Assembly (NCBI GenBank): GCA_003725745.1
Contig: RHDP01000001.1
Location: 2,943,501-3,007,500, forward strand
DNA length: 64,000 nt
Source: Streptomyces sp. I6
GTDB taxonomy: Bacteria; Actinomycetota; Actinomycetes; Streptomycetales; Streptomycetaceae
Direction: 5' to 3'
The position numbers were made by a program, and so were the translations under genes. The notes under the pieces are model-generated. The model ran no database searches. It worked only from the letters and a program-made list of their open reading frames with translations, and was not told where the DNA came from. Positions 1 to 64,000 of the stretch are shown piece after piece; within the stretch, counting starts at the first letter, position 1; the number at the start of each line of letters is the position of its first letter.

Positions 1-468
1 CACCGCGTTCATGACCCGTTCGCGCAGGCCCGTCGCCACCAGCAGCATGACGACGAAACCGGCGAGGACCACCATGCCCATGGCGTCGGGCCAGCTCATG
101 CGCGGGGCGAGCTGGAGCGCGACGACCGTGTTCACGCCCAGCCCGGCCGCCAGGGCGATCGGGACGTTGCCGATGACACCCATGAGGAGCGTCGAGAAGG
201 CGGCGGTGAGCACGGTCGCGGTGACCAGCTGGCCGCCGTCGAGCTGGTTCCCGTACATGTCCTCGGCGCTGCCGAGGATGATCGGGTTCAGCACGACGAT
301 GTACGCCATGGCGAAGAAGGTGGCGAAGCCGCCGCGGACCTCACGGGCGACCGTGGAGCCGCGCTCGGAGATCCTGAAGTGGCGGTCGAGTCGGCCGGGG
401 GCACGGGAACCCGAGTCGGGCCGCTGCGGCTGCCGGACGTCATCGGGCGCGGTGGCCGTGGGGGGCAT
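1..468 (-). CDS. NCS2-family purine permease (AzgA type), 3' part outside window
   Basis: Only the first 156 residues are visible because the gene runs off the left edge. A polar, proline-rich N-terminus is followed by GGFATFFAMAYIVVLNP, the typical opening of AzgA-type hypoxanthine/guanine permeases, and then by hydrophobic membrane segments with the family's VIGNVPIALAAGLGVN region. The family imports purine bases by proton symport across the cytoplasmic membrane. The ATG at 468-466 is chosen because GAGGA lies about 7 bases upstream on the minus strand. The gene diverges from the DUF2530 gene. Substrate (guanine/hypoxanthine versus adenine) cannot be decided from this fragment. Confidence 0.85.
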   Translation of the reverse strand, partial: MPPTATAPDDVRQPQRPDSGSRAPGRLDRHFRISERGSTVAREVRGGFATFFAMAYIVVLNPIILGSAEDMYGNQLDGGQLVTATVLTAAFSTLLMGVIGNVPIALAAGLGVNTVVALQLAPRMSWPDAMGMVVLAGFVVMLLVATGLRERVMNAV

Positions 469-891
469 ACGAGTCCTCGTCGAGATGGTGCGTGGCTCAC
501 TCCGACCGACCGGTCATCTGGAGCTTGGAGGTTGCTACGAAGAAAACCGATCAGACACAAACCGCTTCAGTATGAACAGATAAGGCCAAGATCGGTATCT
601 CCGCGCGTAGAAGCCCATGGTCGAAGGGCTGCCCCGACTCTGGAGGCGTGCCCGGGACCCCCACGGGGACGTCAGGGAGCGCCCCTGCGGGGCCCGGAAC
701 CATCCCCTGGCGGGCCCGGCGGCGCCCCGGGGCGGCACGGGTCCGGGACACGGCCCAGGGCACGGTCCGGGACACGGGTGCGCGGCCGGGGCCGCCAGGG
801 GAAACCGCTGGCACCCGGGAGGCGGCCGAGGTGCCGCCGGCACCCGGAGCACCGCCGGGGCGCCACCAGAAGTGCCGCCTACACTGACCGC
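469..891. other. Intergenic region between divergent permease and DUF2530 genes
   Basis: No gene is supported here. Bases about 530-600 are noticeably richer in A+T than their surroundings, as expected for a promoter region, but no convincing -35/-10 pair was found. The rest is GC-rich and holds short repeats such as CGGGACACGG near 735-775. Confidence 0.4.
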
Positions 892-1152
892 ATGGCGAAG
901 TGGACCCCCAAGCACGAGGCACCCGAGCCCCTGGAGGGGCCGGTCGTCGCCACCATCACCGGCGGCACGATCCTCTGGTTCGTCCTCTTCGTGGTCCAGG
1001 TCCCCTTCTACGGCTGGTTCGCCGACCACGAGCTGGACTGGTGGGTGTGGACCTGCCTGGCCGGCGGCGGGCTGGGCCTCCTCGGCATCTGGTACGTGCG
1101 CAAGCGCGACGCGGCAATCAGGCGCGCACAGGCCGCACACGGCTCCGGCTGA
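892..1152 (+). CDS. DUF2530 small membrane protein
   Basis: An 86-residue protein with two hydrophobic segments (about residues 20-40 and 46-64) separated by a short WFADHELDWW loop and ending in a basic RKRDAAIRRAQ tail, so it is predicted to be an inner-membrane hairpin protein. This matches the actinobacterial DUF2530 family, which has no assigned function and, from memory, commonly sits beside an NCS2 permease, as here. The ATG at 892 begins the conserved MAKWTPKHEAPEPLEG region. A very strong hairpin follows 10 bases after the stop, so the gene is probably monocistronic. Confidence 0.85.
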   Translation: MAKWTPKHEAPEPLEGPVVATITGGTILWFVLFVVQVPFYGWFADHELDWWVWTCLAGGGLGLLGIWYVRKRDAAIRRAQAAHGSG

Positions 1153-1161
1153 CGCGAACCG

Positions 1162-1203
1162 CGGCCCCCTCTCGGGCCCGGGCCCGGGCCCGAGAGGGGG
1201 CCG
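1162..1203 (+). terminator. Perfect 42-bp palindrome downstream of DUF2530 gene
   Basis: Bases 1162-1203 are a perfect inverted repeat with 21-base arms and no spacer (arm begins CGGCCCCCTCTCGGGCCC). It starts 10 bases after the stop at 1152 and lies before the P-type ATPase start at 1275. There is no T-run, which is normal for Streptomyces terminators. The DNA could also extrude as a cruciform. Confidence 0.75.
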
Positions 1204-1274
1204 GGCCGTGCTCCCGCCTCGCGGAACGGGGGCCCGGAGGGGTGGAGCGGCCCGCGTCGCCGTACCGTCGAGGC

Positions 1275-3728
1275 ATGACTCAGCGGTCGGAGATCAGCAG
1301 CGACGGAGCCGAGCCGCGCGGCGGCCCCGTGATCGACGCGGGGGCGGAGCTCGACCCCGTACACCCCGTACCGCCGCCCGTGCGGCACCGGCCGGGCGGG
1401 CTGAGCGCCGACGAGGTCGCCGAACGCATCGCACGCGGCGAGGTCAACGACGTCCCGGTACGCAGCAGTCGCTCCGCCGTCGACATCGTCCGGGGCAACG
1501 TCTTCACCCGCTTCAACGCGATCATCGGCGTGCTCTGGGTGATCATGTTCCTGGTCGCGCCGTTCCAGGACACCCTGTTCGGCTTCGTCATCCTCGCCAA
1601 CACCGGCATCGGCATCATCCAGGAGCTGCGCGCGAAGAAGACGCTCGACGGGCTCGCCGTCATCGGCGAGGCGAAACCGACCGTCCGCCGCGACGGTGTC
1701 GCCGGCGAGGTGTCCACCTCCGAGATCGTGCTCGGCGACCTTATCGAACTCGGCCCCGGCGACAAGGTCGTGGTCGACGGCGAGGTCGCCGAGGCCGACG
1801 GCCTCGAGGTGGACGAGTCCCTGCTGACCGGTGAGGCCGACCCGGTCCTCAAGAGGCGCGGGGACCGGATGATGTCCGGCAGCTTCGTCGTCGCGGGCGG
1901 CGGCGCCTTCACCGCCACCAAGGTCGGCCGGGAGGCCTACGCCGCCCAGCTCGCCGAGGAGGCCTCCCGCTTCACCCTGGTCCACTCCGAGCTGCGCTCC
2001 GGCATCTCCACGATCCTCAAGTACGTCACCTGGATGATGGTCCCGACCGCCCTCGGGCTCATCGTCAGCCAGCTCGTCGCCAAGGGCGACAACGTCAAGG
2101 ACTCGGTCGCCCGCACGGTCGGCGGCATCGTGCCGATGATCCCCGAGGGCCTCGTCCTGCTCACCTCCGTCGCCTTCGCGATCGGCGTCATCCGGCTCGG
2201 CCGCAAGCAGTGCCTCGTCCAGGAGCTTCCCGCGATCGAGGGACTGGCCCGGGTCGACGTGGTGTGCCTGGACAAGACCGGCACGCTCACCGAGGGCGGT
2301 ATGGACGTCGCCGAGCTGCGCATGCTGGACGGCTGCGACGAGGACTACGTACGCACCGTCCTCGGCGCGCTCGGCGAGTCCGACCCACGGCCCAACGCCT
2401 CCCTCCAGGCGATCATCGAGGCGTGTCCGGACCGGGAGGAGTGGCGCTGCACCGAGTCCCTGCCGTTCTCGTCCGCGAGGAAGTACAGCGGCGCCGCGTT
2501 CAGCGAGGGCGACGGGCAGAACTCGACCTGGCTGCTCGGGGCCCCCGACGTACTGCTGCCGCCGGGCGCCCCCGTGCTGCGCGAGGTCGACGGCCTCAAC
2601 GAGCAGGGCCTGCGGGTGCTGCTGCTGGCCCGAGCCGCGGGCGAACTCGACGACCCCGACGTCACGGCGGGCGCCCGGCCCACCGCGCTGGTCGTCCTTC
2701 AGCAGCGGCTGCGGCCCGACGCGGCCGACACCCTCCGCTACTTCGAGGAGCAGGACGTCGCGGCGAAGGTCATCTCGGGCGACAACGCCGTCTCGGTGAG
2801 CGCCGTGGCCGGCAAGCTCGGCCTGCCGGGGGCGGCCACCGCCGTGGACGCGCGCAAGCTTCCGGCCGAACGGGAGGCGATGGCCGCCGAGCTGGCCGCC
2901 AACGCCGTCTTCGGCCGGGTCACCCCGCAGCAGAAGCGGGACATGGTCGGCGCGCTCCAGTCACGCGGCCACACGGTCGCGATGACGGGCGACGGCGTCA
3001 ACGACGTCCTCGCCCTCAAGGACGCCGACATCGGCGTCTCCATGGGGTCGGGTTCCGAGGCGACGAAGGCCGTCGCGCAGATCGTGCTCCTCAACAACAG
3101 CTTCGCCACCCTGCCGTCGGTGGTCGCCGAGGGCCGCCGCGTCATCGGCAACATCACCCGGGTCGCCACGCTCTTCCTCACCAAGACGGTGTACTCGGTG
3201 CTGCTGGCGGTCCTGGTGGTCTGCTCCCAGGTCGAGTACCCCTTCCTGCCCCGGCACCTGACCCTGCTGTCCACGCTGACGATCGGCGTCCCGGCGTTCT
3301 TCCTGGCCCTCGCGCCCAACAAGGAGCGGGCCAAGCCCCACTTCGTGCGCCGTGTCATGCGGTACGCGATCCCGGGCGGGATCGTCGCGGCGGGCGCGAC
3401 CTTCGCGACGTACCTCCTCGCCCGGCACCACTACAGCGGGCCCGGGGCCCTGGCCGCCGAGACCAGCGCGGCGACGCTGACGCTGTTCCTGGTCGCCGTG
3501 TGGGTCCTGGCGATCGTCGCCCGCCCCTACACCTGGTGGCGCGTGTGCCTGGTCGCGGCCATGGGGCTGGGCTTCCTGATCGTCCTCGTGGTGCCCTGGC
3601 TGCAGGACTTCTTCGCCCTGCGGCTGGTGGGTACGACGATGCCGTGGTCGGCGGTCGCCATCGCCGCGACGGCCGCGGCGGTGCTGGAGTTCGCCTGGCG
3701 GTGGGTGGACCGCCGCTTCCCGGCGTAA
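1275..3728 (+). CDS. ctpE: CtpE-like P-type cation-transporting ATPase
   Basis: An 817-residue HAD-type P-type ATPase that pumps a cation across the cytoplasmic membrane at the cost of ATP. Visible signatures: first membrane pair at about residues 81-118, actuator LTGE with T185-G186-E187, phosphorylation motif DKTGTLT with D333, the nucleotide-binding domain, TGDGVND at 571-577 and a C-terminal block of membrane helices from about residue 630. The run MTGDGVNDVLALKDADIG and the following NNSFATLP region resemble mycobacterial CtpE, which is linked to Ca2+ uptake; the ion here is inferred only. No heavy-metal CPC motif or N-terminal metal-binding domain is present. The ATG at 1275 is chosen because the upstream in-frame sequence is low-complexity. 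Convergent with the next gene. Confidence 0.85.
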   Translation: MTQRSEISSDGAEPRGGPVIDAGAELDPVHPVPPPVRHRPGGLSADEVAERIARGEVNDVPVRSSRSAVDIVRGNVFTRFNAIIGVLWVIMFLVAPFQDTLFGFVILANTGIGIIQELRAKKTLDGLAVIGEAKPTVRRDGVAGEVSTSEIVLGDLIELGPGDKVVVDGEVAEADGLEVDESLLTGEADPVLKRRGDRMMSGSFVVAGGGAFTATKVGREAYAAQLAEEASRFTLVHSELRSGISTILKYVTWMMVPTALGLIVSQLVAKGDNVKDSVARTVGGIVPMIPEGLVLLTSVAFAIGVIRLGRKQCLVQELPAIEGLARVDVVCLDKTGTLTEGGMDVAELRMLDGCDEDYVRTVLGALGESDPRPNASLQAIIEACPDREEWRCTESLPFSSARKYSGAAFSEGDGQNSTWLLGAPDVLLPPGAPVLREVDGLNEQGLRVLLLARAAGELDDPDVTAGARPTALVVLQQRLRPDAADTLRYFEEQDVAAKVISGDNAVSVSAVAGKLGLPGAATAVDARKLPAEREAMAAELAANAVFGRVTPQQKRDMVGALQSRGHTVAMTGDGVNDVLALKDADIGVSMGSGSEATKAVAQIVLLNNSFATLPSVVAEGRRVIGNITRVATLFLTKTVYSVLLAVLVVCSQVEYPFLPRHLTLLSTLTIGVPAFFLALAPNKERAKPHFVRRVMRYAIPGGIVAAGATFATYLLARHHYSGPGALAAETSAATLTLFLVAVWVLAIVARPYTWWRVCLVAAMGLGFLIVLVVPWLQDFFALRLVGTTMPWSAVAIAATAAAVLEFAWRWVDRRFPA

Positions 3729-3774
3729 CGCCGCCGCGGGCAGCGGCCGGGGGATCCGCCCCGCGGCACCCTTC

Positions 3775-3990
3775 AGCCGAACCGGCGGGGCCGTCAACCG
3801 GACCGGCGGGGCCTCCAACCGAACGGGCGGGGCCCTCAGCCGGACCGGCGGGGCCTCCAACCGAACAGGCGGGGCCCTCAGCCGGACCGGCGGGGCCTCC
3901 AACCGAACAGGCGGGGCCCTCAGCCGGACCGGCGGGGCCGTCAGCCGGACCGGCTGCGCCCTCAGCCGGACCGGCGGGATCCTCAGTCGA
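3775..3990. repeat. 21-bp GC-rich tandem repeat, about ten copies
   Basis: Direct tandem copies of a 21-base unit of the form ACCGGCGGGGCCNTCANCCGG fill the space between two convergent genes and overlap the last codons of the leftward gene (stop at 3983). Copies alternate between two slightly different versions. The period is a multiple of three, so all frames stay open and give heptapeptide repeats in spurious ORFs, but no start, ribosome site or codon bias supports translation. Confidence 0.85.
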
Positions 3991-6900
3991 ACCAGCGGTC
4001 CCTCGCCAGCTCCTCCGTGCGCGACGGGTCCTCCAGCAGCGCCGCCACCTCGAAGCGGCGGGGCCACTGGCCCGCCGCCCAGGCGAGACCGGCGGCGACG
4101 CCCTCCAGCGTGGCGGCGTGGACGACCCCGTCGGAGCCGCGGCGCCAGTCGAGTTCGACCCCGCCGGCGAGCAGCTCCTCGTGCTCGACGTACGACGCGG
4201 GCGTCGCCGGGCCCAGCAGCGCTTGCACCGACTCCGGTACCGCGTGCTCCTCGCCGTCCGTCGTCACGTCCGCCTCGACCGCCTCGCTGAGCCGCCCCAC
4301 CTGGAACAGCTCGGCCAGATCGGCCGCCCGGTCGGGGGACACCGGCAGCAGCGGGCGACCCGCGGTCAGCGGCAGCAGGTCGGGGGCGTCCGCGACGAGC
4401 GCGTCCGAGGCGTCCACCACCCGCACCTCGCCGTCCACGACCGCGCGCAGCTCGTCCGGGAGGGTGACCTGCTCCGGGTCCAGATCCGCCAGAGCCGTGT
4501 AGAGGCCGTGCAGCTGGGTCGCGGTGACCGGGCGGCCCGGGTCGGCGAGCCGCCCCAGCAGCTCGGCCGCGCCGCCCGGCTCGTCCAGCAGCGCGGCGAC
4601 GGACGTCCGTACGCCGAGGGCGTGCAGCACCTGCTCGTCCTCAAAACCGGTCGCGTCGGCCGAGTCGTACAGGCCCACCAGCAGCGGATCGCCGCCCGAG
4701 GAACGCAGACCCGCGGGGCGGCGGCCGCCCAGCACCGGGTGGCCGCGGAGCCACCAGGCCGTGTACGGCCGGACCGTCTCGGTCGTGCCGTCCGGCAGCA
4801 GCACCCGGACGGGCTGGGTCAGCGCGTCCCGCAGCGGCGGCCTGGCCAGCAGCGCGAGGGCCCGCGGCCACTGGCCGTCGTCCACGAGATCCAGGTCGCG
4901 CACGGCGGCGATCTCCGTCGCGACCGGAGGCACGGGGGTCTCGGGCAGCCGGTCCAGCACGTCCTCGCACCACACGTCGACCGCGTCCAGCAGCCCGGCG
5001 TCGTCCGGCTCGGCGAAGTCCCCCTCGCGGGGCTCCAGTTCGTCCGGATCCAGCACCACGTCCGTGGCGCGGACCAGCGCGAAGTCCGCCAGCACTCCGC
5101 AGGCGGCGAGCGGCTGCTCGCCCCAGCGTCCGGCCAGCTCGGCGTCGACGAGGGCGAGTTCGCCCTCGCGCATCACGGACGCGAAGGGACTTGCGGGCAG
5201 CACCAGCTCACCGGCCGGGGCGAGTTCACCGTCCTCGTCCGGCAGCGCCAGCGCGCCCAGCCACGGCTCGTCGCCCGGCTCCAGTCCCGCGTCCCGGACG
5301 AGGGCGAGGACGATCTCCGCCAGCTCCTCGCTGTCCGGGGCGTCCTCGTCCCACAGCCCGTCGCCGTCCTCCAGCGACGCGGCGACGGCCGCCCGCACCT
5401 GCGGCGTGGTGAGCACCGCGCGCGGTGTCGCGGGCAGCGCGCCCAGCTTCTCCAGCAGCGGATGGGCGGCGTCCTGATGGGCCACCTTCAGCCCGAACCG
5501 GGCCAGTCCTGCCGGGGTCTCGGCCGTCGGCAGCAGGACCCGGCGCGGGCCGATGGTGGTGCGGGGCGCACGGCGCGGACGCGGCTCATCGTCCCCGTCC
5601 CTCTCCCCGTCCCTCCCGCTGTCCCCGTCCCCGTCCCTCCCGCTGTCCCCGTCCCCGTCCCTCCCGCTGTCCCCGTCTCCGTCCCCGGCTCTGTCCCGGC
5701 CCCCTCCCCTGACGTTTCGCCGCCGGCGGCCGCGCCCGTACCGGCGAGCGGCACCGGCAGGCCGGACAGCCGCTCCGGGTCCACACCGGCGAGGCTGTCG
5801 TACAGCCGCCACCACCACGACGGGTCGCGCTCGATCCCGGCCAGCCGGTCGACCGCCTCCGTCAGCGGGACCCTCGCCACCCCCAGGGTCCGCAGCTCCG
5901 CCCGGCGCTCCAGACCGGCCGGCAGCAGGGTCGGGAGCACGTCTGCCAGGACCTCCACGGTCTCGGCGCCGGCGCCCTCCACGATCTCGGCCTCCAGCGG
6001 CCGCAGCGCCACCATGTCCTCCGAGGGGACGGCGGGGGCGAGGAACGCGGTGCGCGGCAGCAGCTCCAGGATCGCCGCGCGCAGCGAACCGTCCAGCTCT
6101 CCCTTGCCCAGCGGCCCGGGGACGAGGTCGATCAGCCCGGGGCCGACCGGCTGCCAGTCGCCGAGCAGTTCGGCGTACGCCTCGGCCGCGCGCCGCACCA
6201 GGAAGTCGGTGAGCGGGCCGGGAGCGGGATGGCGGCGCGCGGTGTCCAGCGGCAGCGAGGCGATCAGCAGCGCGGGCACACCGAGGGGCTCGTCCGTCGG
6301 GGTCGGCGCGTGGACGACCGGCGCGGTCGCCGGGTACAGGGGCATGCCCTCGGTGTCCACCGGGACCGCCCAGGTCACGGTCCAGTGCGGCCGCATCCGC
6401 TCCTCGACCGGCCGGTCCGCGAGCAGGGCGGGTTCGATGGCGCCGTGGTGGCTGACGACCCGCCAGCGGTTCAGCCCGCGGGCGCTGTCCTCGACGTGGA
6501 CGTGGTCGCCGTGCTGCGAGCGGCGCAGCGTCCGGGCGCCCTCCGGGGTCTCCACCACGACCTCGTCGAGACCCGGCAGGGTGAGCAGCAGCGCGTCGTC
6601 GATCCCGGCGAGCAGCCGTCCGACGAGGTCCTCGGCGGTCCCGTCGCGCAGCGGCAGGATCACGACCGTGTCGTACCCGTCGGGCGCGGTCCCCTCGGCG
6701 GGCAGCGGCAGCCTCAGCAGCGGGACATGGCCGTCGCGGCGGCGCAGTTCGTCCCCGAGTCCCGGGCTGGCCTGTGCCGCCTGTGCCGCGAGTTCCCGGG
6801 CCTCGGCCAGCGACCAGCGGACACCGCCGTGCCGGCCGACGACGGCGGGCTCGTCGCTCACGGCCAGTACGGCGGCGAAGCCGACACCGAAACGCCCCAC

Positions 6901-7239
6901 CGCGGTCCGGTCGCCCTCGCGCTTGGCCGACGCCCGCAGCGTCGACAGCGACTCCACACCGGCGGCGTCCAGCGGGGCGCCGGTGTTGGCGGCGACGAGC
7001 GTTCCGCAGTCGAGGGTGAGCCGGAAGCGCCCGGGGACACCGGCGCGGGCGGCGGCGTCGGCGGCGTTCTGGGCCAGCTCGACGATCACACGATCGCGGT
7101 AGCCGCCGAGCGCGAGATCCTCCTCTGCGTTGGCGTCCTCGCGGAAGCGCGCGGGGCTCGCGCCCCAGGCGTCGAGCACCCCGCGCCGCAGCCGCACCGT
7201 CCCGAACGGGTCGGCCCCCTCGGTCGTCCTGACGCTCAC
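3983..7239 (-). pseudogene. Sacsin/Hsp90-like GHKL-ATPase domain protein, frameshifted
   Basis: Large protein of about 1085 residues when the reading frame is restored. The N-terminal part has a GHKL (Bergerat) ATP-binding fold: VELAQNAAD at residues 53-61 (N box) and GRFGVGFAA at 115-123 (G2 box). Actinobacterial homologues are annotated as Hsp90-like or sacsin N-terminal domain proteins of unknown role. The GTG at 7239 is preceded by GGAG and starts the conserved SVRTTEGADPFGT region. The frame changes between about 5560 and 5720, inside a run of C-rich 24-bp repeats; the total length is 2 modulo 3, so one missing base would repair it. The remainder shows continuous coding character up to the stop. 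Either a recent mutation or a base-calling error. Confidence 0.75.
5611..5682 (-). repeat. 24-bp in-frame tandem repeat inside the GHKL-ATPase gene
   Basis: Three copies of CCCTCCCGCTGTCCCCGTCC plus four bases lie at 5611, 5635 and 5659, the last slightly diverged. Because 24 is a multiple of three, copy-number change would keep the frame, so the frameshift seen here must come from a separate base change. On the coding strand the repeat gives a Gly/Thr- or Gly/Asp-rich linker, depending on frame. Confidence 0.8.
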
Positions 7240-7977
7240 GCCTGTCTCCGCTCTCTGACTGTGCTCTTCGGCCGTCTCGGCAGTCGCCGGTACCGGTGCG
7301 GTACGACGGCGGTACCGGTGTGGTACCGGCCGTTGCCGCCGTCCCGGCCGCACGGACGCGGCCCCGCCCCGGAGCCCGAAGGTACCGCGTCGCACACGCC
7401 CCCGCGCGACCGCTCCACCGGGGCTCGCACCGCACACCTGGGAGGCGATGCGGAGGCGTCGGCGATTCCGGTGTCGATGCCCCTCCCGACGCGGTCACTC
7501 CCGAAAGCGGTCCCCCTGATGCGGCACGGCGGGACCGCCCCGATGCCGGGGAGGGGCGGGTGCCCTGACACGAGGCGCGGCTGAAGCCGGCCCCGACGCA
7601 CGGCCGGTCAGGGCCGGGCAGGGCCCGACGGGCTGGACGTGCATGGCGCCGTCACCGTGACCCGTGGTCCGGTTGTCTCCGTCGTCGGCACACACGGCGT
7701 CACGGGCGGCATCAGCAGCACGGACAGCACCGGCGGCACAGGCGTAGCCGGCGTCACCGGCGTCACCGGCGTCACCGGCGGCACGGGCGCCGAGCGCAAC
7801 GGCCGGGGCTCGCCGCAGACCCGGGGCGCCCTGCCGAGGCCGCCGTCCCGCGCGCCGGCCGCTACGTCATCCCGGCTGATCGTGACGTTCCGACCGACCG
7901 GTACCGCGGACCGCAACCCAGCGGTGCCGGCCGTCGCGAGCCGGACGGGAACCCCGCGGGGTCTCCCGGGCGGGCCC
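7240..7977. other. Intergenic region upstream of the GHKL-ATPase gene
   Basis: About 740 bases with no supported gene. It contains clustered GGTACCG motifs at about 7288-7330 and a 9-bp repeat (GGCGTCACC) at about 7749-7780. Open frames here lack ribosome sites and consistent codon bias. The promoter of the leftward ATPase-domain gene should lie in the part next to 7240. Confidence 0.4.
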
Positions 7978-8889
7978 CTACGAGTGCCCCAGGTCCTCGT
8001 CCTGCGCGGTCGTCTCCACATGGTCCGGGACCGAGCCGCTGTCGGGCGCCGGCCGGAGCGGGAACTCGTCCGCGCGCATCGAGTCGTGCACCGGCGGTGC
8101 CGGCCGCGGCGGCTTCGGCATGACCGCCGCCTCGGAGTGCCCGCCGCACCCGTACGACAGGGACACGACCCGCCCGTCCGCCGGGGAGAACTCGTTCGCG
8201 CACACCCCGAACGCCTGCTTGAGCGACCCCGACAGCGGCATCAGGAAGCCGCAGGACTGGCAGGACGCCGGCGCGGACTGCGCCATCGGCGTCTTCGCCC
8301 CGAAGGAGTCCTCCCACCGGTCCGCGGCGACGTGCAGCCCGTAGCGGGAGAGGACCCGCGCGCGGCGCATGCCCATTTCCTCCGCCACGGAGGCGATCCC
8401 ACCGCGCGAGGGGGCGCGGGTCACGATCTCCGCGTCCTCGGCGTCGACCCGGTCGGCCATCTCCTCGGAGACCGCCGAGTTCGGCGGCGGCGCCTCCTCA
8501 CCCGAGTAGCCGGGCTCGAGCCGCAGATCCTCGGCGTCCGTGGGGAGCAGGTCGCCGGGGCCGAGGTCACCCGGCCGCAGCCGGTCGCTCCACGGAACCC
8601 ACTCGGGCGCGAGCAGGGCGTCCGGTCCGGGCAGGAGAACGGCCTCGTCGACCGTGACGTTCTTCGCACGGGAGGCGCGGGCGACGGTGACGGCCCAGCG
8701 CCAGCCCCGGTAGCCGGCCTCCCGGCACTCGAAGAAGTGGGTCACGACCCGGTCGCCCTCGGACACGAGCGAGACGTGCTCACCCACCACGCCCGGCGCG
8801 GCCGCCTCGTCCGCGGCCGTCCTGGCCAGGTCTACCGCCTCGGCGCACAGGCGGTCGGGGGTACGGCTTCGCGTCGTCGCAGCACTCAC
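7978..8889 (-). CDS. DUF3027 family protein
   Basis: A 303-residue soluble protein matching the actinobacterial DUF3027 family, function unknown. It opens with a helical region and a block rich in aromatic residues (HFFECREAGYRGWRWAVTVA), and carries a CQSCGFLMPL segment near residue 215 followed by FGVCANEFSPADG and SYGCGGHSEA, a Cys pattern compatible with a metal-binding knuckle (inference). The GTG at 8889 is supported by AGGAGA on the minus strand about 12 bases upstream. It diverges from the MFS transporter. The C-terminal 40 residues are low-complexity. Confidence 0.85.
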   Translation of the reverse strand: MSAATTRSRTPDRLCAEAVDLARTAADEAAAPGVVGEHVSLVSEGDRVVTHFFECREAGYRGWRWAVTVARASRAKNVTVDEAVLLPGPDALLAPEWVPWSDRLRPGDLGPGDLLPTDAEDLRLEPGYSGEEAPPPNSAVSEEMADRVDAEDAEIVTRAPSRGGIASVAEEMGMRRARVLSRYGLHVAADRWEDSFGAKTPMAQSAPASCQSCGFLMPLSGSLKQAFGVCANEFSPADGRVVSLSYGCGGHSEAAVMPKPPRPAPPVHDSMRADEFPLRPAPDSGSVPDHVETTAQDEDLGHS

Positions 8890-9170
8890 AGGTCTCGCTT
8901 CTCTCCTACGCCGTCTCACGGGTGCGCCTGGCCGATCCGCGATGTACGAGCGGCGGGCGGAGCGGACCAGGGGGCCGCATCGACGTCCGCGCCCGGGCAC
9001 ACTGTCTCGGGCACACCTACCGTCACCCATTCTGCGGGATGGCGAAAAGGCGTGCGGCCGGGAACTACCGCCGGTGGCGCGCTACGCACGCTACCCCCTC
9101 CGTGGCGCGCCGCCCACCTGCCCGTCCGAATCCCGGTTCGGGTCGGGGTCCGGTAGGGCACTATGACGAC

Positions 9171-10538
9171 GTGACAGCCGCGAGGTCGTCCGGCGCTCCC
9201 GGGCCGCTGAGCAGGGCGTGCCGAGCCGTCGGCCGCGCCCTGCACCTGCCGTTCACCCGAACGGCCAGGGGCATCCGCCGGGCCACCCACGCGCACGGCG
9301 CGGGCGAGTCCGGGTTGGGCAGGCTGATCGAACTGCACGCGGTCAACGGGGCCGGCGATGTCATGATCACCGTGGCGCTGGCCTCGACGGTCTTCTTCTC
9401 CGTGCCCACCGACGAGGCCCGCGGGCGGGTCGCGCTCTACCTGGCCATCACCATGGCGCCGTTCACCCTGCTCGCCCCGGTGATCGGCCCGCTGCTGGAC
9501 CACATCCCGCACGGCCGCCGCGCGGCGATGGCGGGCACGATGACGGCCCGGGCGGTGCTGGCGCTGACCATGTCGGGAGCCGTCGCCACCGGCGGCATCG
9601 AGCTGTACCCGGCGGCGCTCGGCGTACTGGTGTGCTCGAAGGCGTACGGGGTGATCCGGAGCGCCGTCGTGCCGCGCCTGCTGCCGCCGGGATTCGCCCT
9701 GGTGAAGGCGAACTCACGGGTGACCCTCGCCGGGTTGCTGGCCACGGGCATCGCGGCGCCGATCGGCGTCGGACTCCAGCAGATCGGCCCCGCCTGGCCG
9801 CTGTACGGCGCGTGCGCGATCTTCGCCCTGGGCACGTTCCTCTCCCTGAGCATGCCGCACAAGGTCGACTCGGCGAAGGGCGAGCGCAAGGCGCACATGC
9901 TCACGTACGGCGAGCGGAAGCCCAGTCTGCGGACCGTCGGCCCGTCGGTGCTGCACGGACTGCAGGCGAACGTGGCGCACCGGATGCTGTCGGGCTTCCT
10001 GATCTTCTTCCTGGCGTTCCTGCTGCGCGTACATCCGCTGGCCGGGCAGAGCGCGGCCGCGTCGCTGATCATGGTCGGCGTCGCCGCCGGGATCGGGAAC
10101 GCCTGCGGCACGGCGATCGGGGCGTGGGTGCGCAACCGCCCACCGGAACTGATCGTCGCCACCGGGCTGATGCTGGTGCTGACCGTGGCGTCGTTCACGG
10201 CGGTGTTCCTCAGTCCGCTGATGGTGGCGGTGCTGGGCGCGGTGGCCGGGCTGTCCCAGGCGCTGTCGAAGCTGTCGCTGGACGCGATGATCCAGCGGGA
10301 CGTGCCGGAGTCGGTGCGGACGTCGGCCTTCGCCCGCTCGGAGACGCTGCTGCAGATGTCGTGGGTGGTCGGCGGGGCGATCGGGATCTCGCTGCCGCTG
10401 AACGGCGTGGTGGGCCTGACCGTGGCGGCCGGCATCCTGGCCGCGGGCGCCGTGCTGGCGCTGCGCGGGCTTCTGACGGCGTCCCGGCGCGGCACGGTCG
10501 CGCCGAAGAAGGTCACGCTGGCGTCCCGGGTGCGGTGA
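9171..10538 (+). CDS. MFS transporter
   Basis: A 455-residue major facilitator superfamily protein with about twelve hydrophobic segments, beginning after a basic N-terminal stretch of about 65 residues. The loop following the second hydrophobic stretch (GPLLDHIPHGRRAAMAG) is a version of the conserved MFS loop between helices 2 and 3. Substrate is not predictable. The GTG at 9171 starts the homologous region; a four-codon ATG-ACG-ACG-TGA reading frame at 9163-9174 overlaps this start, which could couple translation or be chance. A lipoprotein gene follows after 158 bases in the same direction. Confidence 0.8.
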   Translation: MTAARSSGAPGPLSRACRAVGRALHLPFTRTARGIRRATHAHGAGESGLGRLIELHAVNGAGDVMITVALASTVFFSVPTDEARGRVALYLAITMAPFTLLAPVIGPLLDHIPHGRRAAMAGTMTARAVLALTMSGAVATGGIELYPAALGVLVCSKAYGVIRSAVVPRLLPPGFALVKANSRVTLAGLLATGIAAPIGVGLQQIGPAWPLYGACAIFALGTFLSLSMPHKVDSAKGERKAHMLTYGERKPSLRTVGPSVLHGLQANVAHRMLSGFLIFFLAFLLRVHPLAGQSAAASLIMVGVAAGIGNACGTAIGAWVRNRPPELIVATGLMLVLTVASFTAVFLSPLMVAVLGAVAGLSQALSKLSLDAMIQRDVPESVRTSAFARSETLLQMSWVVGGAIGISLPLNGVVGLTVAAGILAAGAVLALRGLLTASRRGTVAPKKVTLASRVR

Positions 10539-10696
10539 GACCGGGCCCCACCGCCGCACCGGGCACCGCCCGCGGCCTGCCGGGCGGCCCGGACGACCGC
10601 GCACGGCACGGCCCGCGCGGCGCCGGCGGGGCCATCCAAGGCGCCACGCCGCACCCCCGCGCTGCGGGACACCGGGCGCCCGATAGCCTTCGGACC

Positions 10697-11176
10697 ATGA
10701 CCGTTGCGTTCCTCTCCGGCAAGCGCCGCCGGGCCGCCGCCGCCCTCGGTGCCGTGTCCGCCGGCCTCCTCGTACTCTCCGCCTGCGACAAGCCGACGCC
10801 GCTCGCGACCGTGACGGTCGGGACGACCTCGGTCAACACCGAGGCCGCCTGCTACAACGACGGCAAGGCCATCAAGGAGTCGCAGATCCAGGACTGCCTC
10901 AACGAGAAGGCCGACAAGTCCATCACGGTCGCGCCGGACGACAAGATCCGCTTCGGTGTCGACCCCGAGATCGCCGAGAACGGCTGGACGATCTTCATCG
11001 GCGGCGAGCGCGCCGAGCAGGAGCCGTACCACAAGACGTACCGGACCATCCCGGCCAGCGCCTTCTTCACCAGCCCGACGACCGGCGAGCCCTCCCGCTC
11101 GGCCCAGGTGTCCATCGTGGAGACGACGGGCAAGAAGCTGACCGGCATCTGGCACTTCAAGCTGGCCCAGGACTGA
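10697..11176 (+). CDS. DUF2771 family lipoprotein
   Basis: A 159-residue protein exported and lipid-anchored: basic start, hydrophobic segment and lipobox LVLSAC with the modified Cys at position 30. The mature part carries two further conserved cysteines (ACYNDG and QDCLNEK) that may form a disulfide, then a beta-rich domain. It matches DUF2771, an actinobacterial family without known function. The ATG at 10697 gives a normal signal peptide. It lies between the MFS gene and the menaquinone genes but is separated from the latter by a long repeat, so no operon link is implied. Confidence 0.85.
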   Translation: MTVAFLSGKRRRAAAALGAVSAGLLVLSACDKPTPLATVTVGTTSVNTEAACYNDGKAIKESQIQDCLNEKADKSITVAPDDKIRFGVDPEIAENGWTIFIGGERAEQEPYHKTYRTIPASAFFTSPTTGEPSRSAQVSIVETTGKKLTGIWHFKLAQD

Positions 11177-11460
11177 GCCGGAACCGGACGGAACCGGGAC
11201 CGAGCCCGGACCGAGCCGGAACCGGACGGAACCGGACGGAACCGGACCGAGCCGGAACCGGACCCAACCGGGACCGAGCCCGGACCGAGCCGGAACCGGA
11301 CCCAACCGGGACCGAGCCCGGACCGAGCCGGAACCGGACGGAACCGGAACCGCACCCAACCGGGACCGGGCCCGGAAGGAACCCCGGAGCCGAACCCCCG
11401 GCAGCCCGGGAAGCCGGGTCCCGGTAGTCCCCGAGCCCGCACCCGGCGGTCCCGGACCGC
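11177..11460. repeat. GC-rich tandem repeat (about 38-bp unit) between lipoprotein gene and mqnB
   Basis: Imperfect direct repeats of a roughly 38-base unit (core CCGGAACCGGACCCAACCGG, then GACCGAGCCCGGACC) start right at the lipoprotein stop codon and continue to about 11360, followed by looser CCGGNACC-type repeats. Two copies at about 11249 and 11287 are almost identical. The region separates two rightward genes and would be transcribed if the upstream gene reads through. Confidence 0.75.
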
Positions 11461-11536
11461 ACACCCGGCAGTCCCGGAACGCAGCGACCTACACCGAAGG
11501 GACCGGGCCGGACGGCACCCGCCCGAAGGCCATGCC

Positions 11537-12283
11537 ATGCGCGTACTCGTCGTCACCGCGGTACGGGCGGAGGCCGACTCCGTCAGTGCCGGGCTCTCCC
11601 CCGGCGGCCCCGTGACCGCCCACCGCGTTCCGGGCGGTCACACCACCCTGCTCCGCTGCGCGGGCGCGGGGGCGATCCGCTGCGCGGAAACGGGGGCGAC
11701 GGTGGACGTCCTGGCCGGAGGCGCCGGTCCCGCCGCTGCGGCAGCGGCGGCGGCCACCGCGCTGACGGCCGCGGCCGCCGGCCCCGGCGCTCCCGGCTAC
11801 GACCTGGTCGTCTCCGCCGGGATCGGCGGTGGTTTCGCGGGGGTCGCCCCGCTCGGCTCGATCGTCGTCGCCGACGCGATCGTCGCCGCCGACCTGGGCG
11901 CACAGACACCCGACGGCCATCTGACCGTGGAGGAACTCGGTTTCGGCCGCTCCGTGCACCGGCCCGCCGCGCTGTCGAGGCGGATCGCCGAGGCCCTGGA
12001 CGCCGTGCACGCGCCCGTCCTCACCGTCTCGACCGTCACCGGCACCGCCGACCGGGCCGCCGAGCTGACCGCACGCCACCCCCGGGCCGCCGCCGAGGCG
12101 ATGGAGGGTTTCGGGGTCGCCGAGGCCGCCGTGCGGCACGGCGTTCCCGTGGCCGAGATCCGCGCCGTGTCCAACGCCGTCGGCCCCCGCGACCGGGCCT
12201 CCTGGCGCATCGGCGAGGCCCTGGAGGCACTGCGGGAAGCGTTCCGGCTGCTGAGCCCCGTCCTCGAGGAGGAGGCCCGATGA
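11537..12283 (+). CDS. mqnB: Futalosine hydrolase (MqnB), menaquinone biosynthesis
   Basis: A 248-residue member of the nucleoside phosphorylase/hydrolase fold that cleaves futalosine to dehypoxanthine futalosine plus hypoxanthine in the futalosine route to menaquinone. Visible marks are the MRVLVVTAVRAEAD opening, VVSAGIGGGFAG at about 95-106 and the nucleoside-binding AAEAMEGFGVAEAA segment near 183-196. Its TGA overlaps the ATG of mqnD by four bases (ATGA), so the two are translationally coupled. The protein is alanine-rich but of normal length. Function is well supported by the neighbour. Confidence 0.92.
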   Translation: MRVLVVTAVRAEADSVSAGLSPGGPVTAHRVPGGHTTLLRCAGAGAIRCAETGATVDVLAGGAGPAAAAAAAATALTAAAAGPGAPGYDLVVSAGIGGGFAGVAPLGSIVVADAIVAADLGAQTPDGHLTVEELGFGRSVHRPAALSRRIAEALDAVHAPVLTVSTVTGTADRAAELTARHPRAAAEAMEGFGVAEAAVRHGVPVAEIRAVSNAVGPRDRASWRIGEALEALREAFRLLSPVLEEEAR

Positions 12284-13122
12284 GCAAAATCAAGATCGCC
12301 TATTCGCCCTGTCCGAACGACACCTTCGTCTTCGACGCCTGGGCACACGGACGGATCCCGGGCGCCCCACGCCTCGACGTGACGTTCGCGGACATCGACG
12401 TCACCAACGGCATGGCGGAGCGGGGCGAGTTCGACGTACTGAAGGTCTCGTACGCGGTGCTCCCGTACGTGCTCGACGAGTACGCGCTGCTGCCCTGCGG
12501 CGGCGCGCTGGGCCGGGGTTGCGGCCCGCTCGTGCTCACCCGTGCGCCGGGCACCGACCTGAGCCGCGCGACGGTCGCCGTGCCGGGCGAGAGGTCGACG
12601 GCGTATCTGCTGTTCCGGCTGTGGGCGGCGGACGTGCTGCCGGACGGGGTCGGCAGGGTCGTCGTGCTGCCGTTCCACGAGATCATGCCGGCCGTGCGGG
12701 ACGGCAGGGTGGACGCCGGACTCGTGATCCACGAGGCGCGGTTCACCTATCCGGAGTACGGCCTGCACTGCCTCGCCGACATGGGTGAGCACTGGGAGAC
12801 CACGACCGGGCTGCCGATCCCGCTCGGCGCGATCATCGCCAGGCGTGCGCTGGGCCCGGAGCTGCTGAGCCTGCTGGCCGAGTCCGCCCGCACGTCCGTC
12901 CGTATGGCCTGGGACGACCCGGAGGCGTCACGTCCGTATGTGATGGAGCACGCCCAGGAGATGGACCCGGCGGTCGCCGACCAGCACATCGGGCTCTACG
13001 TCAACGAGTTCACCGCCGACCTCGGCGAGGCGGGCTACTCGGCCGTCCGCGGCCTGCTCACACGTGCCGCGGCCGAGGGGCTCGTACCTCCCCTCGGCCG
13101 CGAGGCGCTGTCCTTCGTCTGA
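12280..13122 (+). CDS. mqnD: 1,4-dihydroxy-6-naphthoate synthase (MqnD)
   Basis: A 280-residue periplasmic-binding-protein-fold enzyme that converts cyclic dehypoxanthine futalosine to 1,4-dihydroxy-6-naphthoate, the naphthoquinol precursor in the futalosine pathway. The start region IAYSPCPNDTFVFDAW is diagnostic of the MqnA/MqnD family, and VNEFTADLGEAGYSAV near the C-terminus is typical of MqnD. A strong GAGGAGG site lies just before the ATG inside the end of mqnB. It is the last gene of the pair; other mqn genes are not in the window. Confidence 0.93.
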   Translation: MSKIKIAYSPCPNDTFVFDAWAHGRIPGAPRLDVTFADIDVTNGMAERGEFDVLKVSYAVLPYVLDEYALLPCGGALGRGCGPLVLTRAPGTDLSRATVAVPGERSTAYLLFRLWAADVLPDGVGRVVVLPFHEIMPAVRDGRVDAGLVIHEARFTYPEYGLHCLADMGEHWETTTGLPIPLGAIIARRALGPELLSLLAESARTSVRMAWDDPEASRPYVMEHAQEMDPAVADQHIGLYVNEFTADLGEAGYSAVRGLLTRAAAEGLVPPLGREALSFV

Positions 13123-13312
13123 GACCCGCGTCCGCGGCGCGCCCCCGCCCGCTGGCCCCGGGCTTCGATCCCGACCGGTGGAGCGGCGCCGCGGACCGGT
13201 GGGACGGCCCTTCCCCGCCGATACGGCGGCACGTCCGGCCGGTGGGCCGGTGCGGGCGCGACTCGGTCGGGCAGCCCCGCCGCAGGCCCGTGTGGCGGCG
13301 CGGCCCGGGAGG

Positions 13313-13696
13313 TCAGACGTCGAGCTGGTCGGCGACCGCGCGCAGCAGACCCGCGATCTTCTTGCCGTGGGCCTTGTCCGGGTACCGGCCGCGCTCCAGT
13401 TGCGGGGTGATGTTCTCCAGCAGCGTCGTCAGGTCCTGCACGATCGACGCCAGCTCGTCCGGCTTGCGGCGCTGCGCCGCGGCCACGGACGGAGTCGGGT
13501 CGAGGACCGTGACCGAGAGTGCCTGGTCACCGCGCTGCCCCGCGACAACGCCGAACTCGACCCGCTGACCGGGCTTCAGGGAGTCGACTCCGTCAGGAAG
13601 CACCGACGAGTGGACGAAGACGTCACCGCCGTCGTCGCGGGAGAGAAAGCCGAAGCCCTTCTCGCTGTTGAACCACTTGACCTTGCCGGTAGGCAC
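13313..13696 (-). CDS. Cold-shock domain protein with C-terminal extension
   Basis: A 127-residue protein. Residues 1-65 form a cold-shock (OB-fold) domain with both RNA-binding motifs: [15 protein letters not shown] (RNP1 type) and DVFVHSSVL (RNP2 type). The other half, [21 protein letters not shown] and onward, is a helical extension not found in the small CspA proteins, a form common in Streptomyces. The GTG at 13696 gives the normal start VPTGKVKWF and is preceded by GAGGACGAGGAC. It is convergent with mqnD. RNA chaperone activity is inferred from the family. Confidence 0.88.
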
Positions 13697-13854
13697 GTCT
13701 GTCCTCGTCCTCGTACTCGTCGGGAATTGCGAAAAACCGTCTGGATAGCACTGCAGCGGGCCGCTCGACCCGCCACCACACAAGGCTAATGGTCCGGGGG
13801 CCGCTGACAAGACGTTCCCGGTGGTTCCCACGCGCTGGGAACTACCCTGGTCGA

Positions 13855-14121
13855 GTGACTCATGAAACCCAAGCGAATTCGGCCGGTCCCGGCGACGGGC
13901 TCGTCCGGGTCGGCGCGATCGTCTTCATCATCGGCACGGTGGCCACTCTCGTCACCGTGGCCCCGCTGTTCCTCGGGACCGAGCCGTTCCCGACTGCCGC
14001 GTACCTGGTGAGCATGCTGATGGGCGTCGGTTTCCTGATCGCCGGTATCGGTGTGCTCCGGTCGATCGCGGCGCAGCGCCGTCAGGCACGCCCGTCCGCG
14101 CCGTCCGCCCCCTCCGTCTAG
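13855..14121 (+). CDS. Small two-helix membrane protein
   Basis: An 88-residue protein with two hydrophobic segments (about residues 18-40 and 48-70) joined by [16 protein letters not shown], and a polar, Pro/Ser-rich tail. I know it only as a conserved Streptomyces membrane protein; no function can be given. The GTG at 13855 starts after the AT-richer promoter-like stretch shared with the divergent cold-shock gene, which begins 158 bases away. An ATG seven bases further on is in a different frame. Confidence 0.7.
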
Positions 14122-14160
14122 CGGGCCGTCCGCACCCTCCGTCTGCCCCCTCCGCCGAGC

Positions 14161-14213
14161 GCTCCTTCCGGCGCCGCGGTCCGACGCTGCGCTCCTTCCG
14201 GCGCCGCGGTCCG
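14161..14213. repeat. 23-bp direct repeat
   Basis: GCTCCTTCCGGCGCCGCGGT plus CCG occurs at 14161-14183 and again at 14191-14213, a 30-base period, between two convergent genes. Each copy contains the palindrome CCGCGG, and the pair may work as part of a terminator region. Confidence 0.7.
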
Positions 14214-14248
14214 CCCGCCGCGGTCCGCCGACGACGGTCCGGTGCGCG

Positions 14249-14890
14249 TCAGCCCGCCGCCGCCTCGGCCGTGTACCCGGCGAGCCAGGCGGGGAAGGCG
14301 TCGAGGTCCGGCAGGACGACGTGCGCACCCGCCGCGCGCAGCTCGTGCTCGTCGCACGGCCCGGTCGGCACGGCGACCGACAGCGCCCCGGCGGTGCGCG
14401 CCCCGCGGACATCCCCGACGTGGTCGCCGACGTACACCCGGGCGTCGTGCTCGCGCAACGCCTCCGCCTTGGCCTCGGCCCACAGCCACCCGATGACGTC
14501 GTCGGGCTCGATGCCGAGATGGGCGAGGTGCATCACGGCGTTCGGCTCGTGCTTGGCGGTGACGACGATCGCGCGGCCGCCCAGAGCCCGGACCGCCGAC
14601 ACGGCCTCCCGGGCGCCGGGCATCGCGGGGGTCGGGGATATCGCGTACTCGGGGTAGAGCCGGCGGTAGCGATCCCCCATCTCCAGGATCCGGTCGTCCG
14701 GGAACCAGTGTGCGAGTTCCTGCTCCAGCGGCGGCCCCAGCCGGGTGACCGCCAGGTCGGCGTCTATCCACACCCCGGTCTCCGCGGAGAGCGCCCGGTA
14801 GGCGGCCCGGATGCCGGGACGCGAGTCGATCAGGGTCATGTCGAGGTCGAATCCGACCGTGAGCGGTCGCGTCAGCGGTTCCGAGGCCAT
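14249..14890 (-). CDS. HAD-superfamily hydrolase (phosphoglycolate-phosphatase-like)
   Basis: A 213-residue HAD phosphatase. Motif I is FDLDMTLIDS with the nucleophile Asp near residue 15, motif II is IVVTAKHE, and motif IV is VGDHVGDVRGA; between motifs I and II lies a helical cap of C1 type. Substrate is unknown; phosphoglycolate or a nucleotide are typical of relatives. Two start codons compete: ATG at 14899 and ATG at 14890. Neither has a clear ribosome site, and 14890 is preferred because it gives the usual MASEPLTRPLTVGFDLD opening. Confidence 0.8.
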   Translation of the reverse strand: MASEPLTRPLTVGFDLDMTLIDSRPGIRAAYRALSAETGVWIDADLAVTRLGPPLEQELAHWFPDDRILEMGDRYRRLYPEYAISPTPAMPGAREAVSAVRALGGRAIVVTAKHEPNAVMHLAHLGIEPDDVIGWLWAEAKAEALREHDARVYVGDHVGDVRGARTAGALSVAVPTGPCDEHELRAAGAHVVLPDLDAFPAWLAGYTAEAAAG

Positions 14891-15211
14891 GCATGCCATT
14901 GTGCCCGGGGGCGGCCGGGCGGCCGGAAGCGCTGGGGCGGTGGGGCGGTGGGGCGGTGGCGACGATGCGTGATCCCGTGGCGGCGGCGCGGGGGCGCGTA
15001 GCCGGCGGCGGCCCGGCGCGCCCGGAGCCGTCAGCCCCGGCTCGTAGCCGTCGGCCCCGGCTCGTAGCCGTCGGCCCGGGCTCGGAGCTGTGGGCTGGAA
15101 CAGTTCGGGGAGCCGGCGGCTGCGAGAGGGCGGAGAACCGGCGACTGGGCGGGCGAACAGCCGACTGTGCCGGGCGAGCGGGGAGCCGGCCGTACCGGGG
15201 CGGGCAGGGAG
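14891..15211. other. Intergenic region with short direct repeats
   Basis: No gene is supported. Bases 15032-15098 hold three copies of an 18- to 20-base unit, CCCCGGCTCGTAGCCGTCGG and variants, and GGGCGGTGGGGCGGTGG lies near 14940. It should contain the promoter of the HAD gene and the terminator of the leftward HAAS-type gene. Confidence 0.5.
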
Positions 15212-16258
15212 TCAGCGGCGCCGGGCGCGCCAGAGGAGGAAGAGGGCGGACGCCACCGCCGCGCCGCGTACGACCCACGGCCACGCACCGGTCAGGGCCT
15301 CTCTCATCGCCTCGCCGCCCGGAGCCACCGGGTCACCCCAACGGCCCTCGACGCGGCCCCAGATCCACACCGCCGCGCTGGTGGCCACGAGGCCCGGGAT
15401 ACCGAGGACCGCCCATTTCGCCTCGGCGCGGGACAGGGTGCGGGTGGCGTACGCGAGGAACCAGCCGCCGGCCAGTGCCACCAGCGACCCCAGGACCGCG
15501 CCCACGGCGAGCAGCGTCGCGGCGAACAGCAGCATGGGGTTGCCGAGCGCGAAGCGGACGGCTCCACGCGCCGGTACGGCCGGTGGCTCGACAGCGGCTC
15601 CGGCCGCCCCTCCCGCGGCGCCCGCAGCATCCGGCACACCGGCGCGGCGCAGCCGCAGACGCGTCCCGCGCCGCGGTACCCCCTCCTTCCCGGATCCCTC
15701 GGCGGCACTCTCCCGGCCTCGCTCCCCTCCGTCCTCCACGCGCGGAGGGTGCAGCAGCTCCGGGATCTCCACGCGGCCGACGAACGCGCCGAAGTTCGCG
15801 TCCTGCGGCCGCCCGCGTTCGATCCGCCACCAGTCGGGTTCCCGGACGCCCGGGCCCGCTCCGGGCCCCGCCTGCCCGGAGGACGTTTCCGGGGGGCCGG
15901 CCTCCGGCACCCCCGACCGCTGTTCCGGCACGGACGCGGGGGCCGTCTCGGCCGCGGAGGCCGTCTCGGCCGCGGGCGCCGGTGCGTCCGTCCCGGCTTC
16001 CGGGAAGCGGCGCCGACTGCGTGGATCCGCTCCGGAATCCGCGCCGCCCACCACCTCGTCAGGCGTGCCCAGCCGTCCGAGGATGCGCTGGACGGCAGCC
16101 GGGCTGTCGGTGCCGTACTTGGCCCGCTGCCGGTCGATCTCGTTACGCAGCGACGACACGAGCTGCATCCTGGTGCCGGAGGGCAACTGGCGCTGCTGCG
16201 CCAGATCGCCGACCCGGCTCAGGTAGTCGAAGACAAGCTGATCGCTCTCGATCCCCAC
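15212..16258 (-). CDS. HAAS-like domain membrane protein
   Basis: A 348-residue protein. The first 75 residues (LVFDYLSRVGDLAQQ, then a helical block ending RILGRLGTPDEVV) resemble the HAAS/DUF1700-type signalling domain found in Gram-positive membrane proteins. A proline/glutamate-rich linker of about 130 residues follows, then four to five hydrophobic segments from about residue 215 to the RRR C-terminus. A link to PadR-type regulation is typical of the family but no such regulator is adjacent. The GTG at 16258 is preceded by GGAGG. It diverges from the helicase-associated gene only 76 bases away, so the two promoters must overlap. Confidence 0.7.
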   Translation of the reverse strand: MGIESDQLVFDYLSRVGDLAQQRQLPSGTRMQLVSSLRNEIDRQRAKYGTDSPAAVQRILGRLGTPDEVVGGADSGADPRSRRRFPEAGTDAPAPAAETASAAETAPASVPEQRSGVPEAGPPETSSGQAGPGAGPGVREPDWWRIERGRPQDANFGAFVGRVEIPELLHPPRVEDGGERGRESAAEGSGKEGVPRRGTRLRLRRAGVPDAAGAAGGAAGAAVEPPAVPARGAVRFALGNPMLLFAATLLAVGAVLGSLVALAGGWFLAYATRTLSRAEAKWAVLGIPGLVATSAAVWIWGRVEGRWGDPVAPGGEAMREALTGAWPWVVRGAAVASALFLLWRARRR

Positions 16259-16334
16259 GGTGCCCCTCCACAGCGCGCCCGTCCCGGCGCCCGATCCTGA
16301 CGTTAGCGCCTGGGCAGGGGCTAACGTGGGGCGG

Positions 16335-19324
16335 ATGGGGACCGGTGAGCTCGATCGGGAGGCGCACGTGCCCGCAGGAACGTCCGCAGGGACACCGGCA
16401 GGACAGCCGGCACGTGAAGCTGAGGGCGCCGCGGCCGCTGCGCCGGGGCGTCCGCACGGCGGCACGGACGCGCAGGCGCCGGAGACCGCCGATGACAGCA
16501 CGGACGGCACGGACGACACGGACCGCACGGACCGCACGGACCGCACGGACGGCACAGGCACCCACGAGCCCGCACGCACCCGGGACAGCACGGACACTCG
16601 CGCCGCCGCCGTCACGCACACTCCCGCGGAGACGCCTGCGGAGACGCCTTCGCACACTCCCGCGGAGACGCCCGGGGGCATGCCCACCGGCTCCCGCACC
16701 GCCACGGACGCAGCGCCGCGCACCCCCGGGCGCACCGCCGTACCACCCCGTACCCTCGCCGAGGCGCTGCGCGGCCGCGGCGACCGGGGTCTGGCCGCGC
16801 TGCTCCGCGCCCGCCCGGATCTGCTGAACCCCGTACCGAACGATCTGACGCAGCTCGCCACCCGCGCCGGCACCAGGGCGTCCGTCGTCAGGGCGCTGGA
16901 ACGGCTCGACCGGTTCGCCCAGCAGACCGCCCAGGCCCTGGCCGTTGCCGTGGAGCCCACCTCGTACGGGACACTGCTCGCGCTGCTGAGCGGCGACGGC
17001 GACGGCGGCGATGACGGTGGCGGCGACCCCGCTGTCGAGGCCGCACTCCCGCGCGCGCTCGGCCTGCTGCGCGAGCAGGCCCTGGTCTGGGGCGGCGACG
17101 ACCGGCTGCGGCTGGTGCGGACCGCACGCGAACTGCTCGCCCCGTCCCCGCAGCACCCGTCCCCCACCGGCCTCGGCCCGACGGTCGCGGAGGCCACCTC
17201 GGGGATGTCACCGGGCAGACTGCAGGAGATCCTCGCCGCGGCGGGGCTGCCGACGACCCACGACCCGGTGTCGGCCGTGGAGTCGCTGACCGCGCTGTTC
17301 ACCGACCGGGAGCGGATGGCGGCGCTGCTCGACTCGGCTCCGGCGGAGGCCCTCGCGGTGCTGGACCGGCTCGTGTGGGGGCCGCCGTACGGGACGGTGG
17401 CTCCGTCGGGCGGTTCCTCGGGCGCGGCGGACCAGACGCCGGTGCAGTGGCTGCGGGACCGGGGCCTGCTGCTGCCCTCCTCACCGCGTACGGTCGTGCT
17501 GCCGCGCGAGGTGGCGCTGCATCTGCGCGGTGGGCGGGTGCACCGAGAGCCGGAGCCGGTGGCGCCGGAGATCCGGATCGCGGCGGAACACCGTCCGCAG
17601 ATGGTCGACAGCACGGCCGCGGGTCAGGCGCACACCGCGCTCGCCACCGTCGAGGAACTGCTGAAGGGCTGGCAGACGGGCGGGCCGGCGGTGCTGAGGG
17701 CGGGCGGCCTGAGCGTCCGGGACCTCAGGAGGACCGCGGCCGCGCTCGACGTCTCCGAGCAGATCGCCGCCTTCTGGCTGGAACTGGCCTACGCGGCCGG
17801 ACTGCTGGCCTCCGACGGGGAGGCCGATGAGCGGTTCGCGCCGACGCCCGCGTACGACGAGTGGCTCGAGCTGCCCGCCGCCTCGCGGTGGACGGCCCTC
17901 ACGACCGCGTGGCTCACCGCCACCCGGACGCCGGGACTGGTCGGCGACCAGGACCCCAAGGGCCGGACCGTCGCGGCGCTCGGCCCCGACCTGGACCGGG
18001 GCGCCGCCCCGGAGGTGCGTCACCGCGTGCTGGCCCTGCTGGCCGAGCTGCCCGGGGGCGCGGCCCCGGACCCCGGCACGGTCCTCGCCCGGCTCCGCTG
18101 GGAGCGCCCGGTCCGCACCCCGGCGTCCGCTCCCGGCACTCCCGAGCCCCCCGATCTGCGCTCCCGCATCGCCACCTGGACCCTGACCGAGGCGGAGCTG
18201 CTGGGACTGACCGGGCGCGGGGCACTCTCCACCGCGGCCCGCACCCTCCTGTCCGGCCCGGCCCTTCCCGAGACACCCGGCCCGGCCCCGCGCGAGACAC
18301 CCGGCCCGGCCCCGCGCGAGGCGGCCGTCCCCGCCGTTCCCCGGACAGCCGACCCGGCCCCGCGCGACCAGGCCGCGCTCGCCGCCCGGGCCGCGCTCGC
18401 CGCCGGGGTGATCGCGCCGCTGCTGCCGGAACCGCTCGACCACGTCCTCCTCCAGGCCGATCTCACCGCCGTCGCACCGGGCCCGCTGGAACGCCCGCTG
18501 GCGGAGGCGCTCGGCGTCCTTGCGGACGTGGAATCGAAGGGTGGCGCGACGGTCTACCGGTTTACCCCGGCGTCCGTACGGCGCGCCCTGGACGCCGGGC
18601 AGACCGCGGCGGACCTGCACGCCTTCCTCGCCAAGCACAGCCGCACCCCGGTGCCCCAGCCGCTCAGCTACCTCATCGACGATGTGGCCCGCAAGCACGG
18701 CCACCTGCGCATCGGCGCCACCTCCGCCTACGTCCGCTGCGACGACGACGCGCTGCTCGACGAGATCCTGGCCGACCGGCGCTCGCAGGGCCTGGGATGC
18801 GCCGGCTGGCCCCGACCGTGCTGGCCGCGCAGGCGGGCCCCGCCGCGCTGCTCGAAGGACTGCGGTCCATGGGGTACGCACCGGCCGCGGAGTCCGCCGA
18901 GGGGGATGTGCTGGTCACCCGCGCCGACTCCCGCCGCACCCCGCACCGCACCCCGCCGGCTCCCGTTCCGGACGGGCCGCCGGTACCGGACGACACCCTG
19001 CTCGCCGCCGCGGTGAGGGCGATCCGGGCGGGCGACCTGGCCGCAACGGCCGTACGCAAGCCCGCGGCGCGCCCCGGCACCGGTGAACTGCCCCGGACCA
19101 GCACGGCCGAGACCCTCGCGACCGTGCAGGCGGCCGCGCTCACCGGCTCCGCCATCTGGATCGGGTACGTCAACGCCGCGGGGGCCGCGAGCCAGCGGGT
19201 CATCGCACCGGTCCGCGTCGAGGGCGGGTTCGTCACCGCGTACGACCACACCGCCGACGAGGTGCGCACCTACCCCCTGCACCGGATCACCGGTGCCGCC
19301 GAGCTGGCGGACGACCCGGCCTGA
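16335..19324 (+). pseudogene. Helicase-associated (WYL-type C-terminal) DNA-binding protein, frameshifted
   Basis: About 996 residues when the frame is restored. The conserved body (TLAEALRGRGDRGLAALLRA through PLSYLIDDVARKHGHLRIG) matches the Streptomyces helicase-associated family that accompanies the XPB-type helicase, here 2.3 kb downstream. The C-terminal piece IWIGYVNAAGAASQRVI to the end looks like a WYL-type ligand domain. The N-terminal 120 residues are low-complexity with TDRTDRTDRTDGTG repeats from a 9-bp tandem. At about 18795 the frame changes: LADRRSQGLG is followed, one base off, by MRRLAPTVLAAQAG. The total length is 2 modulo 3, fitting loss of a single base after CTGGG. Otherwise the coding sequence is intact. 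ATG 16335 is a reasonable start. Confidence 0.75.
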
Positions 19325-19510
19325 ACGCCCGTGCCGGGCACGGCTCACGGGGGCGGACGCGCCAGGCGCGGCGGCGACCGCGCGAGTCATGCGGGAGGCC
19401 GGCGCGATGCGCGCCCCAGAGTGATGCCCGACCCGTCGGGGGATGACCTTCGGCATTCCGGCGCGCGGCCTTCGCGGGGCCCGACCTTCAGGGGCGGCGG
19501 TCCGAGAGGG

Positions 19511-19762
19511 CTACGCGCGTGTCACGTGGTCGGGTGGGACCAGCCACTCGCGTCCATCCCATTCGGGCCACGGGAACGCCGTGGGACGCTCCGGCGATCG
19601 CCCGGCGGGTCGACGGGTCGGCGGGTCGGCAGGTCGACGGGTCGGCAGGTCGACGGGTCGGCAGGTCGGCGGGGTCCTCATAGCCCGGACCATGTCACGC
19701 AGGATGCCGACCCGTCCCGCACCGTCCGCCACACGTCGTCCGATGTCCTCTGCGGTGACCAT
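19511..19762 (-). CDS. Small hypothetical protein, third gene of XRE operon
   Basis: An 83-residue protein of unknown function. The N-terminus (MVTAEDIGRRVADGAGRVGI) and C-terminus (PTAFPWPEWDGREWLVPPDH) look conserved and ordered, but the middle is a run of Arg/Pro/Thr/Asp made by a 16-bp tandem repeat in the DNA. Its ATG overlaps the TGA of the preceding gene by one base (TGATG), so it is translated by coupling. I do not recognise the family beyond its frequent position behind an XRE-TPR regulator in Streptomyces. Confidence 0.65.
   Translation of the reverse strand: MVTAEDIGRRVADGAGRVGILRDMVRAMRTPPTCRPVDLPTRRPADPPTRRPAGRSPERPTAFPWPEWDGREWLVPPDHVTRA
19608..19675 (-). repeat. 16-bp tandem repeat inside the small ORF
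   Basis: AGGTCGACGGGTCGGC is repeated about three times, with degenerate copies on both sides. Because 16 is not a multiple of three, successive copies are read in different frames, giving the sequence VDLPTRRPADPPTRRPAG. The repeat therefore entered coding sequence without closing the frame. Confidence 0.75.
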
Positions 19763-19959
19763 CAGTGCCCCTCGGGGTGCCGCCGCATGAACACATTGCA
19801 GTCGGACACCGTGGTCATATCGCCCCCGGCACGGGCGCGGGAGCGCACGGCGGCCAACTCGGCGCAACCGGCGCACCCTTCCACGGGCGCGGGGTCCGGC
19901 TCCCACTGCCGTAAGGGGAGTTCGATCGGGGTGGTGTGAAAGTTCGTCGGCTCGCTCAT
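19762..19959 (-). CDS. Small Cys-containing protein, second gene of XRE operon
   Basis: A 65-residue protein, function unknown. It has a PVEGCAGCAELAAVRS segment with a CxxC pair and a third Cys in MTTVSDCNVFMRRHPEGH, which may bind a metal or be redox active (inference). It follows the XRE-TPR regulator gene (stop at 20022) by 62 bases and overlaps the next small gene. Such three-gene sets recur in Streptomyces genomes, but I know of no demonstrated role. Confidence 0.65.
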   Translation of the reverse strand: MSEPTNFHTTPIELPLRQWEPDPAPVEGCAGCAELAAVRSRARAGGDMTTVSDCNVFMRRHPEGH

Positions 19960-20021
19960 ACAGGGATCGTCCTGTTGGCCACGCGGGATCCACAGGGACG
20001 GAACGTCCTACTCTCACGCCC

Positions 20022-21235
20022 TTAGACGGTGACCCCCAGGAACTCAGCCAGCTTGCGCAGTCCCGGCGGGCGCGACGGCCCGTTCCACAGGTCGGTGACG
20101 ATCGCCACGGCCAAGGTGTGGTGACGCACCCACCCCGGGGCCACCTGCCGCAGCCTCTCCAAAGCCCGCACAGCCCCGGCAGCATCCCCTACGTCGGTAT
20201 GAGCACGAGCTACGTCCAGGAGCAGCCACGTCCGCCACGAGGGCGGGGTGTCCTTGCTCAGCCTTATACCCTTGGCCAGCGTCAACGCTTCCTCGGGCCG
20301 CTCATGCTGGACCGCGAGGCGCACTCGTTCGATACGCACCGACGACCGGCTGAACACCGAAACCAGCTTTCCGTCAGCGGGGGCGGGAGCGTCGCCAGAC
20401 GACCGGCTGCCTTTTCGGCCGTCACCATCATGTCGTTGGCGGTCTCGTAGTCGTCGCTGCGGGCATACGACGTGGCCGCAGACATCAGCAAGCCTCCCCA
20501 CACGCGTACTCCCTCGGACGTATCCGCGTGTTCCCGCTCCACCCCGTCCGCAGCGTGCACGGCGAGATTCCGGGCGTCGTCCAAGCGGGCTTGCCTCTGG
20601 TAGGCCCAGGCGACGGAGTTCGAGACCATCGGGGCGAGCAACGGGTCCGAAGAATCTCCGGCGGCGGCGAAAGCACGCTCCAGCGCGGACAGAGCGAGAT
20701 CGGTCTTGCCGAGCCGGATCGCAAGGTGCCCGCCGAGTTGCAGCGCCTTGCCGAGCGCCGCTTGACCGGCTGCCCGTTGCTCGGGGCTGCCCGCCCCGGC
20801 GAGTAGGCGCGCGTCAGCGACAATGCCCGGCAGTACGTCCATGAGACGGCCGAACTCCGCTGCGTGGTACAGGGTCCATCCTTCGGAGAGTTCGGCCCGG
20901 AGAACGGGCAGCGACAGCCGTTCCACGCCCGCCGGCTCAACGGGCGGAGCGAACGACGGCGGCATGATCGCCCGCCGGACTGCCACGAGTTTCGGCGGAT
21001 CGGCCTCACCGCTTGAGGGGACGCCGGGAGGATCGCCCAGAAGGGCCGTCAGCTCCACGCCGAGCCCCTTGGCCAGTGAGTGGAGTGTGGGGAGGCGGGC
21101 GCTGTGCTTCCGGTGCTGTTCCAGCTTCCGGATCACGTCCACGGAGACGCCGGAGCGCTCGGACAGTCCCTCCTGTGTGAGATCCGCCAGCCCGCGCAGT
21201 CTGGCCATGCGGTCGCCCAGGTGCTCGGTAGCCAT
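20022..21235 (-). pseudogene. XRE-family regulator with TPR-like C-terminal domain, frameshifted
   Basis: About 404 residues if one lost base is restored. Residues 4-60 form a helix-turn-helix (LADLTQEGLSERSGVSVDVI then KLEQHRKHSARLPTLHSLAK), and the remainder is alanine-rich and helical, with TPR-like repeats such as GKTDLALSALERAFAAAGD and QHERPEEALTLAKGIR. The frame switches between about 20376 and 20420, next to a run of five G; total length is 2 modulo 3. The DNA-binding half is intact, so a truncated regulator could still be made if the shift is real. Two small coupled genes follow in the same direction. Confidence 0.75.
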
Positions 21236-21636
21236 GCATCAGAAGCTACGCCGGAGCGGCGGCTTCGTGGGGCCGGCGCCAAAACCCGCACAGGGAGCAG
21301 GCCTGCCATGACGTGCGTGTCTCTGATCAGGCGTTCCGGGGCCCTTCCCCACCCCTTCGCCGGGTCGCTCTCCGGTGCCGTCCAGCACGTCCCCGCTGAT
21401 CGAGTCACCTCCGACCGACCGGTCGGCCACGGGCCGTGCACGGCGCCTCACGGGCCGCACGCAGACGCTCCGGCGAGGTAGAGTTTTCTGTTTCCCGCGA
21501 AAGGCGGACATGGACGGCCGCGCGCCTGCCCGGCGCGCCCGCTGAGACGCCCTTCGGGCGACGGACACGGGGCAAGGCCCAGAACGTGGCAGGTGTGGCG
21601 TCCGTCACGCCGACGATCCCATTCACGGAGGTATGT
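21236..21636. other. Divergent promoter region between XRE and XPB genes
   Basis: No gene seen. It contains the palindromes CCGACCGGTCGG near 21413-21424 and GCAGGCCTGC near 21297, and an AT-richer stretch TAGAGTTTTCTGTTT at about 21478 that could be the -10 region of the XPB transcript. These are weak inferences. Confidence 0.35.
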
Positions 21637-23277
21637 GTGTCCTGCCTGATCGTCCAGAGTGACAAGACCCTGCTGCTCGAGGTCGACCACGACCAGGCCG
21701 ACGCGTGCCGCCGCGCCATCGCCCCCTTCGCCGAACTGGAGCGCGCCCCCGAGCACATCCACACCTACCGGGTCACCCCGCTCGGCCTGTGGAACGCGCG
21801 GGCGGCCGGACACGACGCCGAGCAGGTCGTGGACGCGCTCGTCGAGTTCTCCCGCTACCCCGTCCCGCACGCACTGCTCGTCGACGTGGCCGAGACGATG
21901 GCCAGGTACGGCCGTCTCACGCTCGTCAAGCACCCCACCCACGGCCTGGTGCTGTCCACGACCGACCGCCCCGTGCTCGAGGAGGTCCTGCGTTCCAAGA
22001 GGATCCAGCCGCTGGTCGGCGCCCGGCTCGACCCGGACACGGTCGCCGTGCACCCCTCCGAGCGCGGCCAGATCAAGCAGACGCTGCTGAAGCTCGGCTG
22101 GCCCGCCGAGGACCACGCCGGCTATGTCGACGGCGAGGCCCACCGCATCGACCTGGACGAGTCCGGCTGGGCCCTGCGCCCGTACCAGAAGCAGGCCGTC
22201 GAGGGCTTCTGGCACGGCGGCTCGGGTGTCGTCGTGCTCCCCTGCGGCGCGGGCAAGACGCTCGTCGGCGCCGGGGCGATGGCCCAGGCGAAGGCGACCA
22301 CGCTGATCCTCGTCACCAACACCGTCTCCGCCCGCCAGTGGAAGCACGAGCTGGTCAGACGCACCTCGCTGACCGAGGAGGAGATCGGCGAGTACAGCGG
22401 CGCGAAGAAGGAGATCCGACCGGTCACCATCGCCACGTACCAGGTGCTGACGACCAGGCGGAAGGGCGTCTACCCGCACCTGGAGCTGTTCGACTCCCGC
22501 GACTGGGGACTGATCGTCTACGACGAGGTGCACCTCCTGCCCGCACCGGTCTTCAAGTTCACCGCGGACCTTCAGGCCCGCAGGCGGCTCGGCCTGACGG
22601 CGACGCTGGTGCGCGAGGACGGCCGCGAGTCGGACGTCTTCTCGCTCATCGGCCCGAAGCGGTTCGACGCGCCCTGGAAGGAGATCGAGGCCCAGGGGTA
22701 CATCGCACCCGCGGACTGCGTCGAGGTGCGGGTCAATCTGACGGACTCCGAGCGGCTCGCGTACGCGACGGCGGAGACCGAGGAGAAGTACCGCTTCTGC
22801 GCGACCACGGACACCAAGCGGAAGGTCGCGGAGGCGCTCGTCCGCAGGCATGCGGGCCAGCAGACCCTGGTCATCGGCCAGTACATCGACCAGCTCGACG
22901 AACTCGGCGAGCACCTGGACGCGCCCGTCATCAAGGGTGAGACGCCCAACTCCCAGCGGGAGAAGCTCTTCGACGCGTTCCGGAACGGCGAGATCTCCGT
23001 CCTGGTCGTCTCCAAGGTCGCGAACTTCTCGATCGACCTGCCGGAGGCGACGATCGCCATCCAGGTGTCGGGCACCTTCGGCTCCCGCCAGGAGGAGGCC
23101 CAGCGCCTCGGCCGCGTCCTGCGCCCGAAGGCGGACGGCCACAAGGCGCACTTCTACTCGGTGGTGGCCCGGGACACGATCGACCAGGACTTCGCGGCGC
23201 ACCGCCAGCGCTTCCTCGCGGAACAGGGCTACGCGTACCGGATCGTGGACGCGGACGACCTGGCAGCCGAGGGCTGA
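21637..23277 (+). CDS. XPB/Rad25-type DNA helicase (superfamily 2)
   Basis: A 546-residue DNA-dependent ATPase/helicase of the bacterial XPB family, 3' to 5' polarity by family. The N-terminal damage-recognition-like domain covers about residues 1-180. Motif I is LPCGAGKTLVGAG at about 204-216, motif II is YDEVHLLPA at about 295, motif III is LGLTATLVREDG, and the C-terminal helicase lobe ends with QRLGRVLRPKADG (motif VI). The GTG at 21637 has GGAGG 5-6 bases upstream; the ATG four bases earlier is in another frame. It works next to the helicase-associated WYL-type protein, and joint action in DNA repair is a likely but unproven guess. Confidence 0.9.
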   Translation: MSCLIVQSDKTLLLEVDHDQADACRRAIAPFAELERAPEHIHTYRVTPLGLWNARAAGHDAEQVVDALVEFSRYPVPHALLVDVAETMARYGRLTLVKHPTHGLVLSTTDRPVLEEVLRSKRIQPLVGARLDPDTVAVHPSERGQIKQTLLKLGWPAEDHAGYVDGEAHRIDLDESGWALRPYQKQAVEGFWHGGSGVVVLPCGAGKTLVGAGAMAQAKATTLILVTNTVSARQWKHELVRRTSLTEEEIGEYSGAKKEIRPVTIATYQVLTTRRKGVYPHLELFDSRDWGLIVYDEVHLLPAPVFKFTADLQARRRLGLTATLVREDGRESDVFSLIGPKRFDAPWKEIEAQGYIAPADCVEVRVNLTDSERLAYATAETEEKYRFCATTDTKRKVAEALVRRHAGQQTLVIGQYIDQLDELGEHLDAPVIKGETPNSQREKLFDAFRNGEISVLVVSKVANFSIDLPEATIAIQVSGTFGSRQEEAQRLGRVLRPKADGHKAHFYSVVARDTIDQDFAAHRQRFLAEQGYAYRIVDADDLAAEG

Positions 23278-23310
23278 GGCAGGCCCGGCGGCGGGGCTCA
23301 CGCACGTCCC

Positions 23311-23480
23311 GGACCGGACGGGGCGGGACGGGACGGGACGGAACCTGATCGGACCGGTCCGGACCGGACCGGACCGGACGGGATGGGACGGGGCAGGGCC
23401 GGACCGGACGGGATGGGAGGCGGCAGGACCGGACGGGGCAGGGCAGGGCAGGACCGGACCGGACCGGCTCGGCGAGGGCG
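23311..23480. repeat. GGACC/GGACG short tandem repeats
   Basis: Runs of five-base GGACG and GGACC units interspersed with GGATGGGACGGGGCAGGGCC blocks, starting about 30 bases after the XPB stop. Purine-rich on the plus strand. No gene. Confidence 0.8.
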
Positions 23481-23641
23481 AAGAGCAGGGCGTTCCCCGC
23501 GGCGAAGGCGGTTGTGAGGGCGGCGACCGGCAGCCGGGTCGTCGCCACGGACGGGATCGCGGCGAAGGACCGACGGGTGGCGGGCAGCCGCGGGTCGGTG
23601 ACGGTGAAGCCGTAGAGGTCGGAAAGTGATCGGGCGATCAC
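23480..23641 (-). pseudogene. Possible gene fragment ahead of the repeat tract
   Basis: From a possible GTG at 23641 the minus strand reads RSLSDLYGFTVTDPRLPATR, then SFAAIPSVATTRLPVAAL and TTAFAAGNALLFALAEPV, with strong G/C preference at third positions over about 50 codons, before entering the GGACC repeat where it becomes Pro/Arg/Ser low-complexity. This looks like the start of a real protein whose remainder has been lost or replaced by repeats. I do not recognise the family. No good ribosome site is visible. Confidence 0.3.
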
Positions 23642-23646
23642 TTTCC
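23621..23646. promoter_or_regulatory. Perfect inverted repeat, 11-bp arms, 4-bp loop
   Basis: GGAAAGTGATC at 23621-23631 and its exact complement GATCACTTTCC at 23636-23646 are separated by GGGC. It is AT-richer than the surroundings and overlaps the possible GTG start of the gene fragment. It could be an operator or a transcription terminator for the small gene at 23755, but position alone does not decide. Confidence 0.5.
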
Positions 23647-23754
23647 GGTGAGAGGCGTGACTGCCGCGACCCCGGTGGATCAGCGGGCGGGAGTGCGGTG
23701 GGCGGCCCGCCCACGGGGCGGAGGCCACGGGGCGGAGGCCACGGCGGGCGGCGC

Positions 23755-23943
23755 TCAGCGGTGCCCGCTGACGCCGGCCTCCTCGCTGTACTCGCCGAGG
23801 ACCGTGACTTTGAACGCCGTGACGACGAAGACCCTGACCGCGCGCAGCGCGTCGCCGAGACAGTGCGAGCGGTGGTCCGGGGTGCCCGTGGCGGTGGCCC
23901 CGCGACGGGGCCGGGAGGCTGGGTTGAGGGTGGCTGCACTCAT
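23755..23943 (-). CDS. Conserved small protein, unknown function
   Basis: A 62-residue protein: a basic N-terminal half (MSAATLNPASRPRRGATATG), then HCLGDALRAVRVFVVTAF with one hydrophobic stretch, then VLGEYSEEAGVSGHR. I recall close relatives annotated as hypothetical proteins in other Streptomyces, mainly from the DALRAVRVF and EEAGVSGHR parts. The ATG at 23943 lies in front of the helD upstream region, in the opposite direction. Membrane association is possible. Confidence 0.6.
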   Translation of the reverse strand: MSAATLNPASRPRRGATATGTPDHRSHCLGDALRAVRVFVVTAFKVTVLGEYSEEAGVSGHR

Positions 23944-24124
23944 GTGACCAGGATGGTTTCCGGGTGTGCGCTCCACATCGGCCTGCGGGCTGAACGCCGG
24001 TGGAGAGCGCGTACGACTCCGGGCAGAGGACCTCCCCTACGGGGCGGACTGCCCCGGGAAATCCATTCGCCCCGGCACGGCGGGCTGAGTAGGATCGCCC
24101 GCCTTGCCCGCCTCCCTCACAGGA

Positions 24125-24201
24125 GTGCTGCCTCCCGGACGGAAACCGGGTGCGCTGTCATGTCCTACTTCTCCACCACCAACGTACCTCGGAGGCAGCA
24201 C
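24125..24201 (+). promoter_or_regulatory. Inverted repeat able to mask the helD ribosome-binding site
   Basis: GTGCTGCCTCC at 24125-24135 is the exact complement of GGAGGCAGCAC at 24191-24201. The second arm contains the GGAGG Shine-Dalgarno sequence of helD and ends one base before the GTG start at 24203. If both arms are in the same RNA, an 11-bp stem closing a 55-base loop would hide the ribosome site. The transcription start is unknown; the upstream GGGGCGGACTGCCCC (24039-24053) is a further inverted repeat in the control region. Confidence 0.45.
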
Positions 24202-24202
24202 C

Positions 24203-26323
24203 GTGCCCGCGCCAGAAGCACCCCAAGTGCCCGAAGCGCCCGAATCACCGGCAGCACCGGCAGCACCGGCAGCACCGGCAGCACCGGCAGCACCGGCAGC
24301 GGCAGCGGCAGCACCGGCGGACGATCCCCTGCGCCGTGAACGGGCCCATCTGACCGCCTCGCGCGCCGCCCTGCGCGAGATGCGCGAGGACGTCGAGGCC
24401 CTGGACATCCGCGACGTCACGGCGAACTGGGTGAACGCCGTCGTCCTGGAGTCGCAGATCAGCGAGCGGATCAAGGCGCTCGCCGATCTCACCCACACCC
24501 CGCTCTTCTTCGGACGACTCGACTACCAGCACACCACGCAGGAAGGACAGCGCTACTACATCGGCCGGCGCCATGTGCACGACGGCGGCGGCGACCCCAT
24601 GGTGATCGACTGGCGGGCGCCGGTCTCCCAGCCGTTCTACCGGGCCTCCCGCAGGGATCCGATGGACGTACGGCTGCGCCGCCGCTTCGGCTACACGGGC
24701 GGCGAACTGACGGCGTACGAGGACGAGCACCTCAGCGACCCGGCCGAGGCGGATCGGGCCGGCAGGCTGCTCCAAGCCGAGATCGAGCGCCCCCGCGTGG
24801 GCCCGATGCGGGACATCGTGGCCACGATCCAACCCGAACAGGACGAGATCGTACGGTCGGGCCTGACGGGCACGGTGTGCGTGCAGGGCGGTCCCGGCAC
24901 CGGGAAGACCGCCGTGGGGCTGCACCGCGTGGCGTACCTGCTGTACGCGCACCGGGAGCGGCTGGCCCGTACCGGCACGCTGGTCATCGGGCCGAACCGG
25001 TCCTTCCTCCACTACATCGAGCAAGTGCTGCCCGCCCTGGGCGAGTTGGAGGTGAAGCAGGCGACCGTCGCGGATCTCGTCGCCCATGTCGAGGTGCGCG
25101 GCGCGGACGGGCCTCCGGCGGCGCTGGTCAAGGGCGACGCCCGGATGGCGCAGGTGTTGCGGCGTGCGATCCGTTCGCATGTGACGACGCCCGCCGAGCC
25201 GGTGGTGGTGGTCCGCGGCTCCCGGCGGTGGCGGGTTCCGGCGTACGAACTACAGGACATCGTGGCGGAGTTGCTGGACCGCGACATCCGCTACGGGGCG
25301 GCGCGCGCCGCGCTGCCGCAGCGCATCGCGCACGCGGTGCTGGTCCGCATGGAAGCGGCCGGTGAGGCTCCCGACGACCGGGTGCAGGACGCGGTGGCGC
25401 GCAGCGCGGCGGTGAAGGCGGCGGTGAGGGCGATCTGGCCGCAGGTGGACCCGGCGAAGCTGGTGCTGCGCCTGCTGTCGGACCCGGAGTTCCTGGCGGA
25501 GCACGCCGAAGGGGTGCTGAGCGCGGACGAGCAGCGGGCGGTGCTGTGGCCCCGCCCGCCGCGCTCGGTCCGCTCGGCGCGCTGGTCCGCGGCGGACGCG
25601 GTGCTGATCGACGAAGCGAACGACCTGGTCGAGCGCACGCCGTCGCTCGGCCATGTGGTCCTGGACGAGGCACAGGACCTGTCGCCGATGCAGTACCGGG
25701 CGGTGGGGCGCAGATGTACGACGGGTTCGGCGACGGTCCTCGGCGACCTGGCGCAGGGCACCACCCCGTGGGCGACGGCGAGCTGGTCCGAGGCGCTGGC
25801 CCAGCTGGGCAAGCCCGACGCTGTGGTGGAGGAGCTGACGGCGGGCTTCCGGGTGCCGCGCGAGGTGATCGCGTACGCGTCCCGGCTACTGCCCCACATG
25901 TCCCCCGGACTGACGGAGGTCCGCTCCGTCCGCGAGTCCCCCGGCTCGCTGGAGATCCGCCCGTCGCAGGGCGACGGGGACGTGGTCGCCGCGTGCCTGT
26001 CGGCACTGCGGCACGAGGGCTCGACCGGCCTGATCGCCGCCGACGACCGGGTGCCGGCCCTGGCCGCCGCGCTGACCGGCGCCGGCGTCCCCTTCCTCGC
26101 CCCCGGAGAGGAGACCACCCGGGACGCCCGGCTCACGCTGGTACCGGTCTCCCTCGCCAAGGGTCTCGAATACGACCATGTGGTGCTCGACGATCCCGCG
26201 GCCGTGGTCGCCGCCGAGCCGGACGAGCGCACCGGCCTGCGCCGGCTGTACGTGGCCCTGACCCGCGCGGTCTCCGGCCTGACGGTGCTGCACTCGTCGC
26301 CCCTGCCATGGCAGCTGGGGTGA
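24203..26323 (+). CDS. helD: HelD-type RNA polymerase-recycling ATPase (UvrD/Rep-like)
   Basis: A 706-residue superfamily 1 helicase-like ATPase of the HelD/HelR type, which removes stalled RNA polymerase from DNA and in actinobacteria can confer rifamycin tolerance. Walker A is GGPGTGKTAVGLHR at about 227-240, Walker B is VVLDEAQDLSPMQYR, and the C-terminal lobe has LAKGLEYDHVVLD and RRLYVALTRAVSGL. Before the ATPase core lies a coiled arm (about 40-110) and the FFGRLDYQ...RYYIGRRHVHD segment characteristic of HelD. Residues about 5-45 are an Ala/Pro stretch from a 9-bp repeat (AGCACCGGC). The GTG at 24203 has GGAGG 7 bases upstream. Confidence 0.88.
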   Translation: MPAPEAPQVPEAPESPAAPAAPAAPAAPAAPAAAAAAPADDPLRRERAHLTASRAALREMREDVEALDIRDVTANWVNAVVLESQISERIKALADLTHTPLFFGRLDYQHTTQEGQRYYIGRRHVHDGGGDPMVIDWRAPVSQPFYRASRRDPMDVRLRRRFGYTGGELTAYEDEHLSDPAEADRAGRLLQAEIERPRVGPMRDIVATIQPEQDEIVRSGLTGTVCVQGGPGTGKTAVGLHRVAYLLYAHRERLARTGTLVIGPNRSFLHYIEQVLPALGELEVKQATVADLVAHVEVRGADGPPAALVKGDARMAQVLRRAIRSHVTTPAEPVVVVRGSRRWRVPAYELQDIVAELLDRDIRYGAARAALPQRIAHAVLVRMEAAGEAPDDRVQDAVARSAAVKAAVRAIWPQVDPAKLVLRLLSDPEFLAEHAEGVLSADEQRAVLWPRPPRSVRSARWSAADAVLIDEANDLVERTPSLGHVVLDEAQDLSPMQYRAVGRRCTTGSATVLGDLAQGTTPWATASWSEALAQLGKPDAVVEELTAGFRVPREVIAYASRLLPHMSPGLTEVRSVRESPGSLEIRPSQGDGDVVAACLSALRHEGSTGLIAADDRVPALAAALTGAGVPFLAPGEETTRDARLTLVPVSLAKGLEYDHVVLDDPAAVVAAEPDERTGLRRLYVALTRAVSGLTVLHSSPLPWQLG
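24246..24320 (+). repeat. 9-bp repeat coding Ala-Ala-Pro units in HelD
   Basis: AGCACCGGC is repeated about six times, with GGCAGC variants, encoding the AAPAAPAAPAAPAAPAAA part of HelD near its N-terminus. Slippage here would lengthen or shorten the linker without frameshift. Confidence 0.85.
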
Positions 26324-26519
26324 ACCGGTCGGAGACTGCGGGAGTTGACGCCCCTTCGGCAACGGGTGCCCCGCCCGGGCCGCCGGGTGCCCGCTTCCGC
26401 CGGATCCCGGGTACGAAACGGCAACGGCCCCCGCTCGGCCGCATCCCGGGAAGAACCGGAACCACCCCCGCACGGGTGCCCGCTTCCGCCGGGACCCGCT
26501 CTTCGGACCGGAGTCGCCC

Positions 26520-27209
26520 CTAACCGCCCACCGCCTCGCGCCACTCGCGCACCGCCGCCGTGTCCACCGGCGCTCCCCATCCGCCGGGGCGCGCCGCGCC
26601 GCCGATGTGGAACGCGTCCAGACCGGCCGCGCGGAGGGCCGGAAGGTGGTCGAGGCGAAGGCCGCCGCCGACCAGCATCCGCGGCTCGTACCCGGGCTCG
26701 TCGCGTCGCGCGGCCTCCGCCAGCAGGACCGGCAGGCCGCCGTCGACGCCCGACGCGCTCCCCGCCGTGAGGTAGGTGTCGAGGCCGGGCAGGTCGGCGA
26801 GCTGCTTGCGCAGGGACTCGCGGTCGGCGGCGCGGTCGATGGCCCGGTGGAACGTCCAGCGGCAGCCCTCGATCTCGGCGACCAGCCGCTCGACCGTCAC
26901 GAGGTCGAGGTCGCCGTGTGTGTCGAGGAAGCCGAGCACGAACTCGTCCGCGCCCTCCGTCCGGAGTCCACTCGCCACCCCGGCGAGGGTGTCGACGTCG
27001 CCCGCGCCGAAACCGTCCGAGAGCCGGAGCATCACCCGCAGCGGGATGTCCACCGCCTCGCGGACGCGGCCGAAGGTCTCCCGGGACGGGCTGAGCCCGT
27101 CCGCCGCCATGTCGCTGACCAGCTCCAGGCGGTCCGCTCCCCCGGCCTGCGCGGCGGCAGCGTCCTGCGCGTCGAGGGCGATCACCTCCAGGAGTGCACG
27201 CTTGCTCAT
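26520..27209 (-). CDS. cutC: CutC family protein (copper homeostasis)
   Basis: A 229-residue TIM-barrel protein of the CutC family. It begins LEVIALDAQDAAAAQAGGAD, the conserved opening with RLELVSDM next, and contains RVMLRLSDGFGAGD, WTFHRAIDRA and the C-terminal MLVGGGLRLDHL and FHIGGAA segments. The family is named for copper tolerance but its biochemical role is unsettled. The ATG at 27209 has GGAGG 7-8 bases upstream on the minus strand. A DasR-type operator lies 29-44 bases upstream of the start, which would tie expression to amino-sugar supply. Confidence 0.88.
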   Translation of the reverse strand: MSKRALLEVIALDAQDAAAAQAGGADRLELVSDMAADGLSPSRETFGRVREAVDIPLRVMLRLSDGFGAGDVDTLAGVASGLRTEGADEFVLGFLDTHGDLDLVTVERLVAEIEGCRWTFHRAIDRAADRESLRKQLADLPGLDTYLTAGSASGVDGGLPVLLAEAARRDEPGYEPRMLVGGGLRLDHLPALRAAGLDAFHIGGAARPGGWGAPVDTAAVREWREAVGG

Positions 27210-27583
27210 GGCTCATCCTCCGCCGATAGACACCGAAACAGGTCTAGTCCAATACCGGAGTCAGCCTAGTCCGCGCCCATCCACCCCGCGCCATCCCGCA
27301 CCATCCCGGGCCACCCGCCCCGCACCTTCCGGGCCACCCGCCCCGCACCTTTCCGGGCGCACACCCACCCATGGCACAGATCGCCCCGGCCACACACCCG
27401 GCCCTGCACTCACGGGCCCAGCCCACACACCGGCCCGCTCACACACTGACTCCTTGGCACACACCGGCCGCGCCCGCACACCGGCCCGGCCCGCACAAGC
27501 GCTCCAGCGCACACAACATCCGGCGGACGCGCACCGGCGCCGCCGGCGCAACCCCCGACTCAGCCGCCGGCGCAACCGCCGAC
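27210..27583. other. Intergenic region with CA-rich short repeats
   Basis: Apart from the operator at 27238, no gene is seen. It contains repeated CCGCACCTTCCGGGCCACCCG blocks at about 27320-27355 (a 22- to 24-base repeat) and ACACACCGGCCCG units at about 27425-27490. Confidence 0.5.
27238..27253 (-). promoter_or_regulatory. DasR-type (dre-like) operator upstream of cutC
   Basis: ACAGGTCTAGTCCAAT matches 13 of 16 positions of the DasR responsive element ACTGGTCTAGACCACT, including the core GGTCTAG and CC. It ends 29 bases before the cutC ATG, a place where a repressor would block transcription. DasR is the GntR-family regulator of GlcNAc and chitin metabolism in Streptomyces. The assignment rests on sequence match only. 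Confidence 0.55.
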
Positions 27584-27958
27584 TCAGCCGCCCAGGCTGC
27601 CGCTCCCGAACGCCCCACCACTGCGGCTGCCGTGCTTCGGCCGGGCCTCGGGCCCCTTGCCGGTGGTGTGCGACGTGTGGGTCTTCAGGTTGTACGGGAG
27701 GAGCCGACTGCCGTCGTCGGGGAATGCGTCGTCGTCGGCCTCCCTGACCTCCTCGATGTGCTCTCGGCGGTCGGCCCGCTTCGGCTGCTCCTCGGGGCTC
27801 GGGACACGCAGCCGGGCCCGCCGCCGCCCGTCCCACCACATCGCGCCGCCGAGCAGGACGATGAGAATGACCCCGAAGGTGAGCGGACCGATCGCGGCCA
27901 GGATCTGGGCCGCCAGCTCGGTGTTCGGCACGTTCGAGGCTATGACCGCTGCGTTCAT
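27584..27958 (-). CDS. DUF6479 family membrane protein
   Basis: A 124-residue single-pass membrane protein: a short N-terminal lead, one hydrophobic helix (GPLTFGVILIVLLGGAMWW, about residues 24-42), a basic stop-transfer segment DGRRRARLR, and a cytoplasmic tail with the acidic REHIEEVREADDD motif. This matches the Streptomyces DUF6479 family, function unknown. The last 30 residues are Gly/Ser-rich and may be an extension. The ATG at 27958 is the natural start. Confidence 0.75.
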   Translation of the reverse strand: MNAAVIASNVPNTELAAQILAAIGPLTFGVILIVLLGGAMWWDGRRRARLRVPSPEEQPKRADRREHIEEVREADDDAFPDDGSRLLPYNLKTHTSHTTGKGPEARPKHGSRSGGAFGSGSLGG

Positions 27959-28235
27959 GGTGTCCGCCTCCGCGCATGGGGTGAGACGCAGGCGCTATCC
28001 ATTATCACCCGGTACGACCGTTATGCCAGTACGCCCCACGACGTCGTCCGACCGGAGCGGAAGGCCTGCGGGGCGGGCCCCGGAACCGCAGAGCGGCACC
28101 GTGCGGGGCGGCGGGCCCCGGAACCGCAGGACGGGACCGGACCGGCCGCCGACGGCTGCGCCCGGCGGGACGCCGTCGACGGCGTGACGGCCGGCCCGGC
28201 AGCGTCCGGTCTCCCGCCGGCTGGACAATGTGCCC

Positions 28236-28910
28236 ATGCCCGCGCTTCCGCAGCACCCCGCCCACGACGACCTCCGCCGCCGCTGGGCCGCCACCGTGAC
28301 CGCGGCCGCCGGCCGCAGACCGGACGCCTCGTCGGCCGGTCCGGACCGCTACGCCGACGAACTGCTCGGACGCTGGGCCGAGCCGCAGCGCAAGTACCAC
28401 ACCACGGACCACCTGGTCGCGGTCCTGGACCGCGTCGACGCACTCGCCGAGTACGCGGACGACATCCACCTCGTACGCCTGGCGGCATGGTTCCACGACG
28501 CGGTCTACCTGCCGGAGCGCTCCACCAACGAGGAGCGCAGCGCCCGTCTCGCCGAGCGCGCCCTCACCGAGCTGGGTGTCGACCGGGCACGCATCGACGA
28601 GGTGTCCCGGCTGGTGCTCCTCACCCGGACCCACGCGGCCCGGGACGGCGACGCCAACGGCGCGGTCCTCTGCGACGCCGACCTGGCGGTCCTCGCTTCG
28701 CCGCCGGACGCGTACGAGAGGTACGCCACCGCCGTGCGCGAGGAGTACGGCTTCGTCCCGGACGACGCCTACCGCGCAGGCCGGGCCGATGTCCTGCGCC
28801 GTCTCCTCGACCTGCCGAGACTGTTCCGCACTCCGTACGGTCAGCGGCGATGGGAGGACGCCGCGCGGCGCAACATGGCGGGGGAGCTGGAGCGCCTCCG
28901 GAAGTCCTGA
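28236..28910 (+). CDS. HD-superfamily predicted metal-dependent phosphohydrolase
   Basis: A 224-residue helical protein of the COG4339 type. Likely metal ligands are in RKYHTTDHLVAVLDRV and AAWFHDAVYLPE, the latter being the HD dyad, followed by a later Asp in LCDADLAVLASPPDAY. Substrate unknown; relatives act on nucleotides or phosphoesters. A GTG two codons upstream (28230) is an equally possible start. The gene is isolated, with long repeat-filled spacers on both sides. Confidence 0.8.
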   Translation: MPALPQHPAHDDLRRRWAATVTAAAGRRPDASSAGPDRYADELLGRWAEPQRKYHTTDHLVAVLDRVDALAEYADDIHLVRLAAWFHDAVYLPERSTNEERSARLAERALTELGVDRARIDEVSRLVLLTRTHAARDGDANGAVLCDADLAVLASPPDAYERYATAVREEYGFVPDDAYRAGRADVLRRLLDLPRLFRTPYGQRRWEDAARRNMAGELERLRKS

Positions 28911-29293
28911 GTGCACGACGCGGCAGGCCCCGCCCACGGTCGCCGCGGGCCACCGGACCGCGACCGCCGCGCCGGGGCCCGACCTGCGGTCCCGTGCACC
29001 CCTCACACACCTGCGCGCCCCTCAGACACTTGGGCGCTCCTCACACACCTGCGGGCTCCTCAGACACTTGGGCGCTCCACGGCCACCCTCCTCCCCAGCC
29101 ATCAGGGCACCGCCGACCACCGGGCCGGCCCGGAGGCGGGACGGGACCGGCGTCCCCCTGGACGGCGCCGCGTCCCCCGCACGGGCGCCGCGTCCCCCGC
29201 ACGGCACTGGGTCCCCCTTACGGCGCCGGGTCCACCATGCGAACGGTTCCGGCTCCGGGAATGACAGGCGCCATCCGGCTGTTGGGCACTGTC
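28911..29293. repeat. Intergenic region with 38-bp direct repeat
   Basis: A 38-base unit starting CTCACACACCTGCG and ending CACTTGGGCGCTC is present twice in tandem (29002-29039 and 29040-29077). Farther on, near 29160-29235, GGCGCCG-GTCCCCC-type units repeat. No gene is supported. Confidence 0.7.
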
Positions 29294-30559
29294 ATGCCCG
29301 CATCCACCGCCGACGCGCCCTCCCGTATGCCGCCGGCCGTCTACGTCCTCGGCCTCTCGGTCTTCGCTCTCGGCACCAGCGAGTTCATGCTGTCCGGGCT
29401 GCTGCCGCCCATCGCCGAGGACATGGGCGTCTCGATCCCCCAGGCGGGGTTGCTGATCTCCGCTTTCGCCATCGGGATGGTCGTCGGCGCGCCGCTGCTC
29501 GCCGTGGCGACACTGCGGCTGCCGCGCCGCGCCACACTCGTCACCCTGATCACCGTCTTCGGGCTGGGCCAGGTCGCCGGGGCGCTCGCGCCCACGTACG
29601 AGGTCCTCTTCGTGTCCCGGGTGGTCAGCGCCCTCGCCTGCGCCGGGTTCTGGGCGGTCGGCGCGGCGGTGGCCATGGCGATGGTGCCCTTCGGCTCGCG
29701 CGCCCGTGCGATGGCCGTGATGATCGGCGGGCTGTCGATCGCCAACGTCCTGGGCGTCCCGGCCGGTGCGTTCCTCGGCGAGCACCTCGGCTGGCGCTCG
29801 GCGTTCTGGGCGGTGGGCGCGGCGTCGGCGGTGGCCCTGGCCGGTGTGCTGACCAGGATCCCGCCCATCCAGGTGCCAGAGCAGAAACCGCGGCTCCGCC
29901 GCGAACTCACCATCTACCGCGATCGTCAGGTCTGGCTCGCCGTCACGGTCACCGCGCTGTCGGCGGGCGGTGTCTTCTGCGTGTTCTCCTATCTGGCACC
30001 GCTGCTCACCGATGTCGCCGGGCTCGGCGACGGCTGGGTGCCCACCGTCCTCGGCCTCTTCGGCATCGGCGCCCTGCTGGGCACGACGGTCGGCGGCCGC
30101 ATCGCCGACGCCCACCTCTTCGGTGTGATGCTCGCAGGCATCACCGCCTCCACTCTGCTGCTGGTCCTTCTCGCCCTGGCCGCCGAGTCGCCGGTACCGG
30201 CGGTGGGCCTGTCGTTCCTCATCGGTGTGGCGTCGTTCTTCACGGCGCCCGCCCTGAACGCCCGGATGTTCAACGTCGCGGGCGCGGCCCCCACGCTCGC
30301 CGCCGCGACGACCACCGCCGCGTTCAACCTCGGCAACACCAGCGGGCCCTGGCTCGGCGGTACGGTCATCGACGCGGGCCTCGGCTTCGCCGCCACGGCA
30401 TGGGCGGGCGCCGCGATGACCACCGCCGCCCTCGGGCTGGTCGCCCTGGCCCTGCTGTTCGAACGCAAGGGGGCGGCCCCATCGCTCGGAACCGGCCTGG
30501 TGGCCGTCTCGTCCGCCGTGGGCCGGGACGCCGACCGGACGCGCTGCGAGGCGGTCTGA
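29294..30559 (+). CDS. MFS exporter of the Cmx/CmlR (chloramphenicol-resistance) type
   Basis: A 421-residue twelve-helix transporter. The opening LGLSVFALGTSEFMLSGLLP carries the TSEFM signature of the AraJ/CmlR/Cmx drug-exporter group, and later segments follow the same plan. Export of chloramphenicol or another small molecule by proton antiport is the family role; the actual substrate is unknown. Start ATG 29294 is chosen; an in-frame ATG at 29261 would add eleven residues. The last 30 residues are a polar tail. The following genes are on the other strand. Confidence 0.85.
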   Translation: MPASTADAPSRMPPAVYVLGLSVFALGTSEFMLSGLLPPIAEDMGVSIPQAGLLISAFAIGMVVGAPLLAVATLRLPRRATLVTLITVFGLGQVAGALAPTYEVLFVSRVVSALACAGFWAVGAAVAMAMVPFGSRARAMAVMIGGLSIANVLGVPAGAFLGEHLGWRSAFWAVGAASAVALAGVLTRIPPIQVPEQKPRLRRELTIYRDRQVWLAVTVTALSAGGVFCVFSYLAPLLTDVAGLGDGWVPTVLGLFGIGALLGTTVGGRIADAHLFGVMLAGITASTLLLVLLALAAESPVPAVGLSFLIGVASFFTAPALNARMFNVAGAAPTLAAATTTAAFNLGNTSGPWLGGTVIDAGLGFAATAWAGAAMTTAALGLVALALLFERKGAAPSLGTGLVAVSSAVGRDADRTRCEAV

Positions 30560-30671
30560 CGCACCGGGCGCCCTGGGGGCAACCGCGCCGGACCCGCCGA
30601 AGGGGCGCGTGACGCCACCCGAAGACCCGGGCGTGGCGCGACCCGAAGACGCGGGCGTGGCCGGGCCCGCC

Positions 30672-30950
30672 CTACCGTCCTCCCCAACCGCCCGCGTGCT
30701 TGCGCCGCCGCAGCCCCGCCTCGGTGAGCCGCCGGACGAGTTCCTTGGACCCGATCTCCACCGCCCCCGCACGCACGGCGTCCCCGTAGCGGTGCGCGGG
30801 CACGTCGTAGTGGTCGCGCTCGAAGGCGCGGACGGGGCAGCCGATCGACCTGGCGAAGGTGTGCAGTTCCTCGAACGACACGTCGCTGACCAGGTGGGAC
30901 CAGAGCATCCCGTGCCCCGGCCAGGTCGGCGGGTCGATGTAGAGGGTCAC
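30672..30950 (-). CDS. DUF4031 family protein
   Basis: A 92-residue protein matching DUF4031: the conserved opening YIDPPTWPGHGMLWSHL, then SFEELHTFARSIGCPVRAFE and HYDVPAHRYGDAV, with a basic C-terminus. Function is unknown. Its GTG start overlaps the stop of the upstream gene by four bases (GTGA), so the two form a coupled pair. Confidence 0.85.
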   Translation of the reverse strand: MTLYIDPPTWPGHGMLWSHLVSDVSFEELHTFARSIGCPVRAFERDHYDVPAHRYGDAVRAGAVEIGSKELVRRLTEAGLRRRKHAGGWGGR

Positions 30951-31300
30951 CGCAGCCCGCCGACGGGGGCGACCACGACGCCCGCCTTGCCGCACACCCA
31001 GTGCGGGTCAGCGCCCAACTCGGGCTCCACGTCGAGCGCGTGCGGTTCCCCCGAGGTGCACACGGGGCACAGCGGCCACCGCCCGTACCGTTCCAGCAGG
31101 GCGTCCTGCACGTCCTGGGCGATCAGCCCGGCCACGTACTCCGCACCCTCCGGCCACTGCTCGACCCACCAGCGGCGTCCCCTGACCGCCCCCTCGACGA
31201 GGGAGACGACCTCGGCGTCCGCCACGTCACGGGCGGTGAGGTCCGCGAGGACGAGGGCGCGGGCGGCGTGCAGCGCCTGCTCGAGTGGTTCTACGTCCAT
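30947..31300 (-). CDS. Conserved protein with Cys-rich C-terminus
   Basis: A 117-residue protein of unknown function, first of a two-gene operon with the DUF4031 gene. The N-terminal two thirds are helical and acidic (EQALHAARALVLADLTARDV), the C-terminus has CPVC followed by HWVCGKAG, which could form a small zinc site. I know it only as a conserved hypothetical in Streptomyces. Confidence 0.7.
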   Translation of the reverse strand: MDVEPLEQALHAARALVLADLTARDVADAEVVSLVEGAVRGRRWWVEQWPEGAEYVAGLIAQDVQDALLERYGRWPLCPVCTSGEPHALDVEPELGADPHWVCGKAGVVVAPVGGLR

Positions 31301-31635
31301 GCGGTCATTGTCACCCCTCGAGTGCGGGCCCTTCGGGTGCAGCCCCTCGGACTCTCGGCCCCTCAGCCTCTCAGCCCCTCGGACTCTCGGCCGCCCGGGC
31401 GCTCGGGCGCTCGGCCGCTCAGGCGCTCAGGCGCTCGGCCTCTCAGGCGCTCAGGCGCGGGCGCAGTACCGCCCGGAGCCGTCCGCAGCGCGACGGGCCC
31501 TTCGGCGTCTTCCGCACACGAGCGCCTCCCGGCCTCGTCCACACGAGCCCCCTGTCCGGCCCCACCCGTGCGCGAGCGCAGCGGAGCCCCCTCCCGCGCA
31601 AGCGCTGCGAAGCCCTCGTCCATGGACAAAGGGGG
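31301..31635. repeat. Intergenic region with CTCGG/GGCGCT repeats
   Basis: Bases 31325-31460 consist of short, irregular repeats of the types CCTCGGACTCTCGGCC and GGCGCTCAGGCGCTC. No gene or regular unit length. The remainder up to the MurR/RpiR promoter is unremarkable. Confidence 0.65.
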
Positions 31636-31699
31636 TTGACCGCTCGCCGGAGACGAAAATATCTTTCAAGCGTGACCAAGAACCTGAAGGATTCTTTCA
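31636..31699 (+). promoter_or_regulatory. Likely leaderless promoter with paired RpiR-type operators
   Basis: TTGACC at 31636-31641 and TATCTT at 31660-31665 (18-base spacer) place the transcription start at or next to the GTG at 31672, as in leaderless Streptomyces mRNAs. Two similar imperfect palindromes, CGAAAATATCTTTCA (31654-31668) and TGAAGGATTCTTTCA (31685-31699), share the form YGAA-N7-TTCA and lie 31 bases apart, about three helical turns, one over the -10 region and one inside the coding start. This fits autoregulation by the encoded regulator. No ribosome site is visible before the GTG. Confidence 0.55.
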
Positions 31700-32859
31700 A
31701 CGCCGGAGGACCCGGCGGCCACCCCGGCCCGACCGCTCCGAGCGGGCCGGGAGCCTCCGGCCGGAAGGGAGCCTCGGGCCGGTACGGACCTGCCGGCAGG
31801 TCCGGCGCCTCGGGAGTGGCCACGCCCCCGGCCCACGGCACGACCGCCGAGGGCCCCGGTGATTCGGGGCGCCCCGGTGAGTCGGCGCGCCCCGGTGAGT
31901 CAGGGAGCCCGGGTGAGTCAGGGAGCCCGGGTGAGCCAGGGCGCCCCGGTGGGTCAGGGAGCCCCGGTGGCTGGGGAGCCCCGCCCGCGCCCGCCGCTCT
32001 CGCCTCGAAGGTTCGCACGCTCGCCCCGTCCATGACCCGCTCCATGCAGCGGGTCGCCGAAGCCGTCGCCGGCGACCCGGCCGGCTGCGCGGCCCTCACG
32101 GTCACCGGCCTCGCCGAGCTGACCGGCACCAGCGAGGCCACGGTCGTACGGACCGCACGGCTCCTCGGCTACCCCGGCTACCGCGATCTGCGTCTGGCTC
32201 TCGCCGGTCTCGCCGCGCAGCAGCAGTCGGGCCGCGCGCCCGCGGTCACCGCGGACATCACGGTGGACGACCCGATAGCCGACGTCGTGGCGAAGCTCGC
32301 GTACGACGAGCAGCAGACCCTCGCGGACACCGCCGCGGGTCTGGACACCGTCCAGCTCGGCGCCGCCGTCACCGCCCTCGCCGCCGCGCGCCGTATCGAC
32401 ATCTACGGCGTGGGGGCGTCCGGCCTGGTGGCCCAGGACCTCGCTCAGAAGCTCCTGCGCATCGGGCTGGTCGCCCACGCGCACAGCGACCCCCATCTCG
32501 CCGTCACCAACGCCGTCCAGCTCCACTCCGGCGACGCGGCCGTGGCGATCAGCCACTCCGGTTCGACCGGTGACATCATCGAACCGCTGCGCGTCGCGTT
32601 CGACCGCGGCGCGACGACCGTCGCGATCACCGGCCGGCCGGACGGGCCGGTGTCCCAGTACGCGGACCATGTACTGACGACCTCGACGGCACGCGAGACC
32701 GACCTGCGCCCGGCCGCCATGTCCTCGCGGACGGGCCAGCTCCTGGTCGTCGACTGCCTGTTCATCGGCGTGATGCAGCACACGTACGAGACGGCCGCGC
32801 CGGCCCTCTCCGCTTCGTACGAAGCCCTCGCTCACCGCCACAGCCCCCGCACCCGCTGA
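31672..32859 (+). CDS. MurR/RpiR-family transcriptional regulator with SIS domain
   Basis: A 395-residue regulator. An N-terminal tail of about 110 residues is followed by the RpiR helix-turn-helix ([20 protein letters not shown] through [18 protein letters not shown]) and a phosphosugar-binding SIS domain ([19 protein letters not shown], then [18 protein letters not shown]). It stands 21 bases before murQ in the same direction, so its ligand is probably MurNAc-6-P or GlcNAc-6-P. The N-terminal tail is unusual: Gly-X-X triplets rich in Pro, Glu and Ser ([20 protein letters not shown]), produced by an 18-bp DNA repeat. GTG 31672 is the start suggested by the promoter. A shorter start near residue 110 cannot be excluded. 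Confidence 0.85.
31868..31976 (+). repeat. 18-bp repeat coding collagen-like Gly-X-X triplets
   Basis: GGTGAGTCAGGGAGCCCG and variants recur about six times, giving the Gly-X-X tract in the regulator's N-terminus. The period is in frame, so length variation is tolerated. Confidence 0.8.
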
Positions 32860-32880
32860 ACCACCCGGGAGAGCCGCCCC

Positions 32881-33806
32881 ATGACCTCCGCCCCTGGACC
32901 GGCCGAACTGCGCGCGCAGCTGGAGAACCTCACGACCGAGGCGTTCCGCCCCGAGCTGGCCGGTATCGACCGGCTCCCGACCGCCGAGATCGCCCGCATC
33001 ATGAACGGCGAGGACCGGACCGTCCCCGGCGCCGTGGCCGCACAGCTCACGGCCATCGCCACCGCGATCGACGCGATCGCCGAACGCATGGCCCGCGGGG
33101 GCGGCTGGTCTACGCGGGCGCGGGCACGGCGGGCCGCCTCGGCGTCCTGGACGCGAGCGAGTGCCCGCCGACGTTCAACACCGGCCCCGACGAGGTCGTC
33201 GGCCTGATCGCGGGCGGTGCTCCGGCGATGGTCGAGGCCGTCGAGGGCGCGGAGGACTCCAGGGAGCTGGCCGCCGCCGACCTGGACGGTCTCGGCCTGA
33301 CGGCGCTCGACAGCGTCGTCGGCATCTCCGCCTCGGGCCGAACCCCTTATGCGATCGGCGCCGTCGAGCACGCCCGTGCGGCCGGCGCCCTCACCGTCGG
33401 CCTCTCCTGCAACGCCGGCAGCGCACTGGCCGCGGCCGCCCAGCACGGCATCGAGGTGGTCGTCGGCCCCGAACTCCTCACCGGATCGACCCGGTTGAAG
33501 GCGGGTACGGCCCAGAAGCTGGTCCTCAACATGATCTCGACCATCACGATGATCCGCCTGGGCAAGACGTACGGAAACCTGATGGTCGACGTACGCGCCT
33601 CGAACGAGAAGCTCCGCGCCCGGTCCCACCGGATCGTGTCGCTGGCGACCGGCGCCCCGGACGCGGCCGTCGACAGCTCCCTGACGGCGGCCGACGGCGA
33701 GGTGAAGACCGCGATCCTGATGCTCCTCGCCGACGTCGACGCCGCCACGGCAGCGGGCCTCCTCAAGCGTGCCGGCGGCCACCTCCGCGAGGCACTCCGC
33801 CTCTGA
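32881..33806 (+). pseudogene. murQ: N-acetylmuramic acid 6-phosphate etherase (MurQ), frameshifted
   Basis: MurQ cleaves the lactyl ether of MurNAc-6-P to give GlcNAc-6-P and D-lactate during peptidoglycan recycling. The N-terminal part ([20 protein letters not shown], then [16 protein letters not shown]) and the SIS core ([56 protein letters not shown]) are unmistakable. At about 33102 the frame shifts by one base: GCCCGCGGGGGCGGCTGGTC should read with one more C to give [20 protein letters not shown]. The span is 2 modulo 3, exactly one base short of a 308-residue enzyme. The ATG at 32881 is preceded by GGGAGAG. If the shift is real, MurNAc-6-P recycling through this gene is lost. Confidence 0.85.
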
Positions 33807-33833
33807 CCCGGCGGCCGGCGGCCGACTCGCCTG

Positions 33834-34090
33834 CTCCGTGACGGACCGGCCCGCTTCCTCCGTCACGGACGGGTCCACCCCCTCCGTCACGGACCGGCCC
33901 ACTCCATCCGTCACGGACCGGCCGGCACGCCGGCCCGCCGACCGGCTCTCGGCGCGGCGGCTACGGCACCGGCCGAGATGCGGCACGTACGCACGTACGC
34001 AGGCACTCGCGCACTCACGCACTCACGGGTTCTCCGCACGCACGCACGCAGCAGGTTCTTCGCACGCACGCACCCGGCGGGTCCTTCGCC
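33834..34090. repeat. 24-bp tandem repeat and ACGC-rich tract
   Basis: Four imperfect copies of a 24-base unit (CTCCGTCACGGACCGGCCC plus five variable bases) span 33834-33925. From about 33985 to 34080 follow alternating purine-pyrimidine runs (GCACGTACGCACGTACGC; GCACGCACGCACGCAG), a composition able to adopt Z-DNA. This is the space between convergent murQ and ABC transporter genes; no gene. Confidence 0.75.
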
Positions 34091-34122
34091 TCCCCGCCGT
34101 ACACGCGCCCACCCGGGAAGGG

Positions 34123-34812
34123 CTACCCGGCGTCGACCACCTGCTCCCGGATCGTCACCCGCCCCTTGCTGATCGTCGCCACCCTCGGCGCCCGCCGTGC
34201 CAGCACCGAGTCATGGGTGACCATCACGAACGTCAGCCCGTTCTCCGCCCACAGCCCCTCCAGCAACTCCATGATCTCGTCGCGCATGGACTCGTCCAGA
34301 TTGCCGGTCGGTTCGTCCGCCAGCAGCACCGCCGGTCGCTTCACCAGCGCCCGCGCGATGGCGACGCGCTGCTGCTGACCGCCCGACAGCTCGCCCGGCA
34401 GATGGCCCCGCCGCTCGCCCAGCCCGACCGCCACCAGCGCCTCGCCCGCCCGCTCTCGGCGTTCGGCCGTCTTCAGGCCGAGGGGTACGAGCGCGGTCTC
34501 CACGTTCTCCTGCGCCGTGAGCGTCGGCACCAGGTTGAAGCCCTGGAAGACGAAGCCGATCTTCTCGGCCCGCACCCGGGTCAGCCGCGCCTCGGGCAGC
34601 GTCGCGAGATCGACCCCGTCCAGGACCACAGCTCCCTCGCTCGGCCGGTCCAGCCCCCCGAGCATCTGCAGCAGCGTCGACTTCCCGCCGCCCGTGGGGC
34701 CCTGGATGACCAGCCGCCCGCCGTCGGGAATGGCCAGATCGACCCCGTCGAGGGCCTGGACGGTGTCCTTGCCGCGCCGATAGCGCTTGGTGACACCTGT
34801 GAGCTCGTACAT
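34123..34812 (-). CDS. ABC transporter ATP-binding protein (MacB/LolD type)
   Basis: A 229-residue ATPase subunit with Walker A GPTGGGKSTLL at about 39-49, Q-loop FVFQGFNLVP, signature LSGGQQQRVAIARAL, Walker B AVLLADEPTGNLD and switch His in VMVTHD. This set is typical of the MacB/LolD/FtsE branch that pairs with FtsX-like permeases. It follows its permease by 54 bases in the same direction. Such transporters export peptides or lipoproteins or sense envelope stress; the substrate is unknown. Confidence 0.88.
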   Translation of the reverse strand: MYELTGVTKRYRRGKDTVQALDGVDLAIPDGGRLVIQGPTGGGKSTLLQMLGGLDRPSEGAVVLDGVDLATLPEARLTRVRAEKIGFVFQGFNLVPTLTAQENVETALVPLGLKTAERRERAGEALVAVGLGERRGHLPGELSGGQQQRVAIARALVKRPAVLLADEPTGNLDESMRDEIMELLEGLWAENGLTFVMVTHDSVLARRAPRVATISKGRVTIREQVVDAG

Positions 34813-34866
34813 CGTGATTCAACTCCTGCTGTGCGTCGTGACGTTCGCCGGTGGTTCCGAGGGCCG

Positions 34867-36309
34867 CTACTCGACGCGCCGCAGCGCGTCGGCGGGCCGC
34901 AGCCGCGAGGCCCGCCAGCCGCCGAACCCGCCGGCGATCAGGCCACCCGCGACCGCCAGGGCGACCGCGAGTCCGATCGTGGTGAGGGACACCGGCGCGG
35001 TGAGCGCGATGTCGAGGGTCCTGGACGCGCCGCCCCTCACGGGGCCGCCCGCACCGCCGGGGCCCGCACCGGGCATCCGGCCGCCGCCTCCCCCGCCGCC
35101 CAACTGGGCGGTGAGCGTGGGGCTGAAGGCGGTGATCGCCCATGCGCCCGCGAGCCCCACCCCGATGCCCAGCGCGCCGCCGATCAGGCCGTTGACGAGT
35201 GCCTCGCCCGCCACCTGCCCGGTGACCCGGCGGCTCTTCCAGCCCAGCGCCTTCAGGGTGCCGAACTCGCGCACCCGCCGGCTCACCGCGGACGACGTCA
35301 GCAGCCCCGCCACCAGGAACGCCGCCACCAGCACGACGACCGACAGCCACCTGCCGACGCCCGCGGCCAGGTCGGCGGCCGTGGACAAAGAGCCGGAGAC
35401 CGTCTGGGCGAGATCGGCGGACGTGGTCACCGTCGTCCCGGAGACGTTCTTCTGGATCGTCTCCTTGACGCTCGCGATCCGCTGCGAGTCGGCCGCCTTC
35501 ACATAGACGGTTGTGATCTTGTCCTTGGCGTCGGCCAGGGTCTGCGCCCGGGCGAGGGGCAGATAGACGTCGGCCGCCGCGTCCCCGCTGTCGGCCGTGG
35601 CGATGCCGACGACGGTGAACTCCGTGCCGGAGACGGTCAGCGTCCCCCCGACCTTCAGCTCCTTCTCCTGGGCGTACGCGCTGTCGACGACGGCGACGTC
35701 CGCGGCGGTCTCGCCCGCCGTGAACGTACGCCCCGACGTGATCTTCGAGGAGGTCAGCGGTCCGAGTTCCTGACGGGCCACGTCGGTTCCGTAGACGGAG
35801 TACGAGTCGACGTTGAAGTCCGCCCCGCCACCGCGGACCGCGCCGGCGGCCGGACCACCGCGCCTGGTGTCGCCCGGCTCCTGCTCGAACTCGCCCCGCC
35901 TGAACTGGCCGTCGACCTTCATCACCCGTACGTTCAGGCCGCCGACCGCGTCGGCCACCCCGTCCTGCTCGCCGACCCGCGCGGCCGTCGACGCGGCGAG
36001 CGTCTCGAAGCCCTGGACCATGACGATGTCCTGGCTCTGCCGGGCGTCGTCATCGTCCCCGGCATCGAACCGGAACCGTGGCCGCTGCGCGGTACCGCCC
36101 TCCTCCGGCGGCACGACGGCCTTGGTGACGGTCATGTCGGTGCCGAGCCCGTAGAGCGACTCCAGCACCCGGCCCTGGGCGCGGTTCATTCCCGCGGAGA
36201 CCGCGTTCACGACGATGACCAGGGCTATTCCGAGGGCGAGCCCCGATGCGACGACGAGCGCCGCCTTCCTGCGACGGCGCAGCTCGCGCCTGAGGTAGGT
36301 GAGGAACAT
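34867..36309 (-). CDS. FtsX-like ABC transporter permease (MacB type)
   Basis: A 480-residue permease: one membrane segment after the basic start (ALVVASGLALGIALVIVVNA), an extracellular domain of about 240 residues with an acidic DAGDDDDARQ stretch, then three membrane segments in the C-terminal FtsX domain (VVVLVAAFLVAGLLTSSAVS, then REFGTLKALGWKSR). The loop before the last helices is expanded by a Gly-rich run (GGGGGGGRMPGAGPGGAGG). First gene of a two-gene operon with the ATPase. The ATG at 36309 begins the classic MFLTYLRRELRRRRK. Confidence 0.87.
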   Translation of the reverse strand: MFLTYLRRELRRRRKAALVVASGLALGIALVIVVNAVSAGMNRAQGRVLESLYGLGTDMTVTKAVVPPEEGGTAQRPRFRFDAGDDDDARQSQDIVMVQGFETLAASTAARVGEQDGVADAVGGLNVRVMKVDGQFRRGEFEQEPGDTRRGGPAAGAVRGGGADFNVDSYSVYGTDVARQELGPLTSSKITSGRTFTAGETAADVAVVDSAYAQEKELKVGGTLTVSGTEFTVVGIATADSGDAAADVYLPLARAQTLADAKDKITTVYVKAADSQRIASVKETIQKNVSGTTVTTSADLAQTVSGSLSTAADLAAGVGRWLSVVVLVAAFLVAGLLTSSAVSRRVREFGTLKALGWKSRRVTGQVAGEALVNGLIGGALGIGVGLAGAWAITAFSPTLTAQLGGGGGGGRMPGAGPGGAGGPVRGGASRTLDIALTAPVSLTTIGLAVALAVAGGLIAGGFGGWRASRLRPADALRRVE

Positions 36310-36634
36310 GGCGCGAAAGCTATGGAGGCGGTGTGAGGGCGGGTTAAGGCCGCGATGAGACGGACATGAGAAGCGACCGCCCCCGGCGGCCGGGCAGTTC
36401 GGGCGCGGCTGAGGTGCCGGCCGCACCGCCGGCGGGCCCCACCGCCGATCGCGGGCACGACGGCCCGTCCACCACAGCACCCGCCCGATCGCGGCATCCG
36501 TCCGATCGCAGCATCCGTCCCCCGCCGCCGACTGCTCCGCACTCCCCCGATCGCGGCGCAGGCCCACCGGCGCAACCCCGCCCCGACCGCCGCGCAGGCC
36601 CACCGGCACAGCACCACCCCGACCACGGCTCGCC
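36310..36634. other. Intergenic region with short repeats
   Basis: Contains GATCGC-rich units (CCGATCGCAGCATCCGTCC and relatives at about 36485-36530) and two copies of GCGCAGGCCCACCGGC near 36555 and 36590. It should hold the permease promoter and the methyltransferase terminator. No gene. Confidence 0.5.
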
Positions 36635-37552
36635 TCAGCCGGCCGCCTTCGTCCCCACGACGACGGTCGCGTACCGCTCGTCGCACCTGGCCGCCCACGG
36701 CTCCAGTCCACCGTTCGCGACCGCCGCAAGCGCGCCCGCGGACTGGTGCTCGCTCGTCTCGAACAGCAGGATCCCGCCGGGCGCCAGCCACTCCCCCGCC
36801 GTCGCCGTCACCCGCCGCAGCACGTCGAGGCCGTCCGCGCCCCCGTCGAGCGCGACGAGCGGCTCGTGCACCCGGGCCTCGGCCGGCAGCAGGCCGACCT
36901 CCTCGGTCGGTACGTACGGAACGTTCGCGGCAAGGATGTCGACACGCCCGCGCAGCAAGTCCGGAAGCGACTCGAACAGGTCCCCCTCGAAAACCCGTGC
37001 GCCTTCCGGCAGATTACGTCGGGCGCAACGCACCGCGGCGGGCTCGATGTCGGATGCGTACAGCTCGATCCCAGGGCCCGGCAGCGAGGCCGCCAGCGCC
37101 GCCCCGACGGCGCCCGTACCGCAGCAGAGGTCGACGACCACACCGGCGTCCGGCCGGGTGTGAACCGCCCGGCGCACCAGGAACTCGGTCCGGCGCCGGG
37201 GCACGAAGACGCCCGGCTCCACGGCGATCCGCAGACCGCAGAACTCCGCCCAGCCGAGGACGTGTTCCAGCGGATGGCCGCAGGCCCGCCGCTCCACCAG
37301 GGCGGTGAGTTCGGCAGGCGTCCGGGCGGCGGAGAGCAGCAGTCCTGCCTCGTCCTCGGCAAAGACACAGCCCGCGGCACGCAGTCTGCCGACGACGTCG
37401 TCGTCGGAGGCGGCGGCGGCGGGACGAGAGAAAGAAGAAGAGGAAGAAGAGGAGAAAGAACGGGAATCAAAGGAGTACGACAAGGGAGAGACCTTTCGGA
37501 AGTTCCGAAACGGGGCTCCCTCACACACCTTCGGCGACGCGGAGGCGAGCAC
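36635..37552 (-). CDS. PrmC/HemK-like N5-glutamine methyltransferase homologue
   Basis: A 305-residue SAM-dependent methyltransferase. The SAM site is VDLCCGTGAVGAALA near residue 140; the catalytic motif, NPPY in PrmC, reads NVPY here (AANVPYVPTEEV), a substitution of the first Pro. The N-terminal helical domain has FAEDEAGLLLSAARTP and the VPRRRTEFLVRRA segment. It may methylate a release factor or another protein; a true prmC usually lies elsewhere, beside prfA. The first 50 residues are unusual, with a poly-Ser run encoded by a purine tract. The GTG at 37552 is the only in-frame start upstream of the conserved part. Confidence 0.75.
   Translation of the reverse strand: MLASASPKVCEGAPFRNFRKVSPLSYSFDSRSFSSSSSSSFSRPAAAASDDDVVGRLRAAGCVFAEDEAGLLLSAARTPAELTALVERRACGHPLEHVLGWAEFCGLRIAVEPGVFVPRRRTEFLVRRAVHTRPDAGVVVDLCCGTGAVGAALAASLPGPGIELYASDIEPAAVRCARRNLPEGARVFEGDLFESLPDLLRGRVDILAANVPYVPTEEVGLLPAEARVHEPLVALDGGADGLDVLRRVTATAGEWLAPGGILLFETSEHQSAGALAAVANGGLEPWAARCDERYATVVVGTKAAG
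37428..37495. repeat. Purine (A/G) tract coding poly-serine on the minus strand
   Basis: From about 37428 to 37470 the plus strand is nearly all A and G (AGAAAGAAGAAGAGGAAGAA and on), strikingly A-rich for this DNA. On the minus strand it encodes SRSFSSSSSSSFSR in the methyltransferase N-terminus. Such tracts can form triplex DNA and are prone to slippage. Confidence 0.8.
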
Positions 37553-37778
37553 CCGGTCCTGCGGCAGCGGTAATGGGTCCCACCTCCTGGCGTCGTGGTC
37601 GCGGCGTCCCGGTTCCGTCCCGGTTCCGGCGCCGGCAACCCTATCGCGACCCTCCCCGGACGGCCTTCCCCACAGGTGCGCTCCCCACGGGTGCGCTCCC
37701 CGCGCCCGCGGCGGCAGCGGCGGCGGGCGGCGCGGGCCGCAGCACCCCGGGAGTACGGTGCCGCCCCCGCGCGCCCCG

Positions 37779-39262
37779 CTTGGGTTCTAGCAGTCCTCGC
37801 AACACTCATGATCAATGGGAGTTGCGAGGACCGTGGGCGGTAAGAGGCTTGATCCAGCGTTGAAGAAGCATTTCCTTGAGCGGCTGGACGCCGTGGGAAG
37901 TGTGTCTCCCGTGGCCCGTGAGCTGGGGCTGAACCTGAACACTGCGTTCACCCTGGCTCGCAAGGCCGGCATGGCTACGGGGCACCTGGGGCACCCGCGG
38001 CGCGAGGAGTACGAGAAGCTGCGGGGCCAGGGTGTTTCCCGCCGGGAGGCCGCCCAGCGGGCGGGGGTGAATCCGCGCACGGCCAAGGACTGGGACAATG
38101 GCGTCCGGAGGACCGGGAACTCGCGGGTCTACCCCGACGGTCGACGTGTGAACTACACGACGGGAACCGTCACGATGTCCGGTGTGATCATGAAGGCACC
38201 GGTGAGGCCGGTGAGTCTCAAGTCCCTTGAGAAGAAGCTGCACCCGCGATTCCTGACGCTCTCGGAGCGGGAGCAGATACGCGACCTCCGTGCCGCCGGC
38301 CAGTCGCTGCGGGCCATCGGGCGGGCCCTGGGGCGCCCGGCCAGCACCATCTCGCGTGAGCTGCGGAACAACACGGGGCCTGCCGGCTACCACCCCTACG
38401 CGGCCCACAGGGTCGCTGCCGCGCGCAGGCCCCGGCCGAAGGGCCGCAAGCTGGTGGGCGAGAGCCCGTCGCGCAACTTCGTCCAGGACGGCCTGCGCCG
38501 ACGGTGGTCTCCGGAACAGATCTGCCACGCTCTGACCAAGAGCCATCCCGACGACCAAGACATGCGGGTGAGCGTGGAGACGATCTATCAGGCGCTGTAT
38601 TTGCAGGCCAGAGGCGGTCTGAAGCGGGAAGTCCAGGCGGCCGTCCGCACCGGTCGCACGCGCCGCAAGCCGCGACGTGACCCGAGCCGCCGGACCTCTC
38701 GGTTCAACGACCCGATGGTGATGATCAGCAGCCGTCCCGCAGAGGTCGAGGACAGGGCGGTGCCCGGCCACTGGGAAGGCGATCTCATCGTCGGCGCACA
38801 CGGCCGGTCCGCCATCGCGACTCTGGTCGAGCGGACCACCCGCTACACCATGCTGGTCCACCTGCCGGGCAGCTCTCACGACGCCGCAGCCGTCCGGGAC
38901 GGCCTGGTCCGCACCGTCCAGACCCTGCCCCCGCACCTGCGGGGCTCGCTCACCTGGGACCAGGGCTGCGAGATGGCACGGCACAAGCAGTTCACCATGG
39001 CGACCGGGATGCCGGTCTACTTCTGCGATCCCGCCTCGCCCTGGCAGCGCGGCTCGAATGAAAATACCAACGGTCTGCTGCGCCAGTACTTCCCAAAGGG
39101 CACCGACCTGAGCCTGCACAGCCCCGAGGACCTCGAACACGTCGCTCAGGAACTCAACGGCCGCCCACGCAAGACGCTCGACTGGGATACGCCAGCCGAG
39201 CGTCTACGTGATCTACTCACCACCTGAGCCAGGCAGTGTTGCAACGACCGCTAGAACTGAAG
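37779..39262 (+). mobile_element. IS30-family insertion sequence, copy 1 (1484 bp)
   Basis: Ends are CTTGGGTTCTAGCAGTCCTC and, on the complementary strand at the other end, CTTCAGTTCTAGCGGTCGTT; both continue to GCAACACT, giving 28-bp imperfect terminal inverted repeats with 23 matches. The element is flanked by a direct repeat CCG (37776-37778 and 39263-39265), the expected small target duplication. One transposase gene fills it. Boundaries were confirmed by comparing with the second copy at 46418-47900. It truncates the gene to its right. Confidence 0.9.
37815..39227 (+). CDS. IS30-family transposase, intact
   Basis: A 470-residue DDE transposase. N-terminal helix-turn-helix domains (PVARELGLNLNTAFTLARKA; SREAAQRAGVNPRTAKDW-like region; REQIRDLRAAGQSLRAIGRA with the IS30 TISRELRNN motif) precede the catalytic core: D323 in [11 protein letters not shown]382 in LTWDQGCEM and E416 in [16 protein letters not shown], giving the DD(33)E spacing of the family. 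Apart from one Ser/Leu change it is the same protein as in copy 2, but that copy is frameshifted. Confidence 0.92.
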   Translation: MGVARTVGGKRLDPALKKHFLERLDAVGSVSPVARELGLNLNTAFTLARKAGMATGHLGHPRREEYEKLRGQGVSRREAAQRAGVNPRTAKDWDNGVRRTGNSRVYPDGRRVNYTTGTVTMSGVIMKAPVRPVSLKSLEKKLHPRFLTLSEREQIRDLRAAGQSLRAIGRALGRPASTISRELRNNTGPAGYHPYAAHRVAAARRPRPKGRKLVGESPSRNFVQDGLRRRWSPEQICHALTKSHPDDQDMRVSVETIYQALYLQARGGLKREVQAAVRTGRTRRKPRRDPSRRTSRFNDPMVMISSRPAEVEDRAVPGHWEGDLIVGAHGRSAIATLVERTTRYTMLVHLPGSSHDAAAVRDGLVRTVQTLPPHLRGSLTWDQGCEMARHKQFTMATGMPVYFCDPASPWQRGSNENTNGLLRQYFPKGTDLSLHSPEDLEHVAQELNGRPRKTLDWDTPAERLRDLLTT

Positions 39263-39572
39263 CCGGCGGCCGTGGTTGCACAGACGGCCCCCTCACGCCC
39301 CGCCACGCGCCCGATGCGCCCGCCCAGAGAGTCGATCAGGTACTCGCCCTTCCCGCCCGCATCCAGCCGCCTGCCCCGCGGCGCGCCGCGGCGAGACCAC
39401 GCGCGGTGCCCAGCTTGTTGCGCCCGGGATAGACCAGGGGATACGCCCCCGAGCCGGGCGTGAGCGACACGGATTCCACACGAAGCGCCGGCAAGGGCAC
39501 CACGGTCGAGTCGGGCGCGCCCCCCAGCTGCGGCACGACCTCATCGCAGCACACAACCGCTCCTTCGGACAT
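39263..39572 (-). pseudogene. Hypothetical protein truncated by the IS30 element
   Basis: From ATG 39572 the minus strand reads MSEGAVVCCDEVVPQLGG, then VESVSLTPGSGAYPLVYPGR and NKLGTARGLAAARRG, and one base out of frame continues DAGGKGEYLIDSLGGRIGRV up to the IS30 right end. Third positions are G/C-rich in both parts, so this was one coding region, carrying a one-base deletion at about 39380 and cut off by the IS. It diverges from the XRE gene at 39695. I do not recognise the family. Confidence 0.55.
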
Positions 39573-39694
39573 GGTGGAACCACCAGGCAACCCCACTCTC
39601 GGTATGGGTGTTCTCTACACAGCGTGGCCATGGAGGGCTAGCCTGACCGGAGTCGAAGGCCCGACAACCCCACTTGTTCGACCTGGAGTTGACT

Positions 39695-40540
39695 TTGCCT
39701 GGACCGAAGGACCTGGACCCGTCGGCCTCTCCCAGGGCCCTGCTCGGCGCCGAACTGCGCCACGCCCGCGAGAACGCCGGCCTCAGCCGGCGGGAGCTCG
39801 GCGAACCCCTCTTCGTGAGCGCGTCGTTCATCGGCCAACTGGAGGCGGGCAAGCGGCGGATGCAGCCGGATGTCGCTCGCAGGATCGACGAGATACTCGG
39901 CACGAACGGCTTCTTCGAGCGGAACTGCCTCGCCGCCAACAAGTCCCGATTCCCTGACCACTTCGCCGAGGCGGTCGAGGCGGAAGCGGTCGCGACCGCG
40001 ATCAGGGAGTACGCACCGGTGCTGATCCCGGGGCTGTTGCAGACGGAGGCGTACGCACGGGCGGTGTTCCGCGCGTACCGGCCGGTCGCCCCGGAGGCCG
40101 TCATCGACGAGCTGGTCGAGGCGAGGCTGGAACGGGCACGGCTCCTCGACGATCCGGCGACGCCGATGCTGTGGACCGTCCTGGACGAGGCGGTCCTGCG
40201 CCGCCGCGTCGGCAGCGCGGCGGTGATGGCCGAGGCGCTGAGGCGCATCGGGGCGCTGGCGCGGCGGAACCGGGTGATGGTGCAGGTGGTCCCGTTCTCG
40301 ATGGGCGCCCACACGGCGATGGGCGGCAGTCTCAAGCTGATGGGTTTCGCGGACGCGCCGCCGCTCGCGTACACGACCGGGCTGGAAACGGGCCGGCTGG
40401 ACGACGATCCGTCCAGAGTCGCCCGCTACAAGCTGACCTACGACCTGCTCGCAGCCAACGCACTGGCACTGCCGGAGTCCCTGGCCCTGGTCGCATCGAT
40501 GGCGGAGGACTACGCCCGTGAAGACCAGCGGCCCTGCTGA
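39695..40540 (+). CDS. XRE-family regulator (DUF5753 type) of an XRE/DUF397 pair
   Basis: A 281-residue regulator. A helix-turn-helix at about 13-70 (ELRHARENAGLSRRELGEPL, FVSASFIGQLEAGKRRMQPD) is followed by the DUF5753 domain with YAPVLIPGLLQTEAYARAVF, its hallmark. The start is TTG at 39695, not an ATG: GGAG lies 7 bases upstream and the resulting LPGPKDLDPSASPRALLGAE opening matches family members. It overlaps the DUF397 gene by 23 bases. In Streptomyces such pairs (WhiJ/AbaA-type loci) act in development, probably by partner binding. Confidence 0.85.
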   Translation: MPGPKDLDPSASPRALLGAELRHARENAGLSRRELGEPLFVSASFIGQLEAGKRRMQPDVARRIDEILGTNGFFERNCLAANKSRFPDHFAEAVEAEAVATAIREYAPVLIPGLLQTEAYARAVFRAYRPVAPEAVIDELVEARLERARLLDDPATPMLWTVLDEAVLRRRVGSAAVMAEALRRIGALARRNRVMVQVVPFSMGAHTAMGGSLKLMGFADAPPLAYTTGLETGRLDDDPSRVARYKLTYDLLAANALALPESLALVASMAEDYAREDQRPC

Positions 40541-40787
40541 GTACGGCCCGAGTGCCGCCGTCCGGCGCCCTTCCCGACACGGCGGCGACGGCGGCGACGG
40601 CCCCGCCGCGGTCACCTGGCGCAAGTCGACCTACAGCGCCGGAGACGGCGGCGACTGCCTCGAGGCGGCCACCGGCCATCCCGGCATCGTTCCCGTGCGC
40701 GACTCGAAGGACCCCGACGGCCCGAAGCTCGTGTTCCGGGCAGCCGCCTGGTCGGCGTTCGTGGACGGGATCACCGCGGACCGCTGA
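40518..40787 (+). CDS. DUF397 small protein, partner of XRE regulator
   Basis: An 89-residue protein with the DUF397 core: TWRKSTYSAGDGGDCLEAA, then IVPVRDSKDPDGPKLVFRAA and AWSAFVDGI. Members antagonise the neighbouring XRE regulator in the WhiJ-type systems. The GTG at 40518 lies inside the end of the regulator gene. The N-terminal 30 residues are a Gly/Asp-rich extension. The final bases (GGACCGCTGACGGA) reappear several times in the following spacer. Confidence 0.87.
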   Translation: MKTSGPAEYGPSAAVRRPSRHGGDGGDGPAAVTWRKSTYSAGDGGDCLEAATGHPGIVPVRDSKDPDGPKLVFRAAAWSAFVDGITADR

Positions 40788-40900
40788 CGGACCAGGGACG
40801 GACAACGCACGGACCAGAACGGACCAGGGCGGACCACGGACGGACAACGCACGGACCGCTGACGGCCACGGACGGGCCAGGCAAGGGCCACGCACGGACC
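40788..40900. repeat. GGACC/CGCACGGACC repeats downstream of the DUF397 gene
   Basis: GGACGGACAACGCACGGACC occurs twice (about 40795 and 40838) and CACGGACCGCTGACGG twice more, the latter also matching the 3' end of the DUF397 gene. This suggests local duplication outward from the gene's end. Confidence 0.7.
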
Positions 40901-40974
40901 GCTGACGGACTCTTGAGCTACTCCACGACGGGGCCCGGGGGCTTGAGCCTCGGGCTCCGAGCGCCGTCAACAAG

Positions 40975-41017
40975 GAATGTTGAATCCTCCCCTCCCTGAG
41001 GGGAGGGGGTTCGTGGC
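40975..41017 (-). repeat. Hairpin right end of a TnpB-type (IS200/IS605-like) element
   Basis: GAATCCTCCCCTCCCTGAGG then GGAGGGGGTTC forms a stem-loop directly downstream of the tnpB remnant stop. This hairpin-plus-tnpB arrangement is the usual right end of Streptomyces TnpB-carrying elements; in active ones the same region yields the 3' part of the guide (omega) RNA. Whether any RNA is made here is unknown. Confidence 0.5.
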
Positions 41018-41405
41018 TCAGGCCGCCTCTGGGAGCAGCGTTCCGGGAGGTCTTACGCCCTCAGCACCAGCCGGGTTGAGACCGGCCCGGACCAGCATCA
41101 CGCGTGCGGAGTTCTTGTCCCGGGGGACACGGCTCCGCACGCGGTGCAGGTGTAGGTACGTTCCGGGAGAGGACGTGCATGCTTGGCTCTCGTCATGCAG
41201 TGCGCGCAGTCCATGGTGGTGTGCGCGGGATGTACGAGGCGGATGTCCCGTGCGTGCTTGCGGCCCATCTCGATCAGGGCCGTCTTCGTGGCGCCGATCG
41301 CCGCGTCAGCGGCCTTGCGGGCCATGGTGGTGCGGCTGAGGAACTTCGGCCGGAAGTCCTCGACGGCGATCGAGTCGTGGTCGCGGACCAGGGGCCGCAG
41401 CCGAA
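41018..41405 (-). pseudogene. C-terminal remnant of a TnpB RNA-guided nuclease gene
   Basis: Only the last quarter of TnpB is left: IAVEDFRPKFLSRTTMARKA (RuvC-II region with its Glu), then a zinc ribbon DCAHC ... YTCTACGAVSP, then, one base out of frame, RDKNSARVMLVRAGLNPAG, which carries the RuvC-III Asp. The frame break is at the GGGGG run near 41121, fitting loss of one base. RuvC-I and the REC/wedge domains are missing, so the protein cannot cut DNA. Upstream sequence is not recognisably TnpB. Confidence 0.75.
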
Positions 41406-41621
41406 TGCACCGCCGCACGCGGGCTCCGGCCGGATCGCGCGGGCGTGCGTGAGCCCGTGACCGGACTGCGGTGTCGACGCCGAGGCCGCGGACACGGGCC
41501 GGGTCGGGCCGCCCCACCCCTCCGAACGGGCGATTTCGTTTCCCACCGCGCAAGCGCCATCACCGGTCAGAATCGGACTCTCCCGGGTACGCCGTGCGGC
41601 ATTGCGGTGAGATGTCCGGAT

Positions 41622-41635
41622 ACCGCTGCAGCGGT
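41622..41635. promoter_or_regulatory. 14-bp perfect palindrome upstream of the PAS-PP2C gene
   Basis: ACCGCTGCAGCGGT is a perfect palindrome 36 bases before the ATG at 41671, a good position for a repressor site or for part of the 5' untranslated region. No known operator class is matched. Confidence 0.35.
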
Positions 41636-41670
41636 CACGGCAAGGGGCAGAATCCGTCCGGGAGGCAAGC

Positions 41671-43275
41671 ATGAAAGGCATCATCACGGCGGTCTCATCG
41701 GAGTCCGATCCAGATACCGGCACCGCCAGGGCCTGCCGCTGCCGGACGAGCCCCCGCCCGGGGGCTCCCGCGGGCTCCGCCGAGGAGCGGTTCCGGGGAC
41801 TGCTGGAGGCGGCGCCGGACGCCATGGTCATCGTCGACGACGGCGGAACCATTCGCCTCGTCAACGCCCAGACGGAAGCCCTGTTCGGCTACCGGCGCGA
41901 GGAACTCCTCGGCCACCCCGTCGAGATCCTCGTCCCCGGCCGCTTCCGCGCCCACCACGCGGCACACCGCGACGGCTACACCCACAACGGCCAGGTCCGC
42001 CCCATGGGCGCCGGGCTCGAACTGCACGGACTCCGCAAGGACGGCACCGAGTTCCCCGTCGAGATCAGCCTCAGCCCCCTCGAAACCACCGACGGACTCC
42101 TCGTCTCCGCCGCCGTACGCGACGTCAGCGAACGCAAGGCCGCCGAGGAGCGGTTCCAGGCCCTGTACGAGCAGCAGCGGCACGTCGCGCTGACCCTTCA
42201 GCGCAGTCTGATGGGCACCCCGCCGGCCGTGCCCGGACTGGAGACCGCCAGCCGCTATCTGCCCGCCACCCAGGGCGCGGGGGTCGGCGGCGACTGGTTC
42301 GACCTCGTACCGCTGGGCGCCGGTCGGGTCGGCATCCTCATCGGTGACGTGATGGGCCGCGGCCTGGAGGCTGCCGCCATCATGGGGCAGCTGCGGTCCG
42401 CGGCCCACGCCCTCGCCAAGACCGGTATGCGGCCAAGTGAGTTGATGCACGCACTCGACTCGATCGTCGCCGAACTCGACGGACCGGACCAGCTGGTGAC
42501 CTGCTGCTACCTGGTGGTGGCTCCGGACGCGGGCGAGGTGACCGTCTGCTCGGCCGGGCATCTGCCGGCTCTCGTCGCGGAACCCGGCGAGGGTGTACGG
42601 TCCCTGGAGGCGCCGGTCAGCGTGCCCCTGGGGGTGGGGGACCATCCGCACCAGGAGGCGACGGTGGCCATCGCCCCGGGGTCGAGTCTGGTCCTCTTCA
42701 CCGACGGCCTGATAGAGACACCGGCGGGAGACATCGAGGAGCAGCTCGACGCGCTCATCGACGCACTCGACCTCGCGTTCGCCTCGGCGCACGACCTCGA
42801 GACGGTGGTGGACGACGTGCTGGAGTCGGTCCTGCCCGCCACCGAGCACCACCACGACGATGTGACGCTGCTCCTGGCCCAGTTGCCGGCGGCCCCGCTG
42901 GCCACGGCGACGACGGTACTGCCGGCCGCCCCGGCGTCGGTGTCCCGTGCGCGGGCGTTCCTCGCCGAGACCCTGGCCGCCTGGGACTGCGCCCAGGTCG
43001 CCGACGACGCCGGGCTGCTGGTGTCCGAGCTGGTCACCAACGCCGTCCGGCACGGGCAGGGCCCGGTGCGCCTCCAGGTGCGGCGCAACAGCACCGAACT
43101 CACCGTCGAGGTGAGCGACCACAGCCACCATCCGCCGCGGATCCGGCCGGCGGGCGCCGACGACGAGTCGGGGCGGGGCCTGATCCTCGTCGAGTCACTG
43201 GCGGGCGGCTGGGGCGTGCGGCCGGCGGACGACGGCAAGACGACGTGGTTCACGCTGCGTCTGGAGCCGGTCTGA
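41671..43275 (+). CDS. PAS - PP2C (SpoIIE) phosphatase - HATPase signalling protein
   Basis: A 534-residue multidomain protein: PAS sensor at about 35-150 (EERFRGLLEAAPDAMVIVDD), SpoIIE/PP2C-type phosphatase at about 170-395 with GVGGDWFDLVPL and LVLFTDGLIETP (metal-binding Asp residues retained), and an RsbW-like ATP-binding kinase domain at about 410-530 with LVSELVTNAVRHG and DESGRGLILVESLAGGWG. Such proteins act on anti-sigma-factor antagonists in Streptomyces stress and development switches. Both the kinase and phosphatase halves look complete, so it could run a full partner switch alone. A good ribosome site (GGGAGG) precedes ATG 41671. It shares a terminator with convergent groEL. Confidence 0.88.
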   Translation: MKGIITAVSSESDPDTGTARACRCRTSPRPGAPAGSAEERFRGLLEAAPDAMVIVDDGGTIRLVNAQTEALFGYRREELLGHPVEILVPGRFRAHHAAHRDGYTHNGQVRPMGAGLELHGLRKDGTEFPVEISLSPLETTDGLLVSAAVRDVSERKAAEERFQALYEQQRHVALTLQRSLMGTPPAVPGLETASRYLPATQGAGVGGDWFDLVPLGAGRVGILIGDVMGRGLEAAAIMGQLRSAAHALAKTGMRPSELMHALDSIVAELDGPDQLVTCCYLVVAPDAGEVTVCSAGHLPALVAEPGEGVRSLEAPVSVPLGVGDHPHQEATVAIAPGSSLVLFTDGLIETPAGDIEEQLDALIDALDLAFASAHDLETVVDDVLESVLPATEHHHDDVTLLLAQLPAAPLATATTVLPAAPASVSRARAFLAETLAAWDCAQVADDAGLLVSELVTNAVRHGQGPVRLQVRRNSTELTVEVSDHSHHPPRIRPAGADDESGRGLILVESLAGGWGVRPADDGKTTWFTLRLEPV

Positions 43276-43290
43276 GGACTCCCGGGCAAC

Positions 43291-43359
43291 CGGACCCGGC
43301 CCGTACGCACACCCTGAGGCCGGGTCCCACGCCCCGGACCCGGCCCGTACGCACACCCT
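43291..43359. repeat. 25-bp direct repeat downstream of the PP2C gene
   Basis: CGGACCCGGCCCGTACGCAC plus ACCCT occurs at 43291-43315 and 43335-43359, between the stop codon and the shared terminator. Confidence 0.75.
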
Positions 43360-43396
43360 CGGGACGCTCCCGCGCACCCGGACGGAAGCACAAGGG

Positions 43397-43437
43397 CCGA
43401 GGGCGGCACCCCCTGGGAGTGGGGGTGCCGCCCTCGG
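43397..43437. terminator. Bidirectional terminator hairpin between PP2C gene and groEL
   Basis: A perfect 17-bp stem (CCGAGGGCGGCACCCCC at 43397-43413, complement at 43421-43437) with a 7-base loop. It lies 31 bases after the groEL stop (43468, minus strand) and 122 bases after the phosphatase stop, so it can serve both convergent genes. Confidence 0.85.
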
Positions 43438-43467
43438 TTCAGGACGGTCGATCAACCTCAGGGTCGA

Positions 43468-45798
<2,331 letters not shown>

Positions 45799-45809
45799 TC
45801 AGTCGGCGC

Positions 45810-46013
45810 TCAGCCGGCTACGCGGACCATGTCCGCCTGCGGCCCCTTCTGGCCCTGCGAGATCTCGAACTCGACTCGCTGCCCCTCCTCCAGGGTGCGG
45901 TACCCGTCCATCTGGATCGCGCTGTAGTGGACGAAAACATCCGCACCACCGTCGACCGCGATGAAGCCATACCCCTTCTCCGCGTTGAACCACTTGACGG
46001 TGCCCTGAGCCAT
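45810..46013 (-). CDS. CspA-family cold-shock protein
   Basis: A 67-residue single-domain cold-shock protein (OB fold) with RNP1 [12 protein letters not shown] and RNP2 DVFVHYSAI, the normal length of Streptomyces CspA-like proteins. It binds single-stranded nucleic acid and acts as an RNA chaperone by family. The ATG at 46013 follows GGGGAG. A promoter about 140 bases upstream would give a long 5' untranslated region, as usual for csp mRNAs. The gene lies just downstream of the thrC-moaD unit in the ancestral order; the IS30 element now separates them. Confidence 0.93.
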
Positions 46014-46417
46014 GCCTAACTCCCCTATTACTGGCCCTTGCACAGGACCGCACTTCGCGGACCCGGGTCAGACCTCACCCAGTGGTTTCCCTGTGCCCGG
46101 AGGGGCATGGGGACGACCCCATGGGCGTGCGCCGGAACGCGTCGACCGCGGCTGAATGTATCTGTCCAACTGCCGTCTGCAACAGGTCAATCGGACGAGA
46201 ATTCCGGGCAGGACCGAAAGGACGATTCAGGGGAAATGCGAGCATTCTCGGGCAAGTCGGGCCGGACAAAGCGCACTTACTGCGCATAATGCTCGAATAC
46301 TTTGGCTGTTTCTCGTCGTGCACGAAGGCGTTCTCATATGCGCCTGGCACACGCGGCGGAGGGGGCTTCCCCAACTCTATCGCGCTCAACCATGCAGAAA
46401 CGCCCCCTCCGCAGAGC
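46014..46417. other. Upstream region of csp, up to the IS30 element
   Basis: About 400 bases with lower GC than the rest of the window (46150-46340), including the candidate csp promoter. No gene is evident. CGGAGGGGGC near 46357 is complementary to GCCCCCTCCG at 46402-46411; the latter is also the left half of the interrupted terminator. Confidence 0.5.
46155..46182 (-). promoter_or_regulatory. Candidate promoter of the cold-shock gene
   Basis: On the minus strand TTGCAG (complement of 46177-46182) and TACATT (complement of 46155-46160) are 16 bases apart in an AT-rich island. Transcription would start near 46148, leaving about 135 bases of untranslated leader. Weak to moderate match to the housekeeping sigma factor consensus. 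Confidence 0.35.
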
Positions 46418-47900
46418 CTTCAGTTCTAGCGGTCGTTGCAACACTGCCTGGCTCAGGTGGTGAGTAGATCACGTAGACGCTCGGCTGGCGTATCCCAGTC
46501 GAGCGTCTTGCGTGGGCGGCCGTTGAGTTCCTGAGCGACGTGTTCGAGGTCCTCGGGGCTGTGCAGGCTCAGGTCGGTGCCCTTTGGGAAGTACTGGCGC
46601 AGCAGACCGTTGGTATTTTCATTCGAGCCGCGCTGCCAGGGCGAGGCGGGATCGCAGAAGTAGACCGGCATCCCGGTCGCCATGGTGAACTGCTTGTGCC
46701 GTGCCATCTCGCAGCCCTGGTCCCAGGTGAGCGAGCCCCGCAGGTGCGGGGCAGGGTCTGGACGGTGCGGACCAGGCCGTCCCGGACGGCTGCGGCGTCG
46801 TGAGAGCTGCCCGGCAGGTGGACCAGCATGGTGTAGCGGGTGGTCCGCTCGACCAGAGTCGCGATGGCGGACCGGCCGTGTGCGCCGACGATGAGATCGC
46901 CTTCCCAGTGGCCGGGCACCGCCCTGTCCTCGACCTCTGCGGGACGGCTGCTGATCATCACCATCGGGTCGTTGAACCGAGAGGTCCGGCGGCTCGGGTC
47001 ACGTCGCGGCTTGCGGCGCGTGCGACCGGTGCGGACGGCCGCCTGGACTTCCCGCTTCAGACCGCCTCTGGCCTGCAAATACAGCGCCTGATAGATCGTC
47101 TCCACGCTCACCCGCATGTCTTGGTCGTCGGGATGGCTCTTGGTCAGAGCGTGGCAGATCTGTTCCGGAGACCACCGTCGGCGCAGGCCGTCCTGGACGA
47201 AGTTGCGCAACGGGCTCTCGCCCACCAGCTTGCGGCCCTTCGGCCGGGGCCTGCGCGCGGCAGCGACCCTGTGGGCCGCGTAGGGGTGGTAGCCGGCAGG
47301 CCCCGTGTTGTTCCGCAGCTCACGCGAGATGGTGCTGGCCGGGCGCCCCAGGGCCCGCCCGATGGCCCGCAGCGACTGGCCGGCGGCACGGAGGTCGCGT
47401 ATCTGCTCCCGCTCCGAGAGCGTCAGGAATCGCGGGTGCAGCTTCTTCTCAAGGGACTTGAGACTCACCGGCCTCACCGGTGCCTTCATGATCACACCGG
47501 ACATCGTGACGGTTCCCGTCGTGTAGTTCACACGTCGACCGTCGGGGTAGACCCGCGAGTTCCCGGTCCTCCGGACGCCATTGTCCCAGTCCTTGGCCGT
47601 GCGCGGATTCACCCCCGCCCGCTGGGCGGCCTCCCGGCGGGAAACACCCTGGCCCCGCAGCTTCTCGTACTCCTCGCGCCGCGGGTGCCCCAGGTGCCCC
47701 GTAGCCATGCCGGCCTTGCGAGCCAGGGTGAACGCAGTGTTCAGGTTCAGCCCCAGCTCACGGGCCACGGGAGACACACTTCCCACGGCGTCCAGCCGCT
47801 CAAGGAAATGCTTCTTCAACGCTGGATCAAGCCTCTTACCGCCCACGGTCCTCGCAACTCCCATTGATCATGAGTGTTGCGAGGACTGCTAGAACCCAAG
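46418..47900 (-). mobile_element. IS30-family insertion sequence, copy 2 (1483 bp, opposite orientation)
   Basis: Same element as at 37779-39262 but inverted and one base shorter. The ends are identical to those of copy 1, and a direct repeat AGC flanks it (46415-46417 and 47901-47903), so it arrived by its own transposition. It sits in the loop of a terminator hairpin between csp and the moaD-like gene. Sequence differences seen from copy 1 are one C in a C-run and one Ser-to-Leu change, which points to very recent transposition. Confidence 0.92.
46453..47864 (-). pseudogene. IS30-family transposase, frameshifted copy
   Basis: Identical to the intact transposase at 37815-39227 up to residue about 372 ([10 protein letters not shown]), except for SPLRNF in place of SPSRNF. 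There the run of five C in copy 1 (CCCTGCCCCCGCACC) is four here, and the original frame is left; the correct C-terminal part from [17 protein letters not shown] to the stop continues in another frame. The first catalytic Asp is kept, the second Asp and the Glu are lost if the deletion is real. Confidence 0.88.
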
Positions 47901-47939
47901 AGCTTGCGGAGGGGCTCTTCTGCTGACTCTGCGTGGCGA

Positions 47940-48215
47940 TCAGCCGCCGGCCACCGCAGGGATGATCGACACGCCGGCGCCGTCCGGGGTCGACGTCTCC
48001 AGGCCCTGCTCGAAGCGCACGTCGTCGTCGTTGACGTACACGTTCACGAAGCGACGGAGCCTGCCCTGGTCGTCCAGGACCCGGGCCGCGATACCCGTGT
48101 GGTTCTTCTCCAGGTCGGCGATGACCTCGGCGAGGGTTGCGCCCTCGGCCGGGACCTCGGCCTGCCCGCCGGTGTAGGTGCGGAGGATGGTGGGGATGCG
48201 GACGTTGACGCTCAT
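47940..48215 (-). CDS. MoaD/ThiS-family sulfur carrier protein
   Basis: A 91-residue ubiquitin-fold protein ending in Gly-Gly (IPAVAGG), the residue that becomes a thiocarboxylate. It contains VNVYVNDDDVRFEQGLETST, typical of the CysO/MoaD group. Its ATG overlaps the TGA of thrC by four bases, so it is made by coupling with threonine synthase. A role as sulfur donor for cysteine or homocysteine synthesis (CysO-like) fits that neighbour and the upstream SAM riboswitch, but is inferred. Confidence 0.87.
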   Translation of the reverse strand: MSVNVRIPTILRTYTGGQAEVPAEGATLAEVIADLEKNHTGIAARVLDDQGRLRRFVNVYVNDDDVRFEQGLETSTPDGAGVSIIPAVAGG

Positions 48216-49504
48216 GCGAGGCCAGCCTCTCGGAAGGAGTCCAGGTTGGGGCGGATGACTGCGGACATACCCGTGGTCGGGGCCACCGCGTCGAGGGTCT
48301 TGAGGCCGTCACCCGTGTTGACGACCACCGTGGTGAGGGCCGGGTCGATCACCCCGGCCTCGATCAGCTTCTTCGCCACGCCGAGGGTCGTGCCGCCCGC
48401 GGTCTCGGTGAAGATGCCCTCGGTGCGGGCCAGCAGCTTGATCGCGTCCACGATCTCCTCGTCGGTGACGTCCTCCACCGCGCCGCCGGTGCGCCGGCAG
48501 ATGTCCAGCACATAGGGGCCGTCCGCCGGGTTGCCGATCGCCAGGGACTTGGCGATCGTGTCCGGCTTCTGCGGCCTGACCACGTCGTGGCCGGCCTTGA
48601 AGGCCGCGGACACGGGGGAGCAGCCCTCGGCCTGGGCGCCGAAGATCCGGTAGGGCCGGTCCTCCACCAGGCCCAGCTTGATCAGCTCCTGGAGCCCCTT
48701 GTCGATCTTGGTGAGCTGGGAGCCGGAGGCGATGGGGATGACGATCTGGTCCGGCAGCCGCCAGCCGAGCTGCTCGCAGATCTCGTACGCCAGCGTCTTG
48801 GAACCCTCGGCGTAGTACGGACGGAGATTGACGTTGACGAAGCCCCACCCCTCGCCCGCCGGGTCGCCGATGAGTTCGGAGCAGAAGCGGTTGACGTCGT
48901 CGTAGTTGCCCTCGATACCGACCAGCTCGCCACCGTAGACGGCGGCCATCACGACCTTGCCCTGCTCCAGGTCGTGCGGGATGAACACGCAGGAACGGAA
49001 GCCGGCGCGGGCGGCCGCGGCGCCGACCGCGCCGGCCAGGTTGCCCGTGGAGGAGCAGGAGAGCGTCGTGAAGCCGAAGGCGCGGGCGGCCTCGATCGCC
49101 TGGGCCACGACCCGGTCCTTGAAGGAGTGGGTGGGGTTGCCTGAGTCGTCCTTGACCCAGAGCCCGCCGGTGACGCCCAGCTCACGGGCGAGGTTGTCGG
49201 CCTGGACGAGCTTGGTGAAGCCCGGGTTCAGATTCGGCTTGCCCGCCACGTCCGCGGGCACGGGCAGCAGCGGCGCGTAGCGCCAGATGTTGTCCGGACC
49301 GCTCTCGATCCGCTTGCGCAGTTCCTCGGGGTCGCCGCTCGGCAGGTCGTACGCGACCTCGAGCGGCCCGAAACACGCCTCACAGGCGAAGATCGGACCG
49401 AGGGCGAAACGCTCACCGCATTCGCGGCAGGAGAGCCCGGAGGCGGGACCCAGGTCGACGGTGTCGGCAGAATCGGAAGTGGTGGCGACAGTCTGCACAG
49501 CCAT
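48212..49504 (-). CDS. thrC: Threonine synthase
   Basis: A 430-residue PLP enzyme converting O-phosphohomoserine to threonine. An N-terminal zinc ribbon (CRECGERF ... CEACFGP) precedes the PLP domain, whose Schiff-base Lys lies in NPTHSFKDRVVAQA and whose phosphate-binding loop is SCSSTGNLAGAVGAAA. The ATG at 49504 (MAVQTVATTSDSAD) matches homologues; an in-frame ATG at 49528 lies inside the riboswitch and is not preferred. Control by SAM through the riboswitch makes sense because O-phosphohomoserine is at the threonine/methionine branch. First gene of an operon with the MoaD-like gene. Confidence 0.94.
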   Translation of the reverse strand: MAVQTVATTSDSADTVDLGPASGLSCRECGERFALGPIFACEACFGPLEVAYDLPSGDPEELRKRIESGPDNIWRYAPLLPVPADVAGKPNLNPGFTKLVQADNLARELGVTGGLWVKDDSGNPTHSFKDRVVAQAIEAARAFGFTTLSCSSTGNLAGAVGAAAARAGFRSCVFIPHDLEQGKVVMAAVYGGELVGIEGNYDDVNRFCSELIGDPAGEGWGFVNVNLRPYYAEGSKTLAYEICEQLGWRLPDQIVIPIASGSQLTKIDKGLQELIKLGLVEDRPYRIFGAQAEGCSPVSAAFKAGHDVVRPQKPDTIAKSLAIGNPADGPYVLDICRRTGGAVEDVTDEEIVDAIKLLARTEGIFTETAGGTTLGVAKKLIEAGVIDPALTTVVVNTGDGLKTLDAVAPTTGMSAVIRPNLDSFREAGLA

Positions 49505-49523
49505 GGAGGCGAGGCCCTTTCTC

Positions 49524-49666
49524 CTCATCTTCCCCGCGGCGCACCTCGCCGCGAGACGGAATTGGCACCTTCCCTAGCCGTGAGCCTCGGCCGCGACGCG
49601 CGACGAGATCGGCTGGAGGGTTGCCGGGGCTTCAACGGGCCGTGTCCCTCTGCCCCTCTGGATGAG
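49524..49666 (-). ncRNA. SAM-I (S-box) riboswitch in the thrC leader
   Basis: On the minus strand the leader has the S-box parts in order: P1 strand CTCATC (complement of 49661-49666), CAGAGGGGCAGAGGGACA, the conserved GGCCCGTTGAAGCCC and CCCGGCAACC, then after a variable stem GGTGCCAATTCCGTC, and the closing P1 strand GATGAG (complement of 49524-49529). The closing P1 strand runs straight into GAGGAGAAAGGG, the likely ribosome-binding region of thrC, so control is probably at translation, by P1 formation masking or freeing this site. Ligand assignment rests on the conserved core. Confidence 0.88.
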
Positions 49667-49786
49667 CGGTATTCGATTGTGTCCGCGTGGCGACCCCGAC
49701 ATGCATCGGCGGTCCGCGTTGTTCAAGACTGTAACCGAACCCCCGGACGCTTGAGACGGCCGTCCGATCCGCGAGATGGAGATCAC

Positions 49787-50746
49787 GTGCTGGAAGAGGT
49801 GGAGCGCTGGCTGGCCCGGCGGTCCTGGTCGGTGGCCGACCGCCCACTGGACCGGCTGCTGTCCGCCAAGCAGGACACCACGGTCAGCGTGGTGCTCCCC
49901 GCGCTGAACGAGGAGGCGACGGTCGGCGAGATCGTCACCGTGATCCGGTGCGCACTGATGACCGACGCGGTGCCGCTCGTCGACGAGCTGGTCGTCGTCG
50001 ACTCGGGGTCGACGGACCGCACCGCCGAGGTGGCGGCCCGGGCCGGCGCCCGGGTGGTGCACCGGGACGCCGTACTCCCGCGCGTCCCGGCCGTGCCCGG
50101 CAAGGGCGAGGTGCTGTGGCGCTCCCTGCTGGCGACCACCGGCGACATCGTCTGCTTCGTGGACGCCGACCTGAAGGATTTCTCCGCCGGCTTCGTCTCC
50201 GGGATCGTCGGCCCGCTGCTCACCGACCCCGAGGTGCAGTTCGTCAAGGCGATGTACGACCGGCCGCTCGGCGACACGCCCGGCCAGGGCGGCAGGGTGA
50301 CCGAACTGGTGGCGCGGCCGCTGCTCAATCTGCACTGGCCGCAGCTCGCGGGGTTCGTCCAGCCGCTCGGCGGGGAGTACGCGGCGCGGCGCTCGCTGCT
50401 GGAGCGGCTGCCGTTCCCGGTCGGCTACGGGGTGGAGCTGGGCCTGCTGGTGGACGCGCTGCACACGGTGGGTCTGGACGCGCTGGCGCAGGTGGACGTG
50501 GGTGTACGGCTGCACCGCCACCAGGACGGCCAGGCGCTGGGCCGGATGGCGGCGGCGATCTACCGCACCGCCCAACTGCGCCTCTCGCGCGGGCACCTGG
50601 TCCGCCCGGCGCTGACCCAGTTCGAGCGCGCCGAGGACGGGTTCGTCCCGCGGACGCACGCGGTGGACACGGAGGAGCGGCCACCGATGGGGGACGTCCC
50701 CGAGTACGCGGCCCGGGCGGGACGGCGCAACACGGGCGCGGCGTAA
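49787..50746 (+). CDS. gpgS: Glucosyl-3-phosphoglycerate synthase
   Basis: A 319-residue family-81 glycosyltransferase that transfers glucose from NDP-glucose to 3-phosphoglycerate, the first step to glucosylglycerate and, in some actinobacteria, methylglucose polysaccharides. The nucleotide-binding opening is SVVLPALNEEATVGEIVTVI, the metal motif is DADLKDFS, and VQPLGGEYAARRSLLERLPF and HRHQDGQALGRM are conserved. The GTG at 49787 is preceded by GGAGA and starts VLEEVERWLARRSW. It diverges from thrC. Confidence 0.88.
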   Translation: MLEEVERWLARRSWSVADRPLDRLLSAKQDTTVSVVLPALNEEATVGEIVTVIRCALMTDAVPLVDELVVVDSGSTDRTAEVAARAGARVVHRDAVLPRVPAVPGKGEVLWRSLLATTGDIVCFVDADLKDFSAGFVSGIVGPLLTDPEVQFVKAMYDRPLGDTPGQGGRVTELVARPLLNLHWPQLAGFVQPLGGEYAARRSLLERLPFPVGYGVELGLLVDALHTVGLDALAQVDVGVRLHRHQDGQALGRMAAAIYRTAQLRLSRGHLVRPALTQFERAEDGFVPRTHAVDTEERPPMGDVPEYAARAGRRNTGAA

Positions 50747-50784
50747 CACGGCCCAGCCGGGATGATTGCCTACATTTCGGACTT

Positions 50785-51777
50785 ATGGGCAATGTGAGAT
50801 CACAGGGCGCACGGGTCTCCCGTCCGGATCGGGCCGTGCCCGGCCGGGACCGGACGAGGGGCAGCGGACGCAGCAGAGGCAATCGGCCCCGGCTCCTCGG
50901 GGCCCTGGCGGTCGCCGCGGGTACCGCGGCCGCCACGACGGGCTTCGCGCCGGCGGCTCCCGCCCTGTCGGCGCCGGCCCCCGATCTGGAGGTCACCAAG
51001 ACGGCGTCGGCGCAGAGGGTCGCCCGCGGGGACACCCTCACCTTCACCATCAGGGCGACCAACAACGGCGAGCGGGACCTCCCCGACGTGCGCTTCACCG
51101 ACGACCTCGGCGGCACCCTCGACGACGCCGTCTACGACCTCAACGCCCGGGCCAGCCGCGGCCGGGTCGCGTACGAGGAGCCCGTGCTCTCGTACTCGGG
51201 TGCCCTCCCGGCCGGGATGTCGGCGACCGTCACCTACTCGGTCACCGTCGGCGGCGAGGACGGCGGCGACGGCGGCGACGGCCGGCTCGGCGGCGGCCTG
51301 GAGGTCCAGTCCCCGCGGTCCAACTGCGCGGCCGGCACCAGGGACGCCCGGTGCTCGGCGGCCCCGGTGGCCGAGGAGATCGGGGAGCTCGGAGCCCCCC
51401 GGACCGGCTTCGGCGACGAGGAGAGCCACGACCACAGCCTCGAACAGGGCCACCAGGACGGCCGGGACGAGCCGGCCGCGGAGGACGCCGACGGGGAGGG
51501 CGCCGACGGGGGAAGCGCCGACAGCGAGGACGCCGACAAGGACGACGCCGGCAGGGCGGCACCGGGCGTACCGCCCGCCCCCGGCGCCCCCGGCAGCGCG
51601 GCGGGCACCGGGCACGCCGGTGCCCCGGGCCACGACGGCGGGGAGGGGGCCGCCGGCCAGATCGCCGCGGCAGGCCACGACAGCGAGCGGCTCTGGCTGC
51701 TGGGCGGGATGGCCCTGGCGCTCTCGGCCGCCGGCGCGATCGCACTCGCGGCGACGCGCGACCGGCGGAACCACTGA
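50785..51777 (+). CDS. DUF11-domain surface protein with C-terminal membrane anchor
   Basis: A 330-residue exported protein: basic N-terminal 35 residues, a signal-type hydrophobic stretch (LLGALAVAAGTAAATTGFAP), a DUF11 repeat domain at about 70-155 (DLEVTKTASAQRVARGDTLT), a Cys pair (SNCAAGTRDARCSAA), a long acidic Gly/Asp/Glu-rich linker with GADGGSADSEDADKDDAG, and a C-terminal helix (LWLLGGMALALSAAGAIALA) with TRDRRNH. No LAXTG sortase motif is visible before the helix. Function unknown; probably cell-surface adhesion or wall association. ATG at 50785. Confidence 0.75.
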   Translation: MGNVRSQGARVSRPDRAVPGRDRTRGSGRSRGNRPRLLGALAVAAGTAAATTGFAPAAPALSAPAPDLEVTKTASAQRVARGDTLTFTIRATNNGERDLPDVRFTDDLGGTLDDAVYDLNARASRGRVAYEEPVLSYSGALPAGMSATVTYSVTVGGEDGGDGGDGRLGGGLEVQSPRSNCAAGTRDARCSAAPVAEEIGELGAPRTGFGDEESHDHSLEQGHQDGRDEPAAEDADGEGADGGSADSEDADKDDAGRAAPGVPPAPGAPGSAAGTGHAGAPGHDGGEGAAGQIAAAGHDSERLWLLGGMALALSAAGAIALAATRDRRNH

Positions 51778-51880
51778 CCGGGTGAGCGCATGGCCGTCCC
51801 CGGGCCGGGGGCATCCGACCGGTGCGGGGGTCCGGCCTCCGGTGGTCCCGGGCCGTCGCCGGAGCAGGCACCCCAGCCGT

Positions 51881-52160
51881 CCAGGGCCACCGTTCCCTGG
51901 TCCAGGCCGGCGTTCCCTGGCCCGGGCCGGCGTTCCCTGGTCCGAGCCGGCGTTCCCTGGTCCAGGCCGGCGTTCCCTGGTCCAGGCCGGCGTTCCCTGG
52001 CCCGAGCCACCGTTCCCTGGCCCGAGCCGGCGTTCCCTGGCCCGAGCCACCGTTCCCTGGCCCGAGCCGGCGTTCCCTGGCCCGAGCCGGCGTTCCCTGG
52101 CCCGAGCCGGCGTTCCCTGGTCCAGGCCACCGTTCCCTGGTCCAGGCCACCGTTCCCTGG
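51881..52160. repeat. 20-bp tandem repeat, fourteen copies, upstream of otsA
   Basis: Fourteen consecutive, exactly spaced 20-base units of the form YCNNGCCNNCGTTCCCTGG fill 51881-52160. The CGTTCCCTGG half is invariant; the first half varies between CCAGGCC, CCGAGCC and CCGGGCC, and two bases between GG and AC. As 20 is not a multiple of three the array cannot encode a regular protein. Twenty bases is close to two DNA turns, so identical faces of the helix repeat regularly. It is 320 bases upstream of otsA. Confidence 0.92.
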
Positions 52161-52481
52161 CCCGGGCCGCCGGCACGGCAGGCTCCGGGACCACGCCTGC
52201 CGCACTTCCCGGACCGGCAGCCGAGGATCCCGGACCGTGGTCGGGCGGGCGCACGGCAGGCAGGGCGCCGGGGCCGGCACGCGACCGTGCGGGCCCGGCA
52301 CCGAGGCCGGGCCCCGGCGGTCGACGGGCTTCGGCCCGCAGCGACCCCGGTCCGGCGGGTACAGCTGTACAGCGGCACCGCCCCCGGCGGCGCAACGGCA
52401 GAGCGGTCGCGGACCGGCGGTCTCCGGCCACCGTCTCCGGCCGTACGTTTGAGCGGTTCCAGGAAGGGCTAGGTTCGCGAC
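52161..52481. other. Spacer between repeat array and otsA
   Basis: GC-rich, no gene. An AGGAAGGGCTAGG segment about 12 bases before the otsA start may contain its ribosome site. Together with the array the gap between the DUF11 and otsA genes is about 700 bases. Confidence 0.4.
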
Positions 52482-53993
52482 ATGGTCTCTGAGCACGAGC
52501 ACGAGCACGCCGCACGAGTTCTCGTCGCCTCCAACCGGGGCCCCGTCTCCTACGCCTTCCGGGAGGACGGGACGCTCGACGCCAGGCGCGGCGGCGGCGG
52601 GCTGGTGTCCGGGCTGTCGGCCATCGGCCCCGAGGCGGACGCCCTGTGGGTGTGCTCAGCGCTCGGCGACGGGGACCGCGAGGCGGTGCGGCGCGGGATC
52701 GGCGAACCGGGCGTACGGATGCTGGACATCGACGCCGCCGTGCACGCCGACGCGTACAACGGCATCGCGAACTCGGTGCTGTGGTTCGTCCACCACATGC
52801 TGTACCAGACACCGCTGGAGCCCGTCTTCGACGCCGAGTTCCGCCGCCAGTGGGTCGCCTACGAGGCGTACAACCAGGCGTTCGCGCAGGCCCTGGCCGA
52901 GTCGGCGGCCCCGGCCGCGGCCGTGCTGGTCCAGGACTACCACCTCGCGCTCGTGCCGGGCATGCTCCGGGACCTGCGGCCCGATCTGCGCATCGGCCAT
53001 TTCTCGCACACGCCGTGGGCCCCGCCGGAGTACTTCCGGATGCTCCCGGACGACATCGCCGAGCAGCTGCTCCTCGGGATGCTCGGGGCCAACCGGCTGG
53101 GCTTCCTCACCCAGCGCTGGCTCGGCGCGTTCCAGAGCTGCTGCCGCCGGGTGCTGGCCGACCATGACGTGGACCCGCACTGGCCCAAGGACGGACCGCC
53201 GAGCCTCGAGTACCGGCTGCCGGGGCACCGCAGGCGGCGGACCGAGCTCGGGGTGCACGGCCTCGGCGCCGACGCGGACTTCCTGCGGGAGCGCTCGCGG
53301 CGGACCGACGTGGACGAGCGCATGGCCGCGCTGCGCGAGCAGATCGGCGGCGACGACCGGGGCCCGGGCCGGCGGAAGACGATCGTGCGGGTGGACCGCA
53401 CCGAGCTGTCGAAGAACATCGTGCGCGGACTGCTCGCGTACCGCACCCTGCTGGACGAGCACCCGGAGTGGCGCGAGCGGGTCGTGCACATCGCCTTCGC
53501 CTATCCCTCGCGCCAGGACCTCGCCGTCTACCGCGACTACACGGCCGAGGTCTCTCGGGTCGCCGAGGAGATCAACGCCCGGTACGGCACGCCCGGCTGG
53601 ACCCCGGTGCTCCTGCACGTCAAGGACGACTTCGCCCGCTCCCTGGCGGCCTACCGGATGGCGGACGTCGCCCTGGTGAACCCCATCCGCGACGGGATGA
53701 ACCTCGTCGCCAAGGAGATCCCGGTCGTCTCGGAGGCCGGCTGCGCGCTGGTGCTGTCGCGCGAGGCGGGGGCGTACGCGGAACTCGGCGACGACGCGCT
53801 GGTGGTGAACCCGTACGACGTGTCCGGCACGGCCGACGCCCTCCACCGGGCGCTGTCCATGCCGGACGCCGAGCGTGCGGAGCGCGGCAAGCGCCTGGCG
53901 GCCGCGGCGACCGCGCTGCCGCCGCAGAAGTGGTTCCTGGACCAGCTGCACGCGCTGGAGGCGCTGGACGAGGGCGTCACGGAGGCGGGCTGA
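52482..53993 (+). CDS. otsA: Trehalose-6-phosphate synthase
   Basis: A 503-residue family-20 retaining glycosyltransferase making trehalose-6-phosphate from UDP/GDP-glucose and glucose-6-phosphate. Sugar-phosphate binding is marked by SNRGPVSYAF and RGGGGLVSGLSA, the central VLVQDYHLALVPGMLRD, the RVDRTELSKNIVRGL segment, and the NDP-sugar loop NPIRDGMNLVAKE. A short insertion (HWPKDGPPSLEYRLPGHRRR) near residue 230 is unusual. Convergent with otsB, its pathway partner, which lies 135 bases away on the other strand, so the two are not an operon. Confidence 0.92.
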   Translation: MVSEHEHEHAARVLVASNRGPVSYAFREDGTLDARRGGGGLVSGLSAIGPEADALWVCSALGDGDREAVRRGIGEPGVRMLDIDAAVHADAYNGIANSVLWFVHHMLYQTPLEPVFDAEFRRQWVAYEAYNQAFAQALAESAAPAAAVLVQDYHLALVPGMLRDLRPDLRIGHFSHTPWAPPEYFRMLPDDIAEQLLLGMLGANRLGFLTQRWLGAFQSCCRRVLADHDVDPHWPKDGPPSLEYRLPGHRRRRTELGVHGLGADADFLRERSRRTDVDERMAALREQIGGDDRGPGRRKTIVRVDRTELSKNIVRGLLAYRTLLDEHPEWRERVVHIAFAYPSRQDLAVYRDYTAEVSRVAEEINARYGTPGWTPVLLHVKDDFARSLAAYRMADVALVNPIRDGMNLVAKEIPVVSEAGCALVLSREAGAYAELGDDALVVNPYDVSGTADALHRALSMPDAERAERGKRLAAAATALPPQKWFLDQLHALEALDEGVTEAG

Positions 53994-54128
53994 CACGGTC
54001 CGGGCCCGGACCGGGCCCCAGAGGGGCGGCGCGTCGCAACAGCCTTGACCGCGACCGCGACCGCAACCGCCGCAACCGCCGCAACCGTGGTACCGGGAAT
54101 CCATGGCCGCGGCAGCCGTGGACGGACC

Positions 54129-54980
54129 TCAGACGCGGTGCTCGATGCGGTCCGCCAGGCCGGAGAGGAAGGCCACGACGGCGGCGGGGCCGGGCAACGG
54201 GAGGTCGGCACGCTCGGCGAGTTCGGGCACCTCGCCGCCGCTGCAGAGGAGCAGTCCGGGCACCCCGTCCGAGCGGAGCTTGTCCACGGCGGCGAAGGCG
54301 GCCAGATCACCGAGGTCGTCGCCCGCGTAGACGACCGCGGAGGCGTTCACCTCGCGGACGTACTCGGCGAGCGCGATGCCCTTGTCGACGCCCGGCGGGC
54401 GCACCTCGAGAACGAGGCGGCCCGGCTCGACGATCAGCCCGTGACGCGCGGCCAGCTCGGCGATCGGCTCGCGCAGCGCATCGAAAGCGGACTGCGGGTC
54501 CTCGGCACGGCGGGTGTGCACGGCGACCGCGCGGCCCTTCTCCTCGATCCACGTGCCACGCCAGACGCCCATCGAGTCGAGGAGGCCGGGCAGCTCGGCC
54601 CGTACCGCGGCGACGCCGGGGTGCTCGGGCTGGGCCTGGACGTTGCCGCTGACGGCGTCCCACCGCTCCGCCCCGTAGTGCCCGAGGACGACGAGGTGCT
54701 CCAGCCCTTCGACACCGGCGAACCCGCCGTACCGGACGGCGACCCCGGCCGGCCTGCCGGTCACCACGACGACGGCCCGCACCTGCGGCGCGAGCCGGGC
54801 CAGTGCGGGAACCGTCGCGGGGTGCGCCCTCGCCTGCTCGGGGTCCGGGACGATCTCCGCGAGCGTCCCGTCGAAGTCCAGCGCGACCACACTCCCCGAC
54901 GGCCGTTCGAGAACCGCGGCGAGCCCCTCACGGCCGGCGGCGGTGGTCGGTTCCGGCAGTGCGTGCGAGTAGCTGCCCAT
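54129..54980 (-). CDS. otsB: Trehalose-6-phosphate phosphatase
   Basis: A 283-residue HAD phosphatase releasing trehalose. The catalytic motif is ALDFDGTLAEIVPDPE (nucleophile Asp near residue 35), motif II is VVVVTGRPAGV, the cap contains WIEEKGRAVAVHTRR and LEVRPPGVDKGIAL, and motif IV is YAGDDLGDLAAFAAV. All residues expected for activity are present. The ATG at 54980 starts MGSYSHALPEPTT. A DUF3263 gene lies 62 bases upstream in the same direction. Confidence 0.92.
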   Translation of the reverse strand: MGSYSHALPEPTTAAGREGLAAVLERPSGSVVALDFDGTLAEIVPDPEQARAHPATVPALARLAPQVRAVVVVTGRPAGVAVRYGGFAGVEGLEHLVVLGHYGAERWDAVSGNVQAQPEHPGVAAVRAELPGLLDSMGVWRGTWIEEKGRAVAVHTRRAEDPQSAFDALREPIAELAARHGLIVEPGRLVLEVRPPGVDKGIALAEYVREVNASAVVYAGDDLGDLAAFAAVDKLRSDGVPGLLLCSGGEVPELAERADLPLPGPAAVVAFLSGLADRIEHRV

Positions 54981-55042
54981 GTCCCGACCCTATCGACGCG
55001 GGCCCCGCTCAGCTACGGCGCGCGGCGACCTGCCCCGGCGCG

Positions 55043-55300
55043 TCACCGGAGCGACCGCTGCGTTTCCCTGACGCGCCGCAGACGGTTCACCGTCACGGGG
55101 TCGTGGGCGAGCGCGCGCGGGTCGTCCAGGAGCGCGTTGAGGAGTTGGTAGTAGCGGGTGGGGGAGATACCGAGATCCTCCCGTATCGCCCGTTCCTTGG
55201 CACCGGGCCCGGCCCACGACGCCCGCTCGAAGGCGAGCACGGCACGGTCGCGCCCGGAGAGGTCGTCGAGGTCGTCGAGGTGGTCGAGGCCGTCGGTCAT
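55043..55300 (-). CDS. DUF3263 small helix-turn-helix protein
   Basis: An 85-residue protein of the actinobacterial DUF3263 family: an acidic start (DGLDHLDDLDDLSGRD), then FERASWAGPGAKERAIREDL and GISPTRYYQLLNALLDDPRA, a helix-turn-helix-like core, and LRRVRETQRSLR. It is a putative small DNA-binding protein. TATGTT lies six bases before the ATG at 55300 and no ribosome site is seen, so a leaderless transcript is likely. Adjacent to otsB, same strand. Confidence 0.85.
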   Translation of the reverse strand: MTDGLDHLDDLDDLSGRDRAVLAFERASWAGPGAKERAIREDLGISPTRYYQLLNALLDDPRALAHDPVTVNRLRRVRETQRSLR

Positions 55301-55659
55301 ATCAGCAACATAACCGTCCCCCCGGACAGCGCGGCGCCGTCCGGCGAACGGATGATTCCGGCCAAGCCTCTCCACGCCGGGCGCACGCCGGCGCGTCCAC
55401 CCGAGCCGGACGACCGCGCGCCCGCGCACCCGACCCGCCGAGGGGCCATCGAGGGGCCACCGGGGGACCACCGGGGGACCGACCGGAACGCCCCCGGAAC
55501 GCGACCGAACTCCACGACCGAACTCGGCGGGCGCTGCGGGGGCACCTCGGGGGCGCTGCGGGGGCAACGGCGAAACGAACCGGTCACCGCTGCGGCCGTA
55601 CGCGCAACAACCCGAGTAGTGGACTAGACCTTTTCCGGTCCGGCGGCGAGACTGTACAC
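55301..55659. other. Divergent spacer between DUF3263 and nagK genes
   Basis: Apart from the dre operator at 55618 no feature is certain. It carries imperfect repeats of CACCGGGGGACC (about 55457-55480) and GGGCGCTGCGGGGGCA (about 55530-55570). No gene. Confidence 0.4.
55618..55633 (+). promoter_or_regulatory. DasR responsive element (dre) upstream of nagK-nagA
   Basis: AGTGGACTAGACCTTT agrees at 13 of 16 positions with the dre consensus AGTGGTCTAGACCACT and lies 27 bases before the nagK GTG. DasR control of the orthologous nagK-nagA genes is known in S. coelicolor, so a repressor site that is released by glucosamine-6-P is expected here. Confidence 0.8.
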
Positions 55660-56610
55660 GTGAGACACGTCATCGCCCTCGATGTGGGCGGCACCGGGAT
55701 GAAGGCCGCCCTCATCGGGGCGGACGGCACCGTGCTGCACGATTCCCGCCGGGCGACCGGCCGGGAGCACGGGCCGGAGGCCGTCGTCGAGACCATCCTC
55801 GGCTTCGCCGCCGAACTGCGCGCCCATGGCGAGCAGCGGTACGGGCAGAGCGCCTCAGCGGCCGGCGTCGCGGTGCCCGGCATCGTCGACACCGCGAACG
55901 GCGTCGCCGTCTACGCGGCCAACCTCGGCTGGCGCGACGTCCCCCTGCGAGCGCTGCTCGCCGAACGGCTCGGCGGGGTGCCGGTCGCCCTCGGCCACGA
56001 CGTCCGCACCGGCGGCCTCGCCGAGGGCCGCATCGGGGCGGGCCGCGGCGCGGACCGGTTCCTGTTCGTCCCACTGGGCACGGGCATCGCCGGGGCCATC
56101 GGCATCGGCGGCGCGATCGAGGAGGGCGCGCACGGCTGCGCCGGGGAGATCGGCCATATCGTCGTCCGGCCCGGCGGCCCGCAGTGCGGCTGCGGCCGGC
56201 ACGGCTGTCTGGAGACCCTGGCCTCCGCCTCCGCCGTGTCCCGCGCCTGGGCGGCCGCGAGCGGCGACCCGGAGGCGGACGCGGCCGACTGCGCCAAGGC
56301 CGTCGACTCCGGGGACGAGGCGGCCGCACGCGTGTGGCGGGAAGCCGTCGACGCCCTCGCCGACGGGCTGGTGACCGCACTCACCCTGCTGGACCCCGGC
56401 ACGCTGATCATCGGCGGCGGTCTCGCGGAGGCGGGGGAGACCCTGTTCGCACCGCTGCGGGCCGCGGTGGAGGCGCGCATCACCTTCCAGCAGCCGCCCT
56501 CGATCGTCCCGGCGGCCCTCGGGGACACCGCCGGCTGCCTCGGCGCCGGACTCCTCGCCTGGGACCTGCTCGGCACATCCGACACACTCACCACGGAGGT
56601 AACCGGCTGA
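55660..56610 (+). CDS. nagK: ROK-family sugar kinase, probably N-acetylglucosamine kinase
   Basis: A 316-residue ROK kinase. The ATP phosphate loop is IALDVGGTGMKAAL, the sugar site lies around AGVAVPGIVDTANGV and HDVRTGGLAEG, and the ROK zinc site is CGCGRHGCLETLAS. Coupling to nagA (TGATG overlap at 56608-56612) and the DasR operator indicate phosphorylation of GlcNAc to GlcNAc-6-P; glucose kinase activity cannot be excluded from sequence. The GTG at 55660 has little ribosome site and may be near the transcript start. Confidence 0.87.
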   Translation: MRHVIALDVGGTGMKAALIGADGTVLHDSRRATGREHGPEAVVETILGFAAELRAHGEQRYGQSASAAGVAVPGIVDTANGVAVYAANLGWRDVPLRALLAERLGGVPVALGHDVRTGGLAEGRIGAGRGADRFLFVPLGTGIAGAIGIGGAIEEGAHGCAGEIGHIVVRPGGPQCGCGRHGCLETLASASAVSRAWAAASGDPEADAADCAKAVDSGDEAAARVWREAVDALADGLVTALTLLDPGTLIIGGGLAEAGETLFAPLRAAVEARITFQQPPSIVPAALGDTAGCLGAGLLAWDLLGTSDTLTTEVTG

Positions 56611-57746
56611 TGGCCGACCGGATGGTTCTCACAGGCGCCCGGGTGGTGCTGCCCACCGGGGTCGTCGAGAACGGGCGGGTGACCGTGGAGGGGACCCGCA
56701 TCGGCGGGCACACCCCCGCCGACGCGCCCTCCGTCGACCTGTCCGGCCACTGGCTGGTCCCCGGCTTCGTGGACATGCACAACCACGGCGGCGGAGGGGC
56801 CTCGTTCACCTCCGGCACGGCCGAGGACGTGCTCACCGGCGTGCGCACCCACCACGAGCACGGCACCACCACGATGGTCGCCTCCACCGTGACCGGCGAC
56901 ATGGACTTCCTCACCCACCGCGCCGGGTTCCTCTCCGAGCTGGTGGAGCAGGGCGACCTGGCCGGCATCCACTTCGAGGGCCCGTTCATCTCGCCCTGCC
57001 GCAAGGGCGCGCACAGCGGGGAACTGCTGCGCGACCCCGACCCGGCGGAGGTGCGCAAACTGCTCGACGCCGCCCGCGGCACCGCGCGGATGGTCACCCT
57101 CGCCACCGAACTGCCCGGCGGCATCGAGTCCGTACGGCTGCTCGCCGAGCACGGCGTGATCGCCGCGGTCGGCCACACCGACGCCACCTACGAGCAGACC
57201 GTCGAAGCGATCGACGCGGGCGCCACGGTCGCCACGCACCTCTTCAACGCCATGCCCGCCCTCGGCCACCGGGCCCCCGGGCCGATCGCCGCGCTGCTGG
57301 AGGACGAGCGGGTCACCGTCGAACTGATCAACGACGGTACGCATCTGCACCCGGCCGCCCTGGAGCTGGCCTTCCGCCACGCGGGCGCCGCCCGGGTCGC
57401 GTTCATCACGGACGCGATGGACGCGGCGGGCTTCGGCGACGGCGTCTACCACCTGGGGCCCCTGGCGGTCGAGGTCAGTGAGGGTGTCGCCCGGCTCGTG
57501 GAGGGCGGCTCGATCGCCGGATCCACGCTCACGCTGGACACCGCCTTCCGGAGGGCCGCGACCGTCGACGCGCTGCCCGTCGAGGACATCGTCCAGGCGA
57601 TCTCCACGAACCCGGCCCGGCTGCTGGGCCTCCACGACAGGGTGGGCTCCATCGAGGCCGGCAAGGACGCCGATCTCGTGGTGCTCGGCGCCGACTTCAC
57701 CCTCAGGGGCGTGATGCGCAAGGGCGCGTGGGTGGTCGAGCCGTAG
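56610..57746 (+). CDS. nagA: N-acetylglucosamine-6-phosphate deacetylase
   Basis: A 378-residue amidohydrolase producing glucosamine-6-P and acetate from GlcNAc-6-P. Visible parts: metal site FVDMHNHGGGG, FEGPFISPCRKGAH, the HTDATYEQ and ATHLFNAMPALGHR His-bearing motifs, and the catalytic Asp in VAFITDAMDAAG. It overlaps nagK by one base and has GGAGG upstream. Its product joins glycolysis or cell-wall synthesis and also sets DasR activity. Terminator-like inverted repeat follows. Confidence 0.94.
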   Translation: MADRMVLTGARVVLPTGVVENGRVTVEGTRIGGHTPADAPSVDLSGHWLVPGFVDMHNHGGGGASFTSGTAEDVLTGVRTHHEHGTTTMVASTVTGDMDFLTHRAGFLSELVEQGDLAGIHFEGPFISPCRKGAHSGELLRDPDPAEVRKLLDAARGTARMVTLATELPGGIESVRLLAEHGVIAAVGHTDATYEQTVEAIDAGATVATHLFNAMPALGHRAPGPIAALLEDERVTVELINDGTHLHPAALELAFRHAGAARVAFITDAMDAAGFGDGVYHLGPLAVEVSEGVARLVEGGSIAGSTLTLDTAFRRAATVDALPVEDIVQAISTNPARLLGLHDRVGSIEAGKDADLVVLGADFTLRGVMRKGAWVVEP

Positions 57747-57770
57747 CGCGGCCGTAGTGCGGCGGGCCGG

Positions 57771-57806
57771 GGGCGGTTGGCCTACGGGGGGCTGGGCCAA
57801 CCGCCC
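57771..57806 (+). terminator. Inverted repeat after nagA
   Basis: GGGCGGTTGGCC (57771-57782) and GGCCAACCGCCC (57795-57806) form a 12-bp perfect stem with a 12-base loop, 25 bases after the nagA stop and 62 bases before the next gene. It may end the nagK-nagA message or act as an attenuator, because the pfkB-family gene lies just beyond. Confidence 0.7.
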
Positions 57807-57868
57807 GGTTCTTTGGCATGATCAGGACCCGTCCGGCGAAGGCGAACGCATGCTCAGGGGGTGTCACG

Positions 57869-58795
57869 GTGATCCTCACGGTCACGCTGAACACCGCCAT
57901 CGATCTGACCTACCGCGTTCCCGCCCTCGTCCCGCAGGGTTCCCACCGGGTCTTCGAGGTCGATGAGCGCCCCGGCGGCAAGGGAGTGAACGTCGCCCGG
58001 GTGCTCGGGGCGCTCGGCCACGAGGCGGTCGTCACCGGTTTCGCGGGCGGTCCCCACGGCGAGACCCTGCGCGCCGGGCTCGCCGGGCTCCCCGTGCGCG
58101 ACGCGCTCGTGCCGGTCGCGGGGAACACCCGGCGCACGCTCGCGGTGGTCGACGCCGCGACCGGCGACACCACCCAGTTCAACGAGCCCGGCCCGGCCGT
58201 CACGCCCGAGGAATGGGCCGCGTTCCTCACCGCGTACGAGTCGCTGCTGCGCGGGGCCCGCGCGGTCGCGCTGTGCGGCAGCCTCCCGCCGGGCATCCAC
58301 GTCGGAGCCTATGCCGAGCTGGTGCGCCGGGCACGGGCCGCCGGGGTGCCGGCGCTGCTGGACACCAGCGGCGAGCCGCTGCGCCGGGGCATCGCCGCCC
58401 GCCCCGACCTGGTCAAGCCGAACGCCGACGAACTGGCCCAGCTCACCGGCTCCCGCGAGCCACTGCGCGCCACGCACGCCGCCCGCCGCCGCGGCGCCCG
58501 CACGGTCGTCTCCTCCCTCGGCCCCGACGGCATCCTTGCCGCCACCCCCGAAGGCATCTGGCAGGCCACCCCGCCCCGCAAGGTCCTCGGCAACCCCACC
58601 GGCGCGGGTGACTCGGCCGTGGCCGGGCTGCTCTCGGGACTCGTCGACGCCCTGCCCTGGCCGGACCGCCTCGTCCGCGCCACGGCGCTCGCCACGGCCA
58701 CCGTCCTCGCCCCCACGGCGGGCGACTTCGACCGCGCCTGCTACGAGGACCTGCTCCCCCGGATCACGGTGACGGAGCACACCCCGGCGGCGTGA
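57869..58795 (+). CDS. PfkB-family hexose-phosphate kinase (1-phosphofructokinase type)
   Basis: A 308-residue ribokinase-fold kinase with the N-terminal GGKGVNVARVLGALGH motif and the C-terminal anion hole NPTGAGDSAVAG, whose Asp is the catalytic base. It resembles FruK/LacC, which phosphorylate fructose-1-P or tagatose-6-P. Its place behind nagK-nagA suggests a role in an amino- or tagatose-sugar path rather than with a fructose PTS, none of which is adjacent. The GTG at 57869 is preceded by AGGGGGTG. Confidence 0.85.
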   Translation: MILTVTLNTAIDLTYRVPALVPQGSHRVFEVDERPGGKGVNVARVLGALGHEAVVTGFAGGPHGETLRAGLAGLPVRDALVPVAGNTRRTLAVVDAATGDTTQFNEPGPAVTPEEWAAFLTAYESLLRGARAVALCGSLPPGIHVGAYAELVRRARAAGVPALLDTSGEPLRRGIAARPDLVKPNADELAQLTGSREPLRATHAARRRGARTVVSSLGPDGILAATPEGIWQATPPRKVLGNPTGAGDSAVAGLLSGLVDALPWPDRLVRATALATATVLAPTAGDFDRACYEDLLPRITVTEHTPAA

Positions 58796-59168
58796 CGTCC
58801 CGCGCGGGCCTCCCCGCCTCCGGGCGGCTCAGGGGTCCGCGAGGCCGTCCGCGACCCGCGGTCCGGACTCCGCGACGCCGGCCGCGAGACCGTCCGCGGG
58901 CCTCGCGACGCCGGTCCGAACTCCGCTGCACCCGTCCGGACTCCGCGACGGCGTCAGGACTCCGCGACGCCGGCGTACGAGGGGGACGGTGAGGGAAAAC
59001 GCGCTCCCCCGGCTCCCGGCACGCACCCGGCCCACGCCCGGCCGTTCCTGCGGGATGCCCCACCCGCCCCGGTCAACCCGGGGCGGCAGGCCGGACCGGT
59101 CGGCCCTCAGAAGCCCGGCCGGCCCTCAGGAGACCGGCCGGATCGGCTCCCGGAACGGCCGGCCCCGG
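58796..59168. repeat. Convergent spacer with CTCCGCGACG-type repeats
   Basis: Contains several imperfect copies of GTCCGGACTCCGCGACGCCG (about 58858, 58914, 58940, 58960) and CCGGCCGG-rich sequence near 59100-59165. Likely includes terminators for both flanking genes; no gene. Confidence 0.6.
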
Positions 59169-60134
59169 TCAGCCCTTGGACTGACCGGCCTCCAGCCACA
59201 CCTGATCGAGCAGGGCGTCGCACTGGTCACCCTGCTCGCAGGAGATCTTCAGCGTGTTCGACCCCTCTTCGAGGTTCACGTACGCGTAGGTGCGCGTCCA
59301 GCCCTTCTCCCAGTCACCCTTCTTGGCCTGGGCGAAGTTGGACATGTTGACCGACCGCGGCTGGGCGTCGTTGATCGTCAGCGAGGTCTTGGCGTCCTTG
59401 CCCGGCACGCTGTACGTGATGAACAGCGTGTAGGCGCCGTCGGCCGGGATGTCCACGGTCCAGCTGGCCGAGCCACCGACTCCGTTGAACATCACATACG
59501 CGCCGTCCGCGCCCTTGGCGCCCTTGACGTCCTTCGCCAGTGCGGCGGGCGCACCGAGGCGCAGCGTCGCGGCGTCCTGCTTCGGCAGCTCGGCCGGCTT
59601 CTCCTCGTCGCCCTTGGAGGGCTCCTCGCTCGGGCGGACCTCTTCCGCGGGAGCGGTGCTGTTCCCGTCCGCCTGAGGGTCCCCGGTCTTGTCGTCGCCA
59701 CCCGTCACCAGCGCCGCGGTGATGCCGACCACCACCACGGCCACCACCGCGACGGCCCCGATGAGCAGGCCCCTGGTGTTCGGTCCGCGGCCCCGGCCGC
59801 CACCGCCGGAGGGTGCCGGGACCTGGCGGGTCGGGGCGCCGCCGGGATAGGTCTCGGGCGCCGCGTACTGGGGGCTGGGCTGCTGGCCGTACTGCTGCTG
59901 GTGTGGGACCTGGCCGTACTGCTGCGCGGTCTGCTGCTGCCCGTACTGGCGCTGGCCGACCGTTCTGACCTGGTTGTACGACGTCCTGGGCACACCCGGC
60001 TGGGAGGCCGGACCGGGGTAGCCATAGCCGCCTTGGCGGGGAGACGAGGTGCCCGCCCGCTGTCCGTCCGCGTACAGGTAGCCGAACGGATCGTCGTCCT
60101 CGGGCGTGCTCGCGCCGTTGTTCCCGGCCGTCAT
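59169..60134 (-). CDS. CBM35-type carbohydrate-binding membrane protein
   Basis: A 321-residue type II membrane protein. Residues 1-115 are a cytoplasmic Gln/Tyr/Gly/Pro-rich region with QYGQQQTAQQYGQ repeats, 121-142 form one membrane helix (GLLIGAVAVVAVVVVGITAA), a charged linker follows, and the outer domain from about 185 resembles a CBM35 sugar-binding module (SASWTVDIPADGAYTLFITY, YVNLEEGSNTLKISCEQGDQ with a Cys pair). It probably binds wall or extracellular glycan. It lies 111 bases after the diguanylate cyclase gene. Confidence 0.8.
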   Translation of the reverse strand: MTAGNNGASTPEDDDPFGYLYADGQRAGTSSPRQGGYGYPGPASQPGVPRTSYNQVRTVGQRQYGQQQTAQQYGQVPHQQQYGQQPSPQYAAPETYPGGAPTRQVPAPSGGGGRGRGPNTRGLLIGAVAVVAVVVVGITAALVTGGDDKTGDPQADGNSTAPAEEVRPSEEPSKGDEEKPAELPKQDAATLRLGAPAALAKDVKGAKGADGAYVMFNGVGGSASWTVDIPADGAYTLFITYSVPGKDAKTSLTINDAQPRSVNMSNFAQAKKGDWEKGWTRTYAYVNLEEGSNTLKISCEQGDQCDALLDQVWLEAGQSKG

Positions 60135-60245
60135 CCCTGGGTCACTCCTATCCTTGCTCGCCAGCCGTCGCCGACCGGCCGAGCCTACCCCCTCCGAGCT
60201 ACTCCAAGGACGGTGCCCGGGGCCCGATCGGTTCCGCCGATTCCG

Positions 60246-61964
60246 CTATCCGGCGCGCCTGTGGACCTTGGCCCTGGAGCGCTTCTCGATGTACATCCGC
60301 TGGTCGGCGGACTGCAGCACCTCTTCGACGGACATGCCGCAGACCGCCCAGCCGATCCCGAAGCTGGCCCCGACCCGGACCGCCCGCCCGTCCACCCGGA
60401 TCGGCGGAATAATCGCGTTCCGCAGGCGAACGGCCAGGTCGGCGGCGTCGGCGGCGCCGAGGCCGTCCGCGAGGACGACGAATTCGTCACCTCCGAGCCG
60501 GGCGACGGTGTCCCCGTCCCGCACGCCGGTGGTGAGCCGGCGCGCGACCTCGATGAGGACGGCGTCGCCGGTGTTGTGCCCGAAGCGGTCGTTGATCGAC
60601 TTGAAGCCGTCCAGGTCGCAGAAGAGCACCGCGAGGCCCTTCGTACCGTCGTCGGCCTCACCGTCCCCGGCGGGCGCGACGGCATGGACATGGTGGTCGT
60701 ACGGGATGGCCGGCCGGTCGAAGTCGAACCCGTCGGCGTGGAAGCCCCCGTCGATGTCGCCGTCGTCGAATCCACCCGCGTAGCCGCTCTCGCCGTAGCC
60801 CCCGTCGCCGCAATCGCCGTATCCGCCGTACGGGTAGTCCCGCACGTCCAGGGTCCGGCCGGCCTCCTGCCGTGCGCCCTGGGGACGCCCGCACAGCCGG
60901 GCGCTGAGCCGGGCGCGGAGTTCGGCGTTGTTGGGCAGCCCGGTCAGCGCGTCATGGCTGGCCCGGTGTGCGAGGTGCAGCTCGTGCCGCTTGCGCTCCT
61001 CGATGTCCTCGACGTGTGTGAGCAGGAAGCGGGGGCCGTCGGTGGTGTCGGCGACGACGGAGTTGCGCAGCGAGACCCACACGTAGGTGCCGTCGCGGCG
61101 GCCGAGGCGCAACTCGGCGCGGCCGCCCTCGGCGGACGTCCGCAGCAGTGTGCCGATGTCCTCCGGGTGGACGAGATCGGCGAAGGAGTAGCGGCGCATC
61201 GCAGACGCGGGGCGGCCGAGCAGCCGGCAGAGGGCGTCGTTGGCGCGGAGCAGCCGGCCGTGCTGGTCGCCACCCAGCTCCGCGATGGCCATGCCGCTCG
61301 GCGCGTACTCGAACGCCTGCCGGAACGACTCCTCGCTGGCACGCAACGCCTGCTGCTCACGCTCCAGGCGTACCAGCGCGCGCTGCATGTTTGCTCGGAG
61401 CCGGGCGTTGCTGATCGCAATCGCCGACTGTGACGCGTACATCTGGAGCGCTTCCTGGCCCCAGGCACCCGGACGGCGTCCGTTGCGGGGCTTGTCGACC
61501 GATATGACGCCGAGCAGTTCACGGCCGCCGCCCGAGGCGTACATCGGCGCGTAGAGCCGGTCCTGAGGGTGCCACTCGTCCTCGAAGCGCGGCTCGGGGC
61601 CCTCCGTGTACCACTGCGGAACGTCGTCCTCCAGCAGCACCCAGCCCTCGGTGTGCGGTATGAAGCGCAGTTCGCCCCAGGCCTCACCCATGCCGAGCCG
61701 GCGCTCCCAGGAGGGCCGGGAGCCGACCCGCCCGGTGATCAGGGCTTCCGCCGCGGTGTTCCCCGCGAACGCGGCGACGACGAGATCCCCGTCGGGGCGG
61801 ACGAGGTTGACGCACGCCAGCTCGTACCCGAGTCCGGCCACGATGCCGTCGGCGACGGTCTGCAGCGTCTCCGCCAGACTGCGGGCCGTGTTGAGGTTCG
61901 CCACGACCTGATGCAGCTGCCTCAGGGTCGCAAGACGGACGTACGGCTCCGACTCGGTCTCCAT
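60246..61964 (-). CDS. cdgB: Diguanylate cyclase CdgB-like (GAF-PAS-GGDEF)
   Basis: A 572-residue soluble diguanylate cyclase: GAF at about 15-190, PAS at about 210-325, GGDEF at 330-565 with GGDEF at 491-495 and an inhibitory RxxD site (RDGD 482-485). c-di-GMP made by the orthologue controls Streptomyces development with BldD. Between DALTGLPNNAELRARL and VLFCDLDGFK an insertion of about 85 residues is Gly/Asp/Tyr-rich (GYGDCGDGGYGESGYAGGFD), lying between the two first conserved strands of the cyclase fold. Catalytic residues remain. The ATG at 61964 gives METESEPYVRLATLR. Two BldD-like sites are upstream. Confidence 0.9.
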   Translation of the reverse strand: METESEPYVRLATLRQLHQVVANLNTARSLAETLQTVADGIVAGLGYELACVNLVRPDGDLVVAAFAGNTAAEALITGRVGSRPSWERRLGMGEAWGELRFIPHTEGWVLLEDDVPQWYTEGPEPRFEDEWHPQDRLYAPMYASGGGRELLGVISVDKPRNGRRPGAWGQEALQMYASQSAIAISNARLRANMQRALVRLEREQQALRASEESFRQAFEYAPSGMAIAELGGDQHGRLLRANDALCRLLGRPASAMRRYSFADLVHPEDIGTLLRTSAEGGRAELRLGRRDGTYVWVSLRNSVVADTTDGPRFLLTHVEDIEERKRHELHLAHRASHDALTGLPNNAELRARLSARLCGRPQGARQEAGRTLDVRDYPYGGYGDCGDGGYGESGYAGGFDDGDIDGGFHADGFDFDRPAIPYDHHVHAVAPAGDGEADDGTKGLAVLFCDLDGFKSINDRFGHNTGDAVLIEVARRLTTGVRDGDTVARLGGDEFVVLADGLGAADAADLAVRLRNAIIPPIRVDGRAVRVGASFGIGWAVCGMSVEEVLQSADQRMYIEKRSRAKVHRRAG

Positions 61965-62339
61965 CGCTCGCTCTCCCCGAGACCTCGAACAGCTGACTCC
62001 AGGTTCCTCGTCGACTCCACTGATGCATCCGATTGACGCAGTGTTCCCGCCACTGAATCACAGCGAGCTGCCCACCCGGTACACAGGGTCAACAATTACC
62101 GGTCTCTGTGACTCAAGTCACAACAGATGATGATGGGGGTGGCTTGGCGACGGGGGGCGCCCCGTCCTTCCGGAAAGCAAATCCGACCGGACTCGGCCGG
62201 GAAACCCACGGGACCGCGCAGCTACGGAGGGCCGAGACCCGGACGCCGGCCGCGGCGGCGGGCCCCGCCCGGAGTCCTAGGACCCGGCTGGTCCTCCGGC
62301 CCGATGCGGCCGGGCGCCGGACGGGGCTAGCGTGCGGCC
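61965..62339. other. Divergent promoter region between cdgB and flavin reductase genes
   Basis: AT-richer than surroundings between 62030 and 62150, with the BldD-like sites. No gene. Promoter elements for cdgB should lie here; a TTGACC occurs on the minus strand near 62088 without a clear -10. Confidence 0.4.
62052..62122. promoter_or_regulatory. BldD-like palindromes upstream of cdgB
   Basis: TGTGACTCAAGTCACA (62107-62122) is an inverted repeat of GTGAC around four bases, and ACTGAATCACA (62052-62062) reads TGTGATTCAGT on the minus strand, close to the BldD form AGTGA-N-TCAC. They are 140 and about 90 bases before the cdgB start. BldD is known to control cdgB in S. coelicolor. The match is fair, not perfect. 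Confidence 0.45.
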
Positions 62340-62903
62340 GTGCCACAGACGAGTCCCACCCCGAGTACCGCGACCATCCTCCATGCTGAGGGGGTGAGCG
62401 ACGACGAGTTCCGTGCCGCGATGTCCCGGCTGGCCGCCGGAGTGGTGCTGATCACGGCGCACGAACCGCCCCTGGCGGAGGACGGGCCGCGCGGGGACGA
62501 CGTCGGTATGACCGCTACGGCGTTCATGTCCGTATCGCTCGACCCTCCGCTGGTGCTCGTGAGCCTGCGCAACGGCTCGCGCATGGACGACCTGCTGGCC
62601 GAGCAGCCCATGTGGGGTGCGTCGGTGCTCTCCGAGAGCCAGCGGCACATCGCGGGCCGCTTCTCCATGAAGGGGCGCATCAGCGACCGGCTGCTCTTCG
62701 AGGACACCGCGTACACCCGCGGAGAGCTGTGCGGCGCACCGCTGATGGGCGGCGCGCTGGCGGTCCTCGAATGCAGAACCGAGCAGCGCGTCGAGGCCGG
62801 CGACCACACCCTGGTGATCGGCCGCGTTCTGAAGGCGGGACTGCCCAGCGCGGACGGCGGCCCCCTGACCTACTTCCGAGGGCGCTACCGGCACCTGGCC
62901 TGA
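62340..62903 (+). CDS. Flavin reductase-like FMN-binding protein
   Basis: A 187-residue split-barrel flavoprotein. It contains FRAAMSRLAAGVVLITAHEP, the family's GMTATAFMSVSLDPPLVLVS FMN-binding stretch split by an insertion (LAEDGPRGDDV), and HIAGRFSMKGRISDRLL. It may supply reduced flavin to a monooxygenase not present in the window. Start GTG at 62340 begins VPQTSPTPSTATILH. Isolated gene. Confidence 0.85.
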   Translation: MPQTSPTPSTATILHAEGVSDDEFRAAMSRLAAGVVLITAHEPPLAEDGPRGDDVGMTATAFMSVSLDPPLVLVSLRNGSRMDDLLAEQPMWGASVLSESQRHIAGRFSMKGRISDRLLFEDTAYTRGELCGAPLMGGALAVLECRTEQRVEAGDHTLVIGRVLKAGLPSADGGPLTYFRGRYRHLA

Positions 62904-62990
62904 CACCCGGCGGCGCGAGGCGCGCGCCGGAACGGAACGGCGAGGCCCGCCGCGGGTCGCCGGCACGGGACGGCGGTCACACCGCGGGTC

Positions 62991-63110
62991 GCCGGGGCCG
63001 GGGTACGGGACAGCGGCACGAACGCAGACCGCCGGGGCCGGGGTACGGGACAGCGACACGAACGCAGACCGCCGGGGCCGGGGTACGGGACAGCGACACG
63101 AACGCGGGGC
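62991..63110. repeat. 40-bp tandem repeat, three copies
   Basis: GCCGGGGCCGGGGTACGGGA plus CAGCGACACGAACGCAGACC is present at 62991, 63031 and 63071, the last differing in its final six bases. It lies between convergent flavin reductase and arfB genes. No coding evidence. Confidence 0.9.
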
Positions 63111-63196
63111 GGGGAACGGAACCCGCGGTCCGGGCCGGGGAACGGCAGGGGCGCCCGGGAGCCGCGGCGACGCGCCCGACCGCCGCCGACGCCGGA

Positions 63197-63622
63197 TCAC
63201 CAGTCGCGGGCGTTGCGGCCGCGCTTGGTCTCTCCCCGCCGCTTCTTCTCGCGCAGACGGCGTTCGTTGATGCCGCGCGGGACCTTCGTGGGCCGACGCG
63301 GTCGCGGCGGAGGCGCGGTGGCCTCCGCGAGGAGTGCCGCCAGACGGACCGCCGCCGCCTCCCGGTTGCGCCACTGGGAGCGGTGCTCCGACGAGCGGAC
63401 GCTGAGCACGCCGTCGTTCAGCCGGGACGCGAGGCGCTCCAGCGCCCGCGCCTTCCACACGGCCGGCAGTGCCTTCGTCGCCGCCAGGTCGAAGCGCAGC
63501 TCCACCTGGGAGTCGCTCGTGTTGACGTGCTGGCCTCCGGGACCCGACGACCGCGAGAAACGCCATATGAGCTCGGCCTCCGGCAGGGAGACCGAGCCGC
63601 GAACGACGTAGGGCCCGGACAT
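63197..63622 (-). CDS. arfB: ArfB/YaeJ-type ribosome rescue hydrolase
   Basis: A 141-residue peptidyl-tRNA hydrolase that frees ribosomes stalled on mRNA without a stop codon. The catalytic GGQ is at 29-31 within [20 protein letters not shown], and the C-terminal tail [18 protein letters not shown], rich in Lys and Arg, is the part that enters the empty mRNA channel. The ATG at 63622 is preferred over one three codons upstream. It diverges from terD. Confidence 0.9.
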
Positions 63623-63678
63623 ACGTCCCATGGTCGCCCCCGTGGGCGAGCCGCGTCATGTTCTTTTCACCGACGGCT

Positions 63679-63706
63679 GGGAACCTGGTGGCACTCCGTC
63701 CGCGTT
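63679..63706 (+). promoter_or_regulatory. Possible ECF-sigma promoter of terD
   Basis: GGGAAC (63679-63684) and GTT (63704-63706) are separated by 19 bases, close to the SigR/SigE-type GGAA-N18-GTT layout. The start would be about 65 bases before the terD ATG. Low confidence. Confidence 0.3.
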
Positions 63707-63779
63707 AGGGACGGTGACGGTAGCTTCGGAACGCACGAAGCCCGACCGCACTGCACTCGACCAGGAAAGGGACCTCCTC

Positions 63780-64000
63780 ATGGCCGTAAGCCTGTCCAAG
63801 GGCGGCAACGTCTCGCTCACCAAGGAGGCACCGGGCCTGACCGCCGTCACGGTGGGCCTCGGCTGGGACGTCCGTACCACCACCGGCACCGACTTCGACC
63901 TCGACGCATCCGCGATCGCGGTCAACGGTGGCGGGAAGGTCGTCTCCGACGGCCACTTCGTCTTCTTCAACAACAAGTCGACGCCGGACCAGTCCATCGT
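63780..64000 (+). CDS. terD: TerD-family stress protein, 3' part outside window
   Basis: The first 73 residues are visible: [20 protein letters not shown], then [20 protein letters not shown], and a NKSTPDQS segment. This is the TerD beta-sandwich with the calcium-binding acidic DFDLDAS loop. TerD proteins of Streptomyces act in tellurite and general stress responses and in cell differentiation. AGGAAAGGG precedes ATG 63780. It runs off the right edge. Confidence 0.9.

Follow-up and report, generated by a model that had tools for sequence, protein, structure and literature searches.

The stretch analyzed here, called the window throughout, comprises 64,000 nucleotides of the assembly of Streptomyces sp. 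I6. A sequence-only reading of the window had listed seven coding regions that change frame as the loss of one base would cause. Six of these do change frame, and the change is a clean minus-one in five of them: the helicase-associated, XRE-TPR, murQ, tnpB remnant and IS30-like copy 2 genes. The five genes with known ends measure 3455, 3065, 1214, 926 and 1412 bases (ends as taken in the analysis, start codons assumed), so the length of 2 modulo 3 claimed for them is borne out.

Table 1. Genes and mobile-element features of the window (positions are counted from the first base of the window)
Feature	Position	Strand	Observation
GHKL-ATPase-like gene (name from the sequence-only reading)	3983..7437	-	frame changes within 5584-5746, G/C-rich tandem repeat
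Helicase-associated gene (Helicase_C_3)	16260..19324	+	clean minus-one at 18794/18797
XRE-TPR regulator gene	20022..21235	-	minus-one at about 20378-20387, beside G5
murQ-like gene (SIS domain)	32881..33806	+	minus-one at 33099-33102, beside G5
IS30-like copy 1	37786..39255 (approximate ends)	+	transposase open, 470 aa
'IS-truncated gene'	39255..39640 (approximate ends)	-	no break; G042 likewise has two small open frames here
tnpB remnant (C-terminal part)	40980..41514 (approximate ends)	-	minus-one at about 41122/41125; G5 on plus strand
IS30-like copy 2	46425..47894 (approximate ends)	-	versus copy 1: one base shorter in C run, plus one substitution

Frame changes inside the window

The helicase-associated gene is matched in two frames by four relatives, three of which (r3, r6 and r7) give exactly -1, while the fourth (r9) aligns in overlapping pieces with -28, also 2 modulo 3. 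The DNA of relative G042 is one base longer at this site. No run of at least four bases lies at this break, which makes it an exception to the association with runs described below. Among 36 homologues of the XRE-TPR regulator, 34 cross frames (-1 in 26, +8 in seven and +32 in one, all 2 modulo 3), and the remaining two are short open frames whose matches stop before the break. The S. pacificus homologue is a single open frame with 98% and 99% identity on either side of it. For murQ, all six relatives give -1, and the DNA of G042 is again longer by one base. The tnpB remnant, which also has a weak, below cut-off match to a Cas12f1-like TNB domain, shows -1 against all four TnpB homologues used; these come from 10 plasmid records listed among the 26 that had a match. 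Several breaks were said to lie beside runs of C or G, and this agrees with the G5 runs at XRE-TPR, murQ and tnpB and with a G4 on the plus strand at the break of IS30-like copy 2.

A search for 16S in this assembly returned no match, and thus the IS copies, rather than the rRNA operons, were used as an internal multi-copy control. Copy 2 is shorter than copy 1 by one base in a C run, as the sequence-only reading had noticed. Moreover, among three near-identical copies, two (copies 2 and 3) are one base short, each in a different C run. Genes such as these IS copies and the tnpB remnant do decay in nature, which counts against under-calling of homopolymers.

The GHKL-ATPase-like gene is a more complex case. 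Its frame change of 2 modulo 3 stands, but the single lost base could not be isolated because the change sits in a tandem repeat. This G/C-rich minisatellite, placed in a linker of the gene, has a 24-bp unit at 5597-5685 and a 48-bp unit at 5597-5708. The open frames of r6 (1448 aa), r9 (1068 aa) and G042 (1428 aa) all match the gene in two frames, with a net +107, or 2 modulo 3, for G042. The repeat stretch is longer here than in the relatives, by 107 bp (versus G042) to 173 bp (versus r6 and r9), and the closest sampled relative is about 107 bp shorter. Nine C4 runs and one C5 lie in the stretch, and these ten C runs of at least four bases could work as a natural slippage switch. Nevertheless, it seems to us very improbable that phase variation truly causes this frame change, with errors behind the remaining breaks, and one lost base is the likely reading of the alignments. 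The N-terminal part of the product has a weak match to a Sacsin domain, below the cut-off.

At about 39380, the frame break that had been proposed is ruled out: two neighbouring open frames had been misread as one gene. In G042 these frames are likewise separately open, as they are, more weakly, in G038, and no frame-changing gap was found at 39292-39546 in the alignment to G042 DNA.

Frame crossings in the sampled genome

The scan covered 0.86 of the 7.05 Mb of the genome, aligning the proteins of relatives to the assembly and counting frame crossings. It gave 92 crossings across the 656 kb of coding DNA in the alignments, compared with 10 in 711 kb when relatives were aligned with relatives and five in 561 kb when the genome's own proteins were aligned with relatives. 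The excess is about tenfold and is more than chance. The single direction claimed from the window also holds at this scale, since 90 of the 92 events fall in the minus-one class (2 modulo 3), against seven of 10 in the relative-versus-relative controls; that these few control events share the lean counts against under-calling. Clean events amount to 0.97 per 10 kb of coding DNA, and breaks are found alike in the core and window regions. An earlier, looser scan, superseded by the stricter version, had given exactly -1 in 17 of 28 and nine of 14 events, in the same direction. A break at 13732 versus G042 was not counted, as an open frame of G006 matches across it in one frame; crossings at 24180/24188 and other rows at gene borders or antisense frames were likewise left out.

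Essential genes are among those affected. Exact -1 events versus G006 were found in 37 genes, of which eight, picked as essential-looking and named from their G006 orthologues, are rpoB, rplC (its identity as the broken ribosomal gene being given by profile), eno, trpS, sucD, glmU, mfd and purH. Profile search shows rpoB with two breaks in three frames, as open frames of 549, 445 and 701 aa, whereas it measures 1173-1235 aa in 19 of 20 relatives (G001 is fragmentary); identity is 98% and 97% on the two sides of one break. Similarly, eno and trpS are split, with full-length matches in 19 of 20 and 20 of 20 relatives, respectively, and neither these two genes nor rpoB turned up as an intact copy when the assembly was searched with profiles. 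A cell carrying rpoB and eno in this form would not be viable. The stated completeness of the assembly is 87.42%, in only two contigs.

The minus-one events fall at 44 distinct sites, and 36 of these have a G/C run of at least four bases no more than 4 bp away, compared with 11-13% of random coding positions; this count is stable under any resolution of tied placements. The other eight sites have no G/C run of at least four bases within reach and were counted against under-calling. Among one-base gaps, only those at C runs of at least four bases lean clearly towards this genome's side, by 7 to 1 (G005) and 2 to 0 (G010).

Over all DNA, one-base gaps between species number 44 versus 38 (G005), 24 versus 14 (G010) and 41 versus 40 (G042), this genome's side being given first; they are nearly balanced and noisy, and were also counted against under-calling. 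Long G/C runs are only mildly scarcer than in relatives, which likewise weighs against under-calling, with 173 and 198 runs of five per 100 kb of called CDS here and 193, 234 and 210 in relatives. Taken alone, the homopolymer spectra differ too little, and are too confounded by differences between genomes, to settle the matter.

Origin of the breaks

We are highly confident that the frame breaks are assembly errors, in which the consensus would be one base short at a small fraction of G/C runs. As judged from sequence comparison, these are almost certainly errors in the Streptomyces sp. I6 assembly and not biology. The breaks are judged an artefact because they are one-directional, lie mostly at G/C runs and occur in every examined part of the genome, essential genes included. 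At a small fraction of sites, G/C runs of some five or six bases would lose one base in the consensus, and each shortfall inside a gene would cause a minus-one shift that makes an intact gene look broken. The consensus is probably a long-read one without effective short-read polishing, the platform being what we infer from the errors, and raw reads would be expected to back the longer runs. Under systematic under-calling of homopolymers, as the sequence-only reading had suggested, breaks should be widespread, share a direction, sit at G/C runs, affect essential genes too and fall at different places when identical copies are compared; all five features were observed in the examined parts. The accompanying reserve about real decay is kept for two cases, in which the loss may be genuine: the tnpB remnant and the repeat in the GHKL gene.

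Real mutations, in which relaxed selection or raised slippage loses single bases at G/C runs and leaves true pseudogenes, would place the breaks at runs just as seen, and mobile elements, which are prone to decay, supply two of the six supported genes. However, replication slippage should also add bases, and only two of the 92 events are of another class. Besides, the breaks are not confined to dispensable genes, contrary to what is expected of genuine pseudogenes: rpoB, eno and trpS are split, with intact copies not found in the assembly by profile searches. The near-identical IS copies, for their part, differ by one substitution besides their two shortfalls, and we regard genuine mutation as a very unlikely origin. 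These same copies, short at different places, also speak against programmed or tolerated frameshifting, in which ribosomes or RNA polymerase would slip at runs and restore the product. The position of the breaks at G/C runs and the high conservation of downstream parts, as around the rpoB break mentioned above, would suit such a mechanism, but rpoB is one open frame in 19 of 20 relatives and the named affected genes are mutually unrelated, which leaves it hardly any probability. It is just as hard to credit that the comparison itself yields frame crossings in high-GC DNA. Antisense open frames or gene borders do account for some crossings, as for the site at about 39380; yet the rate falls to a tenth when the same script is run on relatives, and an independent profile search finds rpoB, eno and trpS split.

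Meaning and known parallels

If consensus errors are indeed the cause, we think that the result is a quality warning and says nothing new on the organism. From 0.97 clean events per 10 kb, 7.05 Mb and an assumed coding share of about 85%, roughly 580 breaks would be extrapolated for the genes of this species representative. Such a number would inflate pseudogene counts, could mislead pathway reconstructions and fits the low stated completeness.

Homopolymer under-calling is already documented for PacBio assemblies of Streptomyces (PMC4832174, PMC6923854). The genome of S. albus SM254 is likewise high in GC and about 7 Mb in size; its assembly had 205 residual indels, nearly all in G or C homopolymers, which were corrected with Illumina data (PMC4832174). 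There the indels were corrected before deposition, whereas in the I6 assembly they would remain, at a rate that looks higher (about one clean event in every 10 kb of coding sequence). PacBio-only and Illumina-corrected versions of three Streptomyces genomes had 70, 295 and 335 differences (PMC6923854); reads were used in that work, whereas the direction of the I6 errors comes from relatives and repeated copies. Kastor finds gene-fragmenting errors by comparison with references, mostly false deletions and most of them after runs of four to five bases (PMC12007338). Its logic and error class are the same as here, although A/T runs dominate in its 59% GC example and G/C runs in I6.

Frame breaks within the window

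The source genome is that of a high-GC Streptomyces; its assembly totals 7.05 Mb on 2 contigs, and its completeness is given as 87.42%. In much of the window the frame is clearly marked by codon-position base composition, and for this reason frame changes are readily visible. The sequence-only reading had proposed seven frameshifts, each equal to one lost base. When open frames of relatives were matched to the unaltered window sequence, six were supported, one of them (the GHKL-ATPase gene) without being isolated to a single base, and the seventh showed no break.

The helicase-associated gene switches frame in four relatives, with a net change of −1 in three and −28 in one, whose pieces overlap; the DNA of the relative G042 is longer by one base there, and no G/C run of 4 or more lies at the site. 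In murQ the net change is −1 in 6/6 relatives. The XRE-TPR protein has a Streptomyces pacificus CWH03 counterpart at 98% identity. Its gene shows a frame crossing against 34 of the 36 homologues, each time by 2 modulo 3 and in 26 by exactly −1; the other two are short open frames whose matches stop short of the break. Among these 36 related loci, 30 carry the name Streptomyces. The tnpB remnant shows −1 against all four plasmid-borne TnpB relatives used, picked from the 10 listed out of 26 records; already without its N-terminal part, it may have lost the base in nature. As had been claimed, several breaks lie beside G/C runs: G5 adjoins those of XRE-TPR, murQ and tnpB, and G4 that of IS30-like copy 2, the helicase-associated site being the exception.

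The frame change of the GHKL-ATPase gene is real and falls within a G/C-rich tandem repeat of 24-bp units, in a stretch with nine C4 and one C5. This region is shorter by about 107 bp in G042, the closest relative sampled for it, and by 173 bp in two other relatives' frames (r6 and r9), each difference equalling 2 modulo 3. These lengths would fit a lost base, which repeat turnover at this place makes impossible to isolate. The break proposed at about 39380, in an IS-truncated gene, was rejected: no frame-changing gap is found between 39292 and 39546 in the alignment to G042, in which one small open frame ends there and another lies in the second frame. The same two frames are seen, more weakly, in G038.

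Features and sites (window positions unless prefixed G000:C1, the Streptomyces sp. I6 contig)
Feature	Position	Observation
GHKL-ATPase-like gene linker	5597-5708	G/C-rich tandem repeat
One-base difference	13732	One base fewer than G042, at a run of A near a small gene's start; no G/C run of 4 or more; G006 frame continues unbroken
Helicase-associated gene	18794/18797	Frame switch
murQ	33099-33102	Frame switch
IS30-like copy 1	37786-39255
One-base difference	39546	One base fewer than G042, with no G/C run of length 4 or more at the site; a small gene may start here
tnpB remnant	~41122/41125	Frame switch
IS30-like copy 2	46425-47894
Tandem array	51886-52169	60-bp unit (20-bp subunit), 4.7 copies, strong
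Tandem array	62990-63105	40-bp unit, 2.9 copies, 98% match, strong
IS30-like copy 3	G000:C1:3136945-3138424
Second tryptophanyl-tRNA synthetase match	G000:C1:3847110-3847496	C-terminal only, apart from the split main trpS, within an open frame of unusual length (1848 aa)

Rate, direction and run context

Proteins called in three relatives were compared with a 400-kb core region of Streptomyces sp. I6, and those of the relative G006 also with a 464-kb region whose end falls in the window; together the two regions make up 0.86 of 7.05 Mb. Genes were kept when the best match had at least 55% identity and half of the protein was covered, and crossings were counted within 30 residues and 30 bases. 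The four comparisons gave 30 events (213 kb), 27 (164 kb), 12 (71 kb) and 23 (208 kb), a total of 92 in 656 kb, including repeats of the same site, as the core region is seen by three reference genomes. Controls between relatives gave 10 in 711 kb (4/187, 2/90, 1/183, 0/75, 2/94 and 1/82 kb), and the strain's own proteins as queries against relatives 5 in 561 kb (2/205, 3/161 and 0/195 kb). Frame crossings in Streptomyces sp. I6 exceed chance. With G006 alone, 41 exact −1 events were found in 421 kb, in 37 genes; at this rate of 0.97 per 10 kb, the 64-kb window would be expected to hold about five, and six are supported.

The single direction noted earlier holds in the wider sample, with 90 of 92 events equal to one lost base, compared to 7/10 between relatives. 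The exact −1 events placed on DNA (72: 25, 22, 9 and 16) merge to 44 distinct sites, and 36 have a G or C homopolymer of length 4 or more within 4 bp, versus 11.1% and 13.2% of random coding positions (20,000 per region, two regions; evaluated by binomial). Since the original placement favoured long runs among ties, it was redone with the first, last and least favourable tied position, giving 36/44 each time; within 2 bp the count is 35 or 36 of 44, with 8–9% expected.

Two broader measures were of no help. Across complete DNA alignments, inside and outside coding sequence, single-base gaps taken together show a slight excess or none on the Streptomyces sp. I6 side (44 vs 38 with G005, 24 vs 14 with G010, 41 vs 40 with G042). 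Gaps opposite C homopolymers of length 4 or more in the other genome do lean to it (7 vs 1 with G005, 2 vs 0 with G010). Its long G/C runs are only mildly scarcer than those of relatives.

A few minus-one crossings also occur in the core region (L021-L040) of G005, a complete relative: 4 over 187 kb when G006 proteins are the queries. This genome may carry a milder form of the fault. Three further genomes of the genus are also few-contig with low stated completeness (G090 94%, G087 78%, G010 93%); in G090 the match of the GHKL gene is likewise split between two frames, which makes it possible that the fault is shared.

Repeated elements and essential genes

Three near-identical IS30-like copies lie within about 160 kb, with no further full-length match in the Streptomyces sp. 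I6 genome, which suggests recent local spread. Copy 1 has 11 G/C runs of length 4 and 2 of length 5. In an alignment of 1469 columns, copy 2 has one substitution relative to copy 1 and, elsewhere, lacks one base in a C5, in agreement with the earlier reading; copy 3 lacks one base in a different C4. Under-calling produces just such a pattern, in which two shortfalls arise independently and substitutions are nearly absent.

Eight of the 37 broken genes, picked for looking essential, were named by NCBIfam on G006 orthologues: rpoB, rplC (ribosomal protein L3), eno, trpS, sucD, glmU, mfd and purH. In an independent profile search, rpoB occupies three frames (open frames of 549, 445 and 701 aa) and is one frame of 1173-1235 aa in 19/20 relatives, the 20th, G001, being fragmentary. 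The eno gene is split over two frames, with a full-length match in 19/20 relatives and none in G008; trpS is also split, and matches at full length in 20/20. It is well established that a cell lacking rpoB or eno is not viable.

The frame breaks are almost certainly an assembly artefact. The earlier diagnosis of systematic homopolymer under-calling was right, although one of its examples was mistaken and a tandem repeat obscures another. In this assembly, a frame break is no ground for calling any of the six genes a pseudogene.

Known precedents

This case belongs to an already known kind of error. The S. albus SM254 assembly, built from PacBio reads at 262-fold coverage and put through Quiver several times in succession, still had 205 indels, nearly all in G or C homopolymer regions (PMC4832174). 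Most of the breaks described here likewise lie at G/C homopolymers. For a reference-based tool that finds such errors, the main example yielded mostly false deletions, the majority of them following runs of 4-5 (PMC12007338).
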